The notes beneath the pieces were generated by a model. It was given only the letters and a program-made list of their open reading frames with translations. It was not told where the DNA came from and did not search any database. A stretch of DNA of 64,000 bases. Origin: Mycobacterium sp. NBC_00419 (GTDB lineage Bacteria > Actinomycetota > Actinomycetes > Mycobacteriales > Mycobacteriaceae). Below are positions 1-64,000 of this stretch, piece by piece. Position numbers and translations under genes: made by a program. The stretch covers positions 1,302,001 to 1,366,000 of the forward strand of contig NZ_CP107931.1 in the NCBI RefSeq assembly GCF_036023875.1, in the 5' to 3' direction. Within the stretch, counting starts at the first letter, position 1; every line of letters starts with the position of its first letter.

Positions 1-5539
<5,539 letters not shown>

Positions 5540-5553
<14 letters not shown>

Positions 5554-8500
5554 ATTGGCGCTGAAGCTCGTCGATTTGTTTCTGGCTCAGACCCACTGCG
5601 ATATCCGACGGCGTCAGTCCGCCGCCGCCGCCGAGGACGTGTGAACAGATCCCGCTCAGCGCGTCGAACCACAGCGTGCTCAACCGGGTCACCTGCTTGT
5701 CGTTGAGCGCTGACGGCGCCCACGTCCACCCCGCCCGCAGCGCTGGGCCGGCTTCGGTGTCGACGGTTCCGGCGTTGAGTTCCACGGTGTGCACCAACGG
5801 CATCGGGATCGACGCGGCGGCGCCGGTGACCGACCAGCCGTCCTGACGCATCTCCCAAAGCTCGCTCGACGCCTCGGCGCCGCCGAGGCGTCCCAGATAG
5901 TTGAACCCGATCGCCGGATCGGAACCGTCGAGGTCGACATCGTCGTTGAGGTAGCGAAGCAGTCCATAGGTCAGACCGTCGGGCAGGGCCCGCAGTTGCT
6001 CCTTGGCGTCTTTGACCAGAGCACCCAGGCCGGTGCTGCCGGAACGGACCTGCGACCAGTCCAGTGCGTCGAGCGTCAGCGCCACCGGGTACTTGGTGGT
6101 GAACCAGCCCACGGTGCGGGACAGGTCGACGTCGGGGACCAGTTCCTCCTCGCGGCCGTGACCCTCCACGTCGATGGTGACGGTTCCGCCGCCGGCGCCG
6201 ACGAACTCGTCGACCGCCATGGCGAATGCGATCAGCAGGATTTCGTGGATTCCGGCGTGGAACGCCGCGGGCACCTCGCCGAGCAGCTGGCGGGTGGTCT
6301 CGACATCGAGATCCATCGACAGCGTCCCGGCCTTGTCGAGGGTGTCGACGTCGGGTTGGACCGGCGGCAGCGCCGCGGGCACCTTGGCGATCTGCTTCCA
6401 GGTCCGGGCCTGCGCCACCACGTCATCGTGGTGTGCATGCTCGGAAAGTATTGCCGCCCAACGCTGGAACGACGTGCCCGGATCGGGTAGCACGACATCG
6501 CGACCCGCCCGGTGCTGTGCCCAGGCGAGGTTGACGTCCTCGAGCAGGATGCGCCACGACACGCCGTCGACGGCGAGGTGGTGGATGATCAGCACCAGCT
6601 GGCGGGTCTCGCTCGCCCACAGTGCGCTGAGCATGACGCCGCGCGCCGGGTTCAGCCGCGACCGTGCCGCGGCCACCGCTTCGTCGGACACCACATCGGT
6701 GGTGCTCAGGTGCGACTGCGCGTCGATCGATCCGGCCTCGGGCACCAGCAGCGACCAGTCGTCGCCGACCTGCAGCCGCAGCATGGCGTGCCGGTCGAGC
6801 AGCGCCTGGACAACGGCGACCACGTCGGCCTCACCGACACCGGCGGGGGCCTGCAGCACCACGGTCTGGTTGAACTGATCCACCGGGCCGGGAGTCTCCT
6901 GCAGCCACCGGATGATCGGGGTGGGCTGGACCGGACCGATGCCCTCGTCGAGCACGTCGGCCGAACCGTCGCTGACCTTGGCCACCCTGGCCAGCCGGGC
7001 GACGGTCTGTTCGACGAAGATGTCGCGCGGGCGGCACAGCACACCGGCTGCCCGGGCGCGGGCGACGACCTGCATCGACAGGATGCTGTCGCCGCCGAGT
7101 TCGAAGAACGACTCGTCGATGCCGACCCGCTCCAGACCCAGCACCTGGGCGTAGATGTCGGCCAGAATTTCTTCGACGGCGTCTGCGGGCGGGCGGTAAT
7201 CCTCGGTGTGCTGATACTCGGGGGCGGGCAGGGCCCGCTTGTCGAGCTTGCCGTTGACGGTCAGCGGCATCGCGTCGATGACGACGACCGCGGACGGCAC
7301 CATGTATTCCGGCAGCCGCTGCGCCAGCGCGGCGCGCACCTCGGCGGGGTCAACGTCGCCGGTGGCGTAGCCGACCAGTCGCTTGTCGCCGGGCCGGTCC
7401 TCGCGGACGATCACCTCGGCGTGGCCCACACCGTCCACTGCGTTCAGTGCGGCCTGCACCTCGCCGAGTTCGATGCGGTAGCCGCGGATCTTGACCTGCT
7501 CGTCGGCCCGCCCGACGTAGCGAAGCTCGCCGTCGGGACCCCACCACATCAGGTCACCGGTGCGGTACATCCGCTCACCGGGCGCACCGAACGGGCACGC
7601 CACGAACCGTGTCGAACTCAGCCCGGGGCGCCCGATGTAGCCGGCCGCCAGCCCGGCGCCGGCCACGTACAGCTCGCCGACGACACCGGCGGGCACCGGC
7701 TGCAGCCAGGCGTCGAGCACGAAGAACCCGAGATGGGCCAGCGGCACCCCGATGGGGCTGACCGCGGTGTCCACGTCGGCGGCGGTGATCTCCCGGAACG
7801 AGGCATGCACCGTCGTCTCGGTGATGCCGTACATGTTGATCAGGCGCGGCTTCACCGGGTGTTTGTCGAGCCAGCCCCGAAGGCGTTGCGGTTCAAGGGC
7901 TTCCCCGCCGAACACCACGGCTTCCAGCGCCAGTTGCCGGCCCAGTTCGGGGGCCAGCGCGTCGGCGGCCTGCAGCGCATAGAACGCCGACGGCGTCTGG
8001 CTCAGAACCTGCACCTGCTGGCTGACCAGCAGCGCCAGGAAGTCTTCCGGGGAGCGGACCACCGCGTCGGGCACGACCACCAGGCGGCCGCCGTAGAGCA
8101 GCGGGCCCCAGATCTCCCACACCGAGTAGTCGAAGGCCAGCGAGTGGCACTGGCTCCAGGCCAGGCCGGCCAGGGTCATGTCGGCGTCGAGTGTCTCGAG
8201 CAAGCAGGTGACGTTGCGATGCGGGATCGCGACACCCTTGGGGGTTCCCGTGGTACCCGACGTGTAGATGATGTAGGCGATGTCCTCGGGCGTCGGCTCG
8301 GGCAACGGCGCGCTGTCGTAGCCGACGAGAGCCGGGTCCTCGATGTCGACGACGAGCAGGTTGCGCCCGTCGAGCCGGCCGGCCAGTTCGCTGGTGGTGA
8401 CGACGGCCAGCGGCGCCGAGTCCTCGAGCACGAAGTCCATCCGCGCGACGGGCACCGCCGGGTCGATCGGCACATAGGCGGCACCGGTTTTCACGATCGC

Positions 8501-10081
8501 CAGGATCGCGACGAAGGCCTCGGGCGTGCGCGGCAGCAGCAAGGCCACCCGCTGTCCCGGGCCGACCCCGTGGCCGGTCAATGCCCGAGCCAACCGGTTG
8601 GAGGCGTCGTCGAGTTCGCGGTAGGTCACCGACCGGTCCTCGGCGGACAGTGCCACCGCGTCGGGGGTGCGCGACGCCTGCGCGGCGAATGCCGCCGCGA
8701 TCGATACCGGCTCGCTGTGCGGCTGAGTCAGCACCGCGCGGTTGCCGGCGTCGTCGAAACGGGCACGCTCGTCGGCGTCGAGAACCTCGACCGAGGACAG
8801 CGGCCTGGCCGGGTCGGCGGCCATGGCGACCAGGACCCGCTCCAGCTTGCGGGTCAGTTCGGGCGCGCCGAACTTGGCGAACAGCCGGCCCGCACCCAGG
8901 GTGCCGAGGAACAGCTCGTCGCCGACACCGGAGAAGATCAGACCGAAGTCGCCGACAAATCCGGAGTTGGTCATCGTCGCGGTGGCGTCGATCCCGCCGA
9001 AGTCGAGTGCGAACGCATTCGGGAAGAAGTCGACGACGACGCGCTCGGCGGATGCACCCGAGTTGCGCAGGTGCGCTTTGCGGCCAAGAGCCTGCACGGG
9101 GAAGCGCTGATGTTCCAATGCCTCCCGAATTCGGGCATCCACGTGGGCGCAGAAGTCGGTGACCGTGGCAGCCGCGCCGATCCGCAACACCAGCGGCACG
9201 ACACCGGCCACCATGCCCGGCATGGTCTTGGCCTCCGGGGCGACCCGTCGGCTCACCGGGAAGTCGAGGACGATTTCGGATCCTTCGGCACACCACGGCC
9301 GCATGAGGATCGCGGATGCGGCGGTGATCACCGAGGACCTCGGCATATTCCAGAGGTCCGAGAGCTGTTGGACGCGACGCAGCACGGCGGGATCCACCGG
9401 TTCCGGCGCCGAGCCGAAGTTGGCGTGCTGCTCGTCAGCGGTCGGGGTCGACTGGTTGGCCGAGCTGGTCTCAGCGGGCAGGTTCTCGGTCCAGTAGGCG
9501 AGGTCGGCCGCGTAGTCGCCGGAGGCTTCGTAGTTCGACTCGAAGTCGACCAGATCTTTCAGCGATCCGAAGTAGGCGGGCGGGATCGGTTCTCCGGAGA
9601 CGATCGCGGAGTACACCGACGCCACCCGGTTGCCGAACAGGCCGATGCCGGCCGCGTCCATCACGAGGTGGTGGAAGCAGCCGAAGACGAAGTACTCACA
9701 CGCCTGGGTCTGGAAGATCGCGTACCGGAACAGCGGCCCGGTGAACGGCATCGGGGTGCGCTGGATCGCCAGCGCCCGCGCCCGCGCCTCGCCGACCGGA
9801 TCGTCGCATCCCGTCAGGTCGTGGACATCGATGTCGATCTCCGAGTAGTCGACGGGCTGCTGGAACACCTGGCCGTCGACTTCGAAGCAGGTGACGCGCA
9901 GCGGCTCGGCCTCCTGCATGACGCGGGTGATCGCCCACTGCAGGGCGTCGAGGTCGACGGCACCCTCGATGTGCACCAGCAGACCGACCTGCCACTCCGT
10001 TCCGGAGTGACCCATCTCCTGGTCAAGCCAGATGTCCAGTTGTGCACGCGTCAAAGGCAGCGCACGGTCGTCACGTTCCAT
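5540..10081 (-). CDS. mps1: Non-ribosomal peptide synthetase, first subunit, single epimerising module C-A-T-E (Mps1-like)
   Basis: 1513 residues from the ATG at 10081 ([18 protein letters not shown]), which has a GGGG box upstream and lies 23 bases after mbtH; longer in-frame starts would overlap mbtH and precede no domain. The N-terminal condensation domain begins [11 protein letters not shown], typical of starter domains that acylate the first amino acid. An adenylation domain follows (about 455-960, YTSGTTG near 600), then a carrier domain (LGGDSILS near 997) and an epimerase domain ([10 protein letters not shown] near 1164). I read the specificity residues as D-Y-W-S-V-G-M-V-H, close to the threonine code DFWNIGMVH. 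It therefore probably makes an N-fatty-acyl D-threonine-like residue. GPL Mps1 proteins are known as two-module enzymes, so a one-module subunit is unusual. It precedes the second NRPS with a 14-base overlap. Confidence 0.9.
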
Positions 10082-10104
10082 GGAAATCCCCGACACCCAG
10101 TGAC

Positions 10105-10335
10105 TCAGCGTCCGTTCGCCTGGGCCCCGGCCAACCTTTCTCGTAAGGTCTTGGGCCGGATATCGGTCCAGTTGGTTTCGATGTACTCCAGACATGCGGC
10201 GCGGTCGGCTTCACCGAAGACCACCTGCCATCCGGCTGGCAATTCGGCGAAAGCCGGCCAGAGGCTGTGCTGTTCCTCGTCGTTGACCAGGACAAAAAAG
10301 CTGCCGCCGTCATCGTCGAACGGATTGATGCTCAC
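10105..10335 (-). CDS. mbtH: MbtH-like protein, NRPS adenylation-domain partner
   Basis: 76 residues from a GTG start at 10335. The family signature is complete: [10 protein letters not shown], then PAGW, then C-L-E-Y-I, then NWTDIRP. MbtH proteins bind adenylation domains and are needed for their solubility and activity. It is the first gene of the NRPS transcription unit, 23 bases before the mps1-like gene, the same arrangement as in known GPL loci. The leader upstream holds one KstR-like and two CRP-like palindromes, so this gene probably carries the operon promoter. Confidence 0.95.
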
Positions 10336-10363
10336 CGAGTCTCCCGACCATCACGTCAATAAC

Positions 10364-10377
10364 TAGAACAAGTTCTA
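10364..10377. promoter_or_regulatory. KstR/TetR-type palindrome upstream of mbtH
   Basis: TAGAACAAGTTCTA fits the mycobacterial KstR consensus TnnAACnnGTTnnA at every fixed position. It lies 29 bases upstream of the mbtH start, where a repressor would block transcription. Binding is inferred from the motif only. Confidence 0.5.
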
Positions 10378-10392
10378 AACCATACGTCCTGA

Positions 10393-10408
10393 TGTGACCG
10401 CTGTCACG
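10393..10408. promoter_or_regulatory. CRP-like site 1 upstream of mbtH
   Basis: TGTGA-CCGCTG-TCACG matches the mycobacterial CRP (Rv3676-type) consensus TGTGA-N6-TCACA except for the last base. It is centred about 65 bases upstream of the mbtH start. Confidence 0.55.
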
Positions 10409-10416
10409 CAGTTGGT

Positions 10417-10432
10417 TGTGACCCCAGTCACG
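10417..10432. promoter_or_regulatory. CRP-like site 2 upstream of mbtH
   Basis: TGTGA-CCCCAG-TCACG is a second near-consensus CRP palindrome, 24 bp centre to centre from the first. Two sites in the same short gap make chance occurrence less likely. Confidence 0.55.
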
Positions 10433-10501
10433 GTACGCAGCAATGATTAGACCACTGGTTGCCCAGGTTTCCGAAATCGTCCTGAACAGCAGAGATGCCT
10501 G

Positions 10502-11773
10502 CTATACCAGACGGGACCGCTTGGATTGAGCGAAATCCTGAACGTAGTCCGCCGCCACCGCCGCACTCGTGGCCGGTTCGGTGATGTGGGTGGCCAGCTC
10601 CCGGGCCCGGGCGACGTAGTCCGGGGCGAGGATGTCGCGCAGGTCGGCGACCAGCGACTCCTCGGTGGCGGTCGAGAATCGCCGGGCGGTTCCCACCTTC
10701 AGGCGTTTGACCGCGGCTCCGTAGATCGCGTGCACCATGTCCCAGTACAGGATGAGTTGGGGCACCCCGGCGCGCATGACGATCGGGGTGGTGCTCGAAC
10801 CGCCGTGGTGGACCACGGCGCGACAGGCCGGGAAGACCGTCGTGTAGTTGAGCACCCCCACCACCTTGACGTGGTCGGGGTGCGGGGCGTCGCTGAAGTC
10901 CGTGCCGGCCGCCCCGATCAACGCCCGCTCCCCCAGCTGTGCGCAGGCGCCGGCAATCATGGCGATGGTGTCGGCCGGAGATTCGACGGGAATGCTGCCG
11001 AAGCCGAAGAAGATCGGCGGTGTCCCCGCTGCGATCCACGAGGCCACCTCGTCGTCGGTATCCGTCGGCAAGTCCAGGGTCAAGGTGCCGACGAACGGGC
11101 GGCTGTTCGACGCTGACCACTCGTCTTTGAGCCCCGGGAAACACGCTTCGTCGTAGGCCTGAACTTCCAGCGCGCCGCTCTCGGCGATCCGCCGCGGCGC
11201 CGAACCCGAGGCCACCGGCAGGCCGAGTTCCCGGCGCTGGGTGTCCTCGACCTTCTTCGTCCCCCGCCACGACACCCACCAGAACGCCTGCACCACAGCG
11301 CGGCTCAGCTTCGGCGGCAGGAACGGCAGCACCTGGCCGTTGGGGCGCAGCGGGAAATAGTGCAACGTGGCGAACGGGATGCCGTAATGCTCGGCGACGT
11401 TCGCAGCGGCGTCTTCGAAGTTGATGCCGGAGAAGATGAGGTCGGCCCCGTCGGCCAGCGTCATCAATGTCGAGCTCATCTCCTGCCAGCCCTGCAGCAG
11501 CGGTCCGGCGATGGCGCCGCGCGCCTTGGCCAGGTCCCGGACTTTCCACGGGCTGCGGAAGAACCCGGTCCAGAAGTCCCGGTGGGCATCGAGAATGGCG
11601 CGCGAGTTCGGTCCGAATGCCACCGCTTTCGGGCCTGCCGCCGCGGTGAAGTCGACGAGGTCCGGCGGGACCGCCATGACCACCTCATGGCCGCGGCGCA
11701 CCAGTTCACGGCCGACGGCAAGGCTGGGCTCGACATCGCCGCGACTGCCCCACGTCGCCAGCACGAACTTCAT
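10502..11773 (-). CDS. GT1-family glycosyltransferase (GPL Gtf-like), copy 1
   Basis: 423 residues beginning MKFVLATWGSRGDVEPSLAV, the N-terminal nucleotide-fold signature of the GPL Gtf/MGT group. The C-terminal donor site has HHGGSSTTPIVMRAGVP followed by the conserved RLKVG; the usual HHGG[AS]GT has Ser-Thr here instead of Gly-Thr. Such enzymes transfer activated deoxysugars to the lipopeptide (to allo-threonine or to the C-terminal alcohol in GPLs). It lies 9 bases after the methyltransferase at 11783-12541 on the same strand, so they are probably co-transcribed. Which sugar and which acceptor cannot be told from the sequence. Confidence 0.85.
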   Translation of the reverse strand: MKFVLATWGSRGDVEPSLAVGRELVRRGHEVVMAVPPDLVDFTAAAGPKAVAFGPNSRAILDAHRDFWTGFFRSPWKVRDLAKARGAIAGPLLQGWQEMSSTLMTLADGADLIFSGINFEDAAANVAEHYGIPFATLHYFPLRPNGQVLPFLPPKLSRAVVQAFWWVSWRGTKKVEDTQRRELGLPVASGSAPRRIAESGALEVQAYDEACFPGLKDEWSASNSRPFVGTLTLDLPTDTDDEVASWIAAGTPPIFFGFGSIPVESPADTIAMIAGACAQLGERALIGAAGTDFSDAPHPDHVKVVGVLNYTTVFPACRAVVHHGGSSTTPIVMRAGVPQLILYWDMVHAIYGAAVKRLKVGTARRFSTATEESLVADLRDILAPDYVARARELATHITEPATSAAVAADYVQDFAQSKRSRLV

Positions 11774-11782
11774 CGCTGAACG

Positions 11783-12541
11783 TCAGTTGTGCGCAGAACC
11801 AGCACCGGCGCTGAGGAATTCGTCGAGGTAGCGCGGCGGCTTGAGGTTGAGCAGCCGCTTGCGGTCGGCCTTGAGGTCGGCGTAGGTCAGTGCCTCGATC
11901 TGCTCGACGGAGTACGGCAGGGTGGACTCGGGCGAGCCCTTGCGGACGAAGCCGACGCCCTGGTCGCACTTGAGCACTCCGACGATCAGATCGGGGCGGG
12001 TGCTGCGCAGGTGGACGATCGCTTTCCACACGTCGCCGTTCCACAGCCCGATGACCAGCGGGCCGGACTGCCCGGCGATGAAGTCATCCCAGGACTCGGC
12101 GCGGCGCCCGGCCAACTCGAACGGCGGGTTGCAGTCGTGCAGGAAGATCACGCCGTCGTCGCGCAGGTACCGCAGGGTGTTCTCGACGTCGCGCACCACC
12201 TGCTCGTAGGTGTGCATCCCGTCGATCAGCGCTACGTCGACGGGGCGCTGCGCGAGGAAGTCGGCCTGGGTGGCGAAGAAGTCGTCACTGGTGATCTCGA
12301 AGTAGTGCGTCGCCCGTCCTTTGGCGTCGGCGAGCTGCCGGGTGTCGTCGGACAGCCGGAACGCAGGGTCGACGGCGATCTTCTCGTCGGCGCTGATCTG
12401 CCGGAACGCCAGGCCCTTCGAGACGCCGATTTCCAGATAGACGGGGTTGGTGCGCGCGTCGAGTGCACGCTGCACCGCTTTGATCCGGTTCACACCGGGC
12501 AGGGCATCCACCAGCATGGTGAGCCTGTCGTTGAAGTTCAC
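11783..12541 (-). CDS. Class I SAM-dependent methyltransferase (Methyltransf_24-like)
   Basis: 252 residues from the GTG at 12541 (MNFNDRLTMLVDALPG), chosen because an AGGA box sits 8 bases upstream; an in-frame start at 12601 would add 20 residues of no clear homology. SAM-binding motif I is VYLEIGVSKG, and the acidic motif region is DVALIDGMHTYEQV followed by GVIFLHDCNPP. Proteins of this type in polyketide, lipopeptide and GPL clusters O-methylate sugars. Sitting immediately before a glycosyltransferase, it probably methylates a sugar on the lipopeptide; the position is not known. Confidence 0.75.
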   Translation of the reverse strand: MNFNDRLTMLVDALPGVNRIKAVQRALDARTNPVYLEIGVSKGLAFRQISADEKIAVDPAFRLSDDTRQLADAKGRATHYFEITSDDFFATQADFLAQRPVDVALIDGMHTYEQVVRDVENTLRYLRDDGVIFLHDCNPPFELAGRRAESWDDFIAGQSGPLVIGLWNGDVWKAIVHLRSTRPDLIVGVLKCDQGVGFVRKGSPESTLPYSVEQIEALTYADLKADRKRLLNLKPPRYLDEFLSAGAGSAHN

Positions 12542-12639
12542 GGCGACGATCCTGCCCACATAAGGGTGTCGCTGACAAGAGGGTAAATACTCGGGCGGCA
12601 ACGTCTGGGTCCCCTCCGCTGCGATAAGAATGGAACGCT

Positions 12640-13134
12640 ATGTCTCACTCATTGGACGTGGTGGCCGACTCAGACGCCCGGGTCGAGCAGATCCACGAGG
12701 CGTTCGGCCGGGAAGATTACTGGCTGGCGCGGCTGGCCGGCGACGGCAACGCGACGCTGGATTCGCTGGTCGTCGACACCGACGGCACGGTGTCGGTGCG
12801 CGTCACCCAGCGCATCGTCGGCCTGACGGGACTGATGGCCAAGGTGGTTCCCGGTGAGTTGAATCTGCTCTACAGCGAAACCTGGAAGCCGGCCGGTGAC
12901 GGGCAGGTGCGTGGCGAGGTCAAGGTCTCGGCCGTAGGCGGTCTGGGCTCGAGCCTGGCCGATAACCTGCTGGCGCCGGTGGCCACCGGGTCGCAACTGC
13001 GTGCGGCGGTGAAGGTCAAAGTGAAAGTGCCGTTGCTCGGCGGGCAGCTGGAAAAGACCATCGGCGCCAGCCTGGCCGCCAGCATTCCGTCGGTTCTGGC
13101 GTTCACCACGACGTGGATCGCCGAACAGGGCTGA
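12640..13134 (+). CDS. DUF2505 family protein
   Basis: 164 residues, MSHSLDVVADSDARVEQIHEAFGREDYWLARL. The pattern (R-V-E-Q-[IV]-H-x-A-F, ED-YW-x-ARL, central SETW, C-terminal LAFTTTWI) is that of the DUF2505 family, common in mycobacteria, likely with a START/SRPBCC-like lipid-binding fold. It is divergent from the methyltransferase at 12541. Function is unknown. It may be a neighbour that is not part of lipopeptide synthesis. Confidence 0.8.
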   Translation: MSHSLDVVADSDARVEQIHEAFGREDYWLARLAGDGNATLDSLVVDTDGTVSVRVTQRIVGLTGLMAKVVPGELNLLYSETWKPAGDGQVRGEVKVSAVGGLGSSLADNLLAPVATGSQLRAAVKVKVKVPLLGGQLEKTIGASLAASIPSVLAFTTTWIAEQG

Positions 13135-13200
13135 CACCCTGCGCATCGACGCCGCGGTGGCAACGTATCCGTTGTAAACCACCCCGTACTGTGCTGACGG

Positions 13201-13220
13201 GTGCCAGAATGCCTCGCGTC
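13201..13220 (+). promoter_or_regulatory. Conserved leader box of the acyltransferase genes, copy 1
   Basis: The core CAGAATGCCTCG lies about 42 bases before the acyltransferase start. The same core occurs before the acyltransferases at 19923 and 33111, and each has an A[AG]CCAC 21-22 bases upstream (here near 13177). The shape is that of a shared promoter; the sigma factor is not known. Confidence 0.5.
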
Positions 13221-13234
13221 TAGAACGTGTTCCA
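13221..13234. promoter_or_regulatory. KstR/TetR-type palindrome before acyltransferase 1
   Basis: TAGAACGTGTTCCA fits TnnAACnnGTTnnA. It lies between the conserved leader box and the GTG start at 13248, 14 bases upstream of the start. The other two copies of this leader lack the palindrome. Confidence 0.45.
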
Positions 13235-13247
13235 CTTCCAGGATCGG

Positions 13248-15440
13248 GTGACTTTGCAGCAGGCCGACAGCGTGAGCGCCGCCGAGGGAGTGGACGGTCG
13301 GCGCTCAGCACAGACGAAGTTTCGCCCGGACATCGAGGGCCTTCGCGCCGTCGCGGTACTCGCGGTGGTGCTGTTCCACGCAGCCGTGCCCGGGGTCGGC
13401 GGCGGCTACGTCGGCGTCGACGTCTTCTTCGTCATCTCCGGCTTCCTGATCACCGGACTGCTGTGGCGCGAAGCCCACGGCTCGGGCACCGTCAGCTTGC
13501 GCAACTTCTACGGTGCGCGCGCCCGTCGGCTTCTGCCCGCATCGGCCTTCGTCGGCATCGTGACGATGGTCGCCGCGGCACTGCTGTTGCCCCCACTGCT
13601 GATCCGCAGCGTCCTCGGCGACGGCATCGCCAGCGCCCTGTATGTCAGCAACTACTGGTTCGTGTTGCGCGGCGTCGACTACTTCGCCACCCACGTTCCG
13701 CCGTCGCCGTTTCAGCACTACTGGTCACTCGGCGTCGAGGAGCAGTTCTACCTGGTGTGGCCGGCGCTGATCCTCGGCACAGCGTGGTTGATTCGAAAGC
13801 TACGGCGGCGCAACAGGACTGAGGCCACCGCGTCGCAGCGCCCGTATCTTGTCATCCTGTCGGTGGTTGTCGTCGTGTCGTTCGCGATGTCGTTCGTGGC
13901 CACCTACGTCGCACCGGCCGCGGCGTTCTTCTCACTTCCCACCCGGGCCTGGCAGCTGGCGCTCGGCGGGCTGATCGCCCTCACCGCAGGCAGGTGGCGC
14001 CAACTGTCGCCACGGGCCGCGGCGGTGACCGGCTGGGCCGGATTGGCCATGATCCTGGTGGCCTGCACGGTGCTGACCGAGTCGACGCTCTATCCCGGCA
14101 GTGCCGCGCTGTTACCCACGCTGGGTGCAGGGTTGGTCATCGGGGCGGGCTGTGCACTGCCCGCCCAGGGTTGCGGACGAGTGCTGGGTCTGGCGCCGAT
14201 GCGGGCCATGGGCCGGATCTCGTACTCCTGGTACCTGTGGCACTGGCCGGTTCTGGTGCTCGCACCGGTGTTGGTGGGTCACCCCCTGGGGTTGGCCGCA
14301 CGGCTGACCGCCGCCGCCTTGTCCGGCGTGCTCGCCGTGCTGACGCTGCGGTATCTGGAGAACCCGTTGCGGTTTGCCCCCAAAGTGCGCACGTCCGCAT
14401 GGCGAAGCCTCGGGCTGGGTGCCGTCGCGACAGCAGCGGCGGTCGCCGTCGGGATGGCGCTGCTGACAGTGATACCGACACCGGTCGGGCGTGGCGCCCC
14501 CGCGCAGCCCCTGACTCTCACCGCGACACGAGTTCCGCCGGGTTCGGCGCTGGCCGCCTACAACGAGGCGGTCCGGCAGGCATTCACCCAAGCGCAGGCA
14601 GCGGTCTCGGCGTCATCGGACCTCACGTCAGTCCCGTCCAACCTCACCCCCGCTCTCGCCGACGCCCCGGCCGAAAAGTCGGCACTGCTGTTCGACGGCT
14701 GTCTGCGCACACCGTTTCAAAGCGGCCAGCCGGAGTGCGCGAGCGGCGACACGTCGTCGGACACGACCGTTGCCCTGGTCGGCGACTCCCACGCCGCAAT
14801 GTGGCAGCCCGCATTTCAGCAGTTGGCTACGCCGCGCAAGTGGCGACTGGAATTGCTGAGCAAGGGCGCCTGCCCGCTGGTGGATCTTCCCATCGGCAAT
14901 CCGCTGCGCCAGCTTGCCGAGAAGATGCAGCACTGCCAGCAATGGCGCGCCGAGATCCTGCAGCGGCTACTCAGGGAGAGGCCGAAGCTGGTGGTGCTCA
15001 GCCTGTGGCGCGGCTACGGCAACGACGAATCGCTGTCGGGTTACCGGGCCTACGATCCGGTGTGGGTGGACCGGCTGACCCGGGTGGTGCGCACCTTGCG
15101 CGACAACGGTTCTCAGGTGCTCGTGCTCGGACCCATCCCGGATCCGCAGTTCGTGGTGCCGATCTGCCTGTCCGGTTATCTCGACGACGTGCAGGCATGC
15201 ACGCCTGCACGATCGCGCGCGGTGAACTCGTCGGGCATCGCAGCCGAGGCCGCCGCTACCCAAGCCGGCGACGGACAGTACGCCGACCTCACCGAGTTGT
15301 TCTGTACCGCCGACCGATGCCCCGTCATCGTCGGCAACACGCTGGTGTACCTCGACGAGAACCACCTGACCCTCGAATACTCCCGCGCATTGGCCCCGGT
15401 CATCGGAGCGCTGGCCGACCGTGCGCTCGCCCAAGGATGA
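13248..15440 (+). CDS. OafA/SGNH-type membrane acyltransferase 1 (GPL Atf-like)
   Basis: 730 residues from the GTG at 13248 (MTLQQADSVSAAEG), chosen by alignment with the paralogues at 19923 and 33111. An earlier in-frame GTG at 13227 would overlap the KstR-like site. The N-terminal half is an acyltransferase-3 domain of about ten membrane segments, starting FRPDIEGLRAVAVL with the catalytic-type His in VVLFHA. The C-terminal half is an SGNH hydrolase-like domain with GDSHAAMW (catalytic Ser) and DENHLT (Asp-x-x-His). Such fusions acetylate or acylate sugar hydroxyls of surface glycolipids. It starts the run of four consecutive paralogues. Its central SGNH patch (QLAEKMQHCQQW) resembles that of acyltransferase 2. 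Confidence 0.88.
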   Translation: MTLQQADSVSAAEGVDGRRSAQTKFRPDIEGLRAVAVLAVVLFHAAVPGVGGGYVGVDVFFVISGFLITGLLWREAHGSGTVSLRNFYGARARRLLPASAFVGIVTMVAAALLLPPLLIRSVLGDGIASALYVSNYWFVLRGVDYFATHVPPSPFQHYWSLGVEEQFYLVWPALILGTAWLIRKLRRRNRTEATASQRPYLVILSVVVVVSFAMSFVATYVAPAAAFFSLPTRAWQLALGGLIALTAGRWRQLSPRAAAVTGWAGLAMILVACTVLTESTLYPGSAALLPTLGAGLVIGAGCALPAQGCGRVLGLAPMRAMGRISYSWYLWHWPVLVLAPVLVGHPLGLAARLTAAALSGVLAVLTLRYLENPLRFAPKVRTSAWRSLGLGAVATAAAVAVGMALLTVIPTPVGRGAPAQPLTLTATRVPPGSALAAYNEAVRQAFTQAQAAVSASSDLTSVPSNLTPALADAPAEKSALLFDGCLRTPFQSGQPECASGDTSSDTTVALVGDSHAAMWQPAFQQLATPRKWRLELLSKGACPLVDLPIGNPLRQLAEKMQHCQQWRAEILQRLLRERPKLVVLSLWRGYGNDESLSGYRAYDPVWVDRLTRVVRTLRDNGSQVLVLGPIPDPQFVVPICLSGYLDDVQACTPARSRAVNSSGIAAEAAATQAGDGQYADLTELFCTADRCPVIVGNTLVYLDENHLTLEYSRALAPVIGALADRALAQG

Positions 15441-15444
15441 CACT

Positions 15445-17533
15445 GTGCGCCAGGCCAATGGCATGAACTCTGCTGAAGGAGTTGAGGATCGGACCGCGCA
15501 GCGGTCGAGGTTCCGCCCCGATATCGAGGGCCTGCGCGCGGTCGCGGTGCTCGGTGTGGTGTTGTTCCACGCCTCGGTGCCCGGCATCGGTGGCGGCTAC
15601 ATCGGGGTCGACGTCTTCTTCGTCATCTCCGGTTTCCTGATCACCGGACTGCTGTGGCGCGAAGCCGCCGGCACCGGCACGGTCAAACTGCGCGCGTTCT
15701 ACGGGGCACGGGCCCGGCGGCTGCTGCCCGCCTCGGCGTTCGTCGGCGTCATCACCATGGTCGCCTCGGTACTGCTGCTGCCACCGCTACGGGTGCCCAC
15801 AGTCCTCTACGACGGCATCGCCAGCGCCCTCTACGTCGGCAACTACTGGTTCATCCTAGACAACGTCAACTACTTCTCCGACCTGCTGACACCCTCGCCG
15901 TTCCTGCACTACTGGTCACTCAGCGTCGAAGAACAGTACTATCTGGTCTGGGCGCCCCTGGTGTTGGGCACCGCCTGGGTCATCCGCGCCATCCACCGGC
16001 GGCGCAACACCACACCCGCCACCGCCTCACGGCGCCCGTTCCTGGTAGTCCTCGGCCTGGTCGGCGCCGCATCCTTCGCCCTGTCGCTGGTCATCACCTA
16101 CGTGATTCCCGCCGCGGCGTTCTTCTCCCTGCCCACCCGCGCCTGGCAGCTGGCCGCCGGCGGCCTGCTCGCCCTGACCGCCGCTGAATGGCAACGCCTT
16201 TCACCACGCGCGGCCGTGGTCCTCGGATGGACCGGGCTGGCGATGATCGTGGTCGCCTGCATCTGGTACACCCCGACCACCCCGTTCCCGGGAACCGCCG
16301 CACTGCTACCCACCCTCGGCGCCGTGCTGGTCATCGGCGCCGGTTGCGCCACCCCCACCCAGGGCTGCGGCCAACTACTGGGGACCAGCCCGATGCGGGC
16401 GATCGGGCGGATCTCCTACTCCTGGTACCTGTGGCACTGGCCGGTACTGGTACTCGCACCCGCCCTGCTGGGACACCCGCTGGGACTCGGTGAACGCCTG
16501 GCCGCGGCTCTGCTCTCAGCCGGGCTGGCCTGGCTGACCCTGCGCTACCTGGAAAACCCGCTGCGCTTCAACCCCAAGATCCGCGACTCACCCTGGCGCA
16601 GCCTGGCATTGGGCGCAGTGGCCACCCTGGTCGCGGTCTGCGTCGGACTGGGACTGTTCACAGCCGTCCCCGCCGCGATCGGACCCGGCGCACCCGCACA
16701 ACAAATCGCACTCAACGTTGCAGCCGTGCCCGCCAACGCCGGCCCCGCCGCCTACACCACCGCCGTCGAACAAGCCTTCACCCAAACCCAAACCGCACTG
16801 GCCGCCGCCCTACACACCACAGCCGTACCCGCCAACCTCACCCCACCACTGGATAACCTGGCCGCCGAACAGGGTGACTACACCTACGGCGGATGTGTGC
16901 TGACCCCGTACCAGAGCGGTCTGCCCACCTGCGCGATGGGCGATACCGCATCACCGACCCGGGTGGCCCTCGTCGGCGACTCGCACGCCGCCATGTGGAC
17001 CCCGGCCCTCAAAGAGATTGCCAACCAACGACACTGGCGACTCGAGCTGATGGCCAAGGAAGCCTGCCCGATACTGGACATCCATGTCGACGGCCACTTC
17101 CGCCGCTTGATCGAGAGTCTTCAGCACTGCGAGCAGTGGCGCGCCGAGGTCATGGCCCGGTTGAAAGCCGAACGCCCCCAACTCGTCGTCGTCAGTGTCT
17201 GGCGCGGCTACGGAATCGACGAGACGATGACGGGCTTCAAGGGCTATGACGCCGCCTGGATCGAGAGCATGGCCCGGCTGGTGAAAGACCTACGCGGCAC
17301 CGGTGCACAGGTATTGGTGCTGGGCCCCATCCCCGCTCCGCACGCCAACGTGCCGATCTGCATATCCGGACACCTCGACGACGCAACAGCCTGCGCACTG
17401 ACCCGATCCAAAGCCGTCGACCAATCCGGCATCGCCGCCGAAACCGCCGCCACCACAGCCAACGGCGGACAGTACGCCGATCTCACCGACCTGTTCTGCA
17501 CCGCCGAACGCTGCCCCGTCATCGTCGGCAACA
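15445..17533 (+). repeat. Mosaic direct duplication, left copy (partner 33117-35200)
   Basis: Bases 15445-16854, 16939-17043 and 17248-17533 are almost the same as 33117-34526, 34611-34715 and 34914-35200, with an offset of about 17.67 kb. The segments between these blocks are strongly diverged. Both copies lie on the plus strand. Confidence 0.85.
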
Positions 17534-17634
17534 GCTTGGTCTATCTCGACGTGAGCCACCTGACATTGCAGTACTCCCGGGTGCTGACGCCGGCCATGGC
17601 GGCGTTGACTGGCCGGGCGATCAACGGTGGCTAG
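15445..17634 (+). CDS. OafA/SGNH-type membrane acyltransferase 2
   Basis: 729 residues from the GTG at 15445, four bases after the previous stop, with AAGGA 7 bases upstream; an in-frame GTG at 15421 would overlap the previous gene. Same architecture as its neighbours: acyltransferase-3 domain (FRPDIEGLRAVAVLGVVLFHA) then SGNH domain with GDSHAAMW and DVSHLT. It is nearly identical in DNA to the gene at 33111 over the first 1.4 kb and in two later blocks, but unrelated in three patches (16855-16935, 17044-17247, 17534-17634). It is the second gene of the 13248-19801 transcription unit. Donor and acceptor are not known; acetylation of a GPL deoxysugar is the best guess. Confidence 0.88.
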   Translation: MRQANGMNSAEGVEDRTAQRSRFRPDIEGLRAVAVLGVVLFHASVPGIGGGYIGVDVFFVISGFLITGLLWREAAGTGTVKLRAFYGARARRLLPASAFVGVITMVASVLLLPPLRVPTVLYDGIASALYVGNYWFILDNVNYFSDLLTPSPFLHYWSLSVEEQYYLVWAPLVLGTAWVIRAIHRRRNTTPATASRRPFLVVLGLVGAASFALSLVITYVIPAAAFFSLPTRAWQLAAGGLLALTAAEWQRLSPRAAVVLGWTGLAMIVVACIWYTPTTPFPGTAALLPTLGAVLVIGAGCATPTQGCGQLLGTSPMRAIGRISYSWYLWHWPVLVLAPALLGHPLGLGERLAAALLSAGLAWLTLRYLENPLRFNPKIRDSPWRSLALGAVATLVAVCVGLGLFTAVPAAIGPGAPAQQIALNVAAVPANAGPAAYTTAVEQAFTQTQTALAAALHTTAVPANLTPPLDNLAAEQGDYTYGGCVLTPYQSGLPTCAMGDTASPTRVALVGDSHAAMWTPALKEIANQRHWRLELMAKEACPILDIHVDGHFRRLIESLQHCEQWRAEVMARLKAERPQLVVVSVWRGYGIDETMTGFKGYDAAWIESMARLVKDLRGTGAQVLVLGPIPAPHANVPICISGHLDDATACALTRSKAVDQSGIAAETAATTANGGQYADLTDLFCTAERCPVIVGNSLVYLDVSHLTLQYSRVLTPAMAALTGRAINGG

Positions 17635-19801
17635 TCGCGGTGTTAGCCCGGCCGAAGCAGTGCACGGGCAACACTCGGACCAGAAACAATTCCGCCCGGA
17701 TATCGAGGGCCTGCGGGCTGTCGCCGTGCTGGCCGTTGTGCTGTTTCATGCCGAGGTTCCCGGGCTGGGTGGCGGCTACGTCGGCGTCGACGTCTTCTTC
17801 GTCATCTCCGGGTTCCTGATCACCGGCCTGCTGTGGCGAGAGGTGGGGACATCCGGCACCGTTGGGCTGAGCCGCTTCTACGGGGCGCGGGCCCGCCGTC
17901 TGCTCCCTGCATCGGCCGTGGTCGGCGTTGCCACGATGATCGCCAGCGTTGTCCTCTTGCCGCCGTTACAGATTCCGGCCATCGCCGCTGACGGCATCGC
18001 CAGCGCCCTCTACGTCAGCAACTACTGGTTCATCATGCAGGGCGTCGATTACTCCGCACCATTCTTGCCGCCGTCGCCGTTCCAGCAGTTCTGGTCGTTG
18101 GGTGTCGAAGAGCAGTTCTATCTGGTGTGGCCGCCGCTAATTATCCTGACGGCGTGGGGAATTCGGCGCCTGAGTCGACGTAAGGCAGGCCGTACGCCGT
18201 CGCAACGTCCGTATCTGTTGGTCTTGGCGCTGGTCGCCGCCATCTCGTTCGCCCTGTCCCTGGCGGTGTGTCATTGGGCGCCCTTTGTGGCGTTCTTCTC
18301 CTTGCCCACGCGCGCCTGGCAGTTGGCCGTCGGCGGTCTCATCGCCCTCACCGCCGGTCAGTGGCGACGGCTGCCGCCACGAATTGCGGCGTTGGCCGGA
18401 TGTGCTGGTTTGGGTTCAATCATTCTGGCCTGCAATCTATTCAGTCCAGCGACCCTGTATCCAGGGACGGCCGCGCTGCTGCCGACACTAGGCACCGCAC
18501 TGGTCATCGGCGCCGGCTGCGCGATACCGAGGCGAGGATGTGGCCGGCTTCTGGGCTTGGCGCCGATGCGCGCAATCGGTCGGATCTCATACTCGTGGTA
18601 CCTCTGGCACTGGCCGATACTGCTGCTGGCCCCCGTGGCGCTGGGTCATCCGCTGGGGCTGGCCGCCCGGCTGTCCGCCGCGCTGCTCTCCGCCGGACTG
18701 GCAGTCGTGACGTGGCGTTTCGTCGAGAGCCCGCTGCGTTTTGCACCTCGGATACGAGATTCTCCCCGGCGCAGTCTGGTACTCGGGGGTGTGGCCACCG
18801 CAATTGCGGTAGCTGTGTGTGTGGCGGTCGTGCTCGTGGTACCGAAGCCAGTCGGTACCGGCGCACCGGCCGTGGCGCTGCGAATCACCACGATGCCAGC
18901 CGCCGCCTCGGACACTTCGACGGCCGACGTGGCAGTCCAGCACGCATTCACCCAAGTGCAGGCTGCAGTCCAGGCATCGGCTGACCTCACCGCTGTTCCA
19001 TCGAACCTTGAACCGCCGCTGGCGGAGGCGGCAGCCGAAGACAAGGCCAGCCACCTCGACGGCTGTCTGCGCCTGGCTTTCAGTCGCGGCCAGCTACCTG
19101 ACTGCGTGACTGGTGATACCGCCTCGAAGACCACGGTGGCTCTGGTTGGCGACTCACACGCGGCGATGTGGCATCCGGCATTCCAGCAGGTTGCCTCAGA
19201 ACGGCAGTGGCGGTTGGAGTTTGTGGGTATGGCGGGCTGTCCGTTGATAGACGTGCCCGTCACCAACCCCCAACTTCACCGCGAGTACACCGAATGTGAC
19301 GACTGGCGCAGCCAAGCGATGGCCCGGTTGCAGGAAACCCATCCCCGGCTGGTCGTGGTGAGCATGTGGAGGGGCTACGGATCGGGCAACTTCCTCTCGA
19401 GTACGCCGGCCTACGGCCCAGCGTGGCTCGCCAGCCTCACCCGCCTCGTGCAGCAGCTGCGCGCGAACGGTGCGCAGGTGCTGGTTCTGGGGCCGATCCC
19501 GGATCCACAATCGGTCGTGCCGATCTGCCTGTCCTCGCACCTCGATGACGCGACAGCATGCGCGCCGTCACGCTCGAGCGCGGTCAATCACGCGGGCATC
19601 TCCCGTGAGGCTGCCGCAACCCAGTCCGGCGGCGGCTACTACTCGGACCTCACAAACCTGTTCTGTACCAACAGTCGCTGCCCGGTCATCATCGGCAACG
19701 TCTTGGCCTACTTCGACTGGAATCACATGACAGTCGAATACTCCCGAACGTTGGCACCAGTCATGGCGGCACTTGCTGACCGATCCCTGGCGAACACATG
19801 A
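17627..19801 (+). CDS. OafA/SGNH-type membrane acyltransferase 3
   Basis: 724 residues from the GTG at 17627, overlapping the previous gene by 8 bases, so coupled to it; a GTG at 17639 is an alternative. Acyltransferase-3 domain FRPDIEGLRAVAVLAVVLFHA, about ten membrane segments, then SGNH domain with GDSHAAMW and DWNHMT. Its central SGNH patch (HREYTECDDW) belongs to the second patch type, shared with acyltransferases 4 and 5. DNA identity to its neighbours is clearly lower than between copies 2 and 5, so this is an older duplicate. Confidence 0.87.
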   Translation: MASRGVSPAEAVHGQHSDQKQFRPDIEGLRAVAVLAVVLFHAEVPGLGGGYVGVDVFFVISGFLITGLLWREVGTSGTVGLSRFYGARARRLLPASAVVGVATMIASVVLLPPLQIPAIAADGIASALYVSNYWFIMQGVDYSAPFLPPSPFQQFWSLGVEEQFYLVWPPLIILTAWGIRRLSRRKAGRTPSQRPYLLVLALVAAISFALSLAVCHWAPFVAFFSLPTRAWQLAVGGLIALTAGQWRRLPPRIAALAGCAGLGSIILACNLFSPATLYPGTAALLPTLGTALVIGAGCAIPRRGCGRLLGLAPMRAIGRISYSWYLWHWPILLLAPVALGHPLGLAARLSAALLSAGLAVVTWRFVESPLRFAPRIRDSPRRSLVLGGVATAIAVAVCVAVVLVVPKPVGTGAPAVALRITTMPAAASDTSTADVAVQHAFTQVQAAVQASADLTAVPSNLEPPLAEAAAEDKASHLDGCLRLAFSRGQLPDCVTGDTASKTTVALVGDSHAAMWHPAFQQVASERQWRLEFVGMAGCPLIDVPVTNPQLHREYTECDDWRSQAMARLQETHPRLVVVSMWRGYGSGNFLSSTPAYGPAWLASLTRLVQQLRANGAQVLVLGPIPDPQSVVPICLSSHLDDATACAPSRSSAVNHAGISREAAATQSGGGYYSDLTNLFCTNSRCPVIIGNVLAYFDWNHMTVEYSRTLAPVMAALADRSLANT

Positions 19802-19882
19802 CATACGTCGCGCTTAGCCAAGTAACCCGACCCATGACTGATCCGGATCTCGAAAGCCACACTAATTAACGTGCCCGAATGT

Positions 19883-19899
19883 AAGAATGCCTCGACTCG
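19883..19899 (+). promoter_or_regulatory. Conserved leader box of the acyltransferase genes, copy 2
   Basis: AAGAATGCCTCGACTCG is identical over 17 bases to the box at 33063-33079 and lies 39 bases before the GTG at 19923. AGCCAC stands 22 bases further upstream. It implies that acyltransferase 4 has its own promoter despite following three co-directional paralogues. Confidence 0.5.
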
Positions 19900-19922
19900 C
19901 GGCCGCTTCTTCTATCAAGTAG

Positions 19923-22109
19923 GTGAACTTGCGCCAAGCCGACAGCGTTAGCCCTGCCGGCGACCTGCACACGCAGGGCTTGAGCGATTCCGGATTCCGC
20001 CCCGACATCGAGGGCTTGCGAGCCGTCGCCGTCGCCGCGGTAGTTCTGTTTCACGCGCAGATCCCCGGCATTGGCGGCGGTTACGTCGGAGTCGACGTCT
20101 TTTTCGTCATCTCCGGCTTTTTGATCACCCGGATTCTGTGGCGCGAAGCCCACACCTCGGGCATGGTCCGGCTGGCCAACTTCTATGGCGCCCGCGCCCG
20201 CCGGTTGCTGCCCGCCTCTGCCTTCGTCGGCATCGTCACCATGGTCCTTGCGGCGTTTCTATTACCCCCGCTACACGCCCGAACCGTCCTCACCGACGGC
20301 ATCTACAGCGCCCTCTATGTGAGCAACTATCGCTTCGCATTCCAAGACGTCGACTACCTCGCATCCAACGCGCCGCCCTCGCCTTTCCAGCACTACTGGT
20401 CGTTGGGAGTCGAGGAGCAGTTCTATCTGATCTGGCCGGCGCTCATCCTGGGTACCGCATGGGCCATCCGGGCAATCCGCCGCAGCAACAGGACCGCGGC
20501 TACTGCCTCGAAGCGTCCCTATCTCATCGTGCTAACGCTGCTCGCGGTGGCGTCATTCGCCTTGTCGCTCGCGGCGACCTACTGGGCACCGCCGGTGGCA
20601 TTCTTCTCTCTGCCCACGCGGGCCTGGCAGCTCGCCGTGGGCGGACTGGTGGCTCTCACTGCAACCCAATGGCAGCGGCTCTCAGATCAGGTCCTCGCAC
20701 TCACCGGATGGACGGGACTGGGCATGATCGTCCTGGCCTGCATCTGGCTCGGCCCGACCACCCACTATCCGGGCACCGCGGCGCTGCTACCGACCCTCGG
20801 TGCGGCGCTCGTGATCGGCGCCGGCTGCGGACTACCCACCCGAGGCTGCGGCAGTGTCCTGGGACTGGCACCGATGCGTGCGATCGGGCGAATCTCCTAC
20901 TCGTTGTACCTGTGGCACTGGCCGGTTCTTCTGATGGCGCTGTGGGCAATCGCGCCGGTCACCGGACACACCCTGTTGTTGGGCTTGGCCGGCATCGCAC
21001 TCTCGGTCGGGCTGGCCGTGCTCACCATGCGGTTCATCGAGAACCCGCTGCGGTTCGCCGCACCGATCCGCGACTCTGCCGGACGCAGCCTTGCATTGGG
21101 TGCCGGCGTCACCGCGGCGGCGGTCGCAGTGGGCTTCGCACTTCACATTCCCGACCCGGTCGGTCTCGGCACTCCGGGCCGACCGCTGGCAGTGTCTGCT
21201 AAGCCCGTCCCAGCGGGCTCAACCATCGAGGATTACGACCAAGCAGTGCGACAGGCGTCCGCCCAAGTAGAGGCTGCAGTAGCGGCCTCGGCCGGTCTCC
21301 GAGCTGTCCCGTCGAACCTCAACCCACCGCTGGCAGACCTGACGTCGCACAGCGGCGATGCCTCCAGTGGGTGCATTCGCACGTTCTTCGAAGTAGCACA
21401 ACCCGAATGCGCCTCCGGTGACACGGCATCGGGGACCACGGTCGCCCTGGTGGGCGACTCCAATGCAGCGATGTGGGACCCTGCTTTCCACCAGCTGGCC
21501 GGACAGCGCAGGTGGCGGCTGGAAACCATGACCAAAGTCAGCTGCCCGATGCTCGATTTGCCCACCATCAACCCGGTGCTGGGCCGGGACTACACCGAGT
21601 GCGGGCAGTGGCGCGACGGGGTCATCGCACGACTGCGGGCAGAGCGTCCAAAGCTGGTCGTGCTCAGCGTGATGCGACGCTACGGTGCCCGATATGGCTG
21701 GGGTGTCGGCTTCACGTCGTACGAAACGGCGTGGACCGACGGCATGACACGGCTTGTGCATCAGCTGCGAGACACCGGCGCGCAGGTTCTGGTCCTCGGG
21801 CCGATTCCGGATCCGCAGTCCGCGGTACCGGACTGCCTCACGCTGCACCTCGACGACGCAACAGCATGCTCGCCGTCAACCCTCAAGGCGGTCAATCGAG
21901 ACGGCATCAAGGCCGAGGCCGCTGCCACCAAAGCCAGCGACGGACAGTACGCCGACCTCACAGACCTCTTCTGCACCAAGGAGACGTGCCCGGCCATCGT
22001 CGGCAATACGTTGGTCTACCTTGACCAAAGCCACCTGACATACCAATACTCCCGAATACTGGCACCCGTCATCGGAGCGTTAGCTGATCGCGCGCTCGCA
22101 CAACGGTGA
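19923..22109 (+). CDS. OafA/SGNH-type membrane acyltransferase 4, with altered GDS block
   Basis: 728 residues from the GTG at 19923 (MNLRQADSVSPAG). Acyltransferase-3 domain FRPDIEGLRAVAVAAVVLFHA, then SGNH domain. The catalytic Ser block reads GDSNAAMW, while all four paralogues have GDSHAAMW; DQSHLT keeps Asp-x-x-His. The region after the WYLWHW-type motif is also changed (YSLYLWHWPVLLMALWAIAPV), suggesting a different acyl or acceptor pocket. It is separated from acyltransferase 3 by 121 bases holding its own leader box. The stop overlaps a GTG (GTGA), but the next gene more likely starts at 22175. Confidence 0.87.
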   Translation: MNLRQADSVSPAGDLHTQGLSDSGFRPDIEGLRAVAVAAVVLFHAQIPGIGGGYVGVDVFFVISGFLITRILWREAHTSGMVRLANFYGARARRLLPASAFVGIVTMVLAAFLLPPLHARTVLTDGIYSALYVSNYRFAFQDVDYLASNAPPSPFQHYWSLGVEEQFYLIWPALILGTAWAIRAIRRSNRTAATASKRPYLIVLTLLAVASFALSLAATYWAPPVAFFSLPTRAWQLAVGGLVALTATQWQRLSDQVLALTGWTGLGMIVLACIWLGPTTHYPGTAALLPTLGAALVIGAGCGLPTRGCGSVLGLAPMRAIGRISYSLYLWHWPVLLMALWAIAPVTGHTLLLGLAGIALSVGLAVLTMRFIENPLRFAAPIRDSAGRSLALGAGVTAAAVAVGFALHIPDPVGLGTPGRPLAVSAKPVPAGSTIEDYDQAVRQASAQVEAAVAASAGLRAVPSNLNPPLADLTSHSGDASSGCIRTFFEVAQPECASGDTASGTTVALVGDSNAAMWDPAFHQLAGQRRWRLETMTKVSCPMLDLPTINPVLGRDYTECGQWRDGVIARLRAERPKLVVLSVMRRYGARYGWGVGFTSYETAWTDGMTRLVHQLRDTGAQVLVLGPIPDPQSAVPDCLTLHLDDATACSPSTLKAVNRDGIKAEAAATKASDGQYADLTDLFCTKETCPAIVGNTLVYLDQSHLTYQYSRILAPVIGALADRALAQR

Positions 22110-22174
22110 CGGCCTGGACGCCATCGCAATCAGACCATCGGGGTTACCCCCCACGAGACGACCGGAGGTCGGCT

Positions 22175-23248
22175 TTGTCCATACCCGTGCTGATTACTGG
22201 CGGGGCCGGATTCATCGGCTCAGCACTCGCGCGCCGTCTCGTCGCAGCCGGCTACGAGGTCGCCGTGATGGACATCCTGCATCCGCAGGTGCACGGCGAA
22301 CACGCGGCGATCGATCTTCCGGCCTCGGTGCGCTTGTTCACCGGGGATGTGACTCACGAGCCCGACGTCGATGCCGTGCTCCGGTTGTTCCGGCCGTCCC
22401 AGATCGTGCACCTGGCGGCAGAGACCGGAACGGCGCAATCGCTGTCCGAAGCCAGCCGCCACGGTTCGGTCAACGTGGTGGGGACGACCCAGCTCGTCGA
22501 CGCGTTGAGCCGCGCGGGCCACGTGCCCGATCAACTTGTGCTGGCATCGTCGCGGGCCGTCTACGGCGAGGGCGCCTGGCAGTCCGGGTCGGAGATCTTC
22601 TACCCGGCTCCTCGCAGCCACGCCCAACTGGAGGCCGGCATCTGGGACCCGCAGGGCCCGACGGGCGAACCGGCAGTCCCGTTGGCCAGCAGCGCGGCCC
22701 GGACGCAACCCCGGCCCACCAACATCTACGCCGCCACCAAGCTCGCGCAGGAGCACATCCTCGGGGCCTGGGCGTCTGCCCATGACACCAACCTCAGCGT
22801 GCTGCGTCTGCAGAACGTCTACGGGCCGGGCCAGTCGCTGACGAATTCGTACACCGGAATCGTCGCGCTGTTCGCGCGGCTGTCGCTGCAGAAGCAGGGA
22901 TTAGAGGTCTATGAGGACGGCCGAATTCTGCGTGACTTCGTCTACATCGACGATGTCGTCGAAGCGCTGTTCGCCGCGATCGCTCAGCCGGCGTCCCCCG
23001 CGCGCTGCGTCGATGTCGGCTCGGGCGTACCGACGACCATCCATGAGCTGGCACAGGCGCTTGCCGGGATCTGCGGCGCGCCTGACCCGGTAGTGGTCGG
23101 GAAGTTCCGCGATGGTGACGTGCGGGCGGCGAGGTGCGATGTGGAGGCGACGACGCAGCACCTCGACTGGCATCCGAAATGGTCGCTCGAGGACGGTATG
23201 CGGGCGCTGCTCGACTGGATCGGAAGTCAGCCGCACCAGACCGTTTAG
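22175..23248 (+). CDS. NAD-dependent nucleotide-sugar epimerase/dehydratase (extended SDR)
   Basis: 357 residues from the TTG at 22175, chosen because GGAGG lies 6 bases upstream and the Rossmann motif TGGAGFIGSALARR follows directly; a GTG at 22106 overlapping the previous stop is possible. The active-site pattern is SSRAVYGEG and YAATK (Tyr-x-x-x-Lys). The family includes NDP-glucose 4-epimerases and 4,6-dehydratases, and GPL loci are known to carry such epimerases for deoxysugar donors. It precedes the ABC exporter genes on the same strand. The exact reaction is not known. Confidence 0.82.
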   Translation: MSIPVLITGGAGFIGSALARRLVAAGYEVAVMDILHPQVHGEHAAIDLPASVRLFTGDVTHEPDVDAVLRLFRPSQIVHLAAETGTAQSLSEASRHGSVNVVGTTQLVDALSRAGHVPDQLVLASSRAVYGEGAWQSGSEIFYPAPRSHAQLEAGIWDPQGPTGEPAVPLASSAARTQPRPTNIYAATKLAQEHILGAWASAHDTNLSVLRLQNVYGPGQSLTNSYTGIVALFARLSLQKQGLEVYEDGRILRDFVYIDDVVEALFAAIAQPASPARCVDVGSGVPTTIHELAQALAGICGAPDPVVVGKFRDGDVRAARCDVEATTQHLDWHPKWSLEDGMRALLDWIGSQPHQTV

Positions 23249-23370
23249 CCCGACAATCCCCCGCATCCATCAGCGAGTCAGAAACAGAAGATAACGATGA
23301 GATCCACGCCGACGGCGAAGAAGCCGCAACTGCGCCCGAACCGACTGCGCCAACGCTATGGTGTGCATTC

Positions 23371-24300
23371 GTGATCGAGCTTGACGGGGTAGCGAAGACG
23401 TACGGGGGCAATGTACACGCGCTACAGGACGTGAGTTTCTCGGTCGACACGGGAAAAGTCTGCGCATTGCTCGGCCACAACGGCGCCGGCAAGACCACCG
23501 CGATCAAGATCCTGTCCACGCTGATCCGGCCCACCGCCGGGCACGCGGTCGTGGCGGGGTTCGACGTGCTCCAAGAAGCCGCCCAGGTTCGGGCCAGTAT
23601 CGGCATGACCGGCCAGCAGGCCGCGCTCGACTGGCAACTGACCGGCCGAGAGAACTTGGTCATGTTCGGTCGGCTCCGCGGGATGCGACGAAAGGACGCG
23701 CATTCGCGGGCCGAGGCACTTATCGAACAGTTCGACATGGGCCACGCGGCCGACAGGCGTGTGATGACGTACTCGGGTGGCATGCGGCGTCGCATCGACA
23801 TCGCGGTGGCACTTGTGGTGCCCCCGAAAGTGCTCTTCCTCGACGAGCCGACCACCGGGTTGGACCCGCGCAGTCGCCGGGCGGTATGGGACCTGGTGTC
23901 CGAGTTGGCATCACAAGGCGTGACGGTCCTGCTGACGACGCAGTACCTCGAAGAGGCCGATGTTCTCAGTGATTCCATCGTCGTCATCGATCAAGGGCGC
24001 GTCATCGCGAACGGCACCGCTGATGACCTGAAGCGGCGGGTGGGATCCAGCTACTGCACGGTCAGTCCCGTAGACCCGGCTGATTTGCCCAGAATATTGG
24101 CTGCGCTCGCAGATCTCGAGGACGCACAGGCCGATCAGGAGGCCAATAGTGTTTCGGTGCTCGCACCGAACGGTGTTGCGACACTTAGTGAAGTGTTTCG
24201 CCGAGTGGAGCAGCTGGACGTTGAACTCGCCGACATCTCGCTGCGCAGGCCGTCACTGGACGAAGTATTTCTTCACCTGACGGGCAGCATCACCGCGTGA
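23371..24300 (+). CDS. ABC transporter ATP-binding protein (DrrA-like)
   Basis: 309 residues from the GTG at 23371 (MIELDGVAKTYGGNVHALQDV). Walker A is GHNGAGKTT, the Q-loop GMTGQQAALDWQLTG, the signature YSGGMRRRID, and Walker B LFLDEPTTGLD. The long C-terminal part after the nucleotide-binding core is usual for the daunorubicin-resistance subfamily. It forms an operon with the two membrane proteins that follow; its stop overlaps the next start (GTGA). Drr-type ABC genes occur in the GPL loci of the M. avium complex, so a role in lipid export or assembly is likely but not shown. Confidence 0.9.
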   Translation: MIELDGVAKTYGGNVHALQDVSFSVDTGKVCALLGHNGAGKTTAIKILSTLIRPTAGHAVVAGFDVLQEAAQVRASIGMTGQQAALDWQLTGRENLVMFGRLRGMRRKDAHSRAEALIEQFDMGHAADRRVMTYSGGMRRRIDIAVALVVPPKVLFLDEPTTGLDPRSRRAVWDLVSELASQGVTVLLTTQYLEEADVLSDSIVVIDQGRVIANGTADDLKRRVGSSYCTVSPVDPADLPRILAALADLEDAQADQEANSVSVLAPNGVATLSEVFRRVEQLDVELADISLRRPSLDEVFLHLTGSITA

Positions 24301-25052
24301 CTGCACTTGCCGTTCTCACTGAGCGCATGGTGCGAGATACCCTGCGTGACGACTTGCCCTTCGCGATCCTTGCGCCTGCGGGCAACTTCATCGTGTTCAA
24401 CCTGGCCCTGCGCAATGTGATCGACACCGGCGGAATCGGCTATCCGCAATATCTTTTGCCCGTGATCATCATTCAGGTGACGTTGCTCGGCGCCTTGACG
24501 ACCGTCGACCGGGCTGCCCGGGATCACCAGTCCGAACTAGGGGTTCGGCTCCGCACGTTGCCGATCCCCACGGTGGCGCCACTGGCGGCCCGCATGTTGT
24601 ATTGCCTGCTCCGCGGCGCAATCGCGCTGGTCGCCACCATTGCCGTCGGATATGTCTTCGGCTTCCGAATGTTCGGCGGTCCAGTCTATTTGGCCACATT
24701 CACCTTCCTCGTTCTGGCGCTCACGTTGGCACTATCGCTTGGGGCTGACGCGACCGGCGTGCGAATCTCGGGGGCGGCCATTGGAAAGACCGGCGCGTCC
24801 AGCCAGGTACTACTTGTTCCGCAAATGCTGCTCATCATGCTGTCCACCGGAATGGCACCTGCCGAGTCGTTCCCCCAATGGCTGCATGGGTTCGTGCGCT
24901 ACCAACCCGTCTCCCAGATCACCGAAACGCTGAGGCAGCTGGCGTCGGGTCATGTGTCAGCCAGCAGCATGGCCGCCAGTCTTGCCTGGTGCCTGGGGAT
25001 GCTGGCGCTGTTCGGTGTACTTGCAGTGCGGACACAGAGGCGCACATCATGA
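24297..25052 (+). CDS. ABC-2 type permease (DrrB-like)
   Basis: 251 residues from the GTG at 24297, overlapping the ATPase stop by four bases. Six hydrophobic segments are visible, including VATIAVGYVFGF and LVLALTLALSLGA, and the late segment with LLIMLSTGMAPAESFPQWL fits the ABC-2 permease pattern in which a loop precedes the last helix. It is the membrane partner of the ATPase at 23371 and is coupled to the next permease by ATGA. Confidence 0.85.
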   Translation: MTALAVLTERMVRDTLRDDLPFAILAPAGNFIVFNLALRNVIDTGGIGYPQYLLPVIIIQVTLLGALTTVDRAARDHQSELGVRLRTLPIPTVAPLAARMLYCLLRGAIALVATIAVGYVFGFRMFGGPVYLATFTFLVLALTLALSLGADATGVRISGAAIGKTGASSQVLLVPQMLLIMLSTGMAPAESFPQWLHGFVRYQPVSQITETLRQLASGHVSASSMAASLAWCLGMLALFGVLAVRTQRRTS

Positions 25053-25849
25053 CCGTGAACGCGCCGCCGCGGCGCTCACTGCTGAACGAGACCCTGGTGT
25101 TCGCGGGGCAACACTTCACCCATTGGCGGCGCGATCCACTCGTGCCGGTCCAAGCAGTCCTGTTTCCCACTTTTCTGCTGATCACCTATTACCTCTTGGT
25201 CGGCAAATCGATCATGCGAATCACCGGCACCGACAGCCTTTACGGCTTGGTACCGACGTGCGCGATCGCGGGTGCGTTCTCCGGTGCCCTCGCGGTCGGC
25301 ATCACCATCCCCCTGGAACGGGAGTCCGGCTTGCTCAGCCAGATGTGGGTGCTGCCGGTGCACCGTTCGAGCGCGCTGACGGGCAGATTACTGGCAGAGG
25401 CGGCCCGAACGCTGGTCAGCACCGCCGTGATCACGGCGGTAGGAATCGGTCTAGGGCTTCGTTTCGAAGGCAACGCCCTCGGTCTGCTGCTCTACCTCCT
25501 GGTTCCAGTGATGGTGGTTCTCGTGTTTGCCATGGCGGTCATCGCGATTGCGGTGCGTTCCAAGAACGGCACTGTCCTTATCTGGTTGGGGCTGCCCGCC
25601 ATCAGCGCGGTGTTCGCCAGCTCGGGTTCCCCGCCTGTGGAGTCGTTGCCGTCGTGGATGTGGCCATTACTCAGACTTCAGCCGATGGCGCCGATCGTGG
25701 GGTCGATGAGGGATCTCGCCTTGGGCGGCCTTCCCTGGCTCCCACTGCTTTTCGGCGTTCTGTGGACGGTAGGACTAGCCGTCATCGTCGGCCCGCTAGC
25801 CGTGCGCGGGTATCGGGCCGCAGCGGAGTCCGGCGGCTCCGGCGGCTAG
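25049..25849 (+). CDS. ABC-2 type permease (DrrC-like)
   Basis: 266 residues from the ATG at 25049, which overlaps the previous stop (ATGA). N-terminal FTHWRRDPLVPVQAVLFPTF is typical of DrrC proteins, and about six membrane segments follow. The stop codon shares the four bases CTAG with the stop of the convergent glycosyltransferase at 25846. It is the last gene of the three-gene ABC exporter unit. Confidence 0.85.
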   Translation: MTVNAPPRRSLLNETLVFAGQHFTHWRRDPLVPVQAVLFPTFLLITYYLLVGKSIMRITGTDSLYGLVPTCAIAGAFSGALAVGITIPLERESGLLSQMWVLPVHRSSALTGRLLAEAARTLVSTAVITAVGIGLGLRFEGNALGLLLYLLVPVMVVLVFAMAVIAIAVRSKNGTVLIWLGLPAISAVFASSGSPPVESLPSWMWPLLRLQPMAPIVGSMRDLALGGLPWLPLLFGVLWTVGLAVIVGPLAVRGYRAAAESGGSGG

Positions 25850-27129
25850 GCTTTCAGCGACCGCGCGCGGGCGAAATTCTCCAATAGGTCTGCCGCCGCC
25901 GCTACGCTGTCCGAGGACTTCGTCATCCGAGCGGCGAGTTCTTCAGCCCGGATGGCAGCTTCGGGCGCAAGAACCTTGCGAAGATCCGATACCAGCGATT
26001 CCTCCGTCGTGGCCGAAAAGCGGCGTCCCGTGCCAACTTTCAATCGCTTGACCCGAGCCCCCCAGCACGCCTGGTCCGGCAGCATCCACAGGATCAGGGT
26101 GGGCCGCCCGGAGCGAAGGCCCGCATGGGTGGTGCCGGAGCCGCCATGGTGCACGACCGCCCGGCAGGCGGGAAAGATCTTCGCGTAGTTCATCGCACCC
26201 ACCACTTTGACGTGGTCGTACTGCGGGGCATTGCTGAAATCAGTCCAGCCGGCGCCGATCAGTGCCCGCTCCCCCAGCGTCGCGCAAGCACTGGCGATCA
26301 TGGTGAGAGTGTCGGCGGCAGAGTCCACCGGCATGGAGCCGAAGCTGAAGAAGATCGGTGGCGTTCCGCCGGCGATCCAGGACGCGATCTCCTCATCGTC
26401 CTGTGCGGCCAACTCCATCGTCAATGCACCGACGAACGGTCGCTTGGGGATCTGCTGGTGGTTCCAGGTGGCCCATTCTTCTGCCAGCCCCGGATAACAC
26501 ACGTCGTCGTAGGCCTGGATTTCCATCGCCCCGAGCTCGGCTATCTGCTGCGGCCATGGAGCGGTTGACTTCGGTAAGCCGAGTACTTGCCGGTCGGCAT
26601 CGATTTCGCCTTGCTTTGCGCGCCACGAACCCCATTCAAAGGCAGTCATCGCGGCCCGGCCCACCCGCGCAGGCAGGAACGGGACCAGGCGGCCATTGGC
26701 TCGCAACGGAAAAATCTGGAGAGTGGCCAGTGGCGTGCGGCAGTACTCTGCGACGTTCATGGCCACGTCTTCGTAATTCATCCCAGTCAGCAGCACGTCC
26801 GCGCCGGCGGAAACTGAGATCAGCTTGTCTCGCACGTCCGGCCGGTACTGGCTCAGCGGCTCCGCAACCTCATTCAATAGCCGGTTCAGTTCCTTGATCC
26901 GCCACGGTTGCTTGAAGAACGTCATCCAGTATTCGTGGTGCGGGTCGTCGATGGACTGCAGGGTGGGCCCGTAGCCGATCGCCTGAGGCCCCGCGGATTC
27001 AGCGAAGCTGACCATCTCGTGCGCGACGACCATCTGCACATCGTGTCCACGGCCGACCAACTCACGGCCGATCGCGGCGAACGGTTCCACCTCGCCGCGA
27101 GTCCCCCAGTTCGCCAACACGAACTTCAT
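25846..27129 (-). CDS. GT1-family glycosyltransferase (GPL Gtf-like), copy 2
   Basis: 427 residues, MKFVLANWGTRGEVEPFAAIG. The donor-binding region is HHGGSGTTHAGLRSGRPTLILWMLPDQACWG followed by RLKVG. It is last of four minus-strand genes: GT1 copy 3, sugar dehydrogenase, epimerase/decarboxylase, this gene. That suggests it uses the sugar made by that pair. A 174-base gap separates it from the epimerase gene, so it may have its own promoter. The 3' end overlaps the ABC permease gene by four bases. Confidence 0.86.
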   Translation of the reverse strand: MKFVLANWGTRGEVEPFAAIGRELVGRGHDVQMVVAHEMVSFAESAGPQAIGYGPTLQSIDDPHHEYWMTFFKQPWRIKELNRLLNEVAEPLSQYRPDVRDKLISVSAGADVLLTGMNYEDVAMNVAEYCRTPLATLQIFPLRANGRLVPFLPARVGRAAMTAFEWGSWRAKQGEIDADRQVLGLPKSTAPWPQQIAELGAMEIQAYDDVCYPGLAEEWATWNHQQIPKRPFVGALTMELAAQDDEEIASWIAGGTPPIFFSFGSMPVDSAADTLTMIASACATLGERALIGAGWTDFSNAPQYDHVKVVGAMNYAKIFPACRAVVHHGGSGTTHAGLRSGRPTLILWMLPDQACWGARVKRLKVGTGRRFSATTEESLVSDLRKVLAPEAAIRAEELAARMTKSSDSVAAAADLLENFARARSLKA

Positions 27130-27303
27130 TGAGAAGGACGCTTACCCTTCCGCTTCGATGCGGAGTTGAGGCTCCAAGCCCACGAAAAACCGTCCCTCCG
27201 AAGGCCCTCAGCCTCTCATCGAAAGCCGTCAGGAATTGCCCGCGACGTCAGAAAGATACACATCGTTTGTTTCCAGGACAAGACAATTGCGAACCCTGAT
27301 CGC

Positions 27304-28296
27304 TTATTGGATGGTCTCTGTCAGGTACCACGGGTTGGCTCGCGCCCACTCGATCGTGCGGCGGATACCTTCCTCGACGTCGACCTGCAGACGCCAGCCC
27401 AACTCCCGCTGGGCCTTGGTGGAGTCCGGAATGCGCCGTGGAATGTCTTCGTAGCGCTGGCCGTATCGCGACACGGTGTCGACCGCTTCCGCACTCGACA
27501 CCCCGTCGACATCGGCGATCTTGATCGCCAGGTCCACCACGTCGCGCATGGTCGACTCGACCATGCTCCCGATATTGAAGGCCTCACCGATCGCCGCCGG
27601 ATCACCGGCTGCCAGCAAGGTACCGGCCACCGCGTCGTCGACGAAGGTGAAGCAGCGGGTCTGCTCGCCGGAGTCGAAGAGCAAGGGCTGGCGGCCGTTG
27701 AGGATTCGATGCACGCTCTGGGACACCACGAAGATCGGCGCTTGCCGTGGGCCGTAGACGTTGAAGTAGCGCACCACCGTCACCGGCAGCCCATACGCGG
27801 TGTGCATCGCGAACACCAGATGCTCGGCCATCGCCTTGCTGGTGCTGTAGCTCCACCGTGCCGTCTTGGTCGACCCGAGCACACGGTCGTCGTCCTCGGC
27901 GAACGGCGGGTTGGGATTCTTGCCGAACACCTCCGAGGTGCTGGCGAACACGACGTGAATCCCGTTGCGATGACTCAACTCCAGCACATTGCGGGTGCCG
28001 ATGACGTTGACGTCGAGGACCTTCAGCGGGTCGTCCATGTAGTTCTTGACACCCACGACCGCCGCCAGATGGAACACGGTGTCGACGTCGGGAGTCAGGG
28101 CTTGCGCCAGCGCGGCCGGATCGGTGACATCGCCTTGGATGAACCGGAAGTTGGGGTGCCGGTCGAAGTCGATGCTGGTGTCGCGGGTGTTCTTGGCGAA
28201 GTCGAATACGGTGACCGAGTCCCCGCGGTCCAGCAGTGCCGTGACCAGGTGTGACCCAATGAAACCGTAGCCGCCCGTTACGACGACGTTAGACAT
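27304..28296 (-). CDS. Extended SDR, UDP-glucuronate decarboxylase/epimerase-like
   Basis: 330 residues with an N-terminal Rossmann motif (MSNVVVTGGYGFIGSHL), active-site STSEVFG and YSTSKAMAEHL (Tyr-x-x-x-Lys), and RYFNVYGPRQ. The ASTSEVFG pattern and the position 58 bases after a UDP-glucose-dehydrogenase-type gene fit a UDP-glucuronic acid modifying enzyme: a decarboxylase giving UDP-xylose, or a 4-epimerase giving UDP-galacturonate. This is inference from pairing and motifs. A GAGAGAG stretch serves as ribosome binding site. Confidence 0.8.
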   Translation of the reverse strand: MSNVVVTGGYGFIGSHLVTALLDRGDSVTVFDFAKNTRDTSIDFDRHPNFRFIQGDVTDPAALAQALTPDVDTVFHLAAVVGVKNYMDDPLKVLDVNVIGTRNVLELSHRNGIHVVFASTSEVFGKNPNPPFAEDDDRVLGSTKTARWSYSTSKAMAEHLVFAMHTAYGLPVTVVRYFNVYGPRQAPIFVVSQSVHRILNGRQPLLFDSGEQTRCFTFVDDAVAGTLLAAGDPAAIGEAFNIGSMVESTMRDVVDLAIKIADVDGVSSAEAVDTVSRYGQRYEDIPRRIPDSTKAQRELGWRLQVDVEEGIRRTIEWARANPWYLTETIQ

Positions 28297-28354
28297 CTGT
28301 GCTCTCTCGTTTCAGGTAGCCGGTTACGGTGGTTGACGCGCGCTTACCGCTCGA

Positions 28355-29737
28355 TTATCGACCGATTCCCTTGTACGCGAAGCCCGCCGCACGTACCGCC
28401 GCGGGATCGAAGCTGTTACGTCCGTCGAGGAACACACAGCCGGCGGCGGTGAGGTCCGCGAGGCGTACCAGTGGGATCTGGTGAAACTCTCGATGCCCAG
28501 CCAGTACCACCAAGGCATCGGCATCCTTGACCGCAGATTCGATGTCCGCCGTCAGGGGAATCGTGGTCACCGTGTGCGCTTCCTCTTCGGGCACCCACGG
28601 ATCATGAACGGAGAGCTGACATCCGGAGTCCTCGAGGAACTCCAAGACGTACTTGGTGGGCGTCAGGCGGCAGTCGCCGGTGTTGTTCTTGAAGGCGATA
28701 CCCAGCACCGCGATCTTGCAGTTCTCGATCGACTTACCCTGCTCGGCGAGCAGCTGGGTCAACAGTCCGTAGGTGTAACCCGGCATCGTGTCGTTGACAG
28801 TCCTCGAGGTCCGCGGAATCGACAGTTCCAGCCCCAGCGTTTCGCCCAGGTGGTTGACGAACCACGGATCCTTGGTGAGGCAGTAGCCGCCCACACCCAT
28901 GCTCGGACGCAGGATATTGGCCAGGCCACCGCCTTTGGGCATGGTGTTGGCGGCCTCGATCACTTGCAGGGCGTCCATGCCGAGACGGTCGCAGACCTTG
29001 GCCAACTCGTTGGCCAGTGCGACGTTGAGGTCGACCCACAGGTTGTCGGCGAGCTTGACCATCTCGGCGGTTCGGGGATCGTCGACCAGGACGGACTCGA
29101 CACCCAGGGCGTGGCGCCACAGCGTGGAACACGCTCGTGCGCTGCGCTCGTCGACCGCGCCGACCACGACGGGGATGGAGGTCAGCTCGCGAATCGCCTG
29201 GCCCTCGGCCAATCGCTCCGGGCAGAACGCCAACCCGAAGTCGACACCGGCCTGCAGACCCGAGGCTTCCTCCAGGATCGGGCGAACCAGCTTTTCGGTT
29301 GTGTCCGGCGGGACCGTGCTCTTGAGGATGACCAGATGGCCGGCCCGCAGATGCTGGCCGACTGCTTGGGCGGCGGCCTTGATGTCGTCGACGATGGGTT
29401 CGAAGTCCGGACCGAGGGGGGTACCGACCGTCACGATGATGAAGTCGTTCTCGGCGATGGCGGCGAAGTCGGTGGTCGCCTTCAACTGGCCGACACGCAC
29501 GCTGTTGGACACCAACTCGTCGAGCCCGGGTTCGGGCACATGAGACCTGCCCTGGTTGATCTCGTCAACGACATTCTGGCGAACGTCGATCCCGGTGACC
29601 GGCCAGCCGCGGTCGGCCAGCACGGCGCCGATCACCGTGCCGATGTAGCCGAATCCGACGACGGCGATGCCCGACTGCATGCCGCGGACCAGAAGATCGA
29701 TCTCGGCGTCGGTCCGTCCGAACACGCCTTCAGCCAT
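28355..29737 (-). CDS. UDP-glucose/UDP-ManNAc dehydrogenase family, nucleotide-sugar 6-dehydrogenase
   Basis: 460 residues from the ATG at 29737, chosen for its AGGAG box; a start at 29776 is possible. The NAD motif is AVVGFGYIGTVIG. The active-site Cys lies in GVGGYCLTKDPWF, and the central helix has the conserved AEMVKLADN. The enzyme oxidises the C6 hydroxyl of a UDP-sugar to a carboxylate in two steps. With the downstream SDR it should supply a uronic acid or a pentose donor. M. avium serovar GPLs with glucuronic acid and M. marinum LOS with xylose are known precedents. Confidence 0.88.
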   Translation of the reverse strand: MAEGVFGRTDAEIDLLVRGMQSGIAVVGFGYIGTVIGAVLADRGWPVTGIDVRQNVVDEINQGRSHVPEPGLDELVSNSVRVGQLKATTDFAAIAENDFIIVTVGTPLGPDFEPIVDDIKAAAQAVGQHLRAGHLVILKSTVPPDTTEKLVRPILEEASGLQAGVDFGLAFCPERLAEGQAIRELTSIPVVVGAVDERSARACSTLWRHALGVESVLVDDPRTAEMVKLADNLWVDLNVALANELAKVCDRLGMDALQVIEAANTMPKGGGLANILRPSMGVGGYCLTKDPWFVNHLGETLGLELSIPRTSRTVNDTMPGYTYGLLTQLLAEQGKSIENCKIAVLGIAFKNNTGDCRLTPTKYVLEFLEDSGCQLSVHDPWVPEEEAHTVTTIPLTADIESAVKDADALVVLAGHREFHQIPLVRLADLTAAGCVFLDGRNSFDPAAVRAAGFAYKGIGR

Positions 29738-29917
29738 TGCGCTCCTGAGCCCTTCAGTTCCCCGTGCGTGTTCCATGCGAGGGCGCGGGGGGTCGCATCC
29801 CCGACTAACCCGGTCGGCAGCTTAGTAGATGAGCCGCGGTGTCGATTTGAAATCGGAAAGTTTGCTCGACTGCACGACGACGCTGATGATTCGGATGTCG
29901 CGACGTCGCCATTACGG

Positions 29918-31180
29918 CTACCTCGCGGATCGGGCGAAGTCTTCGATCAGGCCGGCCGCGGCCGCCGCGCTGTCGGCGGGCGTGGTGATGCGGGGAGCGA
30001 GTTCTCGGGCCCGGGCGCGGTAGCGCGGATCCAGGATCCGGCGCAGACCCTTGACCAACGATTTCTCCGTGGTGGTGGCAAACCGGTGCCCGGCACCTAC
30101 CTTCAGCCGTCTGAGCTGAGCGGCGAAGAACGGTTGATCCGGCAGCGTCCACAGCACGAGCTGCGGCACCCCGGCCCGTAGGCACGCGGCCAGGGTTCCC
30201 GCGCCGCCGTGGTGGACGACGGCGCGGCAGGTGGGAAAGATCGTCGCATAGTTGACTTGGCCCACGACCTTGACGTGGTCGAACTGCGCGACGTTGCTGA
30301 AATCGGTCCCGCCGGCGCCGATCAGCGCCCGCTCACCGAGCTGGGCGCTGGCCGCGGCAATCATGGCAACCGTCTCCTCGGGCGATCCGATCGGCACGCT
30401 GCCGAACCCGAAGAAGATCGGCGGGGTGCCCGCGGCGATCCAGGCGGCGACCTCCTCGTCGGCGGGCGTCGGTGATTGCATCGCGAGCGCCCCGACGAAC
30501 GGCCGCAGGCCGCCCGACTTCGCCCATTCGGCCCCGAGCCCCGGGAAACACAGCTCGTCGTAGGCCTGGATCTCCAGCGAGCCGCGCTCGGCGATCCGCT
30601 GCGGAGCCGGCCCTGGCGCGTCCGGCAAGCCGAGCTCCCGGCGCTGGGCGTCCTCCCCCTCCCTGGTGCCGCGCCAGGCCAGCCAGTCGTTGATCTTCAT
30701 TCCCGCCCGGCTCAGCACCGCAGGCGCGAACGGCAACAGCTGACCGTGTGCACGGACGGGGAAGTAATGCAATGTCACCAACGGGATGTCGAACCGCTCG
30801 GCCACGTTGGCGGCGGGCTGTTCGAAGATCAGCCCGGTCAGCAGGGCGTCAGCGCCGTGCGCCACCGCCGCCAATCCCGTCGTCATCTCCTGCCAGCACC
30901 GGGCCGCGAACGCTTCGGTCTCCCGGCTCATCTGACTCAGTTGCCGGACCTTCCACGGCGTGCGGGAGTAAAGCGTGAAGTAGCGGCGCTGCAGTTCCAG
31001 AATCGGGGCCGAATCAAGGCCGTAGGCGACTGCCTCGAGTCCGGCGTCCTGCGCGAAGCCGACCAGGTTCGGCGGTACCGCCATCAGCACGTCGTGCCCG
31101 CGGTGCTTCAACTCCCTGCCCACGACGACCGCCGGCTCGATGTCGCCGCGGCCCCCGTAGCTGGCGAGGACGAACTTCAT
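29918..31180 (-). CDS. GT1-family glycosyltransferase (GPL Gtf-like), copy 3
   Basis: 420 residues, MKFVLASYGGRGDIEPAVVVG. Donor site HHGGAGTLAACLRAGVPQLVLWTLPDQPF, then RRLKVG. The AACLRAGVPQ and WTLPDQ stretches are shared with the copy at 40436, and both are divergent from a GMC oxidoreductase, so the two belong to a duplicated gene pair. A conserved 19-base element lies 49 bases upstream of the start. The sugar dehydrogenase gene follows downstream after 180 bases. Confidence 0.86.
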   Translation of the reverse strand: MKFVLASYGGRGDIEPAVVVGRELKHRGHDVLMAVPPNLVGFAQDAGLEAVAYGLDSAPILELQRRYFTLYSRTPWKVRQLSQMSRETEAFAARCWQEMTTGLAAVAHGADALLTGLIFEQPAANVAERFDIPLVTLHYFPVRAHGQLLPFAPAVLSRAGMKINDWLAWRGTREGEDAQRRELGLPDAPGPAPQRIAERGSLEIQAYDELCFPGLGAEWAKSGGLRPFVGALAMQSPTPADEEVAAWIAAGTPPIFFGFGSVPIGSPEETVAMIAAASAQLGERALIGAGGTDFSNVAQFDHVKVVGQVNYATIFPTCRAVVHHGGAGTLAACLRAGVPQLVLWTLPDQPFFAAQLRRLKVGAGHRFATTTEKSLVKGLRRILDPRYRARARELAPRITTPADSAAAAAGLIEDFARSAR

Positions 31181-31228
31181 CGCGGCGGTGGCCTTTCAGT
31201 CGGGCGGTGCGCAGACGGCGCCTGGAGC

Positions 31229-31247
31229 ACCGGCCATTATTACCGGT
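31229..31247. promoter_or_regulatory. Conserved 19-bp element in the GT1/GMC divergent gap, left copy
   Basis: ACCGGCCATTATTACCGGT matches ACCGGTCATTATCACTGGT at 41757-41775 in 16 of 19 positions. It has ACCGG/CCGGT inverted arms. Read towards the glycosyltransferase, its centre gives an AATAAT/GATAAT hexamer 48 bases from the start codon. It could be the glycosyltransferase promoter, an operator, or both. Confidence 0.45.
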
Positions 31248-31288
31248 TGGGCGACCTTCGAAAGAGGGTTCGGGACATCGAGGTCGGC

Positions 31289-31297
31289 TGATACGAT
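31289..31297 (+). promoter_or_regulatory. Extended -10 (TGA-TACGAT) for GMC oxidoreductase 1
   Basis: TGATACGAT lies 58 bases before the TTG start at 31355. The second GMC gene has TGTTACGAT at nearly the same distance. The form TGN-TANNNT is the mycobacterial extended -10 element. Confidence 0.4.
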
Positions 31298-31354
31298 CGC
31301 GGATCGCTGCGCCCGGGCCACGCTCTGGGCATCATCCGCTGAGGAGCTTTCATT

Positions 31355-32995
31355 TTGGCCGACGGCGATCTGGACGCGCGCGAAGCGGAGCGCATCCTGT
31401 GGGACGTGATCGTCGTGGGCACCGGCATGGGCGGCGGCACGCTGGGCTACGCCCTGGCGCGCGCCGGCCGCCGCGTGCTGTTCGTGGAGAAGGGCCGCTC
31501 CACCCTGCCCGGGGCCCCCGGAGTCATTCGCGCGGCCATGCCGGAACTCGCCGAGCCGCAGGCGTCGCGATCGGCGGACACCTACTTCGATGCGCTCGCG
31601 CGCGGCGGCCGGTCCACCGACGAAGTCGAGGACATCAGCGCGCGCTCGCCGAAACGGTTCGTCCCGTTCGTCGGCAGCGGAACGGGCGGATCCTCGGCGC
31701 TGTACGGCATGGTCTGCGAACGCTTCTTCGCCCGCGACTTCACCCCACGGCAGAACTTCGCCGACCCCGGCGAGTCCACGGTGCCCGACGCCTGGCCGGT
31801 CAGCTACGACGAGATGGCGCCCTGGTACGCCCAAGCCGAGAAGCTGCTCGGTGTTCGCGGCCAGCCCGATCCCCTGCGACCCGAATCCGCCGCAGTGGGT
31901 TTGCCTGCGGCGCCGCCGTTTTCGGCCGACAACCAGCCGCTCGTGGACTACTTGCAAGGCCGCGGACTGCACCCCTACCACTTGCCGATGGCCTGCGATT
32001 ACACCGACGGGTGCACCACCTGTCAGACCTATCTGTGCCCGCAGAATTGCAAGCGCGACTCGGCCCGCAACGGTGTCGAGCCGGCCATCACCGAGTACGG
32101 TGCCGCACTGCTGGATCAGTGCCGGGTGGTCCGACTGGACGCCGACCGCTCGGCGGTGCGGCAGGTGATCTGCGAGCACCGCGGCGCAACTCTGGCGCTG
32201 CAGGCCAAGGTGGTGGTGCTGGCCGCCGGCGCCCTGGCCACACCGATGCTGTTGCTCAAATCCCGTTCCGGTGACTGGCCGGCCGGGCTGGCCAACGGCT
32301 CGGATTATGTGGGGCGCAACCTGATGCGCCATCTGCTCGACCCCATCGAGATCTGGCCGCAGCGCGACAGCAAGATCACCGGTGCCAACAAGGAGATCGG
32401 GCTCAACGACTTCTACTACTGGGAAGGCCAGAAGTACGGCACCGTCCAGTCCTTCGGCGCCATACCTCCGATGGAGTGGCTGGCCAACCGCCCCGGGTGG
32501 AAGGGCAAGGGCATGCGCCTGATGAACCCCGCGGTGCGTCTGGTCTACGAACGGTTCTTCACCGGCGGTCTGATCCTGGCCGCGATGACCGAGGATCTGC
32601 CTTACCTGGACAACCGTGTGCTGCCGTCGGATCGGCCCGGCACCGACGGCCGTCAGCGGATGCGGATGCACTATCGGCTGCACCCCAGCGAGATCGCCCG
32701 TCGGGACGTCTTTCTGCGCCAGCTCAAAGAGGTGTTCACACCGTTCCGGACCCTGCCGCTAGGCAGCGGCAAGGACAACACGAACCTCGGACATGTCTGC
32801 GGCACATGCCGATTCGGTACCGACCCGGCGACCAGCGTGCTCGACGCGCACAACCGGGCTCACGAAGTGGAGAACCTCTACGTCGTGGACACGTCGTTCT
32901 TCCCCTCGAGCGCCGGGCTGAACCCGAGCCTGACGGTGGCGGCCAATGCGTTGCGGGTGGCCGAGCACGTGAGCCTGGCGCACTTCGCCAATTGA
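31355..32995 (+). CDS. GMC-family FAD oxidoreductase 1
   Basis: 546 residues from the TTG at 31355 with GAGGAG 8 bases upstream. The FAD motif is VVGTGMGGGTLGYALARAG with acidic FVEKG. Near the C-terminus are GHVCGTCRFG and GLNPSLTVAANALR, typical of GMC oxidoreductases, which oxidise alcohols such as sugar or sterol hydroxyls. Residues 214-232 hold five cysteines spaced C-x5-C-x2-C-x4-C-x3-C, all kept in the copy at 41958. It may oxidise a sugar hydroxyl of the glycolipid to a ketone; the substrate is unknown. It is divergent from a GT1 gene, and this two-gene pair is duplicated at 40436-43607. Confidence 0.85.
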   Translation: MADGDLDAREAERILWDVIVVGTGMGGGTLGYALARAGRRVLFVEKGRSTLPGAPGVIRAAMPELAEPQASRSADTYFDALARGGRSTDEVEDISARSPKRFVPFVGSGTGGSSALYGMVCERFFARDFTPRQNFADPGESTVPDAWPVSYDEMAPWYAQAEKLLGVRGQPDPLRPESAAVGLPAAPPFSADNQPLVDYLQGRGLHPYHLPMACDYTDGCTTCQTYLCPQNCKRDSARNGVEPAITEYGAALLDQCRVVRLDADRSAVRQVICEHRGATLALQAKVVVLAAGALATPMLLLKSRSGDWPAGLANGSDYVGRNLMRHLLDPIEIWPQRDSKITGANKEIGLNDFYYWEGQKYGTVQSFGAIPPMEWLANRPGWKGKGMRLMNPAVRLVYERFFTGGLILAAMTEDLPYLDNRVLPSDRPGTDGRQRMRMHYRLHPSEIARRDVFLRQLKEVFTPFRTLPLGSGKDNTNLGHVCGTCRFGTDPATSVLDAHNRAHEVENLYVVDTSFFPSSAGLNPSLTVAANALRVAEHVSLAHFAN

Positions 32996-33062
32996 ATTAA
33001 AGATCTTGGCGCCCGGGACACCACGCGTAGTCCAAAACCACATTTTTGCCAGCACTGAGTGC

Positions 33063-33079
33063 AAGAATGCCTCGACTCG
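33063..33079 (+). promoter_or_regulatory. Conserved leader box of the acyltransferase genes, copy 3
   Basis: AAGAATGCCTCGACTCG is identical to the box at 19883-19899 and lies 47 bases before the GTG at 33111. AACCAC stands 21 bases upstream. Confidence 0.5.
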
Positions 33080-33110
33080 ATGGTCGGGTCGCACTAACGA
33101 GATCCGATAG

Positions 33111-35303
33111 GTGACTGTGCGCCAGGCCAATGGCATGAACTCTGCTGAAGGAGTTGAGGATCGGACCGCGCAGCGGTCAACGTTCCGCCCCGATATCGAG
33201 GGCCTGCGCGCGGTCGCGGTGCTCGGTGTGGTGTTGTTCCACGCCTCGGTGCCCGGCATCGGTGGCGGCTACATCGGGGTCGACGTCTTCTTCGTCATCT
33301 CCGGTTTCCTGATCACCGGACTGCTGTGGCGCGAAGCCGCCGGCACCGGCACGGTCAAACTACGCGCGTTCTACGGGGCACGGGCCCGACGACTACTGCC
33401 CGCCTCGGCGTTCGTCGGCGTCATCACCATGGTCGCCTCGGTACTGCTGCTGCCACCACTACGGGTGCCCACAGTCCTCTACGACGGCATCGCCAGCGCC
33501 CTCTACGTCGGCAACTACTGGTTCATCCTCGACAACGTCAACTACTTCTCCGACCTGCTGACCCCCTCGCCGTTCCTGCACTACTGGTCGCTGAGCGTCG
33601 AAGAACAGTTCTATCTGGTCTGGGCGCCCCTGGTGTTGGGCACCGCCTGGGTCATCCGCGCCATCCACCGGCGGCGCAACACCGCACCCGCCACCGCCTC
33701 ACGGCGCCCGTTCCTGGTAGTCCTCGGCCTGGTCGGCGCCGCATCCTTCGCCCTGTCGCTGGTCATCACCTACGTGATTCCCGCCGCGGCGTTCTTCTCC
33801 CTGCCCACCCGCGCCTGGCAGCTGGCCGCCGGCGGCCTGCTCGCCCTGACCGCCGCTGAATGGCAACGCCTTTCACCACGCGCGGCCGTGGTCCTCGGAT
33901 GGACCGGGCTGGCGATGATCGTGGTCGCCTGCATCTGGTACACCCCGACCACCCCGTTCCCGGGAACCGCCGCACTGCTACCCACCCTCGGCGCCGTGCT
34001 GGTCATCGGCGCCGGATGCGCCACCCCCACCCAGGGCTGCGGCCAACTACTAGCGACCAGCCCGATGCGGGCGATCGGCCGGATCTCCTACTCCTGGTAC
34101 CTGTGGCACTGGCCGGTACTGGTACTCGCACCCGCCCTGCTGGGACACCCGCTGGGACTCGGTGAACGCCTGGCCGCGGCTCTGCTCTCAGCCGGGCTGG
34201 CCTGGCTGACCCTGCGCTACCTGGAAAACCCGCTGCGCTTCAACCCCAAAATCCGCGACTCACCCTGGCGCAGCCTGGCATTGGGCGCAGTAGCCACCCT
34301 GATCGCGGTCTGCGTCGGACTGGGACTGTTCACAGCCGTCCCCGCCGCGATCGGACCCGGCGCACCCGCACAACAAATCGCACTCACCATCCCAGCCGTG
34401 CCCGCCAACGCCGACCCCGCCGCCTACACCACCGCCGTCGAACAAGCCTTCACCCAAACCCAAACCGCACTGGCCGCCGCCCTACACACCACAGCCGTAC
34501 CCGCCAACCTCACCCCACCACTGGACAACGCAGCGGCCGAGGAGAAAGCCGTTTATCGCAATGGCTGCATGCTCGATTTCTTCCAGGTCACCCAACCGGA
34601 CTGCTTTGCAGGCGATACCGCATCACCGACCCGGGTGGCCCTCGTCGGCGACTCGCACGCCGCCATGTGGACCCCGGCCCTCAAAGAGATTGCCAACCAA
34701 CAACACTGGCGACTCGAGACACTCGCAAAAGCCGGCTGCCCAGTATTGGATCTACCGATCAGCAGCCCGCTCCTCAATAGGGAGTACACCGAGTGCGAGC
34801 AGTGGCGCGGCGAAGTCGTCACTCGACTGCGCGCCGAACACAATCAGCTGATCGTTATCAGCATGTGGCGCGGCTACGGTGTCGAAGATTGGCCATCGGG
34901 CTTCAGAACCTATGACACCGCCTGGATCGAGAGCATGGCCCGGCTGGTGAAAGACCTACGCGGCAGCGGCGCACAGGTATTGGTGCTGGGCCCCATCCCC
35001 GCTCCGCACGCCAACGTGCCGATCTGCATATCCGGACACCTCGACGACGCAACAGCCTGCGCACTGACCCGATCCAAAGCCGTCGACCAATCCGGCATCG
35101 CCGCCGAAACCGCCGCCACCACCGCCAACGGCGGACAGTACGCCGATCTCACCGACCTGTTCTGCACCGCCGAACGCTGCCCCGTCATCGTCGGCAACAC
35201 CCTGGTCTACTTCGACTGGAATCACGCAACCCCTGCATACACCCAAGTGTTGGCGCCGGCAATAGGGACGCTTGTCGATAGAGCGATCACACTAGGCGGA
35301 TAG
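33111..35303 (+). CDS. OafA/SGNH-type membrane acyltransferase 5 (mosaic of copies 2 and 3-like)
   Basis: 730 residues from the GTG at 33111. The acyltransferase-3 half is almost identical to acyltransferase 2 at 15445. The SGNH half has GDSHAAMW and DWNHAT, but three patches differ from copy 2: around residues 471-500 (YRNGCMLDFFQ), 535-600 (LLNREYTECEQW) and the C-terminus (YFDWNHATPAYTQ). The last two resemble acyltransferase 3 instead. It lies after GMC oxidoreductase 1 and away from the other four paralogues. Same membrane and same core reaction are expected, with a different acceptor specificity. Confidence 0.88.
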   Translation: MTVRQANGMNSAEGVEDRTAQRSTFRPDIEGLRAVAVLGVVLFHASVPGIGGGYIGVDVFFVISGFLITGLLWREAAGTGTVKLRAFYGARARRLLPASAFVGVITMVASVLLLPPLRVPTVLYDGIASALYVGNYWFILDNVNYFSDLLTPSPFLHYWSLSVEEQFYLVWAPLVLGTAWVIRAIHRRRNTAPATASRRPFLVVLGLVGAASFALSLVITYVIPAAAFFSLPTRAWQLAAGGLLALTAAEWQRLSPRAAVVLGWTGLAMIVVACIWYTPTTPFPGTAALLPTLGAVLVIGAGCATPTQGCGQLLATSPMRAIGRISYSWYLWHWPVLVLAPALLGHPLGLGERLAAALLSAGLAWLTLRYLENPLRFNPKIRDSPWRSLALGAVATLIAVCVGLGLFTAVPAAIGPGAPAQQIALTIPAVPANADPAAYTTAVEQAFTQTQTALAAALHTTAVPANLTPPLDNAAAEEKAVYRNGCMLDFFQVTQPDCFAGDTASPTRVALVGDSHAAMWTPALKEIANQQHWRLETLAKAGCPVLDLPISSPLLNREYTECEQWRGEVVTRLRAEHNQLIVISMWRGYGVEDWPSGFRTYDTAWIESMARLVKDLRGSGAQVLVLGPIPAPHANVPICISGHLDDATACALTRSKAVDQSGIAAETAATTANGGQYADLTDLFCTAERCPVIVGNTLVYFDWNHATPAYTQVLAPAIGTLVDRAITLGG
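33117..35200 (+). repeat. Mosaic direct duplication, right copy (partner 15445-17533)
   Basis: Blocks 33117-34526, 34611-34715 and 34914-35200 are almost identical to the left copy, and the segments between them are not. The two codons missing in the middle patch change the offset from 17672 to 17666. Confidence 0.85.
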
Positions 35304-35380
35304 AGACGCCGCGTCCTCCAAAAGGCCGACGCTCCAAGGGATCACGGTATTCGATCGCTCCCCGGGATCTGACAGCCAGG

Positions 35381-36550
35381 TCACGCAGCCGGAAGGTCCC
35401 TCTTTACCAAACGAGATTTCAGAGACATTGCGGGCCTCTCCACCACGAACCAACTGAACGCCGCTAGCGGCAAGGTGATGGCAGCTGCAACGATCGCAAA
35501 TACTGGTGGAGCAAGCAGGCCGAGCCCGCATATGACGAGAAGCTGCTGAATCGGGAAGGCGTAGATGTAAACGCCGTAAGACAGATCCGTCCGCAGCCTC
35601 AAGCGGGGGTGGTGAAGTAGCGCACCTGAAACGATGAGGGCATACGCCAGCGGGATTGCACCGATTACTCGATAGTTTGGTAGAAAACTAGCCGCCAGTA
35701 CGACGACCACACAGCCTGCGACCAGTGACCACCGAGCCGGGATAACATCTCTCAACTGATAGATAAGGGCGCCAGCAAAGAACATCACCGCGAATCGCGC
35801 TGCAGCTCCTTGCGCTATCAGCGCTTGGGCTGCGGCATCGATTTCGACGGTCCCGGGCGGCGCTTCAACTAGCCGACTCATAGCGGGCACTCGTGTCGAC
35901 CAGAACACCGCGAGAGCCAACAGTAGCGGTATTAGCCATCGGCGGCGCAGAAGCCCTGTTACTCCCAGAATCGCAATAGCCAAGTAGCACAACGCTTCCC
36001 AGTAGAGCGTCCACAGAGAGCTGTCCCATTCCCCGGGCCGCGGGACACCGAGCGGAGTTCCCGCTATATCGTTCTGCTGAATCAACAGTGCGCTATTGCG
36101 CACTACGTACTGAATCGGATCGAGCGACAGCAGTAGCTTGCCCGGTGAGCCGCCCTGAATCGCGGTGGCGATCGGCGCTATGACGAAAGCAATGACGACC
36201 AGGCATACCCAGAAACCGGGAAGAATGCGTAGCCCCCGTGCGACGAAGTAATCCCGAAGCCTCGGCCTCCGGAACCAGCTCCACGTTATGAGGAATCCGG
36301 ACATCGCAAAGAACCCGTCGACCCAAACATCGCGAAGCAACTGATGCGCCGGCTCAAAAGAAATCTGGCGGCCTGTGATAAGCCAAGAGTGCCAAAGAAT
36401 AACGCCAGTCGCCATAAGCAACCGCCACGCGTTCAAGGCGTTACTCTGAGGATCGAACTCCTCACCGAGAGTGGGAGCAGCACACCGGGGCTTACGCGGC
36501 AGGCGACCGACGCTTTCGTCCTCGCCAGCGACACTTGAGTCCGCGATCAT
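35381..36550 (-). CDS. Short OafA-like acyltransferase-3 family membrane protein
   Basis: 389 residues with about ten membrane segments and no SGNH domain. The N-terminal catalytic-type motif is WRLLMATGVILWHSW, then DGFFAMSGFLITWSW and ARGLRILPGFW. The C-terminus ends in a basic tail after FSWFVVERPAMSLK. It is probably an O-acetyl- or O-acyltransferase for a sugar. It is distant from the five long acyltransferases, and its DNA is less GC-rich, suggesting a separate origin. It is the last gene of a minus-strand group with the methyltransferase and the PE-PPE hydrolase, and is convergent with acyltransferase 5. Confidence 0.82.
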   Translation of the reverse strand: MIADSSVAGEDESVGRLPRKPRCAAPTLGEEFDPQSNALNAWRLLMATGVILWHSWLITGRQISFEPAHQLLRDVWVDGFFAMSGFLITWSWFRRPRLRDYFVARGLRILPGFWVCLVVIAFVIAPIATAIQGGSPGKLLLSLDPIQYVVRNSALLIQQNDIAGTPLGVPRPGEWDSSLWTLYWEALCYLAIAILGVTGLLRRRWLIPLLLALAVFWSTRVPAMSRLVEAPPGTVEIDAAAQALIAQGAAARFAVMFFAGALIYQLRDVIPARWSLVAGCVVVVLAASFLPNYRVIGAIPLAYALIVSGALLHHPRLRLRTDLSYGVYIYAFPIQQLLVICGLGLLAPPVFAIVAAAITLPLAAFSWFVVERPAMSLKSRLVKRDLPAA

Positions 36551-36585
36551 CTCATCCCATCCGTGCGTCGGCGCGTTGCCGATAA

Positions 36586-37410
36586 CTAGGGGCCGAACTC
36601 AAGCAAAGGAAGTTCGGCAACAGTGGGCCACAGGAGCAAGTCCAGCGCCGGACCGCGACCGCGCGGCGGCGGCACGTTCTGGACTGCTCGAATGCCCGGG
36701 ATACGATTCGGCAAGTCGGCGATCTCCTTCGCGGACAAACTGAACGGTGTTCGCGGCCATGTCCCACGCAATACCGTCCAGATGCGATGCCTGGCCAGAA
36801 ATGCTTGAAACTTGTTTGGCAGGTCAAAGATCATCTGACCACCGGGAAACCGGCGCGCACATTCGCGAATCACGCTCAGTGCCTCGTCAGGCTGCAGGTA
36901 AGGCAACAAGCCCTCAGCCGTGACGAAGACACCGTTGTGCGGGTCGACCCGATCCATCCAGGTGAAGTCCAACACCGACTGCGCGCAGCTAGATATCCTC
37001 GGAGACTGGGGCAACAACCGCTCACGGAAATCGATGATTGTCGGCAGATCCACAGTCAACCAACGGAATTGATGACCCAGGCCCGCATTGTCGAGGCGCC
37101 AGAAGCTCGTCTGCATTCCCTCGCCGAGGGCCACGACGGTTGCTGCCGGGTGGTCGGAGAGATAGCGAGCGGCTTTGGCGTCGAACGCGAGAGCGCGCAG
37201 GGCGATATCTTGACGATCTGTTGCCAGACTGAATTTACTGAAGTCGTAGTCGATCGAATCCATCAGGCGGATAGCCATCGGATCATCGATGATTCCGTCA
37301 GGCCGTCGCGCCTCGTTCGCGCGACTCCACAACGTCAGCAATGCCGTGTCGGGTAGCGTGATCTCCTCGGCCTTGGTCACGTGCAAGACGATACCCCGAG
37401 GGTTAGTCAT
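36586..37410 (-). CDS. SAM-dependent methyltransferase, PPM/LCMT family
   Basis: 274 residues from the ATG at 37410 (MTNPRGIVLHVTKAEEITL); a 65-residue upstream extension of the frame has low-complexity composition and is rejected. Family features are LTLWSRANEARRPDG near the N-terminus, TVVALGEGMQTSFWR, and VFVTAEGLLPYLQ. Leucine carboxyl/polyketide-type methyltransferases of this family act on carboxyl or hydroxyl groups. Methylation of a uronic acid or of the peptide C-terminus is possible but not shown. A KstR-like palindrome lies 15 bases upstream. Confidence 0.83.
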   Translation of the reverse strand: MTNPRGIVLHVTKAEEITLPDTALLTLWSRANEARRPDGIIDDPMAIRLMDSIDYDFSKFSLATDRQDIALRALAFDAKAARYLSDHPAATVVALGEGMQTSFWRLDNAGLGHQFRWLTVDLPTIIDFRERLLPQSPRISSCAQSVLDFTWMDRVDPHNGVFVTAEGLLPYLQPDEALSVIRECARRFPGGQMIFDLPNKFQAFLARHRIWTVLRGTWPRTPFSLSAKEIADLPNRIPGIRAVQNVPPPRGRGPALDLLLWPTVAELPLLEFGP

Positions 37411-37424
37411 ATTTTCGCGGGTTC

Positions 37425-37438
37425 TGTAACACGTTCTA
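37425..37438. promoter_or_regulatory. KstR/TetR-type palindrome before the PPM/LCMT methyltransferase
   Basis: TGTAACACGTTCTA fits TnnAACnnGTTnnA. It lies 15 bases upstream of the methyltransferase start, in the 97-base gap after the PE-PPE gene. It is the third such site in the window. Confidence 0.45.
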
Positions 37439-37507
37439 CTCGTTGCTCCGGGCCCCAATGCAAGGAAGCGTGCTGCGTCCAAGGGCGGTCGGCCGCAGAC
37501 AAGTCCG

Positions 37508-38959
37508 CTAGTCCTTCGACCTGCCAGACACGCCCACCGCGCCGCGCGCCGCGCCACTCGCGCTACTGGCCGCATCTCCAGCCTTGTCGACTCGCGCGGC
37601 GCCAACTCTCGCGGCGCTTGGGGAACCCACTATCGGACCGATGGTCGTGTGTGCCGCTACTAAAGGCTGTCGCGACTTGACCTGCCCCACGGCGCCTCTG
37701 GTGACCCGAGTGGTCGTCGATTCTGCGCTGGCGTCGATTGTTGAGCCAGGCTCCACGTTCGAACCAGCCGAGCTGGCTGCAGAGGTGTCAAGGGATACGT
37801 ATTCGACGTCAGTACCTCCCACCCCATAAGGTCCGGGCCGGTGTGTGCCCAATGGCCGAACGCCGACAATGTCCTCGATGCCGTTATCGAGCCCCGTCGG
37901 GACAGCGATGAGGAAGTTGATGGCGGTTTTTATAGGATCGGGAAAGTAGAGCAAATTGAATGGCGTAGAGACGCCCGGGCTTACCGACCGGTCGTAGCCT
38001 GCCTCGACTAGCACACGCAGTGGCGCGTCTAGGACATCAGCCAAGATCGAGCCCACCAGTGGAATACGTTGCAGCGGCATCAGCAGGGGAAGCACCGGAG
38101 TGGAAACCAGATAATAGGCAGTATCGCCGTGCCGTCCCTGATCGACGACTTCTGAATCCGCAAGACTGTGATCCATGGATTCCTGATGGAGATACACCAT
38201 CCCGGCATAGGCATTAGCCGCAGCGAACAGATTCAGCGGATTCAACGGAGCATCGACCAACCCGTCGTACTGAACAGCGACATCGACCGTTCGGTACTGC
38301 GTGTCGGTCGGCGCAGGATCGGTGATCAACTCGTCAAGCTGACGGCCCAGGAACAGCGCAATGACAACTCCTGCCGTATCGCGCGCGATCAACCCACCGT
38401 TCGGCCTCGAATTGCCCAACACTACGAATGCGACGTTGGGGCCCTCTCCCTCGGCGAAAGTGGCTGCCAGCGTGCGCTTTTCTAGCATCGCAATGGCCGC
38501 ACTCTGCGAGAAGCCAACGACCACGAAGGCATCAGACGGTTCCGGTGGCGACGATCCCACGCCCTCGTTGTAGTCGCATACAGCACTGCGGATACAGCCG
38601 TCGAGGTTGGCTAGACCTGCGGAGATCGACTCGAGGAGACTCAGTGCTTCCTGCCCAGAGGCGTCCTCTTCAGGGGTGATCACCGCTACCACGTTGTACG
38701 GTCCGGTCGGGATACTAGAAGGGTGTACCGCCATCGACGAGGGAACGACGAAGTTGCTGACCACAGCACTCATGAAGTCTTGAACGAATTGGATCGACTG
38801 GGGCGGTGAGGCCAGAGAATTTCCTGTCCCGCCCATAACCAGAACGGTGGTGTTCGCGAACGCGACCAAGGTGAGAAACGGCAGGGACAACGACGAAACA
38901 CCGATAAGCATCGCCGCGACGAAAACAGTCGCTGCCAGTCCGGTAATCCGTCGCGCCAT
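37508..38959 (-). CDS. Secreted or membrane-anchored PE-PPE-domain serine hydrolase (Chp-like)
   Basis: 483 residues. The first 35 residues are a hydrophobic signal or anchor segment. Then come TTVLVMGGTGNSL and, near residue 160, the nucleophile motif GFSQSAAIA, followed by NPLNLFAAANAYAGM and the Pro-Gly-rich loops of the PE-PPE alpha/beta hydrolase domain. The last 100 residues are Ser/Ala/Thr-rich and look disordered. There is no PE or PPE N-terminus. Chp1/Chp2 proteins of this domain class transfer acyl groups between trehalose lipids outside the membrane, and a Pe gene is known in the GPL region. A role in extracytoplasmic acyl transfer is inferred. AAGGA lies 9 bases before the start. 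Confidence 0.82.
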   Translation of the reverse strand: MARRITGLAATVFVAAMLIGVSSLSLPFLTLVAFANTTVLVMGGTGNSLASPPQSIQFVQDFMSAVVSNFVVPSSMAVHPSSIPTGPYNVVAVITPEEDASGQEALSLLESISAGLANLDGCIRSAVCDYNEGVGSSPPEPSDAFVVVGFSQSAAIAMLEKRTLAATFAEGEGPNVAFVVLGNSRPNGGLIARDTAGVVIALFLGRQLDELITDPAPTDTQYRTVDVAVQYDGLVDAPLNPLNLFAAANAYAGMVYLHQESMDHSLADSEVVDQGRHGDTAYYLVSTPVLPLLMPLQRIPLVGSILADVLDAPLRVLVEAGYDRSVSPGVSTPFNLLYFPDPIKTAINFLIAVPTGLDNGIEDIVGVRPLGTHRPGPYGVGGTDVEYVSLDTSAASSAGSNVEPGSTIDASAESTTTRVTRGAVGQVKSRQPLVAAHTTIGPIVGSPSAARVGAARVDKAGDAASSASGAARGAVGVSGRSKD

Positions 38960-39215
38960 ACCACCAGTCCTTCCCAGCCGTATGACGTCGCGATCTCCGC
39001 CAACTCAGCAAACGGTCCGACGTGAGCAAGCGAGACGATAGCACGTCTAATAGTTCCCTTAGGTAGGTTCTGAGCCAGCAGAGAAGACGTACCCGGAGCT
39101 CCCCTGAATGCGCTTACCGGACGCCGCAGGCAAGCCTGCCAACGCCGGCCGAGCAGGGCGATTGAATTTCGCATCGACTCCTGCAGAGAACAGCCCTTCG
39201 CATAAGCTCTGCGCG

Positions 39216-40439
39216 ATGTCCGCCATCGAAGCCATACGCCGTGCGGCTGGCAGACTTGATCCGATCAGAGTCTTGCGGCGCCGGCCTCCGCTACCGCGCG
39301 TGGCTGTCGTGTCGAACGTGAGCAGCTTCGGCGGCGGTGGCGTCGTCGGATTTCGGGAAATCCTCCTGGCGATCCGGGACCAACGCCCAGACCTCGACGT
39401 TCTGGCTGTCGTCCCGCGGCAGGGCGCCGTGGCGAAGGACTGCAGTGAGCGCGGAATCCGCACCAGCATCGCCTGGACCCCGTGGTGGGGGTTCGGCAAG
39501 TGGTGGCGCTACCGCGGCATTGACCCGCATGCGCTGATCGGCTGGGTTCCCTACGCCCTGTTGCTGATTCCGGGCATCGTGCAGGCAGTGCTCCTGCTGG
39601 CACAGGAGCGGCCAACGATGGTGGTCAGCAACACGATGACGATCCCGTCGCACGCTATCGCCGCCAAACTACTCGGAATCCCGCACTACTGGTTCGTCCG
39701 AGAGTTCGGCCGAGACGATCACCGCCTCTGGTTCTTACTTGGTTACCGACGGACCATCCGGCTGATCAACCGCCTATCGACGGTCGTGATCTGCAACTCG
39801 CACGCAGTCGAACAGGCGATGCTCGCGATAGATCCGACGATGACAACCGCCGTCGTCTACCCCGTCGTCGAAACGCCACTGGGGGTGCCCCCACAACGGC
39901 AACCCGGCGAGCGCATGCGAACCGTTCTCGTCGGCTACTTCTCCCTCGGTAAGGGGCAGCACCTGGCGATCGAAGCCATTGCGATCGCCCGGAGAGCCGG
40001 CGTCGACATCGAACTGTCACTTGTAGGAACGGGGCGCCATGCGCCCCTTCGCGCACTGGCTCGCCGCGCCGGCGTTGAGGACCTACTGACGATCCACGGT
40101 CCCACGAAAGATCTCGGAACACACTGGAGTGCGGCACATGTGGGCCTGATGTGCAGTCAGAGTGAGGCATTCGGCCGCGTTACCGTCGAAGCGATGAGAG
40201 CCGGTCTGCCCGTGTGCGGCACCGATTCGGGTGGCACACCCGAGATCATCGAGCACCGCGTCAATGGGCTACTGAGCCCGGCTGGGGATGCGCACGCACT
40301 GGCAGCCAACCTGATGATGATCGAATCGGACGAGGGTTTGCGCCGCCGTCTGGCACTCGGCGCGTTGGATTCGGCGCAGCATTTCCAACGCGGCCGCCAC
40401 GACAAAGAGCTCGCCACAATCCTGCGTCTTCACGACTAG
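39216..40439 (+). CDS. GT4-family glycosyltransferase
   Basis: 407 residues from the ATG at 39216 (MSAIEAIRRAAGRLDPIRVL); the frame is open from 39108, but the added residues look non-coding. The N-terminal domain has VAVVSNVSSFGGGGVVGF. The C-terminal domain has VGYFSLGKGQHLAIEA, then CSQSEAFGRVTVEAMRAGLPV and GTDSGGTPEIIEH, the E-x7-E donor-site signature of the GT4 (GT-B) family. It differs in fold family from the five GT1 enzymes and probably elongates the saccharide. No clear ribosome binding site is visible. Its stop shares CTAG with the convergent GT1 gene at 40436. Confidence 0.85.
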   Translation: MSAIEAIRRAAGRLDPIRVLRRRPPLPRVAVVSNVSSFGGGGVVGFREILLAIRDQRPDLDVLAVVPRQGAVAKDCSERGIRTSIAWTPWWGFGKWWRYRGIDPHALIGWVPYALLLIPGIVQAVLLLAQERPTMVVSNTMTIPSHAIAAKLLGIPHYWFVREFGRDDHRLWFLLGYRRTIRLINRLSTVVICNSHAVEQAMLAIDPTMTTAVVYPVVETPLGVPPQRQPGERMRTVLVGYFSLGKGQHLAIEAIAIARRAGVDIELSLVGTGRHAPLRALARRAGVEDLLTIHGPTKDLGTHWSAAHVGLMCSQSEAFGRVTVEAMRAGLPVCGTDSGGTPEIIEHRVNGLLSPAGDAHALAANLMMIESDEGLRRRLALGALDSAQHFQRGRHDKELATILRLHD

Positions 40440-41710
40440 CAGAGACGCCTGTCGCCTACGTACCGCTCCACCACATCGGCCGCGGCCACAGCGCTCTCCG
40501 CAGGAGTTGTCATCCGGCTCGCGAAGTCGCGGGCACGCGAGCAGTACGCCGGGGCCAGCACCCTTCTCAGATCAGCCAAGAGGGTCTCCTCGGTCGCCTT
40601 CGAGAAGCGCCGACCAGTGCCGACTTTCAGGCGTTTGAGCTGCGTTGTCCGTAGCGCTTGGTCTGGCAGTGTCCACAGTCCGACCTGGGGCACACCCGCC
40701 CTCAGACATGCGGCGATCGTGCCCGCACCGCTGTGATGCACTACCGCGCGGCATGCTGGGAAGACCGCCGCGTAGTTCAACTGCCCAGCCACCTTGACGT
40801 GATCGGGAAGGGTGGCAGCACTGAAGTCGGTAGAACCGGCTCCGACTAGCGCCCGCTCGCCCAACTGCTCGCACACCGCACTGATCATTGCGATGGTCTC
40901 GGCCGGAGAACCGACCGGCACGCTGCCAAATCCGAAGAAAATCGGGGGCGCGCCGCCCGCTATCCACGAGGCGACCTTGTCCTCAGACTCCGTTGGCGAC
41001 TCCAGCGTCAGCGTGCCGACGAAAGGTCGCCGATCACCCCATTGCGACCATTCAGTAACCAGCCCTGGGACTACAGCGGCGTCGTAAGCCTGGATCTCCA
41101 ACGATCCACGATCAGCGATTCGCTTCGGCCACGGACTCTCGGCCTCGGGCAGACCAAGGGCACGGCGCTGCTCATCCTCGACTTGCTTCACCGGGCCACT
41201 CCAGGAGATCCGCTCCCAGCCCTTCATCACCGCATGCCCCAGTGGCGCCGGCAACAAGGGCAGCACCCTGCCGTTGGCAAGCGTCGGGAAGAAGTGCACC
41301 GTCGCCAGCGGGATGTTGTAGTACTCGGCCACGTTCGCAGAAAACTGATCGAAGCCGTAGCCGGCGATGATGAGGTCGGCGCCCTCGGCTAGTGAGGACA
41401 GCGTCGCGAAGGCCTCCGAAGTCCAGCACTGAGTGACGATCTCCCCGATTTCACGACCAAGGCGGTCCAGTTCCTTTGGCTTCCAGGGCATTCGGAAAAA
41501 GCATGTCCAGTAGTCGCGTTGCGCATCCATCATGACCTGCGAATCCTGGCCCCACGCAACAGCAGTAAGGCCCGCCGCCTCGGCGAAGCCGACGACGTTT
41601 GGCGGAACCGCAATGCTGACGTCATGCCCCCTGCGCAGCAACTCGCGACCGATGACGACCGAGGGCTCAACATCACCCCGCACGCCATGGCATGCCAGGA
41701 CAACCTTCAT
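40436..41710 (-). CDS. GT1-family glycosyltransferase (GPL Gtf-like), copy 4
   Basis: 424 residues, MKVVLACHGVRGDVEPSVVIG. Donor site HHSGAGTIAACLRAGVPQVGLWTLPDQAL with KRLKVG. The second Gly of the usual HHGG is Ser. It resembles copy 3 (29918) most and, like it, is divergent from a GMC gene with the 19-bp conserved element 47 bases upstream. The two probably arose by duplication of the pair and may act on different acceptors. Confidence 0.86.
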   Translation of the reverse strand: MKVVLACHGVRGDVEPSVVIGRELLRRGHDVSIAVPPNVVGFAEAAGLTAVAWGQDSQVMMDAQRDYWTCFFRMPWKPKELDRLGREIGEIVTQCWTSEAFATLSSLAEGADLIIAGYGFDQFSANVAEYYNIPLATVHFFPTLANGRVLPLLPAPLGHAVMKGWERISWSGPVKQVEDEQRRALGLPEAESPWPKRIADRGSLEIQAYDAAVVPGLVTEWSQWGDRRPFVGTLTLESPTESEDKVASWIAGGAPPIFFGFGSVPVGSPAETIAMISAVCEQLGERALVGAGSTDFSAATLPDHVKVAGQLNYAAVFPACRAVVHHSGAGTIAACLRAGVPQVGLWTLPDQALRTTQLKRLKVGTGRRFSKATEETLLADLRRVLAPAYCSRARDFASRMTTPAESAVAAADVVERYVGDRRLC

Positions 41711-41756
41711 CGGGATTTAGCCTTTCAGCCCCACACGCTTCGGCAAGGTCAGGAAC

Positions 41757-41775
41757 ACCGGTCATTATCACTGGT
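41757..41775. promoter_or_regulatory. Conserved 19-bp element in the GT1/GMC divergent gap, right copy
   Basis: ACCGGTCATTATCACTGGT is the counterpart of 31229-31247. Read towards the glycosyltransferase it contains TGATAATG, close to an extended -10 box. Confidence 0.45.
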
Positions 41776-41894
41776 TCTGCTGAGTCTGACCTTCGTTCCG
41801 TGATCTGAATCAAGCCAGTGGCGCACCCACCGGACCGACGCCCAGTACGGTTCACCAGGCATCTCATCGCCTGCCCGTGCCGCCAGCAACAAAC

Positions 41895-41903
41895 TGTTAC
41901 GAT
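41895..41903 (+). promoter_or_regulatory. Extended -10 (TGT-TACGAT) for GMC oxidoreductase 2
   Basis: TGTTACGAT stands 55 bases before the TTG start at 41958, matching the position of TGATACGAT before the first GMC gene. Confidence 0.4.
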
Positions 41904-41957
41904 CCCGACCAGCCCAGGTCAGCGCATGCTCTGGGCCATCACGCTGAGGAGCCGATA

Positions 41958-43607
41958 TTGCCTGACGGCGAAGTGGACGCCCGCGAGGCAGAGCGCATTG
42001 TGTGGGACGTGATTGTCGTCGGCACCGGTATGGGCGGCGGAACCCTGGGGTATTCGTTGGCGCGCGCCGGGCGCAAGGTGCTGTTTGTCGAGAAGGGCCG
42101 CTCGACCTTGCCCGGGACGCAGGGAACAATCCGCGCGGCAATGCCCGAGTTGGCCGAGCCCCAGGCATATCGATCGCAGGAGGCCTACTTCGAGGCATTG
42201 ACCCGCGGCGGCCGATCGACCGACGAGATCGAGGACATCAGCGGCCGCTTCTCGAAGCGATTCGTCCCGTTCATCGGCAGCGGGACCGGCGGCTCCTCGG
42301 CCCTCTACGGCATGGTCTGCGAGCGGTTCTTCGCCGAGGACTTCACGCCGCGCCGACACTTCGCCGATCCCGGCACCTCCAGCGTGCCGGACGCCTGGCC
42401 GATCACCTACGACGAGCTGAGGCCGTGGTACGCCCAAGCCGAGAAGCTGATGGGCGTACGCGGCCAGCCCGATCCGCTGCGGCCCGACACCGCCCAGTCC
42501 GGATTGCCTGCAGCACCGCCTTTTTCGGCCGACAATCAGCCGCTCGTCGACTATCTGACTGGCCGTGGGCTCCATCCCTACCATCTGCCGATGGCCTGTG
42601 ACTACACCGAAGGTTGTGGCACGTGCCAGGCCTTCCTCTGCGACAAAGCGTGCAAGAACGACGGGGGCCGAAACGGCGTTCAGCCGGCCATCGCCGAGCA
42701 CGGGGCGCGGCTGCTGGCGGAGTGTCGAGTCCTGCACCTGGAAGCCGACCGCACCCATGTTCAGAAGGTGGTCTGCGCGCACACCACCGGAACACTGGCA
42801 TTGCAGGCCAAAGTCGTAGTGCTGGCCGCCGGTGCGCTGGCCACTCCTGTGCTGCTGCTGAATTCCACATCCGGTGACTGGCCGAACGGATTGGCCAACG
42901 GATCTGACTATGTGGGTCGCAACCTGATGCGTCACCTCCTGGACTGGATCGAAGTGTGGCCGGAGTCGGGGTCGCGGATCACGGCCGAGAACAAGGAGAT
43001 TGGGCTCAACGATTTCTACTTCTGGGAGGGCCAGAAGTTCGGCACCGTGCAGTCGGCCGGTTCGATGGCCTCGCTGGCACCGATGGAGATGCTGACGAAT
43101 CATCCCGGCTTGTTGCCCCGAGCACTGCGCTTGGCCAGCCCGGCAGCGCGGCCGATTTACGAGCGCTTCTTCTCCGGCGGCCTGGTACTCGCAGCGATCA
43201 TGGAAGATCTGCCGTATCTCGACAACCGCGTTCTTCCGTCGCAGAACCCCGGGTCGGACGGTCGCCAGCGGTTACGGTTGCAGTACCGCATGCACCCCAA
43301 CGAGGCCGGGCGTCGCCGAATCTTCCTGCGCCAGCTCAAAGAAGTGCTGAAGCCGTATCGCAAACTCACCTTGCGCACGGGCGAGAGCAACACCACTCTC
43401 GGCCATGTCTGCGGCACGGTCCGCTTCGGGTCAGATCCCAAAACCAGTGTGCTCAATGCACATAACCGCGCCCACGAGGTTCACAATCTCTACGTCGCGG
43501 ACGCGTCGTTCTTCCCGTCCAGTACCGGATTGAACCCCAGCTTGACCGTTGCCGCCAATGCGTTACGGATTGCCGAACACATCAACAACGAGCAGTTTGC
43601 GAGCTAG
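41958..43607 (+). CDS. GMC-family FAD oxidoreductase 2
   Basis: 549 residues from the TTG at 41958, with GAGGAG 6 bases upstream, matching the start of the first copy. FAD motif VVGTGMGGGTLGYSLARAG; C-terminal GHVCGTVRFG and GLNPSLTVAANALR. The Cys cluster at residues 214-232 (C-x5-C-x2-C-x4-C-x3-C) is fully kept, but the CGTCRFG cysteine pair of copy 1 is CGTVRFG here. The proteins are closely similar over their whole length, so this is a recent paralogue. It is convergent with the Gfo/Idh/MocA gene at 43647. Confidence 0.85.
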   Translation: MPDGEVDAREAERIVWDVIVVGTGMGGGTLGYSLARAGRKVLFVEKGRSTLPGTQGTIRAAMPELAEPQAYRSQEAYFEALTRGGRSTDEIEDISGRFSKRFVPFIGSGTGGSSALYGMVCERFFAEDFTPRRHFADPGTSSVPDAWPITYDELRPWYAQAEKLMGVRGQPDPLRPDTAQSGLPAAPPFSADNQPLVDYLTGRGLHPYHLPMACDYTEGCGTCQAFLCDKACKNDGGRNGVQPAIAEHGARLLAECRVLHLEADRTHVQKVVCAHTTGTLALQAKVVVLAAGALATPVLLLNSTSGDWPNGLANGSDYVGRNLMRHLLDWIEVWPESGSRITAENKEIGLNDFYFWEGQKFGTVQSAGSMASLAPMEMLTNHPGLLPRALRLASPAARPIYERFFSGGLVLAAIMEDLPYLDNRVLPSQNPGSDGRQRLRLQYRMHPNEAGRRRIFLRQLKEVLKPYRKLTLRTGESNTTLGHVCGTVRFGSDPKTSVLNAHNRAHEVHNLYVADASFFPSSTGLNPSLTVAANALRIAEHINNEQFAS

Positions 43608-43646
43608 CCCATCCCAAAGGCACAGTGCGCCTGCAGTATCAGCGAT

Positions 43647-44645
43647 TCAGCTGGGTTGACGAATGGGTAGCCCCGCCGCGCGATAGATCGCATCGATGAC
43701 GGTCATTGTTTGGACCGCACCCTCCGGCGTTGTCCGCACGGGCTCGCCTCGCAGCACCGCCGCGGCGAAAGCATCCAGCTGATAGTCGTAGGTGATACGG
43801 CGCGGGAAACGCTCCACCCGTTTGCCTTTGGCGGAGCGAATGGTGAGCCGAGGGAAAAGGTGGGGCGCTGCGGGGCTCAGCCATCGCAGTTCACCGGCAT
43901 CGCCAACCACCTTGGCGGTGGCCCGGAACAGATCGGTCGACCACAGCGACACCCGCAACCGACCGGTGTGGCCCTCGGGGTAGCGCAATTGGGCAGTCAT
44001 AGCCCTGTCGACACGGGGGTCGCGAAGTTTCGCCTGGGCAGCAATGACTTCCGGCGTCGAACCGCCGAAGGTTCGCAGCATGTTGACCACGTAGCTGCCC
44101 GCGTCCATCATCGCCCCGCCGGCGAGATCGTAGTTGTAGCAGTTGCCCGAAAACTTGGGCAGCAGCACGCAAAGAGCGACGTCAACATGCTCGAGCTTGC
44201 CCAATTCCCCTGAAGCGATGATCTCCTCGACGCGCAGTGTCAACGGGTGATAGCGCCCCTGGACTGCCTCCATCACTACTCGGTCCGATGTCGCAGCCAG
44301 TTCGGCGATCTCTCGCGCTTCGGCCGAATTGGCAGTGAAGGGCTTCTCACACAGCACATGCTTGCCGGCTGCGAGCGCGGCCCGCATCCACTTGCCGTGC
44401 ATGCTTGTCGGCGCCAATATGTAGACCGCATCGATCTCGGGGTCGTTGACCAGCTCGTCATAGCTGCCGTGCGCCTTGGCGATACCGTGCTTAGTCGCGA
44501 ATGCTTGGGCACTGGAGACGTCACGGGCCCCGACCGCGGCCACCACGACCTCAGAGCTTCCCCGTGCGGGGTTGATGATGGTCGTCGGCGCGTAACCTGA
44601 AGCACCCAATATGCCGATTCGGACGGGGCTCGGACAGTCAGGCAC
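43647..44645 (-). CDS. Gfo/Idh/MocA-family oxidoreductase 1
   Basis: 332 residues from a GTG at 44645 (MPDCPSPVRIGILGASGY). This start makes the length equal to that of the paralogue at 44758; an in-frame start at 44720 is possible. NAD(P)-binding motif RIGILGASGYAP and the catalytic-Lys motif CEKPFTAN are present. The sugar-binding segment reads VQGRYHPLT and GGAMMDAGSYVVN, where the two paralogues have F[HY]-type residues and GCY-V-D, so the substrate pocket is changed. Such enzymes oxidise or reduce sugars or cyclitols. It is downstream of the 44758 gene on the minus strand. Confidence 0.82.
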   Translation of the reverse strand: MPDCPSPVRIGILGASGYAPTTIINPARGSSEVVVAAVGARDVSSAQAFATKHGIAKAHGSYDELVNDPEIDAVYILAPTSMHGKWMRAALAAGKHVLCEKPFTANSAEAREIAELAATSDRVVMEAVQGRYHPLTLRVEEIIASGELGKLEHVDVALCVLLPKFSGNCYNYDLAGGAMMDAGSYVVNMLRTFGGSTPEVIAAQAKLRDPRVDRAMTAQLRYPEGHTGRLRVSLWSTDLFRATAKVVGDAGELRWLSPAAPHLFPRLTIRSAKGKRVERFPRRITYDYQLDAFAAAVLRGEPVRTTPEGAVQTMTVIDAIYRAAGLPIRQPS

Positions 44646-44757
44646 CGCCGAGACGCTACCAGGTGAGCTCTGTAGCAAAACCGACCTGTCCCACCCGACA
44701 AAGTGCTTCTCTACCGGCACCCTGGAATCGGTCCGCGCGTCCGCCCGATCAGTTGCT

Positions 44758-45756
44758 TTAGGCCGGCTTGCGGACCGGCAATCCCGCGGCGCGATAGATC
44801 GAATCGATCACGGTCATGTTCTCGACCGCTTCGGCAGGTGTCGTCTTCACTGGCCCTCCGCGCAGCACCGCCGCAGCGAACGCGTCGAGTTGGTAGGAGT
44901 AGGTGGGGCGCGACCCGAAGTGCTCGACGCGCTTGCCCGCACTCGTTCGTACCGTCAATCGGTGGAACGCCTGCGGAACCAACGGATTGATTACACGCAA
45001 CTGGCCGCGGTCACCGACCACTGTGGCAGTGATCCGCAGCAGATCCCGCGACCACATCGAGCAGTGGATGCGGCCAGTGTGCCCATCGACAAACCGCAGA
45101 TCTGCCGTCATGGCCCGGTCGACATCGGGACCGCGGGTTTTCGCTTGCGCGGAAACGACTTCCGGGGTCGAGCCACCGAAGGTGCGCACCATGTCGACGG
45201 CGTAGCAGCCGGCGTCCATGAGTGCACCGCCAGCCAGGGAATAGTTGTAGCGAATGTCGGAGAACCTGGGCAAGGGAAAACAGAATGCCGCCTCGACCCG
45301 CTGGAGGGTGCCTAGCTCGCCCGAGGCGATGATCTGCTCGATACGAGCCGTGAGCGGGTGGTAGCGGTAGTGAAAAGCCTCCATCACCACGCGATCCGAT
45401 GTTGCGGCTAGCTCGGTGATCTCACGAGCCTCGTCGGCGTTGGCTGTCAGCGGCTTCTCGCAGAGGACGTGCTTTCCAGCGGCGATCGCAGCTTTGGTCC
45501 ACCGGCCGTGCAACCCGTTTGGCAGCGGGTTGTAGATGGCATTGACATCGGAGTCTCCGATCAACGCCTCGTAGCTGTCGTGGACCCGCGCAATCCCGTG
45601 CCGTGTCGCGAATTCCTGGGCCCGACCAACATCACGCGCCGCGACGGCTGCCACCACGACTTCGCTTGTCTCCGTTGCCGGCTTCACCAGAGCGGCGGGT
45701 GCAATCCGCGCCGCACCCAGGATGCCGATCCGTACAGAGGCCCGACTATCCCCCAT
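44758..45756 (-). CDS. Gfo/Idh/MocA-family oxidoreductase 2
   Basis: 332 residues, MGDSRASVRIGILGAARIAP. It has the complete set of family motifs: CEKPLTAN with the catalytic Lys, MEAFHYRYHPLT, and GGALMDAGCYAVD. Similarity to dihydrodiol/xylose dehydrogenase-like members suggests NADP-dependent sugar oxidoreduction. It is divergent from the alpha/beta hydrolase at 45834. It is the most canonical of the three paralogues. A role in making an unusual sugar for the glycolipid is inferred. Confidence 0.84.
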   Translation of the reverse strand: MGDSRASVRIGILGAARIAPAALVKPATETSEVVVAAVAARDVGRAQEFATRHGIARVHDSYEALIGDSDVNAIYNPLPNGLHGRWTKAAIAAGKHVLCEKPLTANADEAREITELAATSDRVVMEAFHYRYHPLTARIEQIIASGELGTLQRVEAAFCFPLPRFSDIRYNYSLAGGALMDAGCYAVDMVRTFGGSTPEVVSAQAKTRGPDVDRAMTADLRFVDGHTGRIHCSMWSRDLLRITATVVGDRGQLRVINPLVPQAFHRLTVRTSAGKRVEHFGSRPTYSYQLDAFAAAVLRGGPVKTTPAEAVENMTVIDSIYRAAGLPVRKPA

Positions 45757-45820
45757 CGACGGAGAATAACACCAGATGGTCCGCAGTGCCGTTCCTTGGT
45801 GTGTTCTTCGACAGCGCAGA

Positions 45821-45826
45821 TACGAT
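45821..45826 (+). promoter_or_regulatory. Probable -10 box for a leaderless alpha/beta hydrolase mRNA
   Basis: TACGAT ends 7 bases before the GTG at 45834, the spacing expected when transcription begins at the start codon, as is frequent in mycobacteria. No ribosome binding site is visible there. Confidence 0.4.
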
Positions 45827-45833
45827 CGTCGCT

Positions 45834-46631
45834 GTGGACCTGTTCGTGCGTGAATCCGGTCAGGTCGATGCGCCCGCAGTCGTCTTTCTGCACGGCGGGA
45901 TCGTCAGCGGCTGGTCGTGGGACCCAGTGGTCACCCAGCTGCAGCACTACCGCTGCCTCGTTCCCGATTTGCCGCAGTACGGCAAGAGTTTCGAGCAGGG
46001 GCCGTTCAACATGAGTCTGGCGGCCCAGGCGATTGCGGAGTTGATCCGGTCCCCGGCCGGGCCGGGCCGGGCACACATCGTCGGATTCTCGCTAGGGGCC
46101 CAGGTTGCGGTGCAACTGATGGCCACCGAGCCTGCGCTTGTCGACAGGGCCGTACTGTCCGGAACGTTCATCAACACCGCACCCGGGGTCGGTGTGACGC
46201 GGCGAGTGGTGGGTGTTCTGGCCCGCACGGCATGGTTTAGGTGGCTCGCGATCAACCGCCACTGGCATCGCAACGACGTACCTCCGCCACCAATGGGTGC
46301 GGACTACCTCGAAGACGCGCGACTGAACTCGGGTGCACAGCTGGCCCACATCGTCGAAGCCTCGGCGGGATTCACCCTTCCCGAATCAGTACGCGAATCC
46401 CAAAGCGCCACTTTGTTTCTCAGTGGCAGCAAGGAGAGCGTCCTGGTGCGCCGCTGGGCGGCGGTACTCGCGCGGTCGATGCCCAACGGAGTCGACCGGG
46501 TCGCGAACGGTGTGCGCCACGACTGGCCGCACCGCCACCCAGAGCTGTTCGCCCGAACCGTCGACAACTGGCTGTCCCAGACCCCCTTGCCGCCCGAGAT
46601 CCGCGTGCCCCCATCTCGGAGGGCCCGCTAG
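45834..46631 (+). CDS. Alpha/beta hydrolase
   Basis: 265 residues from the GTG at 45834 (MDLFVRESGQVDAPAVVFLHGG); a GTG at 45786 would add 16 residues. Oxyanion motif FLHGGIVSGWSW, nucleophile GFSLGAQVA (Gly-x-Ser-x-Gly), and a C-terminal His in RHDWPHRHPELF. The acid position reads SGSKESV, with Glu instead of the usual Asp. It lies between two Gfo/Idh/MocA genes on the opposite strand and is convergent with the second. It could be an esterase acting on acylated intermediates; the substrate is unknown. Confidence 0.8.
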   Translation: MDLFVRESGQVDAPAVVFLHGGIVSGWSWDPVVTQLQHYRCLVPDLPQYGKSFEQGPFNMSLAAQAIAELIRSPAGPGRAHIVGFSLGAQVAVQLMATEPALVDRAVLSGTFINTAPGVGVTRRVVGVLARTAWFRWLAINRHWHRNDVPPPPMGADYLEDARLNSGAQLAHIVEASAGFTLPESVRESQSATLFLSGSKESVLVRRWAAVLARSMPNGVDRVANGVRHDWPHRHPELFARTVDNWLSQTPLPPEIRVPPSRRAR

Positions 46632-46647
46632 GCCGAGGCCCCTGGGT

Positions 46648-47637
46648 TCAGGCGGGCTTTCTGGCCGATAAGCCGGCTGCAGAGTAGATCGCGTCGATGA
46701 CCGTCATGTTCTCGACGGCCTCGGCCGGTGTGGTCTTCACCGGTTCACCGCGCAGTACCGCGGCGGCGAAAGCTTCGAGCTGATCGGCGTAGAGGCTGCG
46801 CAAGGCGAAGCGCTCCACCCGTTTACCCTCGCCTGTTCGAACGGTGAACCGCTGGAACGGCGCCAGCGGGTTGAGCCGCAACTCCCCGCGATCGCCGACG
46901 ATCTTGGCGCTGAAGTGCGGCAGGTCCTTCGACCACAGCGAGCAGCGCAGCCGGCCGGTAAGCCCGCCGGCGAACCGCAATTCGGCCGTCATGGCACGGT
47001 CCACTTCGGGACTGCGTAATTGGGCCTGGGCGGAAACCACTTCCGGGGTCGAACCACCGAAGGTGCGCACCAGGTCGACGACGTAACAGCCGAGATCCAT
47101 CAAGGATCCGCCGCCCATGGAGTATTCGTAGCGGACATTGGAGAACTTCGGGAGCCAAAAACAATTGGCCGCCTCGATGCGTTGCAGGGTGCCCAACTCC
47201 CCCGAGGCGATAATCGCATGGACCCGCGCGGCGAACGGGAGATAGCGGTAGTACAACCCCTCCATCACCACCCTGCCCGATGCGCTGGTGAGCTCGGCGA
47301 TCTCGCGAGCCTCGTCAGCGTTGGCTGTCAGTGGCTTCTCGCACAACACGTGCTTGCCTGCAGACAGTGCGGCGCGTGTCCATTTGCCGTGCAAGGCATT
47401 CGGTAGCGGGTTGTAGACGGCATCCACGTCAGGATCGGCGAGCAGAGCCTCGTAGCTGTCGTGTACGCGCGCGATGCCGTACTTGGTCGCGAACTCCTCG
47501 GCACGTGACACATCCCGGGCCGCCACCGCGGCAACCACAACGTCGGTGCGCCCCTTGGCGGGTTTGATCACCACTGCGGGCGCGACATGCGCCGCGCCGA
47601 GTACGCCGATCCGTACCGGCGTACCACTGTCAGCCAT
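46648..47637 (-). CDS. Gfo/Idh/MocA-family oxidoreductase 3
   Basis: 329 residues, MADSGTPVRIGVLGAAHVAP. CEKPLTAN is present, and the next motif is MEGLYYRYLPFA: the His of RYHP is Leu here. GGGSLMDLGCYVVD follows. It is last of a minus-strand series: GT1 copy 5, TylF-type methyltransferase, this gene, with 41 bases before it. The changed sugar-pocket motif suggests a different substrate from the 44758 paralogue. Confidence 0.84.
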   Translation of the reverse strand: MADSGTPVRIGVLGAAHVAPAVVIKPAKGRTDVVVAAVAARDVSRAEEFATKYGIARVHDSYEALLADPDVDAVYNPLPNALHGKWTRAALSAGKHVLCEKPLTANADEAREIAELTSASGRVVMEGLYYRYLPFAARVHAIIASGELGTLQRIEAANCFWLPKFSNVRYEYSMGGGSLMDLGCYVVDLVRTFGGSTPEVVSAQAQLRSPEVDRAMTAELRFAGGLTGRLRCSLWSKDLPHFSAKIVGDRGELRLNPLAPFQRFTVRTGEGKRVERFALRSLYADQLEAFAAAVLRGEPVKTTPAEAVENMTVIDAIYSAAGLSARKPA

Positions 47638-47678
47638 CGGCGATTGCTAGCTCTGGAGCCTGCCTCTTGAGCCGACCG

Positions 47679-48491
47679 CTACTTGCGCCAGAAGACGCCG
47701 GTGCCGTCGATGTTGACGATCTCCCCGGTGATCCCGTGCTTGGTCCGGTAGTCGGTGACCGCCTGCTCGCATGCTTTCACCGCGAGATAGTCATCGACGA
47801 TGCAGAACCCACCCGGCGACAGCCGCGGGTAGAGCGCGTCGAGTCCCTGGATGGTGGATTCGTAGAGATCGCCGTCCAGCCGGAGCACCGAGATGCTCTC
47901 GATTGGGGCATCAGCCAGCGTGTCCTTGAACCAACCGGGCAGGAAGCGCACCTGGTCGTCGAGCAGGCCGTAGCGCTCGAAGTTGGACCGGACCTCGGCT
48001 TCGGACACACCCAGAATTCCGGCGGCGAACTCCGCCCGGATGCCCTTATCGGCCTTGTAGTTATCCGGATCCGACTTGGGCACACCCTGGAACGAGTCGG
48101 CCAGCCATACCGAGCGAGTGTGGTCGTCGTAGGCCGCGAGCACCGCACGCATGAGGATGCACGCGCCGCCGCGCCAGACCCCGCACTCGATGAGATCGCC
48201 GGGGATGTCTTCCTTGATGACGGTCTCGACGGCTTCCTGCAGGTTCGTCAGCCGCTTCATCCCGATCATCGTCTCGGCCTCGGCCGGCCAGTCCAGACCC
48301 AGTTCGCGCTGATTGCGGCCACGCGCGTCCGAGCCGGAGAGCCGCGGCAGGACGTTGTTGACCGTCTTGAGCAGCAGCCGGCGCCGCAGCGGCCACTCCG
48401 AGGGAATCCGCTCGTGCATCCCGTACCGGGTCAGATTGCGCCGAAGCAGGTCAAGGTACAGAGAACGAACGTCGGGTTGGGTGATGGTCAA
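47679..48491 (-). CDS. TylF/MycF-type sugar O-methyltransferase
   Basis: 270 residues from the TTG at 48491 (MTITQPDVRSLYLDLLRRNL), with AGGA 7 bases upstream; a GTG at 48509 adds six residues. SAM motif DLIECGVWRGGACILM, metal-binding LRLDGDLYEST and CIVDDYL are those of macrocin O-methyltransferase relatives. The rhamnosyl and fucosyl O-methyltransferases of GPL loci (Rmt, Mtf) belong here. It lies between a GT1 gene and a Gfo/Idh/MocA gene on the same strand, so it probably methylates the sugar added by that transferase. Confidence 0.87.
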   Translation of the reverse strand: MTITQPDVRSLYLDLLRRNLTRYGMHERIPSEWPLRRRLLLKTVNNVLPRLSGSDARGRNQRELGLDWPAEAETMIGMKRLTNLQEAVETVIKEDIPGDLIECGVWRGGACILMRAVLAAYDDHTRSVWLADSFQGVPKSDPDNYKADKGIRAEFAAGILGVSEAEVRSNFERYGLLDDQVRFLPGWFKDTLADAPIESISVLRLDGDLYESTIQGLDALYPRLSPGGFCIVDDYLAVKACEQAVTDYRTKHGITGEIVNIDGTGVFWRK

Positions 48492-48584
48492 GACCTGTTC
48501 CTGTCTCACATGCCAGCGTGTCGGCGCTGAGTGTAGAGCCGACGCGACGTTTGCTTAAGAGTTTTCGAAGATTTGACGGTTGAG

Positions 48585-49850
48585 TTAGCCAAGACGCCCG
48601 ACGGCAAACTTCTCGACGTGGTCGGCGGCAGCGGCCACGCTGTGCGCCGGCCCGTCCATCTGCGCGGCGATACTGCGGGCTCGAACGGCGTAGTCCGGGG
48701 CGAGGATCGTGCGCAGGTCGGCCAGCAAGGTCTTCTCGTTGGCGGTGGAAAAGCGTCGCGCGGTTCCCACCTTGAGCCGTTTGATCGCCGCCCCCCAGAT
48801 CACCTGGACGTCGGCCATCCACAGGATCAGCGTCGGAACCCCCGCACGCATGCTCGCAGCGGTGGTACCCGCTCCGCCGTGGTGCACGACGGCCCGACAG
48901 GCCGGAAAGACCGTCGCGTAGTTCACCGCGCCGACCACCTTGACGTGGTCGAACTGCGGGGCACTGCTGAAGTCGGTCCAGCCGGCACACAGCAAGGCGC
49001 GCTCACCGAGCTGCGAGCACACCGACGCGATCATGGCGAGCATCTCGGCCGGTGACTGCACCGGGATGCTCCCGAATCCGAAACAGATGGGCGGGCTGCC
49101 CGCCGCGATCCACGAGGCCACGTCGTCGTCGGCGGCGGTGGCCAACTCCAATGTGAGGGTGCCGACGAAGGGGCGCTGCCCGCCCCAGCTCTCCCACTCC
49201 GCTGCCAGCCCCGGAAAGCACACGTCGTCATAGGCCTGAATCTCCATCGCACGGCGCTCGGCGATGCGCCGCGATACCGGCCCTTTGACCGGCGGCAGGC
49301 GCAACTCCCGGCGTTGGGCGTCCTCGACCTTCTTCAGCCCCAACCACACCAGCCACTCGTAAGCCTTCATCGCGGCACGCGTCACCGGTGCGGGCAGCTT
49401 CGGAACGAGATGGCCGTTGACGCGGATCGGGAACCACAGCAGCGTGGCCAGCGGGATGTCGTGATAGTCGGCGACATTGATCGCGAGTTCCTCATAGCTC
49501 ACCCCGGTGATGATCAGATCGGCGTCCGCGGTCAGCGCCGTGAGCATCGTGCTCATCTCTGCCCACGCCCGGGCGCCTGGTTCGCGCGACTCCTGAAAGT
49601 GCTTCTTGACGTCGCGGACCCGCCAGAAGTTGCGGAAGAAGTAGGCCCAGAAGTCACGGGTGTCTTCCAGCCACGCCTGCGTGTCCGGGCCATACGCGAC
49701 CGCCGAGAGCCCGACGGATTCGACCGACCCGATGAGATCGGGCGGCACCGCCATGCACACCTGGTGGCCACGGCGCATGAGTTCGCGACCCAGCGCGATC
49801 CCGGGTTCGACGTCTCCGCGGGTTCCGTAGAAAGCCAGCACAACTTTCAT
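48585..49850 (-). CDS. GT1-family glycosyltransferase (GPL Gtf-like), copy 5
   Basis: 421 residues from the ATG at 49850 (MKVVLAFYGTRGDVEPGIALG), chosen to match the other four copies; an upstream GTG at 49871 adds seven residues. Donor site HHGGAGTTAASMRAGVPTLILWMADVQVIWGAAIKRLKVG resembles copies 1 and 2 more than 3 and 4. It starts a three-gene minus-strand unit with the methyltransferase and the third Gfo/Idh/MocA gene. Confidence 0.86.
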   Translation of the reverse strand: MKVVLAFYGTRGDVEPGIALGRELMRRGHQVCMAVPPDLIGSVESVGLSAVAYGPDTQAWLEDTRDFWAYFFRNFWRVRDVKKHFQESREPGARAWAEMSTMLTALTADADLIITGVSYEELAINVADYHDIPLATLLWFPIRVNGHLVPKLPAPVTRAAMKAYEWLVWLGLKKVEDAQRRELRLPPVKGPVSRRIAERRAMEIQAYDDVCFPGLAAEWESWGGQRPFVGTLTLELATAADDDVASWIAAGSPPICFGFGSIPVQSPAEMLAMIASVCSQLGERALLCAGWTDFSSAPQFDHVKVVGAVNYATVFPACRAVVHHGGAGTTAASMRAGVPTLILWMADVQVIWGAAIKRLKVGTARRFSTANEKTLLADLRTILAPDYAVRARSIAAQMDGPAHSVAAAADHVEKFAVGRLG

Positions 49851-50123
49851 CGCGTGATCGTGGCCCTTCACTTTCGGTGCTCAAGCTGCAGATGAATGTC
49901 GGCGGATCGCGTGACGCCGCCCAGCCGCCCCGGAGCGTAACCCGCTCCCCGGATGGTCGACGATGAATCACCACGGATTTGGTCGGGGCAACCGCATAAT
50001 TAGCCGAGCCGAAGCTTGGGTCGACTACTGTGAGGTGTCGAATGGTTCGATCCCGCGCCGATCACATGTCGTTGTGAGCCTCCGGTCGTCACGGGCGAAC
50101 CCTTTTTCATCGGAGGCTATTCA
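49851..50123. other. Divergent intergenic region without a gene
   Basis: 273 bases between GT1 copy 5 and the first condensation-fold acyltransferase. The right end has ATCGGAGG before the GTG at 50124. The leader CGAACCC...CATCGGAGGC is repeated before the paralogue at 52745. I see no open reading frame, repeat or hairpin that looks real. Confidence 0.6.
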
Positions 50124-51533
50124 GTGGAAGAACGGATACGTCCCGTACGCGTATCCCGAACTCGCCATGAATCAATAGGCCGCGCCGAGCCCGACAATCA
50201 ACTTGCGTTGCTGGATCAAGCCTTCTTCGAGGGCCATCGCGCCGCCGGCCAGCGGGAGGTCATGCAGGTCGGCTGGCTTTATCAGCACGCCGTCGACTTC
50301 GATGAGCTGAAGCGCTTTCACTACAACCTCGGTTACGGGTTGTTGGGACGGCTCATCGAGCGGTCCCCGCTGCCGTTCGGCCGGCACCGGTGGGTCTCGG
50401 ATCACCGGCCGTCGGAAATCGACATTGCCGAGGCTCCCCGCGACCGCTCTGAGCTCGTCGACTGGTTCGACGAATGCACGCAGGTACCTGTCGATCCGGA
50501 GTGGGGGCCGGGCTGGCGGCTGAGCGTCGTCTCGCTCACCGACGGCTCGACCGCGATCAGCCTGGTGCTGTCCCACTACGTGATCGACGGCATCGGCGGC
50601 GCCATCGCCGTCACCGAGGCGATCCTCGGCCTGCCCCGCGACCTCGGCTACCCGCCGCCACGGTCGCGCACCCGCCTGCACGCGCTGGTGCAGGACAGCG
50701 CCGCATCGGCGCGCGACGCGTTCGCAGTCACCAAGGCGCTGGCCGTCGCGGTCAAAGGGATCCGGAGTCGGGTGGACGACGTCGTTCGCGCGAAGGCATC
50801 TCGGCCCGACACCACGCCCGGCGGCGACGCCGACGAACCCGTCACCATGCCCAATGTCTGGATCCGGATCAAGCTGGACGAATGGAATGCGCGCGCCGAG
50901 GATCTCGGCGGAACGGCCAGCACGCTTGCCGCAGCGTTCACCGCGCGACTCGACATGCATATGGGCCGCCAACACGGCGACGCTGACGGCGTCACCTTGC
51001 TGCTGGTCGTCAACGACCGCACCGAGAACGACGCACGGGCGATCGCAGTGTCGTTCGTCCGCGCCACCATCGATCCCGCAGACGTGACGACAGACCTGCG
51101 CGGCGCCCGCACCGCCATCAAAAACGCACTGGCAGCTCACCGGACGGCCCCGGACCAATCCTTACAACTCGCTGCGCTGACACCGTTCACGCCAAATCGG
51201 ACCTGGCGCTTGCTGATCGACTCGGCGCTGTCCGACCCCGAGCATCCGGCCGTGTGTTCCAACCTCGGCGACACCGGCTCGGCGGCGATCCGTCCCGACG
51301 GCACGCTGTGCGACGACGTGTTCGCGCGGGGAGCAAGCCAACACCTGACGAAGCGCTGGCTCGAGCGAATCGGCAGCCAGCTGCATCTCTTCTACGGCAC
51401 GTCGGTCGAGATCAACCGGGTGGGCATCTACATCAGCGGCTACCAGCCCGGCTCAGTGACCGACAGGGCCGCATTGCGCGATATCGCGACCCGCACGCTG
51501 GCGGAGTTCGGCCTCACTGCCGAGATCGACTGA
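50124..51533 (+). CDS. Condensation-fold acyltransferase 1 (WS/DGAT or PapA-like)
   Basis: 469 residues from the GTG at 50124 with GGAGG 7 bases upstream. The active-site motif is SHYVIDGIGG near residue 155 (His-x-x-x-Asp-Gly). The C-terminal half has VCSNLGDTG and a VNDRTENDARA segment like the second half of wax-ester synthase or PapA proteins. The enzyme would transfer a fatty acyl group from CoA or a carrier protein to a hydroxyl. In this locus the likely acceptors are the sugar or hydroxy-fatty acid of the lipopeptide. A paralogue lies at 52745 with the same leader. Confidence 0.8.
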   Translation: MEERIRPVRVSRTRHESIGRAEPDNQLALLDQAFFEGHRAAGQREVMQVGWLYQHAVDFDELKRFHYNLGYGLLGRLIERSPLPFGRHRWVSDHRPSEIDIAEAPRDRSELVDWFDECTQVPVDPEWGPGWRLSVVSLTDGSTAISLVLSHYVIDGIGGAIAVTEAILGLPRDLGYPPPRSRTRLHALVQDSAASARDAFAVTKALAVAVKGIRSRVDDVVRAKASRPDTTPGGDADEPVTMPNVWIRIKLDEWNARAEDLGGTASTLAAAFTARLDMHMGRQHGDADGVTLLLVVNDRTENDARAIAVSFVRATIDPADVTTDLRGARTAIKNALAAHRTAPDQSLQLAALTPFTPNRTWRLLIDSALSDPEHPAVCSNLGDTGSAAIRPDGTLCDDVFARGASQHLTKRWLERIGSQLHLFYGTSVEINRVGIYISGYQPGSVTDRAALRDIATRTLAEFGLTAEID

Positions 51534-51551
51534 CGGAACGCTCGCTCGAAG

Positions 51552-52604
51552 CTAGGTCCACGTCCCACGACGCCGATGTAGCAGCGCGAGCCCGCCCAAT
51601 ACGAGCTTGATGAGGAACGGCGGCATGGCGCGGTTGATATTGCGATAGCGTCCGTGATCCTCGAACACCATCCGAAATCCTCGTTCGGCGCTCCGGTATT
51701 GCTCGAAGACGTGGTCCAACTTTGTTGGGTCCCAAGGCTCGTCGCACGCCGCAGCGCTCATCGACTCGTAGACCGAAGACAGCCAGTCGGTCCCGAACGG
51801 TTCCGGCACCGGACCTATCCGCCGATGATGGTGCAGGTCTGAGGTCAGGAACTCGTCGATGACCGGTTCGTCGCGGGCATCGAGATCAACCGAGAGTGCC
51901 ACGGCTGCCCGTTTCATCTCCCGGCGCCAGTCCTCCAAGAGGTTGGTGTAGTCGAGGAACACTCTGGGGATTCCGCGGGTGTTGCGCTCGGCGAGCAGGG
52001 TGAACTTGAGCCACCATGCGCTGGTCAGCGCGGCCGAGTTCCGAACGTAGCGCTGCTGGCTGCTCCGTCTCTCGAGCGATCCGACCACCTCATCCGGGTG
52101 TCGTATCGCAATGATGGCCGCGACGTCGAAGCCCGCCAGCCCCGCAGCCTCGAACCACAGGTCCGTCAGCATCGTGATCTTCGGCTCCTTGATCACTACC
52201 AGGGGCGCATCCGGCAACGAGGCCAGGTACGCCCTGATCTTGGCGATCCAGGTGGCTCGCTCGCGCTCGTCGAACACACCCTCCTCCTGCATGCGCAGGG
52301 TCGGGTCGTAGCCGGAGCTGCCATGGCTACGGAGAATTGATTCGTTGAGATGGATCGCGGCACGTGGTTCGAAGCAGCCGCGCGGATTGTCCGAGGTTGC
52401 GCCCAACAGCCCGGCAGGAAGAGTAGCGCCGCACAGCGACAGCACCCGCGCAAGTGCAGAGGTCCCAGAGCGGCCGAAGCCCAGTACGAACAAGAGGACC
52501 GGCCGCGATCCCGACTCCCGACTTCCGGTCACAGCGACACAATAGGGTGCGATCATCAGCTCGCAAGAGAATTCTCCGTAAGTCGTCTCATCGGAATCCA
52601 ACAT
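51552..52604 (-). CDS. Sulfotransferase
   Basis: 350 residues from the ATG at 52604; an ATG at 52556 is an alternative. The PAPS 5'-phosphosulfate loop is VLGFGRSGTSALARVL, and the 3'-phosphate site is IRHPDEVVGSLERR. It thus should move sulfate from PAPS to a hydroxyl group, most likely on a sugar or threonine of the glycolipid. Sulfated GPLs have been described in M. fortuitum. It sits convergent to one condensation-fold acyltransferase gene and divergent from the other. Confidence 0.82.
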   Translation of the reverse strand: MLDSDETTYGEFSCELMIAPYCVAVTGSRESGSRPVLLFVLGFGRSGTSALARVLSLCGATLPAGLLGATSDNPRGCFEPRAAIHLNESILRSHGSSGYDPTLRMQEEGVFDERERATWIAKIRAYLASLPDAPLVVIKEPKITMLTDLWFEAAGLAGFDVAAIIAIRHPDEVVGSLERRSSQQRYVRNSAALTSAWWLKFTLLAERNTRGIPRVFLDYTNLLEDWRREMKRAAVALSVDLDARDEPVIDEFLTSDLHHHRRIGPVPEPFGTDWLSSVYESMSAAACDEPWDPTKLDHVFEQYRSAERGFRMVFEDHGRYRNINRAMPPFLIKLVLGGLALLHRRRGTWT

Positions 52605-52744
52605 GCGGGTCGGCTACTCTCTCGTGGTGAATCGGTTCGAGCCCGAAAGGGTCCAGACCGTTCCGCGCGACGTTGCGCCGTCTGACACCGGACTGCGCGC
52701 CACACTGCGGCACGGACGAACCCTGTCTCATCGGAGGCTTGTTA

Positions 52745-54151
52745 GTGGCAGGACGGCTACGCCGCGAGCGTAAGGCGCTCAACGATGGCGCTTCGAAAGA
52801 CGAAGCACCAGTGGACAATAGACTCGTATTGATGGACCAGGCGTTCTATGCCGGCCATCGCGCCGCCGGCCAGAACGAGGTCATGCAGGTCGCGTGGATA
52901 TACGAACGCCCCGTCGATATGGTTGCGCTCAAGCGCTTTCACCACGACCTCGCCTACGGCCTATTGGGGCGGCGCATCGAACGCTCCCCGCTGCCATTCG
53001 GGCGGTACCGCTGGGTGTGGGACAAGCAACCGACTGAACTGGACATCGCCGACACCCCCCGACCCCGAGGCGAATTGGCCGACTGGCTCGACGAGCGTTC
53101 GCAACTGCCGATCGATCCGGAAAGCGGACCCGGCTGGCGACTATCCGTCGTGTCCTTCACCGACGGCACGGCCGCCGCCACCCTGGTGATCTCGCACTAT
53201 GTCGTGGACGGCATCGGCGCTGTCGTCGGTGTTGCACTGGCGGCCATGGGCGACACCAGCGGCCAGGGCTACCCACCTCCACGATCACGGTCATGGACGC
53301 GCGCACTGGTCCAGGACACCGCCGACACGGTGCGGAGTATCCCCGCAGCCACGCGGGCACTGGTCGCGGCGGCCAAGGAAGCCCAGCGGCGACAGACGGA
53401 CAAGGCGCGAGAGCAGCCGGTCACCGTGCCGGCCCGCGACGCCGGTCTGGATACGCCCGTGACGGTGCCGTCCATGTGGATTCGGATGAACATGGATGAG
53501 TGGAACTCCCGTGCGGAGGCTCTCGGTGGCACGAGCAGCACGCTCGCCGTCGCCCTCACCGCGAGAATCGACCAGCTGATGGGGCGCCGACACGGCGATA
53601 CCGACGACATCAAGATGCTGCTGCTCGTCAACGACCGCACCCTGGGCGATGTGCGAGCGGTCGCGGTGTCGTTTGCGCGCCTCGATATCGACCCGACCGA
53701 TCTGACGACGGATCTCACCGGCGCCCGAACCGCCGTGAAGCGTGGGCTGAAGGCTCTGAAGGAAACTCGCGACGACTCAATCGACTTTGTCGCGCTCACT
53801 CCCTTCACCCCGAAGCGGGCCTGGACTCAGCTCATCGAGTACGCACTCAACGATCCCGATCAACCAGCCGTGTGCTCCAACCTGGGCGACACCGGACCCG
53901 CCGTGATCCGTGCAGACGGCCAGCCAAGTGACTCGGCCTTCGCGCGCGGGACGAGCCAACACATGACGCAGCGGTGGCTCGAACGGATCGGCAGTCAGCT
54001 GAACCTCTACTTCGGGACTTCTGTCGAGATGAACAAGGTCGGCCTGCATGTCCGCGGCTACCATCCGGGGTCGGTCACCACCAAAGACGAACTGCGGGTC
54101 GTCGTGGAACAAGCCTTGGTTGACTTCGGCCTGACGGGCCAGCTCGACTGA
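52745..54151 (+). CDS. Condensation-fold acyltransferase 2 (WS/DGAT or PapA-like)
   Basis: 468 residues from the GTG at 52745 with GGAGG 7 bases upstream; the leader matches that of the paralogue at 50124. Active-site motif SHYVVDGIG, then VCSNLGDTGPAVIRADG. The proteins align along their whole length (LDQAF[FY], GHRAAGQ-EVMQV, GLLGR-IERSPLPFGR). The duplication spans the sulfotransferase on the other strand. Acyl donor and acceptor are not known. Confidence 0.8.
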   Translation: MAGRLRRERKALNDGASKDEAPVDNRLVLMDQAFYAGHRAAGQNEVMQVAWIYERPVDMVALKRFHHDLAYGLLGRRIERSPLPFGRYRWVWDKQPTELDIADTPRPRGELADWLDERSQLPIDPESGPGWRLSVVSFTDGTAAATLVISHYVVDGIGAVVGVALAAMGDTSGQGYPPPRSRSWTRALVQDTADTVRSIPAATRALVAAAKEAQRRQTDKAREQPVTVPARDAGLDTPVTVPSMWIRMNMDEWNSRAEALGGTSSTLAVALTARIDQLMGRRHGDTDDIKMLLLVNDRTLGDVRAVAVSFARLDIDPTDLTTDLTGARTAVKRGLKALKETRDDSIDFVALTPFTPKRAWTQLIEYALNDPDQPAVCSNLGDTGPAVIRADGQPSDSAFARGTSQHMTQRWLERIGSQLNLYFGTSVEMNKVGLHVRGYHPGSVTTKDELRVVVEQALVDFGLTGQLD

Positions 54152-54161
54152 CCGATCAGCA

Positions 54162-55709
54162 CTACCGCGCGCCGAACTCCTGGCGGTCATCGGAGTCTGA
54201 TTCGTTCTGGTCCTTCTGGGTCTTCTGAGCGTGGGCCACTTCCTGCGCGGTATAGCCGATCAGGAGTGCGACCCCGATCATCAGGACGACAACGGCACCA
54301 AGCCACATGAGGCCATAGGTATAGCCGTGGTCAAGTGCATCCAGCTGCGCGTCATTCATCGCCGTCGTGGGCCCGTTCGTACCACCCAGGCGCATATTGC
54401 GCGTCGTGATCATCACCTGGACGGCAACCAGCACCAGCGGACCGCCGAGGCTCTGCAACATCACCGACACGGCCGAGGCAGGCCCGATCCGGTCGGAGCC
54501 GACGCTGGCGATCAATGACAACCCGAGCGGAACGTTGATCAAGCCCAGACCGATGGCCCCAACCGTCATGGGTACCAACAGATTGGGGAAGTAAGACAGA
54601 TCCCGGTTGATCGTTGAGCCGTAGAGGATGGCACCCAGCAGCAGGACGGCGCCGGCGATGACGACCACCCGCGGCGAGAAGCGCATCACCGCCCGCGACG
54701 CCGCCGCGGTTCCCACCGCCATGGCGATGGTGAACGGGATGAAGCTGATGCCAGCAGCCAGCGGGGTGTAACCCATGATGTTCTGCACGTAGAGCGCGAT
54801 GACGACCGTCAAGGTGAAACCGACACCCCGAACCAGAAACATCGACGCGAAGGTGGCCACGCGACTGCGGTCGAGAAACAGGCTCAATGGGACAACCGGG
54901 TTGGGCGCCGTCCGCTCGACCATCGCGAACACCAGGAAGCCGACGAGGGCCAGCGCGGCGGAGCCGAGCACCCAGACCGACAACCATCCCTTCTCGGGCC
55001 CCATCGACAAGCCGAACACGGTGGCGGTGCAGACCACAGTGGCCAACGCCGCCCCGGCGGCGTCGAGCTTCATCCGTTCTTTCTCGGTTTCCTGCAGCAT
55101 GGTGCGCCCCAGGTAGATGACCAGCAGGCCGATCGGCACGTTGACCAGGAACGCCAATCGCCACGACACTCCGGTCAGCATGCCGCCGACTACCAGTCCG
55201 AGGACCGCGCCGAGACTGGCCATCGCACCGAACACCGCGGCAGCGGCATTGCGGCTCGGCCCCTTGGGAAACGTCGTGGCCACCAGCGCCATACACGTGG
55301 GGGCGACGATCGCGGCTGCCGCGCCGTGCAGCAGGCGGGCGACGACCAGGGAGCCGCCATCCCAGGCGATACCGCAGAGCACCGAGGCGGCGGTGAACAG
55401 TGCGACCCCGCCGATGAAGGTCCGCCTGCGGCCGATGGTGTCGCCGAGGCGGCCACCCAGCAGGATGAGGCCGCCGAAGGTCAGCATGTAGGCGGTGATC
55501 ACCCAGCTTCGTCCGGCGTCCGACAGGCCCAGTTCGTTCTGAATTCTCGGCAGTGCGAAAACGACCACCGGGCCGTCCATTGTGGCCATCAGTTGGACGC
55601 CGCCGATCGCGGAAACCGCGCCGATGAAGCGTCGGGAACGCATCCACGGTGGGATACGCCGTCCTGCTTCAGGCAGCGTGGCGGGCTCGGCCGGCATCGG
55701 GTCGCTCAT
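54162..55709 (-). CDS. MFS drug/lipid exporter, DHA2 (EmrB/QacA) family, 14 TM
   Basis: 515 residues with about 14 membrane segments. Motif A is GGRLGDTIGRRRTF and motif C-like GAVLGLVVGGML follows. The cytoplasmic N- and C-termini are polar (QKTQKDQNESDSDD at the end). DHA2 members export drugs, dyes and sometimes lipids with protons. It is divergent from the MmpS gene. A role in lipopeptide export or in self-resistance is a guess from position. Confidence 0.86.
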   Translation of the reverse strand: MSDPMPAEPATLPEAGRRIPPWMRSRRFIGAVSAIGGVQLMATMDGPVVVFALPRIQNELGLSDAGRSWVITAYMLTFGGLILLGGRLGDTIGRRRTFIGGVALFTAASVLCGIAWDGGSLVVARLLHGAAAAIVAPTCMALVATTFPKGPSRNAAAAVFGAMASLGAVLGLVVGGMLTGVSWRLAFLVNVPIGLLVIYLGRTMLQETEKERMKLDAAGAALATVVCTATVFGLSMGPEKGWLSVWVLGSAALALVGFLVFAMVERTAPNPVVPLSLFLDRSRVATFASMFLVRGVGFTLTVVIALYVQNIMGYTPLAAGISFIPFTIAMAVGTAAASRAVMRFSPRVVVIAGAVLLLGAILYGSTINRDLSYFPNLLVPMTVGAIGLGLINVPLGLSLIASVGSDRIGPASAVSVMLQSLGGPLVLVAVQVMITTRNMRLGGTNGPTTAMNDAQLDALDHGYTYGLMWLGAVVVLMIGVALLIGYTAQEVAHAQKTQKDQNESDSDDRQEFGAR

Positions 55710-56163
55710 TCCGCGCGTTGTGTCGTCTACTCAGGAAGATGGCGGCGCCCAACATAGGGAGTCCGCCGTAGCGAGCACGCTAGCAGCAGGGGGGCGCCGC
55801 TCAGTCGTCGTTTGGTGAGGAAACTCGCCGTGGTGGGCTACTCGTAGCAAAAGGTGGTCCCCCAGCGCTGCCGATGTTCAATGCCGATTGACAGCCGGCT
55901 CCCAGACAAGCTCCGGGACAGCCATTGGTCACATTCGGTTAGCCTGTGAAACAGTTCACATGGCGGCATCGGCATGGTTAACTCTCGTAACGATTGGGTC
56001 GGGTTCTTCACAGCGGTGCTGGTCGGCGGTGACCTGAAGCACCACTCACGTGTGACGGTCACCACGGTCGCGGTAGCGTGGTGCTTCGCAACACAACGAG
56101 TTGTCGCACGTTGGACCCGGCTGGCACGGCATCGGTGTCGGAAACCGGCGGAAAGGTGGAACG
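55710..56163. other. Divergent intergenic region between MFS and MmpS genes
   Basis: 454 bases without a convincing gene. It contains the CRP-type palindrome at 55945-55960 and a GTGAC-G-GTCAC inverted repeat at 56052-56062. It should hold the promoters for both flanking operons. Confidence 0.6.
55945..55960. promoter_or_regulatory. CRP-type palindrome upstream of mmpS
   Basis: TGTGA-AACAGT-TCACA is a perfect match to TGTGA-N6-TCACA. It lies 204 bases before the MmpS start and 236 bases before the MFS start, so it could serve either gene or both. Confidence 0.6.
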
Positions 56164-56790
56164 GTGGACGCGGTGGTCGAAGGCGGATTGCCCGACGTGG
56201 AGCCACCCCACTCCGATTTCACCGGTACGGACCCCGAGGATGCCAGCAAAGTGGCTAGCCCCACACGCAAATTTGGCCGACGCCCCCGCCAGCCGGCCGC
56301 TGAGCAAGCCGCACCGAACACCCGGCCCCGAAATCGCAGAGGCTCGGGGTCGCGTCTGTTTGCAGTGTTGCGGCGGTTGTGGATTCCGCTCGTGGTGCTC
56401 GCCGTGGTCGGCGCCGGCGGGTTCACGGTGTCACGGCTGCACGGCATCTTCGGCTCGCAGAAGGAAGTCACGTACGGCGACACCAGGACCGACGCGGCCA
56501 AGCCGATCAACCCCAAGTATCTCAAGTACGAGATCTGGGGTCCGCCCGGAACGGTGGCACAGATCAGCTACTTCAACGAGAACGGCGACCCACAGTTCAT
56601 CCAGGGAGTGAGCCTGCCATGGACGTTCTCCTTCCCCATGGTCGGCGCGGCAGGAATCGGAAGTGTCGCCGCCCAAGGTGACAGTGACAGCATCGGTTGC
56701 CGCATCACGGTCGGCGACGAGGTCAAGGCCGAGAAGGTCACCAATCATGAGGTGAGTTCCTTCGTGTCTTGCATGCTGAAGGCCGCATGA
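56164..56790 (+). CDS. mmpS4: MmpS-family membrane protein (MmpS4-like)
   Basis: 208 residues from the GTG at 56164, with AAAGG 7 bases upstream. A polar Pro/Arg-rich N-terminus is followed by one membrane segment ([16 protein letters not shown]). The C-terminal extracytoplasmic domain has [21 protein letters not shown] and ends with the conserved paired cysteines ([17 protein letters not shown]). MmpS proteins support MmpL transporters, and MmpS4 is known to help assemble GPL export. It overlaps the MmpL gene by four bases. Confidence 0.92.
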
Positions 56791-59666
56791 GCAACCACCA
56801 GCTGCAGAACCGCCAGCCGTTTGTGGCTCGGACGCTCCACCGCTTCGCCGTACCCGTCATCCTGGCGTGGATCGGGCTGGTCTTCGTCTTGGGCCTGACA
56901 GTGCCCACCCTCGAGCAGGTTTCGGCCGAACATTCGGTGTCGCTGAATCCCGACGACGCGCCCGCCTTCATCGCCCAGAAACGGATCGCAGAGGCTTTCA
57001 AGCAGACCGATCAGGGCAGCATGGCGTTCCTCGTCTTGGAGGGGCAACAGCCCCTCGGCCAGGAAGCCCACGACTATTACGACCGCCTGATTCGTCAGAT
57101 GGAAGACGATTCGGCGCACGTGAAGCGCATCCAGAACTTCTGGGGAGATGAACTCACCAGGGCCGCGGCGGAAAGCTCGGATGGGAAGGCGGCGTACGCC
57201 CAGATATCCGTGGCCGGTAACCCAGGCGAGGCCCAGGCCAACGATTCGATCGCGGCCATCCAGCGCATCGTCGCGCAGACTCCTGCGCCTCCCGGCATCA
57301 AGGCCTACGTCACCGGCCCGGCCGCAATCGTCGCCGATATGGCCAAAAGCGGCGACAGCACGGTGCTCCTCGTTACCGCGGTCAGCGTCGGGGTCATCTG
57401 CATCACTTTGCTCTTCGTCTATCGCTCGATCCTCACCGTGTTTCTGCTGCTGTTCGTCGTCGGCATCGAGTTGCAAGTGGCCCGCGGGATCGTCGCCTTC
57501 CTCGGCCATATCGGAGTCATCGGTCTGACCACGTTCGCCGTGAACCTGTTGGTATCACTGGTGATCGCGGCCGGAACCGACTACGGAATCTTCTTCGTCG
57601 GCCGCTATCAGGAGGCGCGCCAGGCCGGTGAGGATCGGGAAGCTGCGTACTACACGGCGTACCACAGCGTCGCCAAGGTGGTGCTGGCCTCGGGATTGAC
57701 GATCGCCGGAGCGGTGCTCTGCCTGAGCTTGGCCCGGCTGCCGTTCTTCAAGGTCTTGGGTGTGCCATGTGCGGTCGGCATCGTGGTCGCCGTCGCGGTC
57801 GCCACGACACTGTTCCCTGCCCTGCTTGCCGCCGGCGGACGGTTCGGCCTTTTCGACCCCAAGCGGATACTCAAGGTCCGTGGCTGGCGACGTGTCGGAA
57901 CCGCGATCGTCCGTTGGCCGGGACCGATCCTGGTCGCGTCATTGGCCGTCGCCCTCGTCGGCTTACTGACCTTGCCCGGCTTCAAACCGAGCTACAACGA
58001 TCAGAACTATCTGCCGAGGAACATCCCCGCCACTCTCGGGCTGGAGGCCGCGCAGCGACACTTCCCACCGTCGGCCATGAAGTCCCCTGAGATCCTGATG
58101 GTGCAGTCCGATCACGATCTGCGCAATCCCGCCGATTTCCTGATCCTCAACAAGCTGGCCAAGGCGGTTCTCGCCGTACCGGGTATCTCCAAGGTGCAGT
58201 CGGTGACCAGGCCTCAGGGAACCCCGATCGCCCACACGACGATTCCCTACCTGCTCAGCATGCAACAGGCCGGCCAGCAGCAATTCATGCAATTTCAGAA
58301 AATCCGCATGGACGACCTACTCAAGCAGGCCGACATGCTGGGCGACACCATCACCATCATGGAGCGCATGTTCGCGATCATGCAGCAGTTGGTCGCCACA
58401 ACGCACAACATGGTGATCAAGACGCATGAAATGCAGGAAATCACCAACGAATTGCGCGATCACATCTCGGATTTCGAAGATTTCTGGCGGCCCATTCGCA
58501 ATTACTTCTACTGGGAACCGCACTGCTACGACATCCCGCTGTGCTATTCGATCAGATCTATTTTCGACACCCTCGACGGCGTCAGCGCACTCACCGACAA
58601 GCTCGGTGAAATGGTCAACGAACTCGACAAACTTGATGCGCTGATGCCGCAGCTTGTCGCGCAGTTCCCCGAGATGCTCACGATCATGAAGAGCATGCGG
58701 ACCATGCTGCTGACGATGCACAGCACCATGTCCGGTGTCTTCGGCCAGATGGACGATGGCACCAATAATTCAACCGCGATGGGCAAGGCCTTCGATAGCG
58801 CCCAGAACGACGATTCGTTCTACCTCCCGCCCGACGTCTTCAAGAACAAAGACTTCAAGCGGGTGATGGACATCTTCATGTCGCCCGACGGCGCCTCATC
58901 TCAAATGCTGATTTCGCAGAAAGGCGACCCCTCGACACCCGCGGGCATGGCCCAAGTGGATGCGATCAAGAGCGCGGCCGAGGAGGCCCTCAAGGGCACC
59001 CCACTGGAGGGCGCTCAGATATTCCTCACCGGCACCGCGGCGGGGACCAAAGATATCGTCGAAGGCTCGGAATACGACCTGATGATCGCGGTCGTCGCTG
59101 CGATCTGCCTGATCTTCATAGTCATGTTGATGATGACGCGAAGCCTGATTGCCGCCCTGGTGATCGTCGGCACCGTATTGATCTCGCTGGGTGCGTCTTT
59201 CGGGCTCTCCGTGTTCGTGTGGCAATACCTGCTCGGCGTCCAAATTCACTGGGCAGTGCTGGTGATGTCGGTGATCATCCTGTTGGCGGTGGGATCCGAC
59301 TACAACCTGTTGTTGGTCGCGCGCATGAAAGAGGAAATCGGCGCCGGTATCAACACCGGAATCATCCGGGCCATGGGCGGTACCGGCAAGGTCGTGACGA
59401 ATGCGGGCCTGGTGTTCGCCTTCACGATGATGTCCATGCTCGTCAGCGACTTGACCAGCATCGGCCAGGTCGGCACGACCATCGGCCTCGGCCTGCTGTT
59501 CGACACCCTGGTGGTGCGCGCCTTCATGACACCGTCCATCGCCGCGCTCTTGGGGCGTTGGTTCTGGTGGCCCCAACAAGTGCGCCCGCGGCCCGCCAGT
59601 TCGATGCTCCGATCGACAGGACCACGCCCGCTGGTGCGCGCGTTGCTGACGGGCCAGCAGCAGTAG
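56787..59666 (+). CDS. mmpL4: MmpL-family RND transporter 1 (MmpL4-like)
   Basis: 959 residues from the ATG at 56787, overlapping the MmpS stop. Twelve membrane segments are arranged as in RND proteins. The proton-relay pairs are [10 protein letters not shown] in the first half and [10 protein letters not shown] in the second. Between residues about 500 and 650 there is a long Met/Leu/Gln-rich coiled-coil insertion with a cysteine pair ([11 protein letters not shown]) typical of MmpL4/5. The protein moves GPL or its precursors across the inner membrane with its MmpS partner. A second MmpL gene follows after 30 bases. Confidence 0.93.
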
Positions 59667-59696
59667 ATGACGGATGTGCAGTCTGCTGGAGGCCGC

Positions 59697-62612
59697 ATGA
59701 GCACGGGACGCTCGCGGCCCCCTGCCGTGGCGCGGACCATTCGCCTGCTCGCGATACCGATCATCCTGGTCTGGGTGTCATTGACGGTCGTCGCGACCTT
59801 CTGGGGCCCCTGGTTGGAGACGGTCGGTCGTCAGCATTCGGTGCCGCTGGCTCCGCAGGACGCCCCCGCCGTGCAAGCCATGCAGCGCATCGGCGCCGAC
59901 TTCAAAGAATCGAAGTCGGACAGTTTCGCGATGCTGATCATCGAGGGCCAGCAGCCGCTCGGCGAAGACGCGCACGCCTACTACAACGATCTGGTCCGCC
60001 AGCTCAAAGAAGATCCCAAGCATGTCGAGCACATCCAGGATCTGTGGAGTGACCGGCTCACCGCGGCGGGCGTGCAAAGCGCGGACGGCAAAGCCGTCTA
60101 TGTGCAGCTGAATCTGGCTGGTAATCAAGGCACGACCCTCGGCCAGGATTCCATCGCCGCCGCGCGCCATATCGTCGACAAGACCCCTGCACCACCGGGT
60201 GTCCAGGCCTACGTCACCGGCCCAGCCGCACTGTCCAGCGATATGCAGCATGCCGGCGACAGATCGATCCTGAAGATGACCCTGATCGGTGCCGTGATCA
60301 TCTTCGCGGTGCTGCTGCTGGTCTACCGCTCGATAATCACCGTCATCGCCCTGTTGATCACCGTGGGCACCGAGCTGTTCGCAGCCCGCGCCGTCGTCGC
60401 CTTCCTCGCCGACCACAGCGTGTTTTCCCTCTCCACGTTCGCGGTCAATCTTCTTGTCGCCCTTGCGATGGCCGCCGGGACCGACTACGGCATCTTCTTC
60501 TTCGGGCGGTATCAGGAGGCCCGCCAGGCCGGCGAGGACGTCGAAACCGCCTACTACAGCACGTTCCGTGGGGTCGCGCCCGTGGTGATGGGCTCCGGTT
60601 TGACGATCGCGGGCGCGATGCTGTGCCTCAGCGTCACCCGGTTGCCGATCTTCCAGACCATCGGAGTTCCCTGCGCGATCGGCATGGTTGTCGCCGTCGC
60701 GGTCGCCATCACGCTGGTGCCCGCGGTGCTGGCCGCGGGTGGGCGCGTGGGCCTGTTCGACCCGACCCGCAAGATCGGGGTCCGCCGCTGGCGGCGGGTT
60801 GGTACGGCCATCGTCCGCTGGCCGGCACCCATCCTGGTCGCGACGCTGGCGGTCGCGTCGCTGGGCCTGATCGCGCTGCCCGGCTATCAGACGAGCTACA
60901 ACGACCGCCTCTACATCCCCGACGACGTCCCCGCCAACGTGGGATATGCGGCAGCACAACGGCATTTCACCCAGGCTCGCATGCTGCCCGAGATCCTGAT
61001 GATCGAGTCCGATCGGGACATGCGCAACCCCGCCGACTTCCTGGTGCTGCACAAACTCGCCAAGGCGATCTTCCGTGTTCCCGGCATTTCCCGGGTGCAG
61101 GGCATCACCCGGCCCGAAGGCACACCGATCGAACACACGTCGATCCCCTTTCTGATCAGCCTGCAGAGTGCTTCGCAGCAGCAGAGCATGAAGTTCATGC
61201 GCGATCAGGTCGACCAGATGGGCAAAATGGCCGGCCTGATGGATAGGCAGATCACTGTTCTGAGGCGCATGTACGACTTTCAGAAGCAGATCACGGTCAC
61301 TACACACAAAACGATCGAGCTGACCACACAGATGGCCGAGGTCGTCGCGCAGTTGCGCGATGCCGTCTCGATTTTCGACGACTTCTTCAGGCCGATCCGT
61401 AACTACCTGTACTGGGAACCGCACTGCTACAACATCCCGATGTGCTTCTCGATACGGAGCATCTTCGACGCACTCGACGGGATCAACACTGCGACCGAGA
61501 AGTTGCAGGAACTCCTGCCGACCCTCAACACGATGGATGAACTACAGCAGCAGCTGCTCGCGGAGATGCCCCGGCAGATCGCGATCCTGGAACAGATGCG
61601 GGACATGTCGAAGACCATGCACGCCACCATGTCCGGCAGCCTCGACGTGATGGACGAAACGAACAACGACGCCAATGCCATGGGGCAGGCCTACGACGCG
61701 GCCAAGGACGACGACACCTTCTGGCTGCCACCGGAAGTGTTCGACAACGCGGACTTCAAGAAGGCGATGAGTTCGTTCCTGTCACCGGACGGGAAATCGG
61801 CGCGATTCATCATCTCCCACAAGGGAGATCCGGCCACGCCCGAAGGCATCGCACGTACCGACAAGATTCGTACCGCAGCCGAGGAAGCGCTCAAGACCAC
61901 GCCCCTGTCCGGCGCGAAGATCTACCTGGCCGGCACCGCCTCGACATTCAAGGACTTCCGCGAAGGGTCGAACTACGACCTGCTGATCGCCGGCGTCGGC
62001 GCCCTGTGCCTGATCTTCATCATCATGCTGGTCATCACCCGAAGCCTGATCGCCGCACTCGTGATCGTGGGGACGGTGGCCCTGTCGCTGGGCTCGTCGT
62101 TCGGCCTGTCGGTGCTCATCTGGCAGTACATCTTCGGCATCAAGCTGCACTGGATGGTGCTGCCGATGTCCGTAATCGTCCTTCTCGCAGTGGGTTCGGA
62201 CTACAACCTGCTTCTGGTCGCCCGGATGAAAGAGGAGATCGCCGCCGGTATCAACACCGGCATCATCCGCGCCATGGGCAGCACCGGCAAGGTCGTTACC
62301 AACGCGGGCCTGGTGTTCGCCTTCACGATGGCCGCCATGGTGGTCAGCGATCTGCAGATCATCGGCCAGGTCGGCACCACCATCGCCATCGGCCTGCTGT
62401 TCGACACCCTGGTGGTGCGCTCGTTCATGACCCCGTCCATCGCGGCGCTCCTGGGACGGTGGTTCTGGTGGCCGCAGGTCGTCCGGCCGCGCCCGGCCAG
62501 CCAGATGCTGCGGCCCTACGGCACCCGCCTGACGGTTCGCGAACTGCTGGAGCGAGACGAAGTCCGCTCCGAAGAGCCGGTGACCGCCGAACTCCCCCGG
62601 CCGGTTACCTGA
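59697..62612 (+). CDS. mmpL4: MmpL-family RND transporter 2 (MmpL4-like)
   Basis: 971 residues from the ATG at 59697, preceded by GGAGG at 4 bases and by GGCCGCATGAGCA, as in the first MmpL gene; an ATG at 59667 adds ten residues. Same architecture: [10 protein letters not shown] and [10 protein letters not shown] relay pairs and a coiled-coil insertion with [14 protein letters not shown] loci carry two MmpL4 proteins that are not redundant. The last eight bases overlap the convergent RmlC-RmlD gene. Confidence 0.93.
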
Positions 62613-64000
62613 CGGCGGTCCCGTTGGTCTGGCGGCTCTCCGCCGATACGTAACCCGCCAGTGTCTCATCGGCGTCGGCCGGCACGAAGCCGGTGGACTC
62701 GATCTTCGACAGGTCCAGCGCACTGCTCGGCGGCCGCGGCGCCACCGGGCCCACCGCCGCCTTGGCGAAGTACGCCGCGGTGCTCACCCCGGTGACCCGC
62801 TCGGGATCATGCCCTGCCAGCGCGAAGGTACGCCGCGCCACGTCGGCCCATGAGCCGACCGCTCCCGAACCACTGACGTTGTAGGTTCCGTACGGCGCAC
62901 CAGTGTCCGTGAGATGCCGTATCGCCCTGGCGATTTCGGAGGCGAACGTCAGGCGCCCGAACTGGTCGTTGACCACCGACGGGTCGACGCCACGCTCGGC
63001 CAGCGACAGCATGGTGCGCACGAAATTTCGGCCCTCGCCGATCACCCAGGAGGTGCGCAGAGTGTAGTGCCGCGGCACGGTGGCCACGATCTGATCACCG
63101 GCGGCCTTCGTCTGCCCGTATACGCCCAGCGGTGCGACCGCATCGTCCTCGCGATAGGGCCGCGTCGAGGTGCCGTCGAACACATAGTCACTGGACACGT
63201 GCACCACCGTGATGCGGTGCGCGGTGGCGACTCTGGCCAGCTCGGCCACACCGGTGACGTTGGTGGCCCACGCCGCAGCGCGCCCCTGCGGGGTCTCGGC
63301 GGTATCGACCGCGGTGTAGGCCGCGGCGTTGATGATCGTGTCGTACTCGCGCCACGGCCGTGCGGTCTCCAGCGACCCCGATGCCAGGTCGATGTCGGCG
63401 CGCTCGGCGAACTCGACATACGGTGCGCCGGCGTAGGCCACCCGCAGCGCCTGGCCGAGCTGGCCGCCGGCGCCGAGCACCAGAACCTTGCGGCGCGGAA
63501 TGGGCGTCACATCCGACAACGGCCCCTGAGCGAGGTCCTTGGCCGACAGTTCGGCACGGTCAAGCGGAATCGGCCACTCGATGCCGAGGGCCGGGTCGCC
63601 GGGATGCAGCGACGGGTAGGCGACGCCGGCGGAGTAGTGGTCGTTGACCAGATAGCTGTAGACGGTGTTCGGCTCCAGTGTCTGGAACGAATTGCCCACT
63701 CCCCGAGGCACAAACACCGCCCGCGACGGGTCGAGTTCGGCGCTGAACACCGTCCCGAACGTCGGGCCCTCACGCAGGTCCACCCACGCCCCGAAGATCC
63801 GGCCGGAGCCCACCGAGATGTACTTGTCCCACGGTTCGGCGTGCACACCGCGTGTGGTGCCCGCCGCGTCGTTGAAGGAGATGTTCTGCTGGACCGGCCC
63901 GAAATCAGTCATCCCGGCGGCGATCATCTTCTCGCGCTGCCAGTTCTCCTTGAACCAGCCGCGGTTGTCGCCGTGAACCGGCAACTCCCAGATCGTCAGG
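62605..64000 (-). CDS. RmlC-RmlD fusion (dTDP-4-keto-6-deoxysugar 3,5-epimerase/4-reductase), 5' end outside window
   Basis: Open from the right edge to 62605; the frame continues before 63984 ([20 protein letters not shown]), so the start is beyond the window. The first 165 visible residues are RmlC-like ([48 protein letters not shown]). The rest is RmlD-like: [31 protein letters not shown], and [10 protein letters not shown] (Tyr-x-x-x-Lys). The fusion would convert dTDP-4-keto-6-deoxyglucose to dTDP-rhamnose or dTDP-6-deoxytalose, both GPL sugars. Which one cannot be read from sequence. Confidence 0.88.

What the first reader, a model, noticed from the sequence alone, without database searches (positions are those of the whole stretch)
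15445..35303. Block-mosaic acyltransferase pair: identical backbone, swapped specificity patches
Acyltransferases 2 and 5 are almost identical in DNA over the membrane domain and in two SGNH blocks, yet strongly diverged in three sharply bounded patches: residues about 471-498, 534-601 and the C-terminus. In copy 5 the middle and last patches resemble acyltransferase 3, while in copy 2 the middle patch resembles acyltransferase 1. This looks like gene conversion or domain shuffling that changes acceptor specificity while keeping the membrane motor.
Basis: seen in the sequence. Interest (0 to 1): 0.75.

Follow-up and report, generated by a model that had tools for sequence, protein, structure and literature searches.

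The report
Acyltransferase overwritten except three patches
In a mycobacterium, one surface-sugar acyltransferase gene seems to have been overwritten by a copy of a neighbouring one almost everywhere except three short stretches near its active site, which may decide the sugar it acts on and so mark where to look for specificity.

Summary
AT2 (15421-17634) and AT5 (33111-35303) differ at 28 of 1779 backbone sites but at 171 of 405 sites in three patches of the extracytoplasmic SGNH domain (AT5 residues 473-500, 531-601, 697-end). Silent sites step likewise (pS 0.00-0.04 against 0.53-0.86), so this is recombination, not selection alone.

AT5 aside, AT2 is nearest to AT2 orthologues in all seven blocks. 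AT5's backbone is a copy of AT2; its patches belong to another lineage, best matched by genes at the same place (AT facing atf) in EPa45, M. sphagni and BK086, not by AT1 or AT3 (ranks 199 and 229 of 331). AU tests reject AT2+AT5 on patches (p 4e-33) and AT5 with its syntenic relatives on backbone (p 4e-9).

Best explanation: AT2 overwrote AT5 by gene conversion, and three patches were kept because they set acceptor specificity. The mosaic and its direction are well supported; the specificity role is inferred from the catalytic Asp/His in one patch and from OafB. A second pair (G071) shows a partly similar mosaic. Across the 32 genomes sampled the tendency is weak.

The parts
15421..17634 (+). 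AT2: AT3-SGNH acyltransferase, backbone donor
   Evidence: AT5 aside, nearest to AT2 orthologues in all seven blocks
16854..16938 (+). AT2 patch 1
   Evidence: boundaries from identical runs; 0.89 to the G284 and G098 orthologues
17030..17251 (+). AT2 patch 2
   Evidence: 0.88 to the G284 and G098 orthologues
17534..17634 (+). AT2 patch 3
   Evidence: 0.73-0.87 to 12 of 18 AT2 orthologues, 0.53-0.63 to the other 6
33111..35303 (+). AT5: AT3-SGNH acyltransferase, mosaic recipient
   Evidence: PF01757 and PF19040 above cut-off; mosaic
33111..34525 (+). AT5 overwritten membrane domain and linker
   Evidence: pS 0.04 to AT2
34526..34610 (+). AT5 retained patch 1 (residues 473-500), just upstream of the nucleophile block
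34611..34701 (+). AT5 overwritten block I with GDSH (Ser515)
   Evidence: 91 identical bases to AT2; S515 invariant in 76 rows
34702..34917 (+). AT5 retained patch 2 (residues 531-601)
   Evidence: top three of 164 rows are genes at the AT5 place in G322, G184 and G136
34918..35199 (+). AT5 overwritten block III
   Evidence: 3 differences to AT2
35200..35303 (+). AT5 retained patch 3 (residue 697 to end) with Asp702-Trp-Asn-His705
   Evidence: H705 invariant and D702 in at least 90% of 76 rows
35381..36550 (-). atf: AT3-only acyltransferase convergent to AT5, synteny marker
   Evidence: PF01757; same convergent pair in G136, G184, G322
13227..15440 (+). AT1, tandem paralogue
   Evidence: 0.65 identical to AT2 and AT5
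17627..19801 (+). AT3, tandem paralogue
   Evidence: 0.59-0.61 identical to AT2 and AT5
19923..22109 (+). AT4, tandem paralogue
   Evidence: 0.61 identical to AT2 and AT5

Best explanation
AT5 is a separate member of this cluster, set at its own place beside atf. After the lineage split from Mycobacterium sp. M26, homologous recombination copied AT2 over AT5's membrane domain, linker and two SGNH core blocks, one way only, and left three stretches of AT5's own SGNH sequence. Those stretches were kept because they carry AT5's acceptor choice. Both enzymes then work alike: the AT3 membrane domain brings an acyl group from acyl-CoA across the membrane, the SGNH serine (Ser515) with Asp702 and His705 passes it to a sugar hydroxyl of the surface glycolipid made by this locus, and the three patches decide which hydroxyl. 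Shown: the mosaic, its recombinational nature, the direction (AT5's backbone is AT2's, AT2 is unmixed), and that the patches belong to another lineage. Inferred: gene conversion as the exact route, AT5 being the older gene in place, selection as the reason for retention, and acceptor specificity as the patches' role. The enzyme chemistry is taken from OafA/OafB.
For: Silent-site steps at each boundary. AT5 aside, AT2 is nearest to AT2 orthologues in 7 of 7 blocks; AT5 is nearest to AT2 and then to those orthologues in its 4 backbone blocks only, and in patch 2 its top 3 of 164 rows are genes at the AT5 place. AT2-AT5 are 0.98 alike in DNA over the membrane domain, AT2-M26 0.86. Patch tree: AT2+AT5 rejected, p 4e-33; AT5 with the AT2 orthologues rejected, p 0.0016. 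Backbone tree (quick method): AT5 with 4 syntenic genes rejected, p 4e-9. A 17-row AT5-type clade was defined on backbone alone with AT5 left out (FastTree support 1.0); AT5's five nearest rows by path on patches belong to it or its sister. AT-atf pair at this place in G136, G184 and G322; AT with a short, weak atf remnant in G314. Against a pure heterology barrier: AT2 against AT5-type genes is 0.55-0.59 in DNA over the linker, which was overwritten, and 0.55-0.62 and 0.62-0.70 over patches 2 and 3, which were kept. G071's two neighbouring genes share membrane domain and linker (pS 0.06, 0.04) and residues 669-698 (0.00) but differ at 469-500, 549-668 and 699-713 (0.39-0.51). In OafB the SGNH extension limits acceptor choice (PMC7448272, passages).
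Against: AT5's patches do not fall inside a supported AT5-type group. In the free trees the four syntenic rows group without AT5 (94/90) and 15 of the 17 AT5-type rows are starred without AT5 (98/88); AT5 with them is only not rejected (p 0.105, 0.404). Patch 1 is nearest to G148 (0.64), not to a syntenic gene; patch 3 is nearest to G314's syntenic gene but the next rows tie with unrelated ones. G284 and G098, the nearest relatives by this locus, have no AT5 or atf there, so retention with losses and horizontal gain are both open. In same-genome proxy pairs the heterology argument is less clean: linker 0.58-0.66, patch 2 0.54-0.62, patch 3 0.62-0.71. In G071 block I (501-530) is diverged (0.18, 0.36) and 531-548 and 714-726 are shared (0.08, 0.09), unlike AT2/AT5. 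The tendency across 32 genomes is weak: 15 of 5000 permutations reach it with all rows, 54 without AT5, 291 without AT5 and two G058 rows, 419 without AT5 and all G058 rows. No acceptor, product or 3D model was tested.
Confidence: 0.65

Rival explanations
1. Same overwriting, but the patches survived only because they were too unlike AT2 for recombination to cross them; no selection for specificity.
For: Patches 1 and 2 have the lowest mean identity of the seven blocks in the family (0.42 and 0.53).
Against: The overwritten linker (family mean 0.55) is, by proxy of relatives, as unlike in DNA (0.55-0.59) as patch 2 and more unlike than patch 3; same-genome proxies are less clear, and the true earlier AT5 is not known.
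Confidence: 0.2
2. A fresh duplicate of AT2 landed at this place and then took up three patches from an AT5-type gene, for instance of another strain by distributive conjugal transfer.
For: Mycobacterial conjugation can leave closely spaced mosaic tracts, down to about 0.05 kb (PMC3706393, passages). G284 and G098 have no AT5 at this place.
Against: The copy stands where AT5-type genes stand, facing atf, in three other species; three separate imports are needed.
Confidence: 0.15
3. Recent duplication followed by positive selection on the patches, without recombination.
For: Patches are rich in amino-acid changes (pN 0.33-0.48).
Against: Silent sites jump from 0.04 or less to 0.53-0.86 at the boundaries, and the patches place with other rows than the backbone.
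Confidence: 0.01
4. Patches were swapped in from AT3 (into AT5) and AT1 (into AT2).
For: AT5 and AT3 share FDWNH and REYTEC letters; AT1 is the nearest of AT1, AT3 and AT4 to AT2's patch 2 (0.55).
Against: AT1, AT4 and AT3 rank 199, 205 and 229 of 331 rows in likeness to AT5's patches; silent sites between AT5 and AT3 patches are at 0.58-0.80; AT2's patches match its orthologues.
Confidence: 0.01

Closest known systems
OafA/OafB, Salmonella O-antigen acetyltransferases (AT3-SGNH)
   Same: AT3 membrane domain with fused SGNH domain; Ser and Asp-x-x-His triad; the SGNH domain does the last transfer, and in OafB its extension limits acceptor choice (PMC7448272 and PMC9833829, passages)
   Different: Sequence likeness of the SGNH part is very weak (6SE1 at E 1.4, below two unrelated chains); mycobacterial locus; no conversion between copies is mentioned in the passages I saw
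SucT, mycobacterial acyltransferase (NCBIfam NF058601)
   Same: Match over nearly the full length of AT5
   Different: 242 bits against a cut-off of 1275, so not SucT by that test
RF1-RF2 gene conversion in bacteria (PMC4530459, abstract and outline)
   Same: Paralogues of different specificity share a converted common domain
   Different: One domain there; here most of the gene, with three interleaved spared patches
TLR1/TLR6 gene conversion (PMC2077338, search listing and start of abstract only)
   Same: Conversion limits divergence of two paralogues
   Different: Mammalian receptors
Distributive conjugal transfer in Mycobacterium smegmatis (PMC3706393, passages)
   Same: Closely spaced mosaic tracts in mycobacteria
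   Different: Between parental strains; not shown there between paralogues in the passages I saw

Membership tests
AT3-SGNH fused acyltransferases | PF01757 and PF19040 above gathering score in one protein | tested here: met
   AT5: 87.1 and 124 bits against 31 and 27; both domains precomputed for P0002, which is AT2 of this genome; AT1, AT3, AT4 not scanned
AT3-SGNH fused acyltransferases | Catalytic Ser and Asp-x-x-His | tested here: met
   S515 and H705 invariant, D702 in at least 90% of 76 rows; a very weak 6SE1 alignment puts D702/H705 on OafB Asp618/His621
AT3-SGNH fused acyltransferases | Acyl transfer to a glycan | not testable with these tools
   needs biochemistry
SucT | Score above NF058601 cut-off | tested here: not met
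   AT5 242.3 against 1275
Gene conversion between paralogues | Near-identical tracts with abrupt ends inside diverged genes | tested here: met
Gene conversion between paralogues | One-way copying: donor unmixed, recipient mixed | tested here: met
   AT2 consistent in 7 of 7 blocks, AT5 not; reciprocal tree conflict
Gene conversion between paralogues | Recipient is an older gene in place | tested here: inconclusive
   genes at the same place in G136, G184, G322, G314, but not in G284 and G098; AT5 not inside a supported AT5-type group on patches
Concerted evolution with spared specificity sites | Recurs in independent lineages | tested here: inconclusive
   G071 pair in part; trend across 32 genomes weak
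Distributive conjugal transfer | Donor strain tracts genome-wide | not testable with these tools
   no second strain of this species was met in the searches made

The most novel reading that the evidence does not exclude
The three patches form one specificity unit that purifying selection defends against ongoing gene conversion. Recombination keeps renewing the membrane motor and SGNH core among co-resident acyltransferases while the patches are passed down as a linked set, so genomes themselves mark which residues choose the sugar.
Probability: 0.33. Interest if true: 0.65.

Novelty: new variant of a known kind. Interest (0 to 1): 0.5.

Why it matters
How AT3-SGNH enzymes choose the sugar and the hydroxyl is largely open. 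AT2 and AT5 are a natural pair that share nearly all but about 130 residues, so a difference in product would tie specificity to three named stretches. The case is also a clear bacterial example of conversion that spares parts of a gene, and it warns that whole-gene trees of such paralogues mislead: by full length AT5 looks like a young copy of AT2, while its patches come from another lineage.

Tried and rejected
Donors AT1, AT3 and AT4: rejected by rank and by silent sites. Selection without recombination: rejected by silent sites. A general law of backbone homogenisation: only a weak trend (5 of 2000 permutations in a first run; 15, 54, 291 and 419 of 5000 as rows are dropped). AT1 orthologues as a further case: not supported (holding them together on backbone, AU p 0.398). 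G301 trio as a further case: backbone support 89, unstarred; patches reject the trio at p 0.033; suggestive only. Patches as co-varying units: partial correlations between patches are 0.35-0.48 in 18 AT2 orthologues and 0.22-0.46 in 164 rows; between patches and the blocks beside them 0.13-0.41 and 0.13-0.25. The first are mostly higher but not in each comparison, the controls differ between the two kinds, and no significance test was made. Clumping of backbone differences: longest identical run 331 nt, reached in 140 of 5000 shuffles, so perhaps more than one episode. So no 3D map of the patches was made. Literature: listings of two searches (8 of 8 papers; 10 of 63) showed nothing on conversion or patch swapping in AT3-SGNH enzymes; only open-licence papers are held.

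Limits of counts: the genus searches drew 98 and 396 genomes from a larger group; one search scored one or two candidates per genome; some searches listed only the best matches. The printed gene-order table was cut, so part of the genomes (G286, G024, G289 among them) could not be read there. Rows under 600 aa of open frame or under 700 bits were dropped before the 165-row set. A first motif filter dropped 46 of 160 rows and was replaced. The 331 rows include near-duplicates (the same gene from two sources, and P0001, which is AT5 itself). The patch tree left out three rows of the earlier set (G301_64378, G301_38795, G156_29670). The backbone tree used the quick method. Of the 32 genomes had two or more rows.
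Full report
Setting. The window is part of a genome of one 5.6-Mb contig. The relatives found in named genomes are mostly mycobacteria, with some Nocardia, one Rhodococcus and one actinomycete bin, and same-genus genomes carry the same cluster, so the host is a Mycobacterium; the species is not known. The cluster holds glycosyltransferase-like genes, sugar epimerases, a UDP-sugar dehydrogenase, an ABC transporter, GFO/IDH/MocA oxidoreductases, a PE-PPE domain protein, an MmpL transporter and a weak match to wax ester synthase (not all genes were scanned), with polyketide synthase-like genes just beyond its end. It is most likely a surface glycolipid locus; the product is not known. Five genes encode AT3-SGNH acyltransferases: AT1-AT4 in tandem and AT5 about 11 kb beyond AT4 (domains scanned for AT5).

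Observation. AT2 and AT5 differ at 28 of 1779 sites in the backbone and at 171 of 405 in three patches (sums). The boundaries are sharp. Silent-site divergence jumps from at most 0.04 to 0.53-0.86 and back. Selection on amino acids alone cannot do this; recombination can. The silent divergence of the N-terminal part (16/405) and of the SGNH blocks (2/97) does not differ (Fisher p 0.55), which fits one period of copying, though one identical run of 331 nt is longer than expected (140 of 5000 shuffles).

Direction and source. I gathered 165 family members and compared AT2 and AT5 with them block by block. AT5 aside, AT2 is nearest to AT2 orthologues (same tandem array in G284, G098 and others) in all seven blocks, patches included (0.77-0.89 to G284 and G098). 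AT5 is nearest to AT2, then to the same orthologues, in its four backbone blocks. In patch 2 its top three of 164 rows are G322, G184 and G136 (0.72-0.73; next 0.69). Those three genes stand where AT5 stands, facing an atf gene on the other strand. In patch 3 the best row is G314's gene at that place (0.73), and G184's ties for second with four other rows. In patch 1 the best is G148 (0.64), with G322 tied second (0.57) and G136 and G314 among rows at 0.54. In letters (21 rows shown) AT5 and the four syntenic genes share, exactly or nearly, EEK/EDK, GCM.DF, LAK.GCP..DL.I, REYTECEQWR, DWPSGF and YFDWNH, against EQ, GC...PY, MAKEAC, DETMTGF and LDVSHLTLQYSR or close variants in AT2 and its orthologues shown there.

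Trees. On patches, AT2 with AT5 is rejected (p 4e-33), and AT5 with its four syntenic relatives is not (p 0.105), though in the free tree those four group without AT5 (94/90) and AT5 lies with them in a starred set of 17 rows. On backbone, AT5 with its syntenic relatives is rejected (p 4e-9), and AT2 with AT5 is starred. To avoid circularity I defined an AT5-type clade on backbone columns with AT5 left out: 17 of 302 rows, FastTree support 1.0. On patches AT5's nearest rows by path are P0012 (sister of that clade on backbone), P0031, P0025, P0035 and P0045 (in it); AT5 with the 17 is not rejected (p 0.404), and AT5 with the AT2 orthologues is (p 0.0016). But 15 of the 17 are starred together without AT5, and no starred set of up to half of the rows holds AT5. 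So the exact sister of AT5's patches remains open. AT1, AT4 and AT3 of the window rank 199, 205 and 229 of 331 rows in patch likeness.

How the patches survived. By proxy of relatives, the linker that was overwritten is as unlike AT2 in DNA (0.55-0.59) as patch 2 (0.55-0.62) and more unlike than patch 3 (0.62-0.70); patch 1 is the most unlike of all (0.46-0.48). In same-genome pairs the contrast is less clean (linker 0.58-0.66, patch 2 0.54-0.62, patch 3 0.62-0.71). Heterology alone therefore predicts poorly which parts were kept, but is not excluded. Function fits better. Patch 3 holds Asp702 and His705, nearly or fully invariant, which a very weak alignment sets on OafB Asp618 and His621 (numbers from PMC9833829). 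Patch 1 lies 15-42 residues before Ser515, at about the distance of the SGNH extension, which limits acceptor choice in OafB (PMC7448272). Patch 2 spans the stretch where SGNH blocks II and III would be expected (inferred from block order). No model could be made.

Recurrence. In G071 (contig length equal to that of a Mycobacterium sp. MFM001 record) two neighbouring genes share membrane domain and linker (pS 0.06, 0.04). They differ at 469-500 (0.43), at 501-514 and 515-530 (0.18, 0.36), are near-identical at 531-548 (0.08), differ at 549-601 and 602-668 (0.39, 0.51), are identical at 669-698 (0.00), differ at 699-713 (0.47), and are near-identical after that (0.09). The first and last divergent stretches begin within about five residues of those in AT2/AT5. 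The rest differs: block I and 602-668 are shared in AT2/AT5 but not in G071, and 531-548 and 714-726 the other way round. Looser cases share mainly the membrane domain (P0045/P0065) or mainly the patches (L030 against L034, L138 and L110). Across 32 genomes (22 with two or more rows), same-genome paralogues have slightly more alike backbones than expected from their patches: 15 of 5000 permutations with all rows, 54 without AT5, 291 and 419 when G058 rows are dropped too. So AT2/AT5 is an extreme case, and a general rule is not shown.

Open point. G284 and G098, the nearest relatives by this locus, have no AT5 or atf at this place. AT5 was either kept here and lost there, or brought in by transfer and then overwritten.

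Verdict. A real and sharply defined recombination mosaic. The best reading is one-way overwriting of a separate acyltransferase by its neighbour with three patches near the active site retained. Precedents for conversion between paralogues of different specificity exist (RF1/RF2). I saw none for this enzyme family in the listings of two searches of an open-licence library.

Noticed in passing
L212:1954-8406 (-) and 8409-15269 (-), about 2-15 kb beyond the window end: Two long synthase genes: the first has ketoacyl synthase and three FabA-like stretches, the second KS, AT, four carrier domains, KR and DH, an arrangement like polyunsaturated fatty acid synthases (that likeness is recalled).
   Followed up: partly
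G284:C9:1051643-1053673 (L141): The AT2 orthologue of Mycobacterium sp. M26 is one open frame of 677 aa that matches AT5 at 2-406 and 469-726, so about 60 residues of the linker seem to be missing.
   Followed up: no
AT2 and its 18 orthologues in the matrices; letters of 13 of these rows: Patch 3 falls into two classes (LDVSHLTLQYSR-like and MDVSH.S.PY.R-like) that cut across membrane-domain likeness; G289 has patches 1 and 2 nearest to one class and patch 3 of the other.
   Followed up: partly
G093:C15:39436 and G136:C1:4723500: Two AT1-like genes 0.84-0.92 alike in DNA through patch 1 and then 0.73-0.75, a step near residue 500.
   Followed up: partly
G023 (L030) against G006 (L034), L138 and L110: Patches 0.88-0.89 alike but membrane domains only 0.73-0.77: the reverse of AT2/AT5.
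   Followed up: no
window 31196-32683 (-): A 495-aa gene without Pfam or NCBIfam match at E 0.001 that has a relative in 30 of 30 genomes searched, most matches elsewhere with stops in the matched stretch.
   Followed up: no
G009, G051, G071 and G097 loci: Several acyltransferase copies appear as partial or split matches, which suggests gene decay or frameshifts in these arrays.
   Followed up: no
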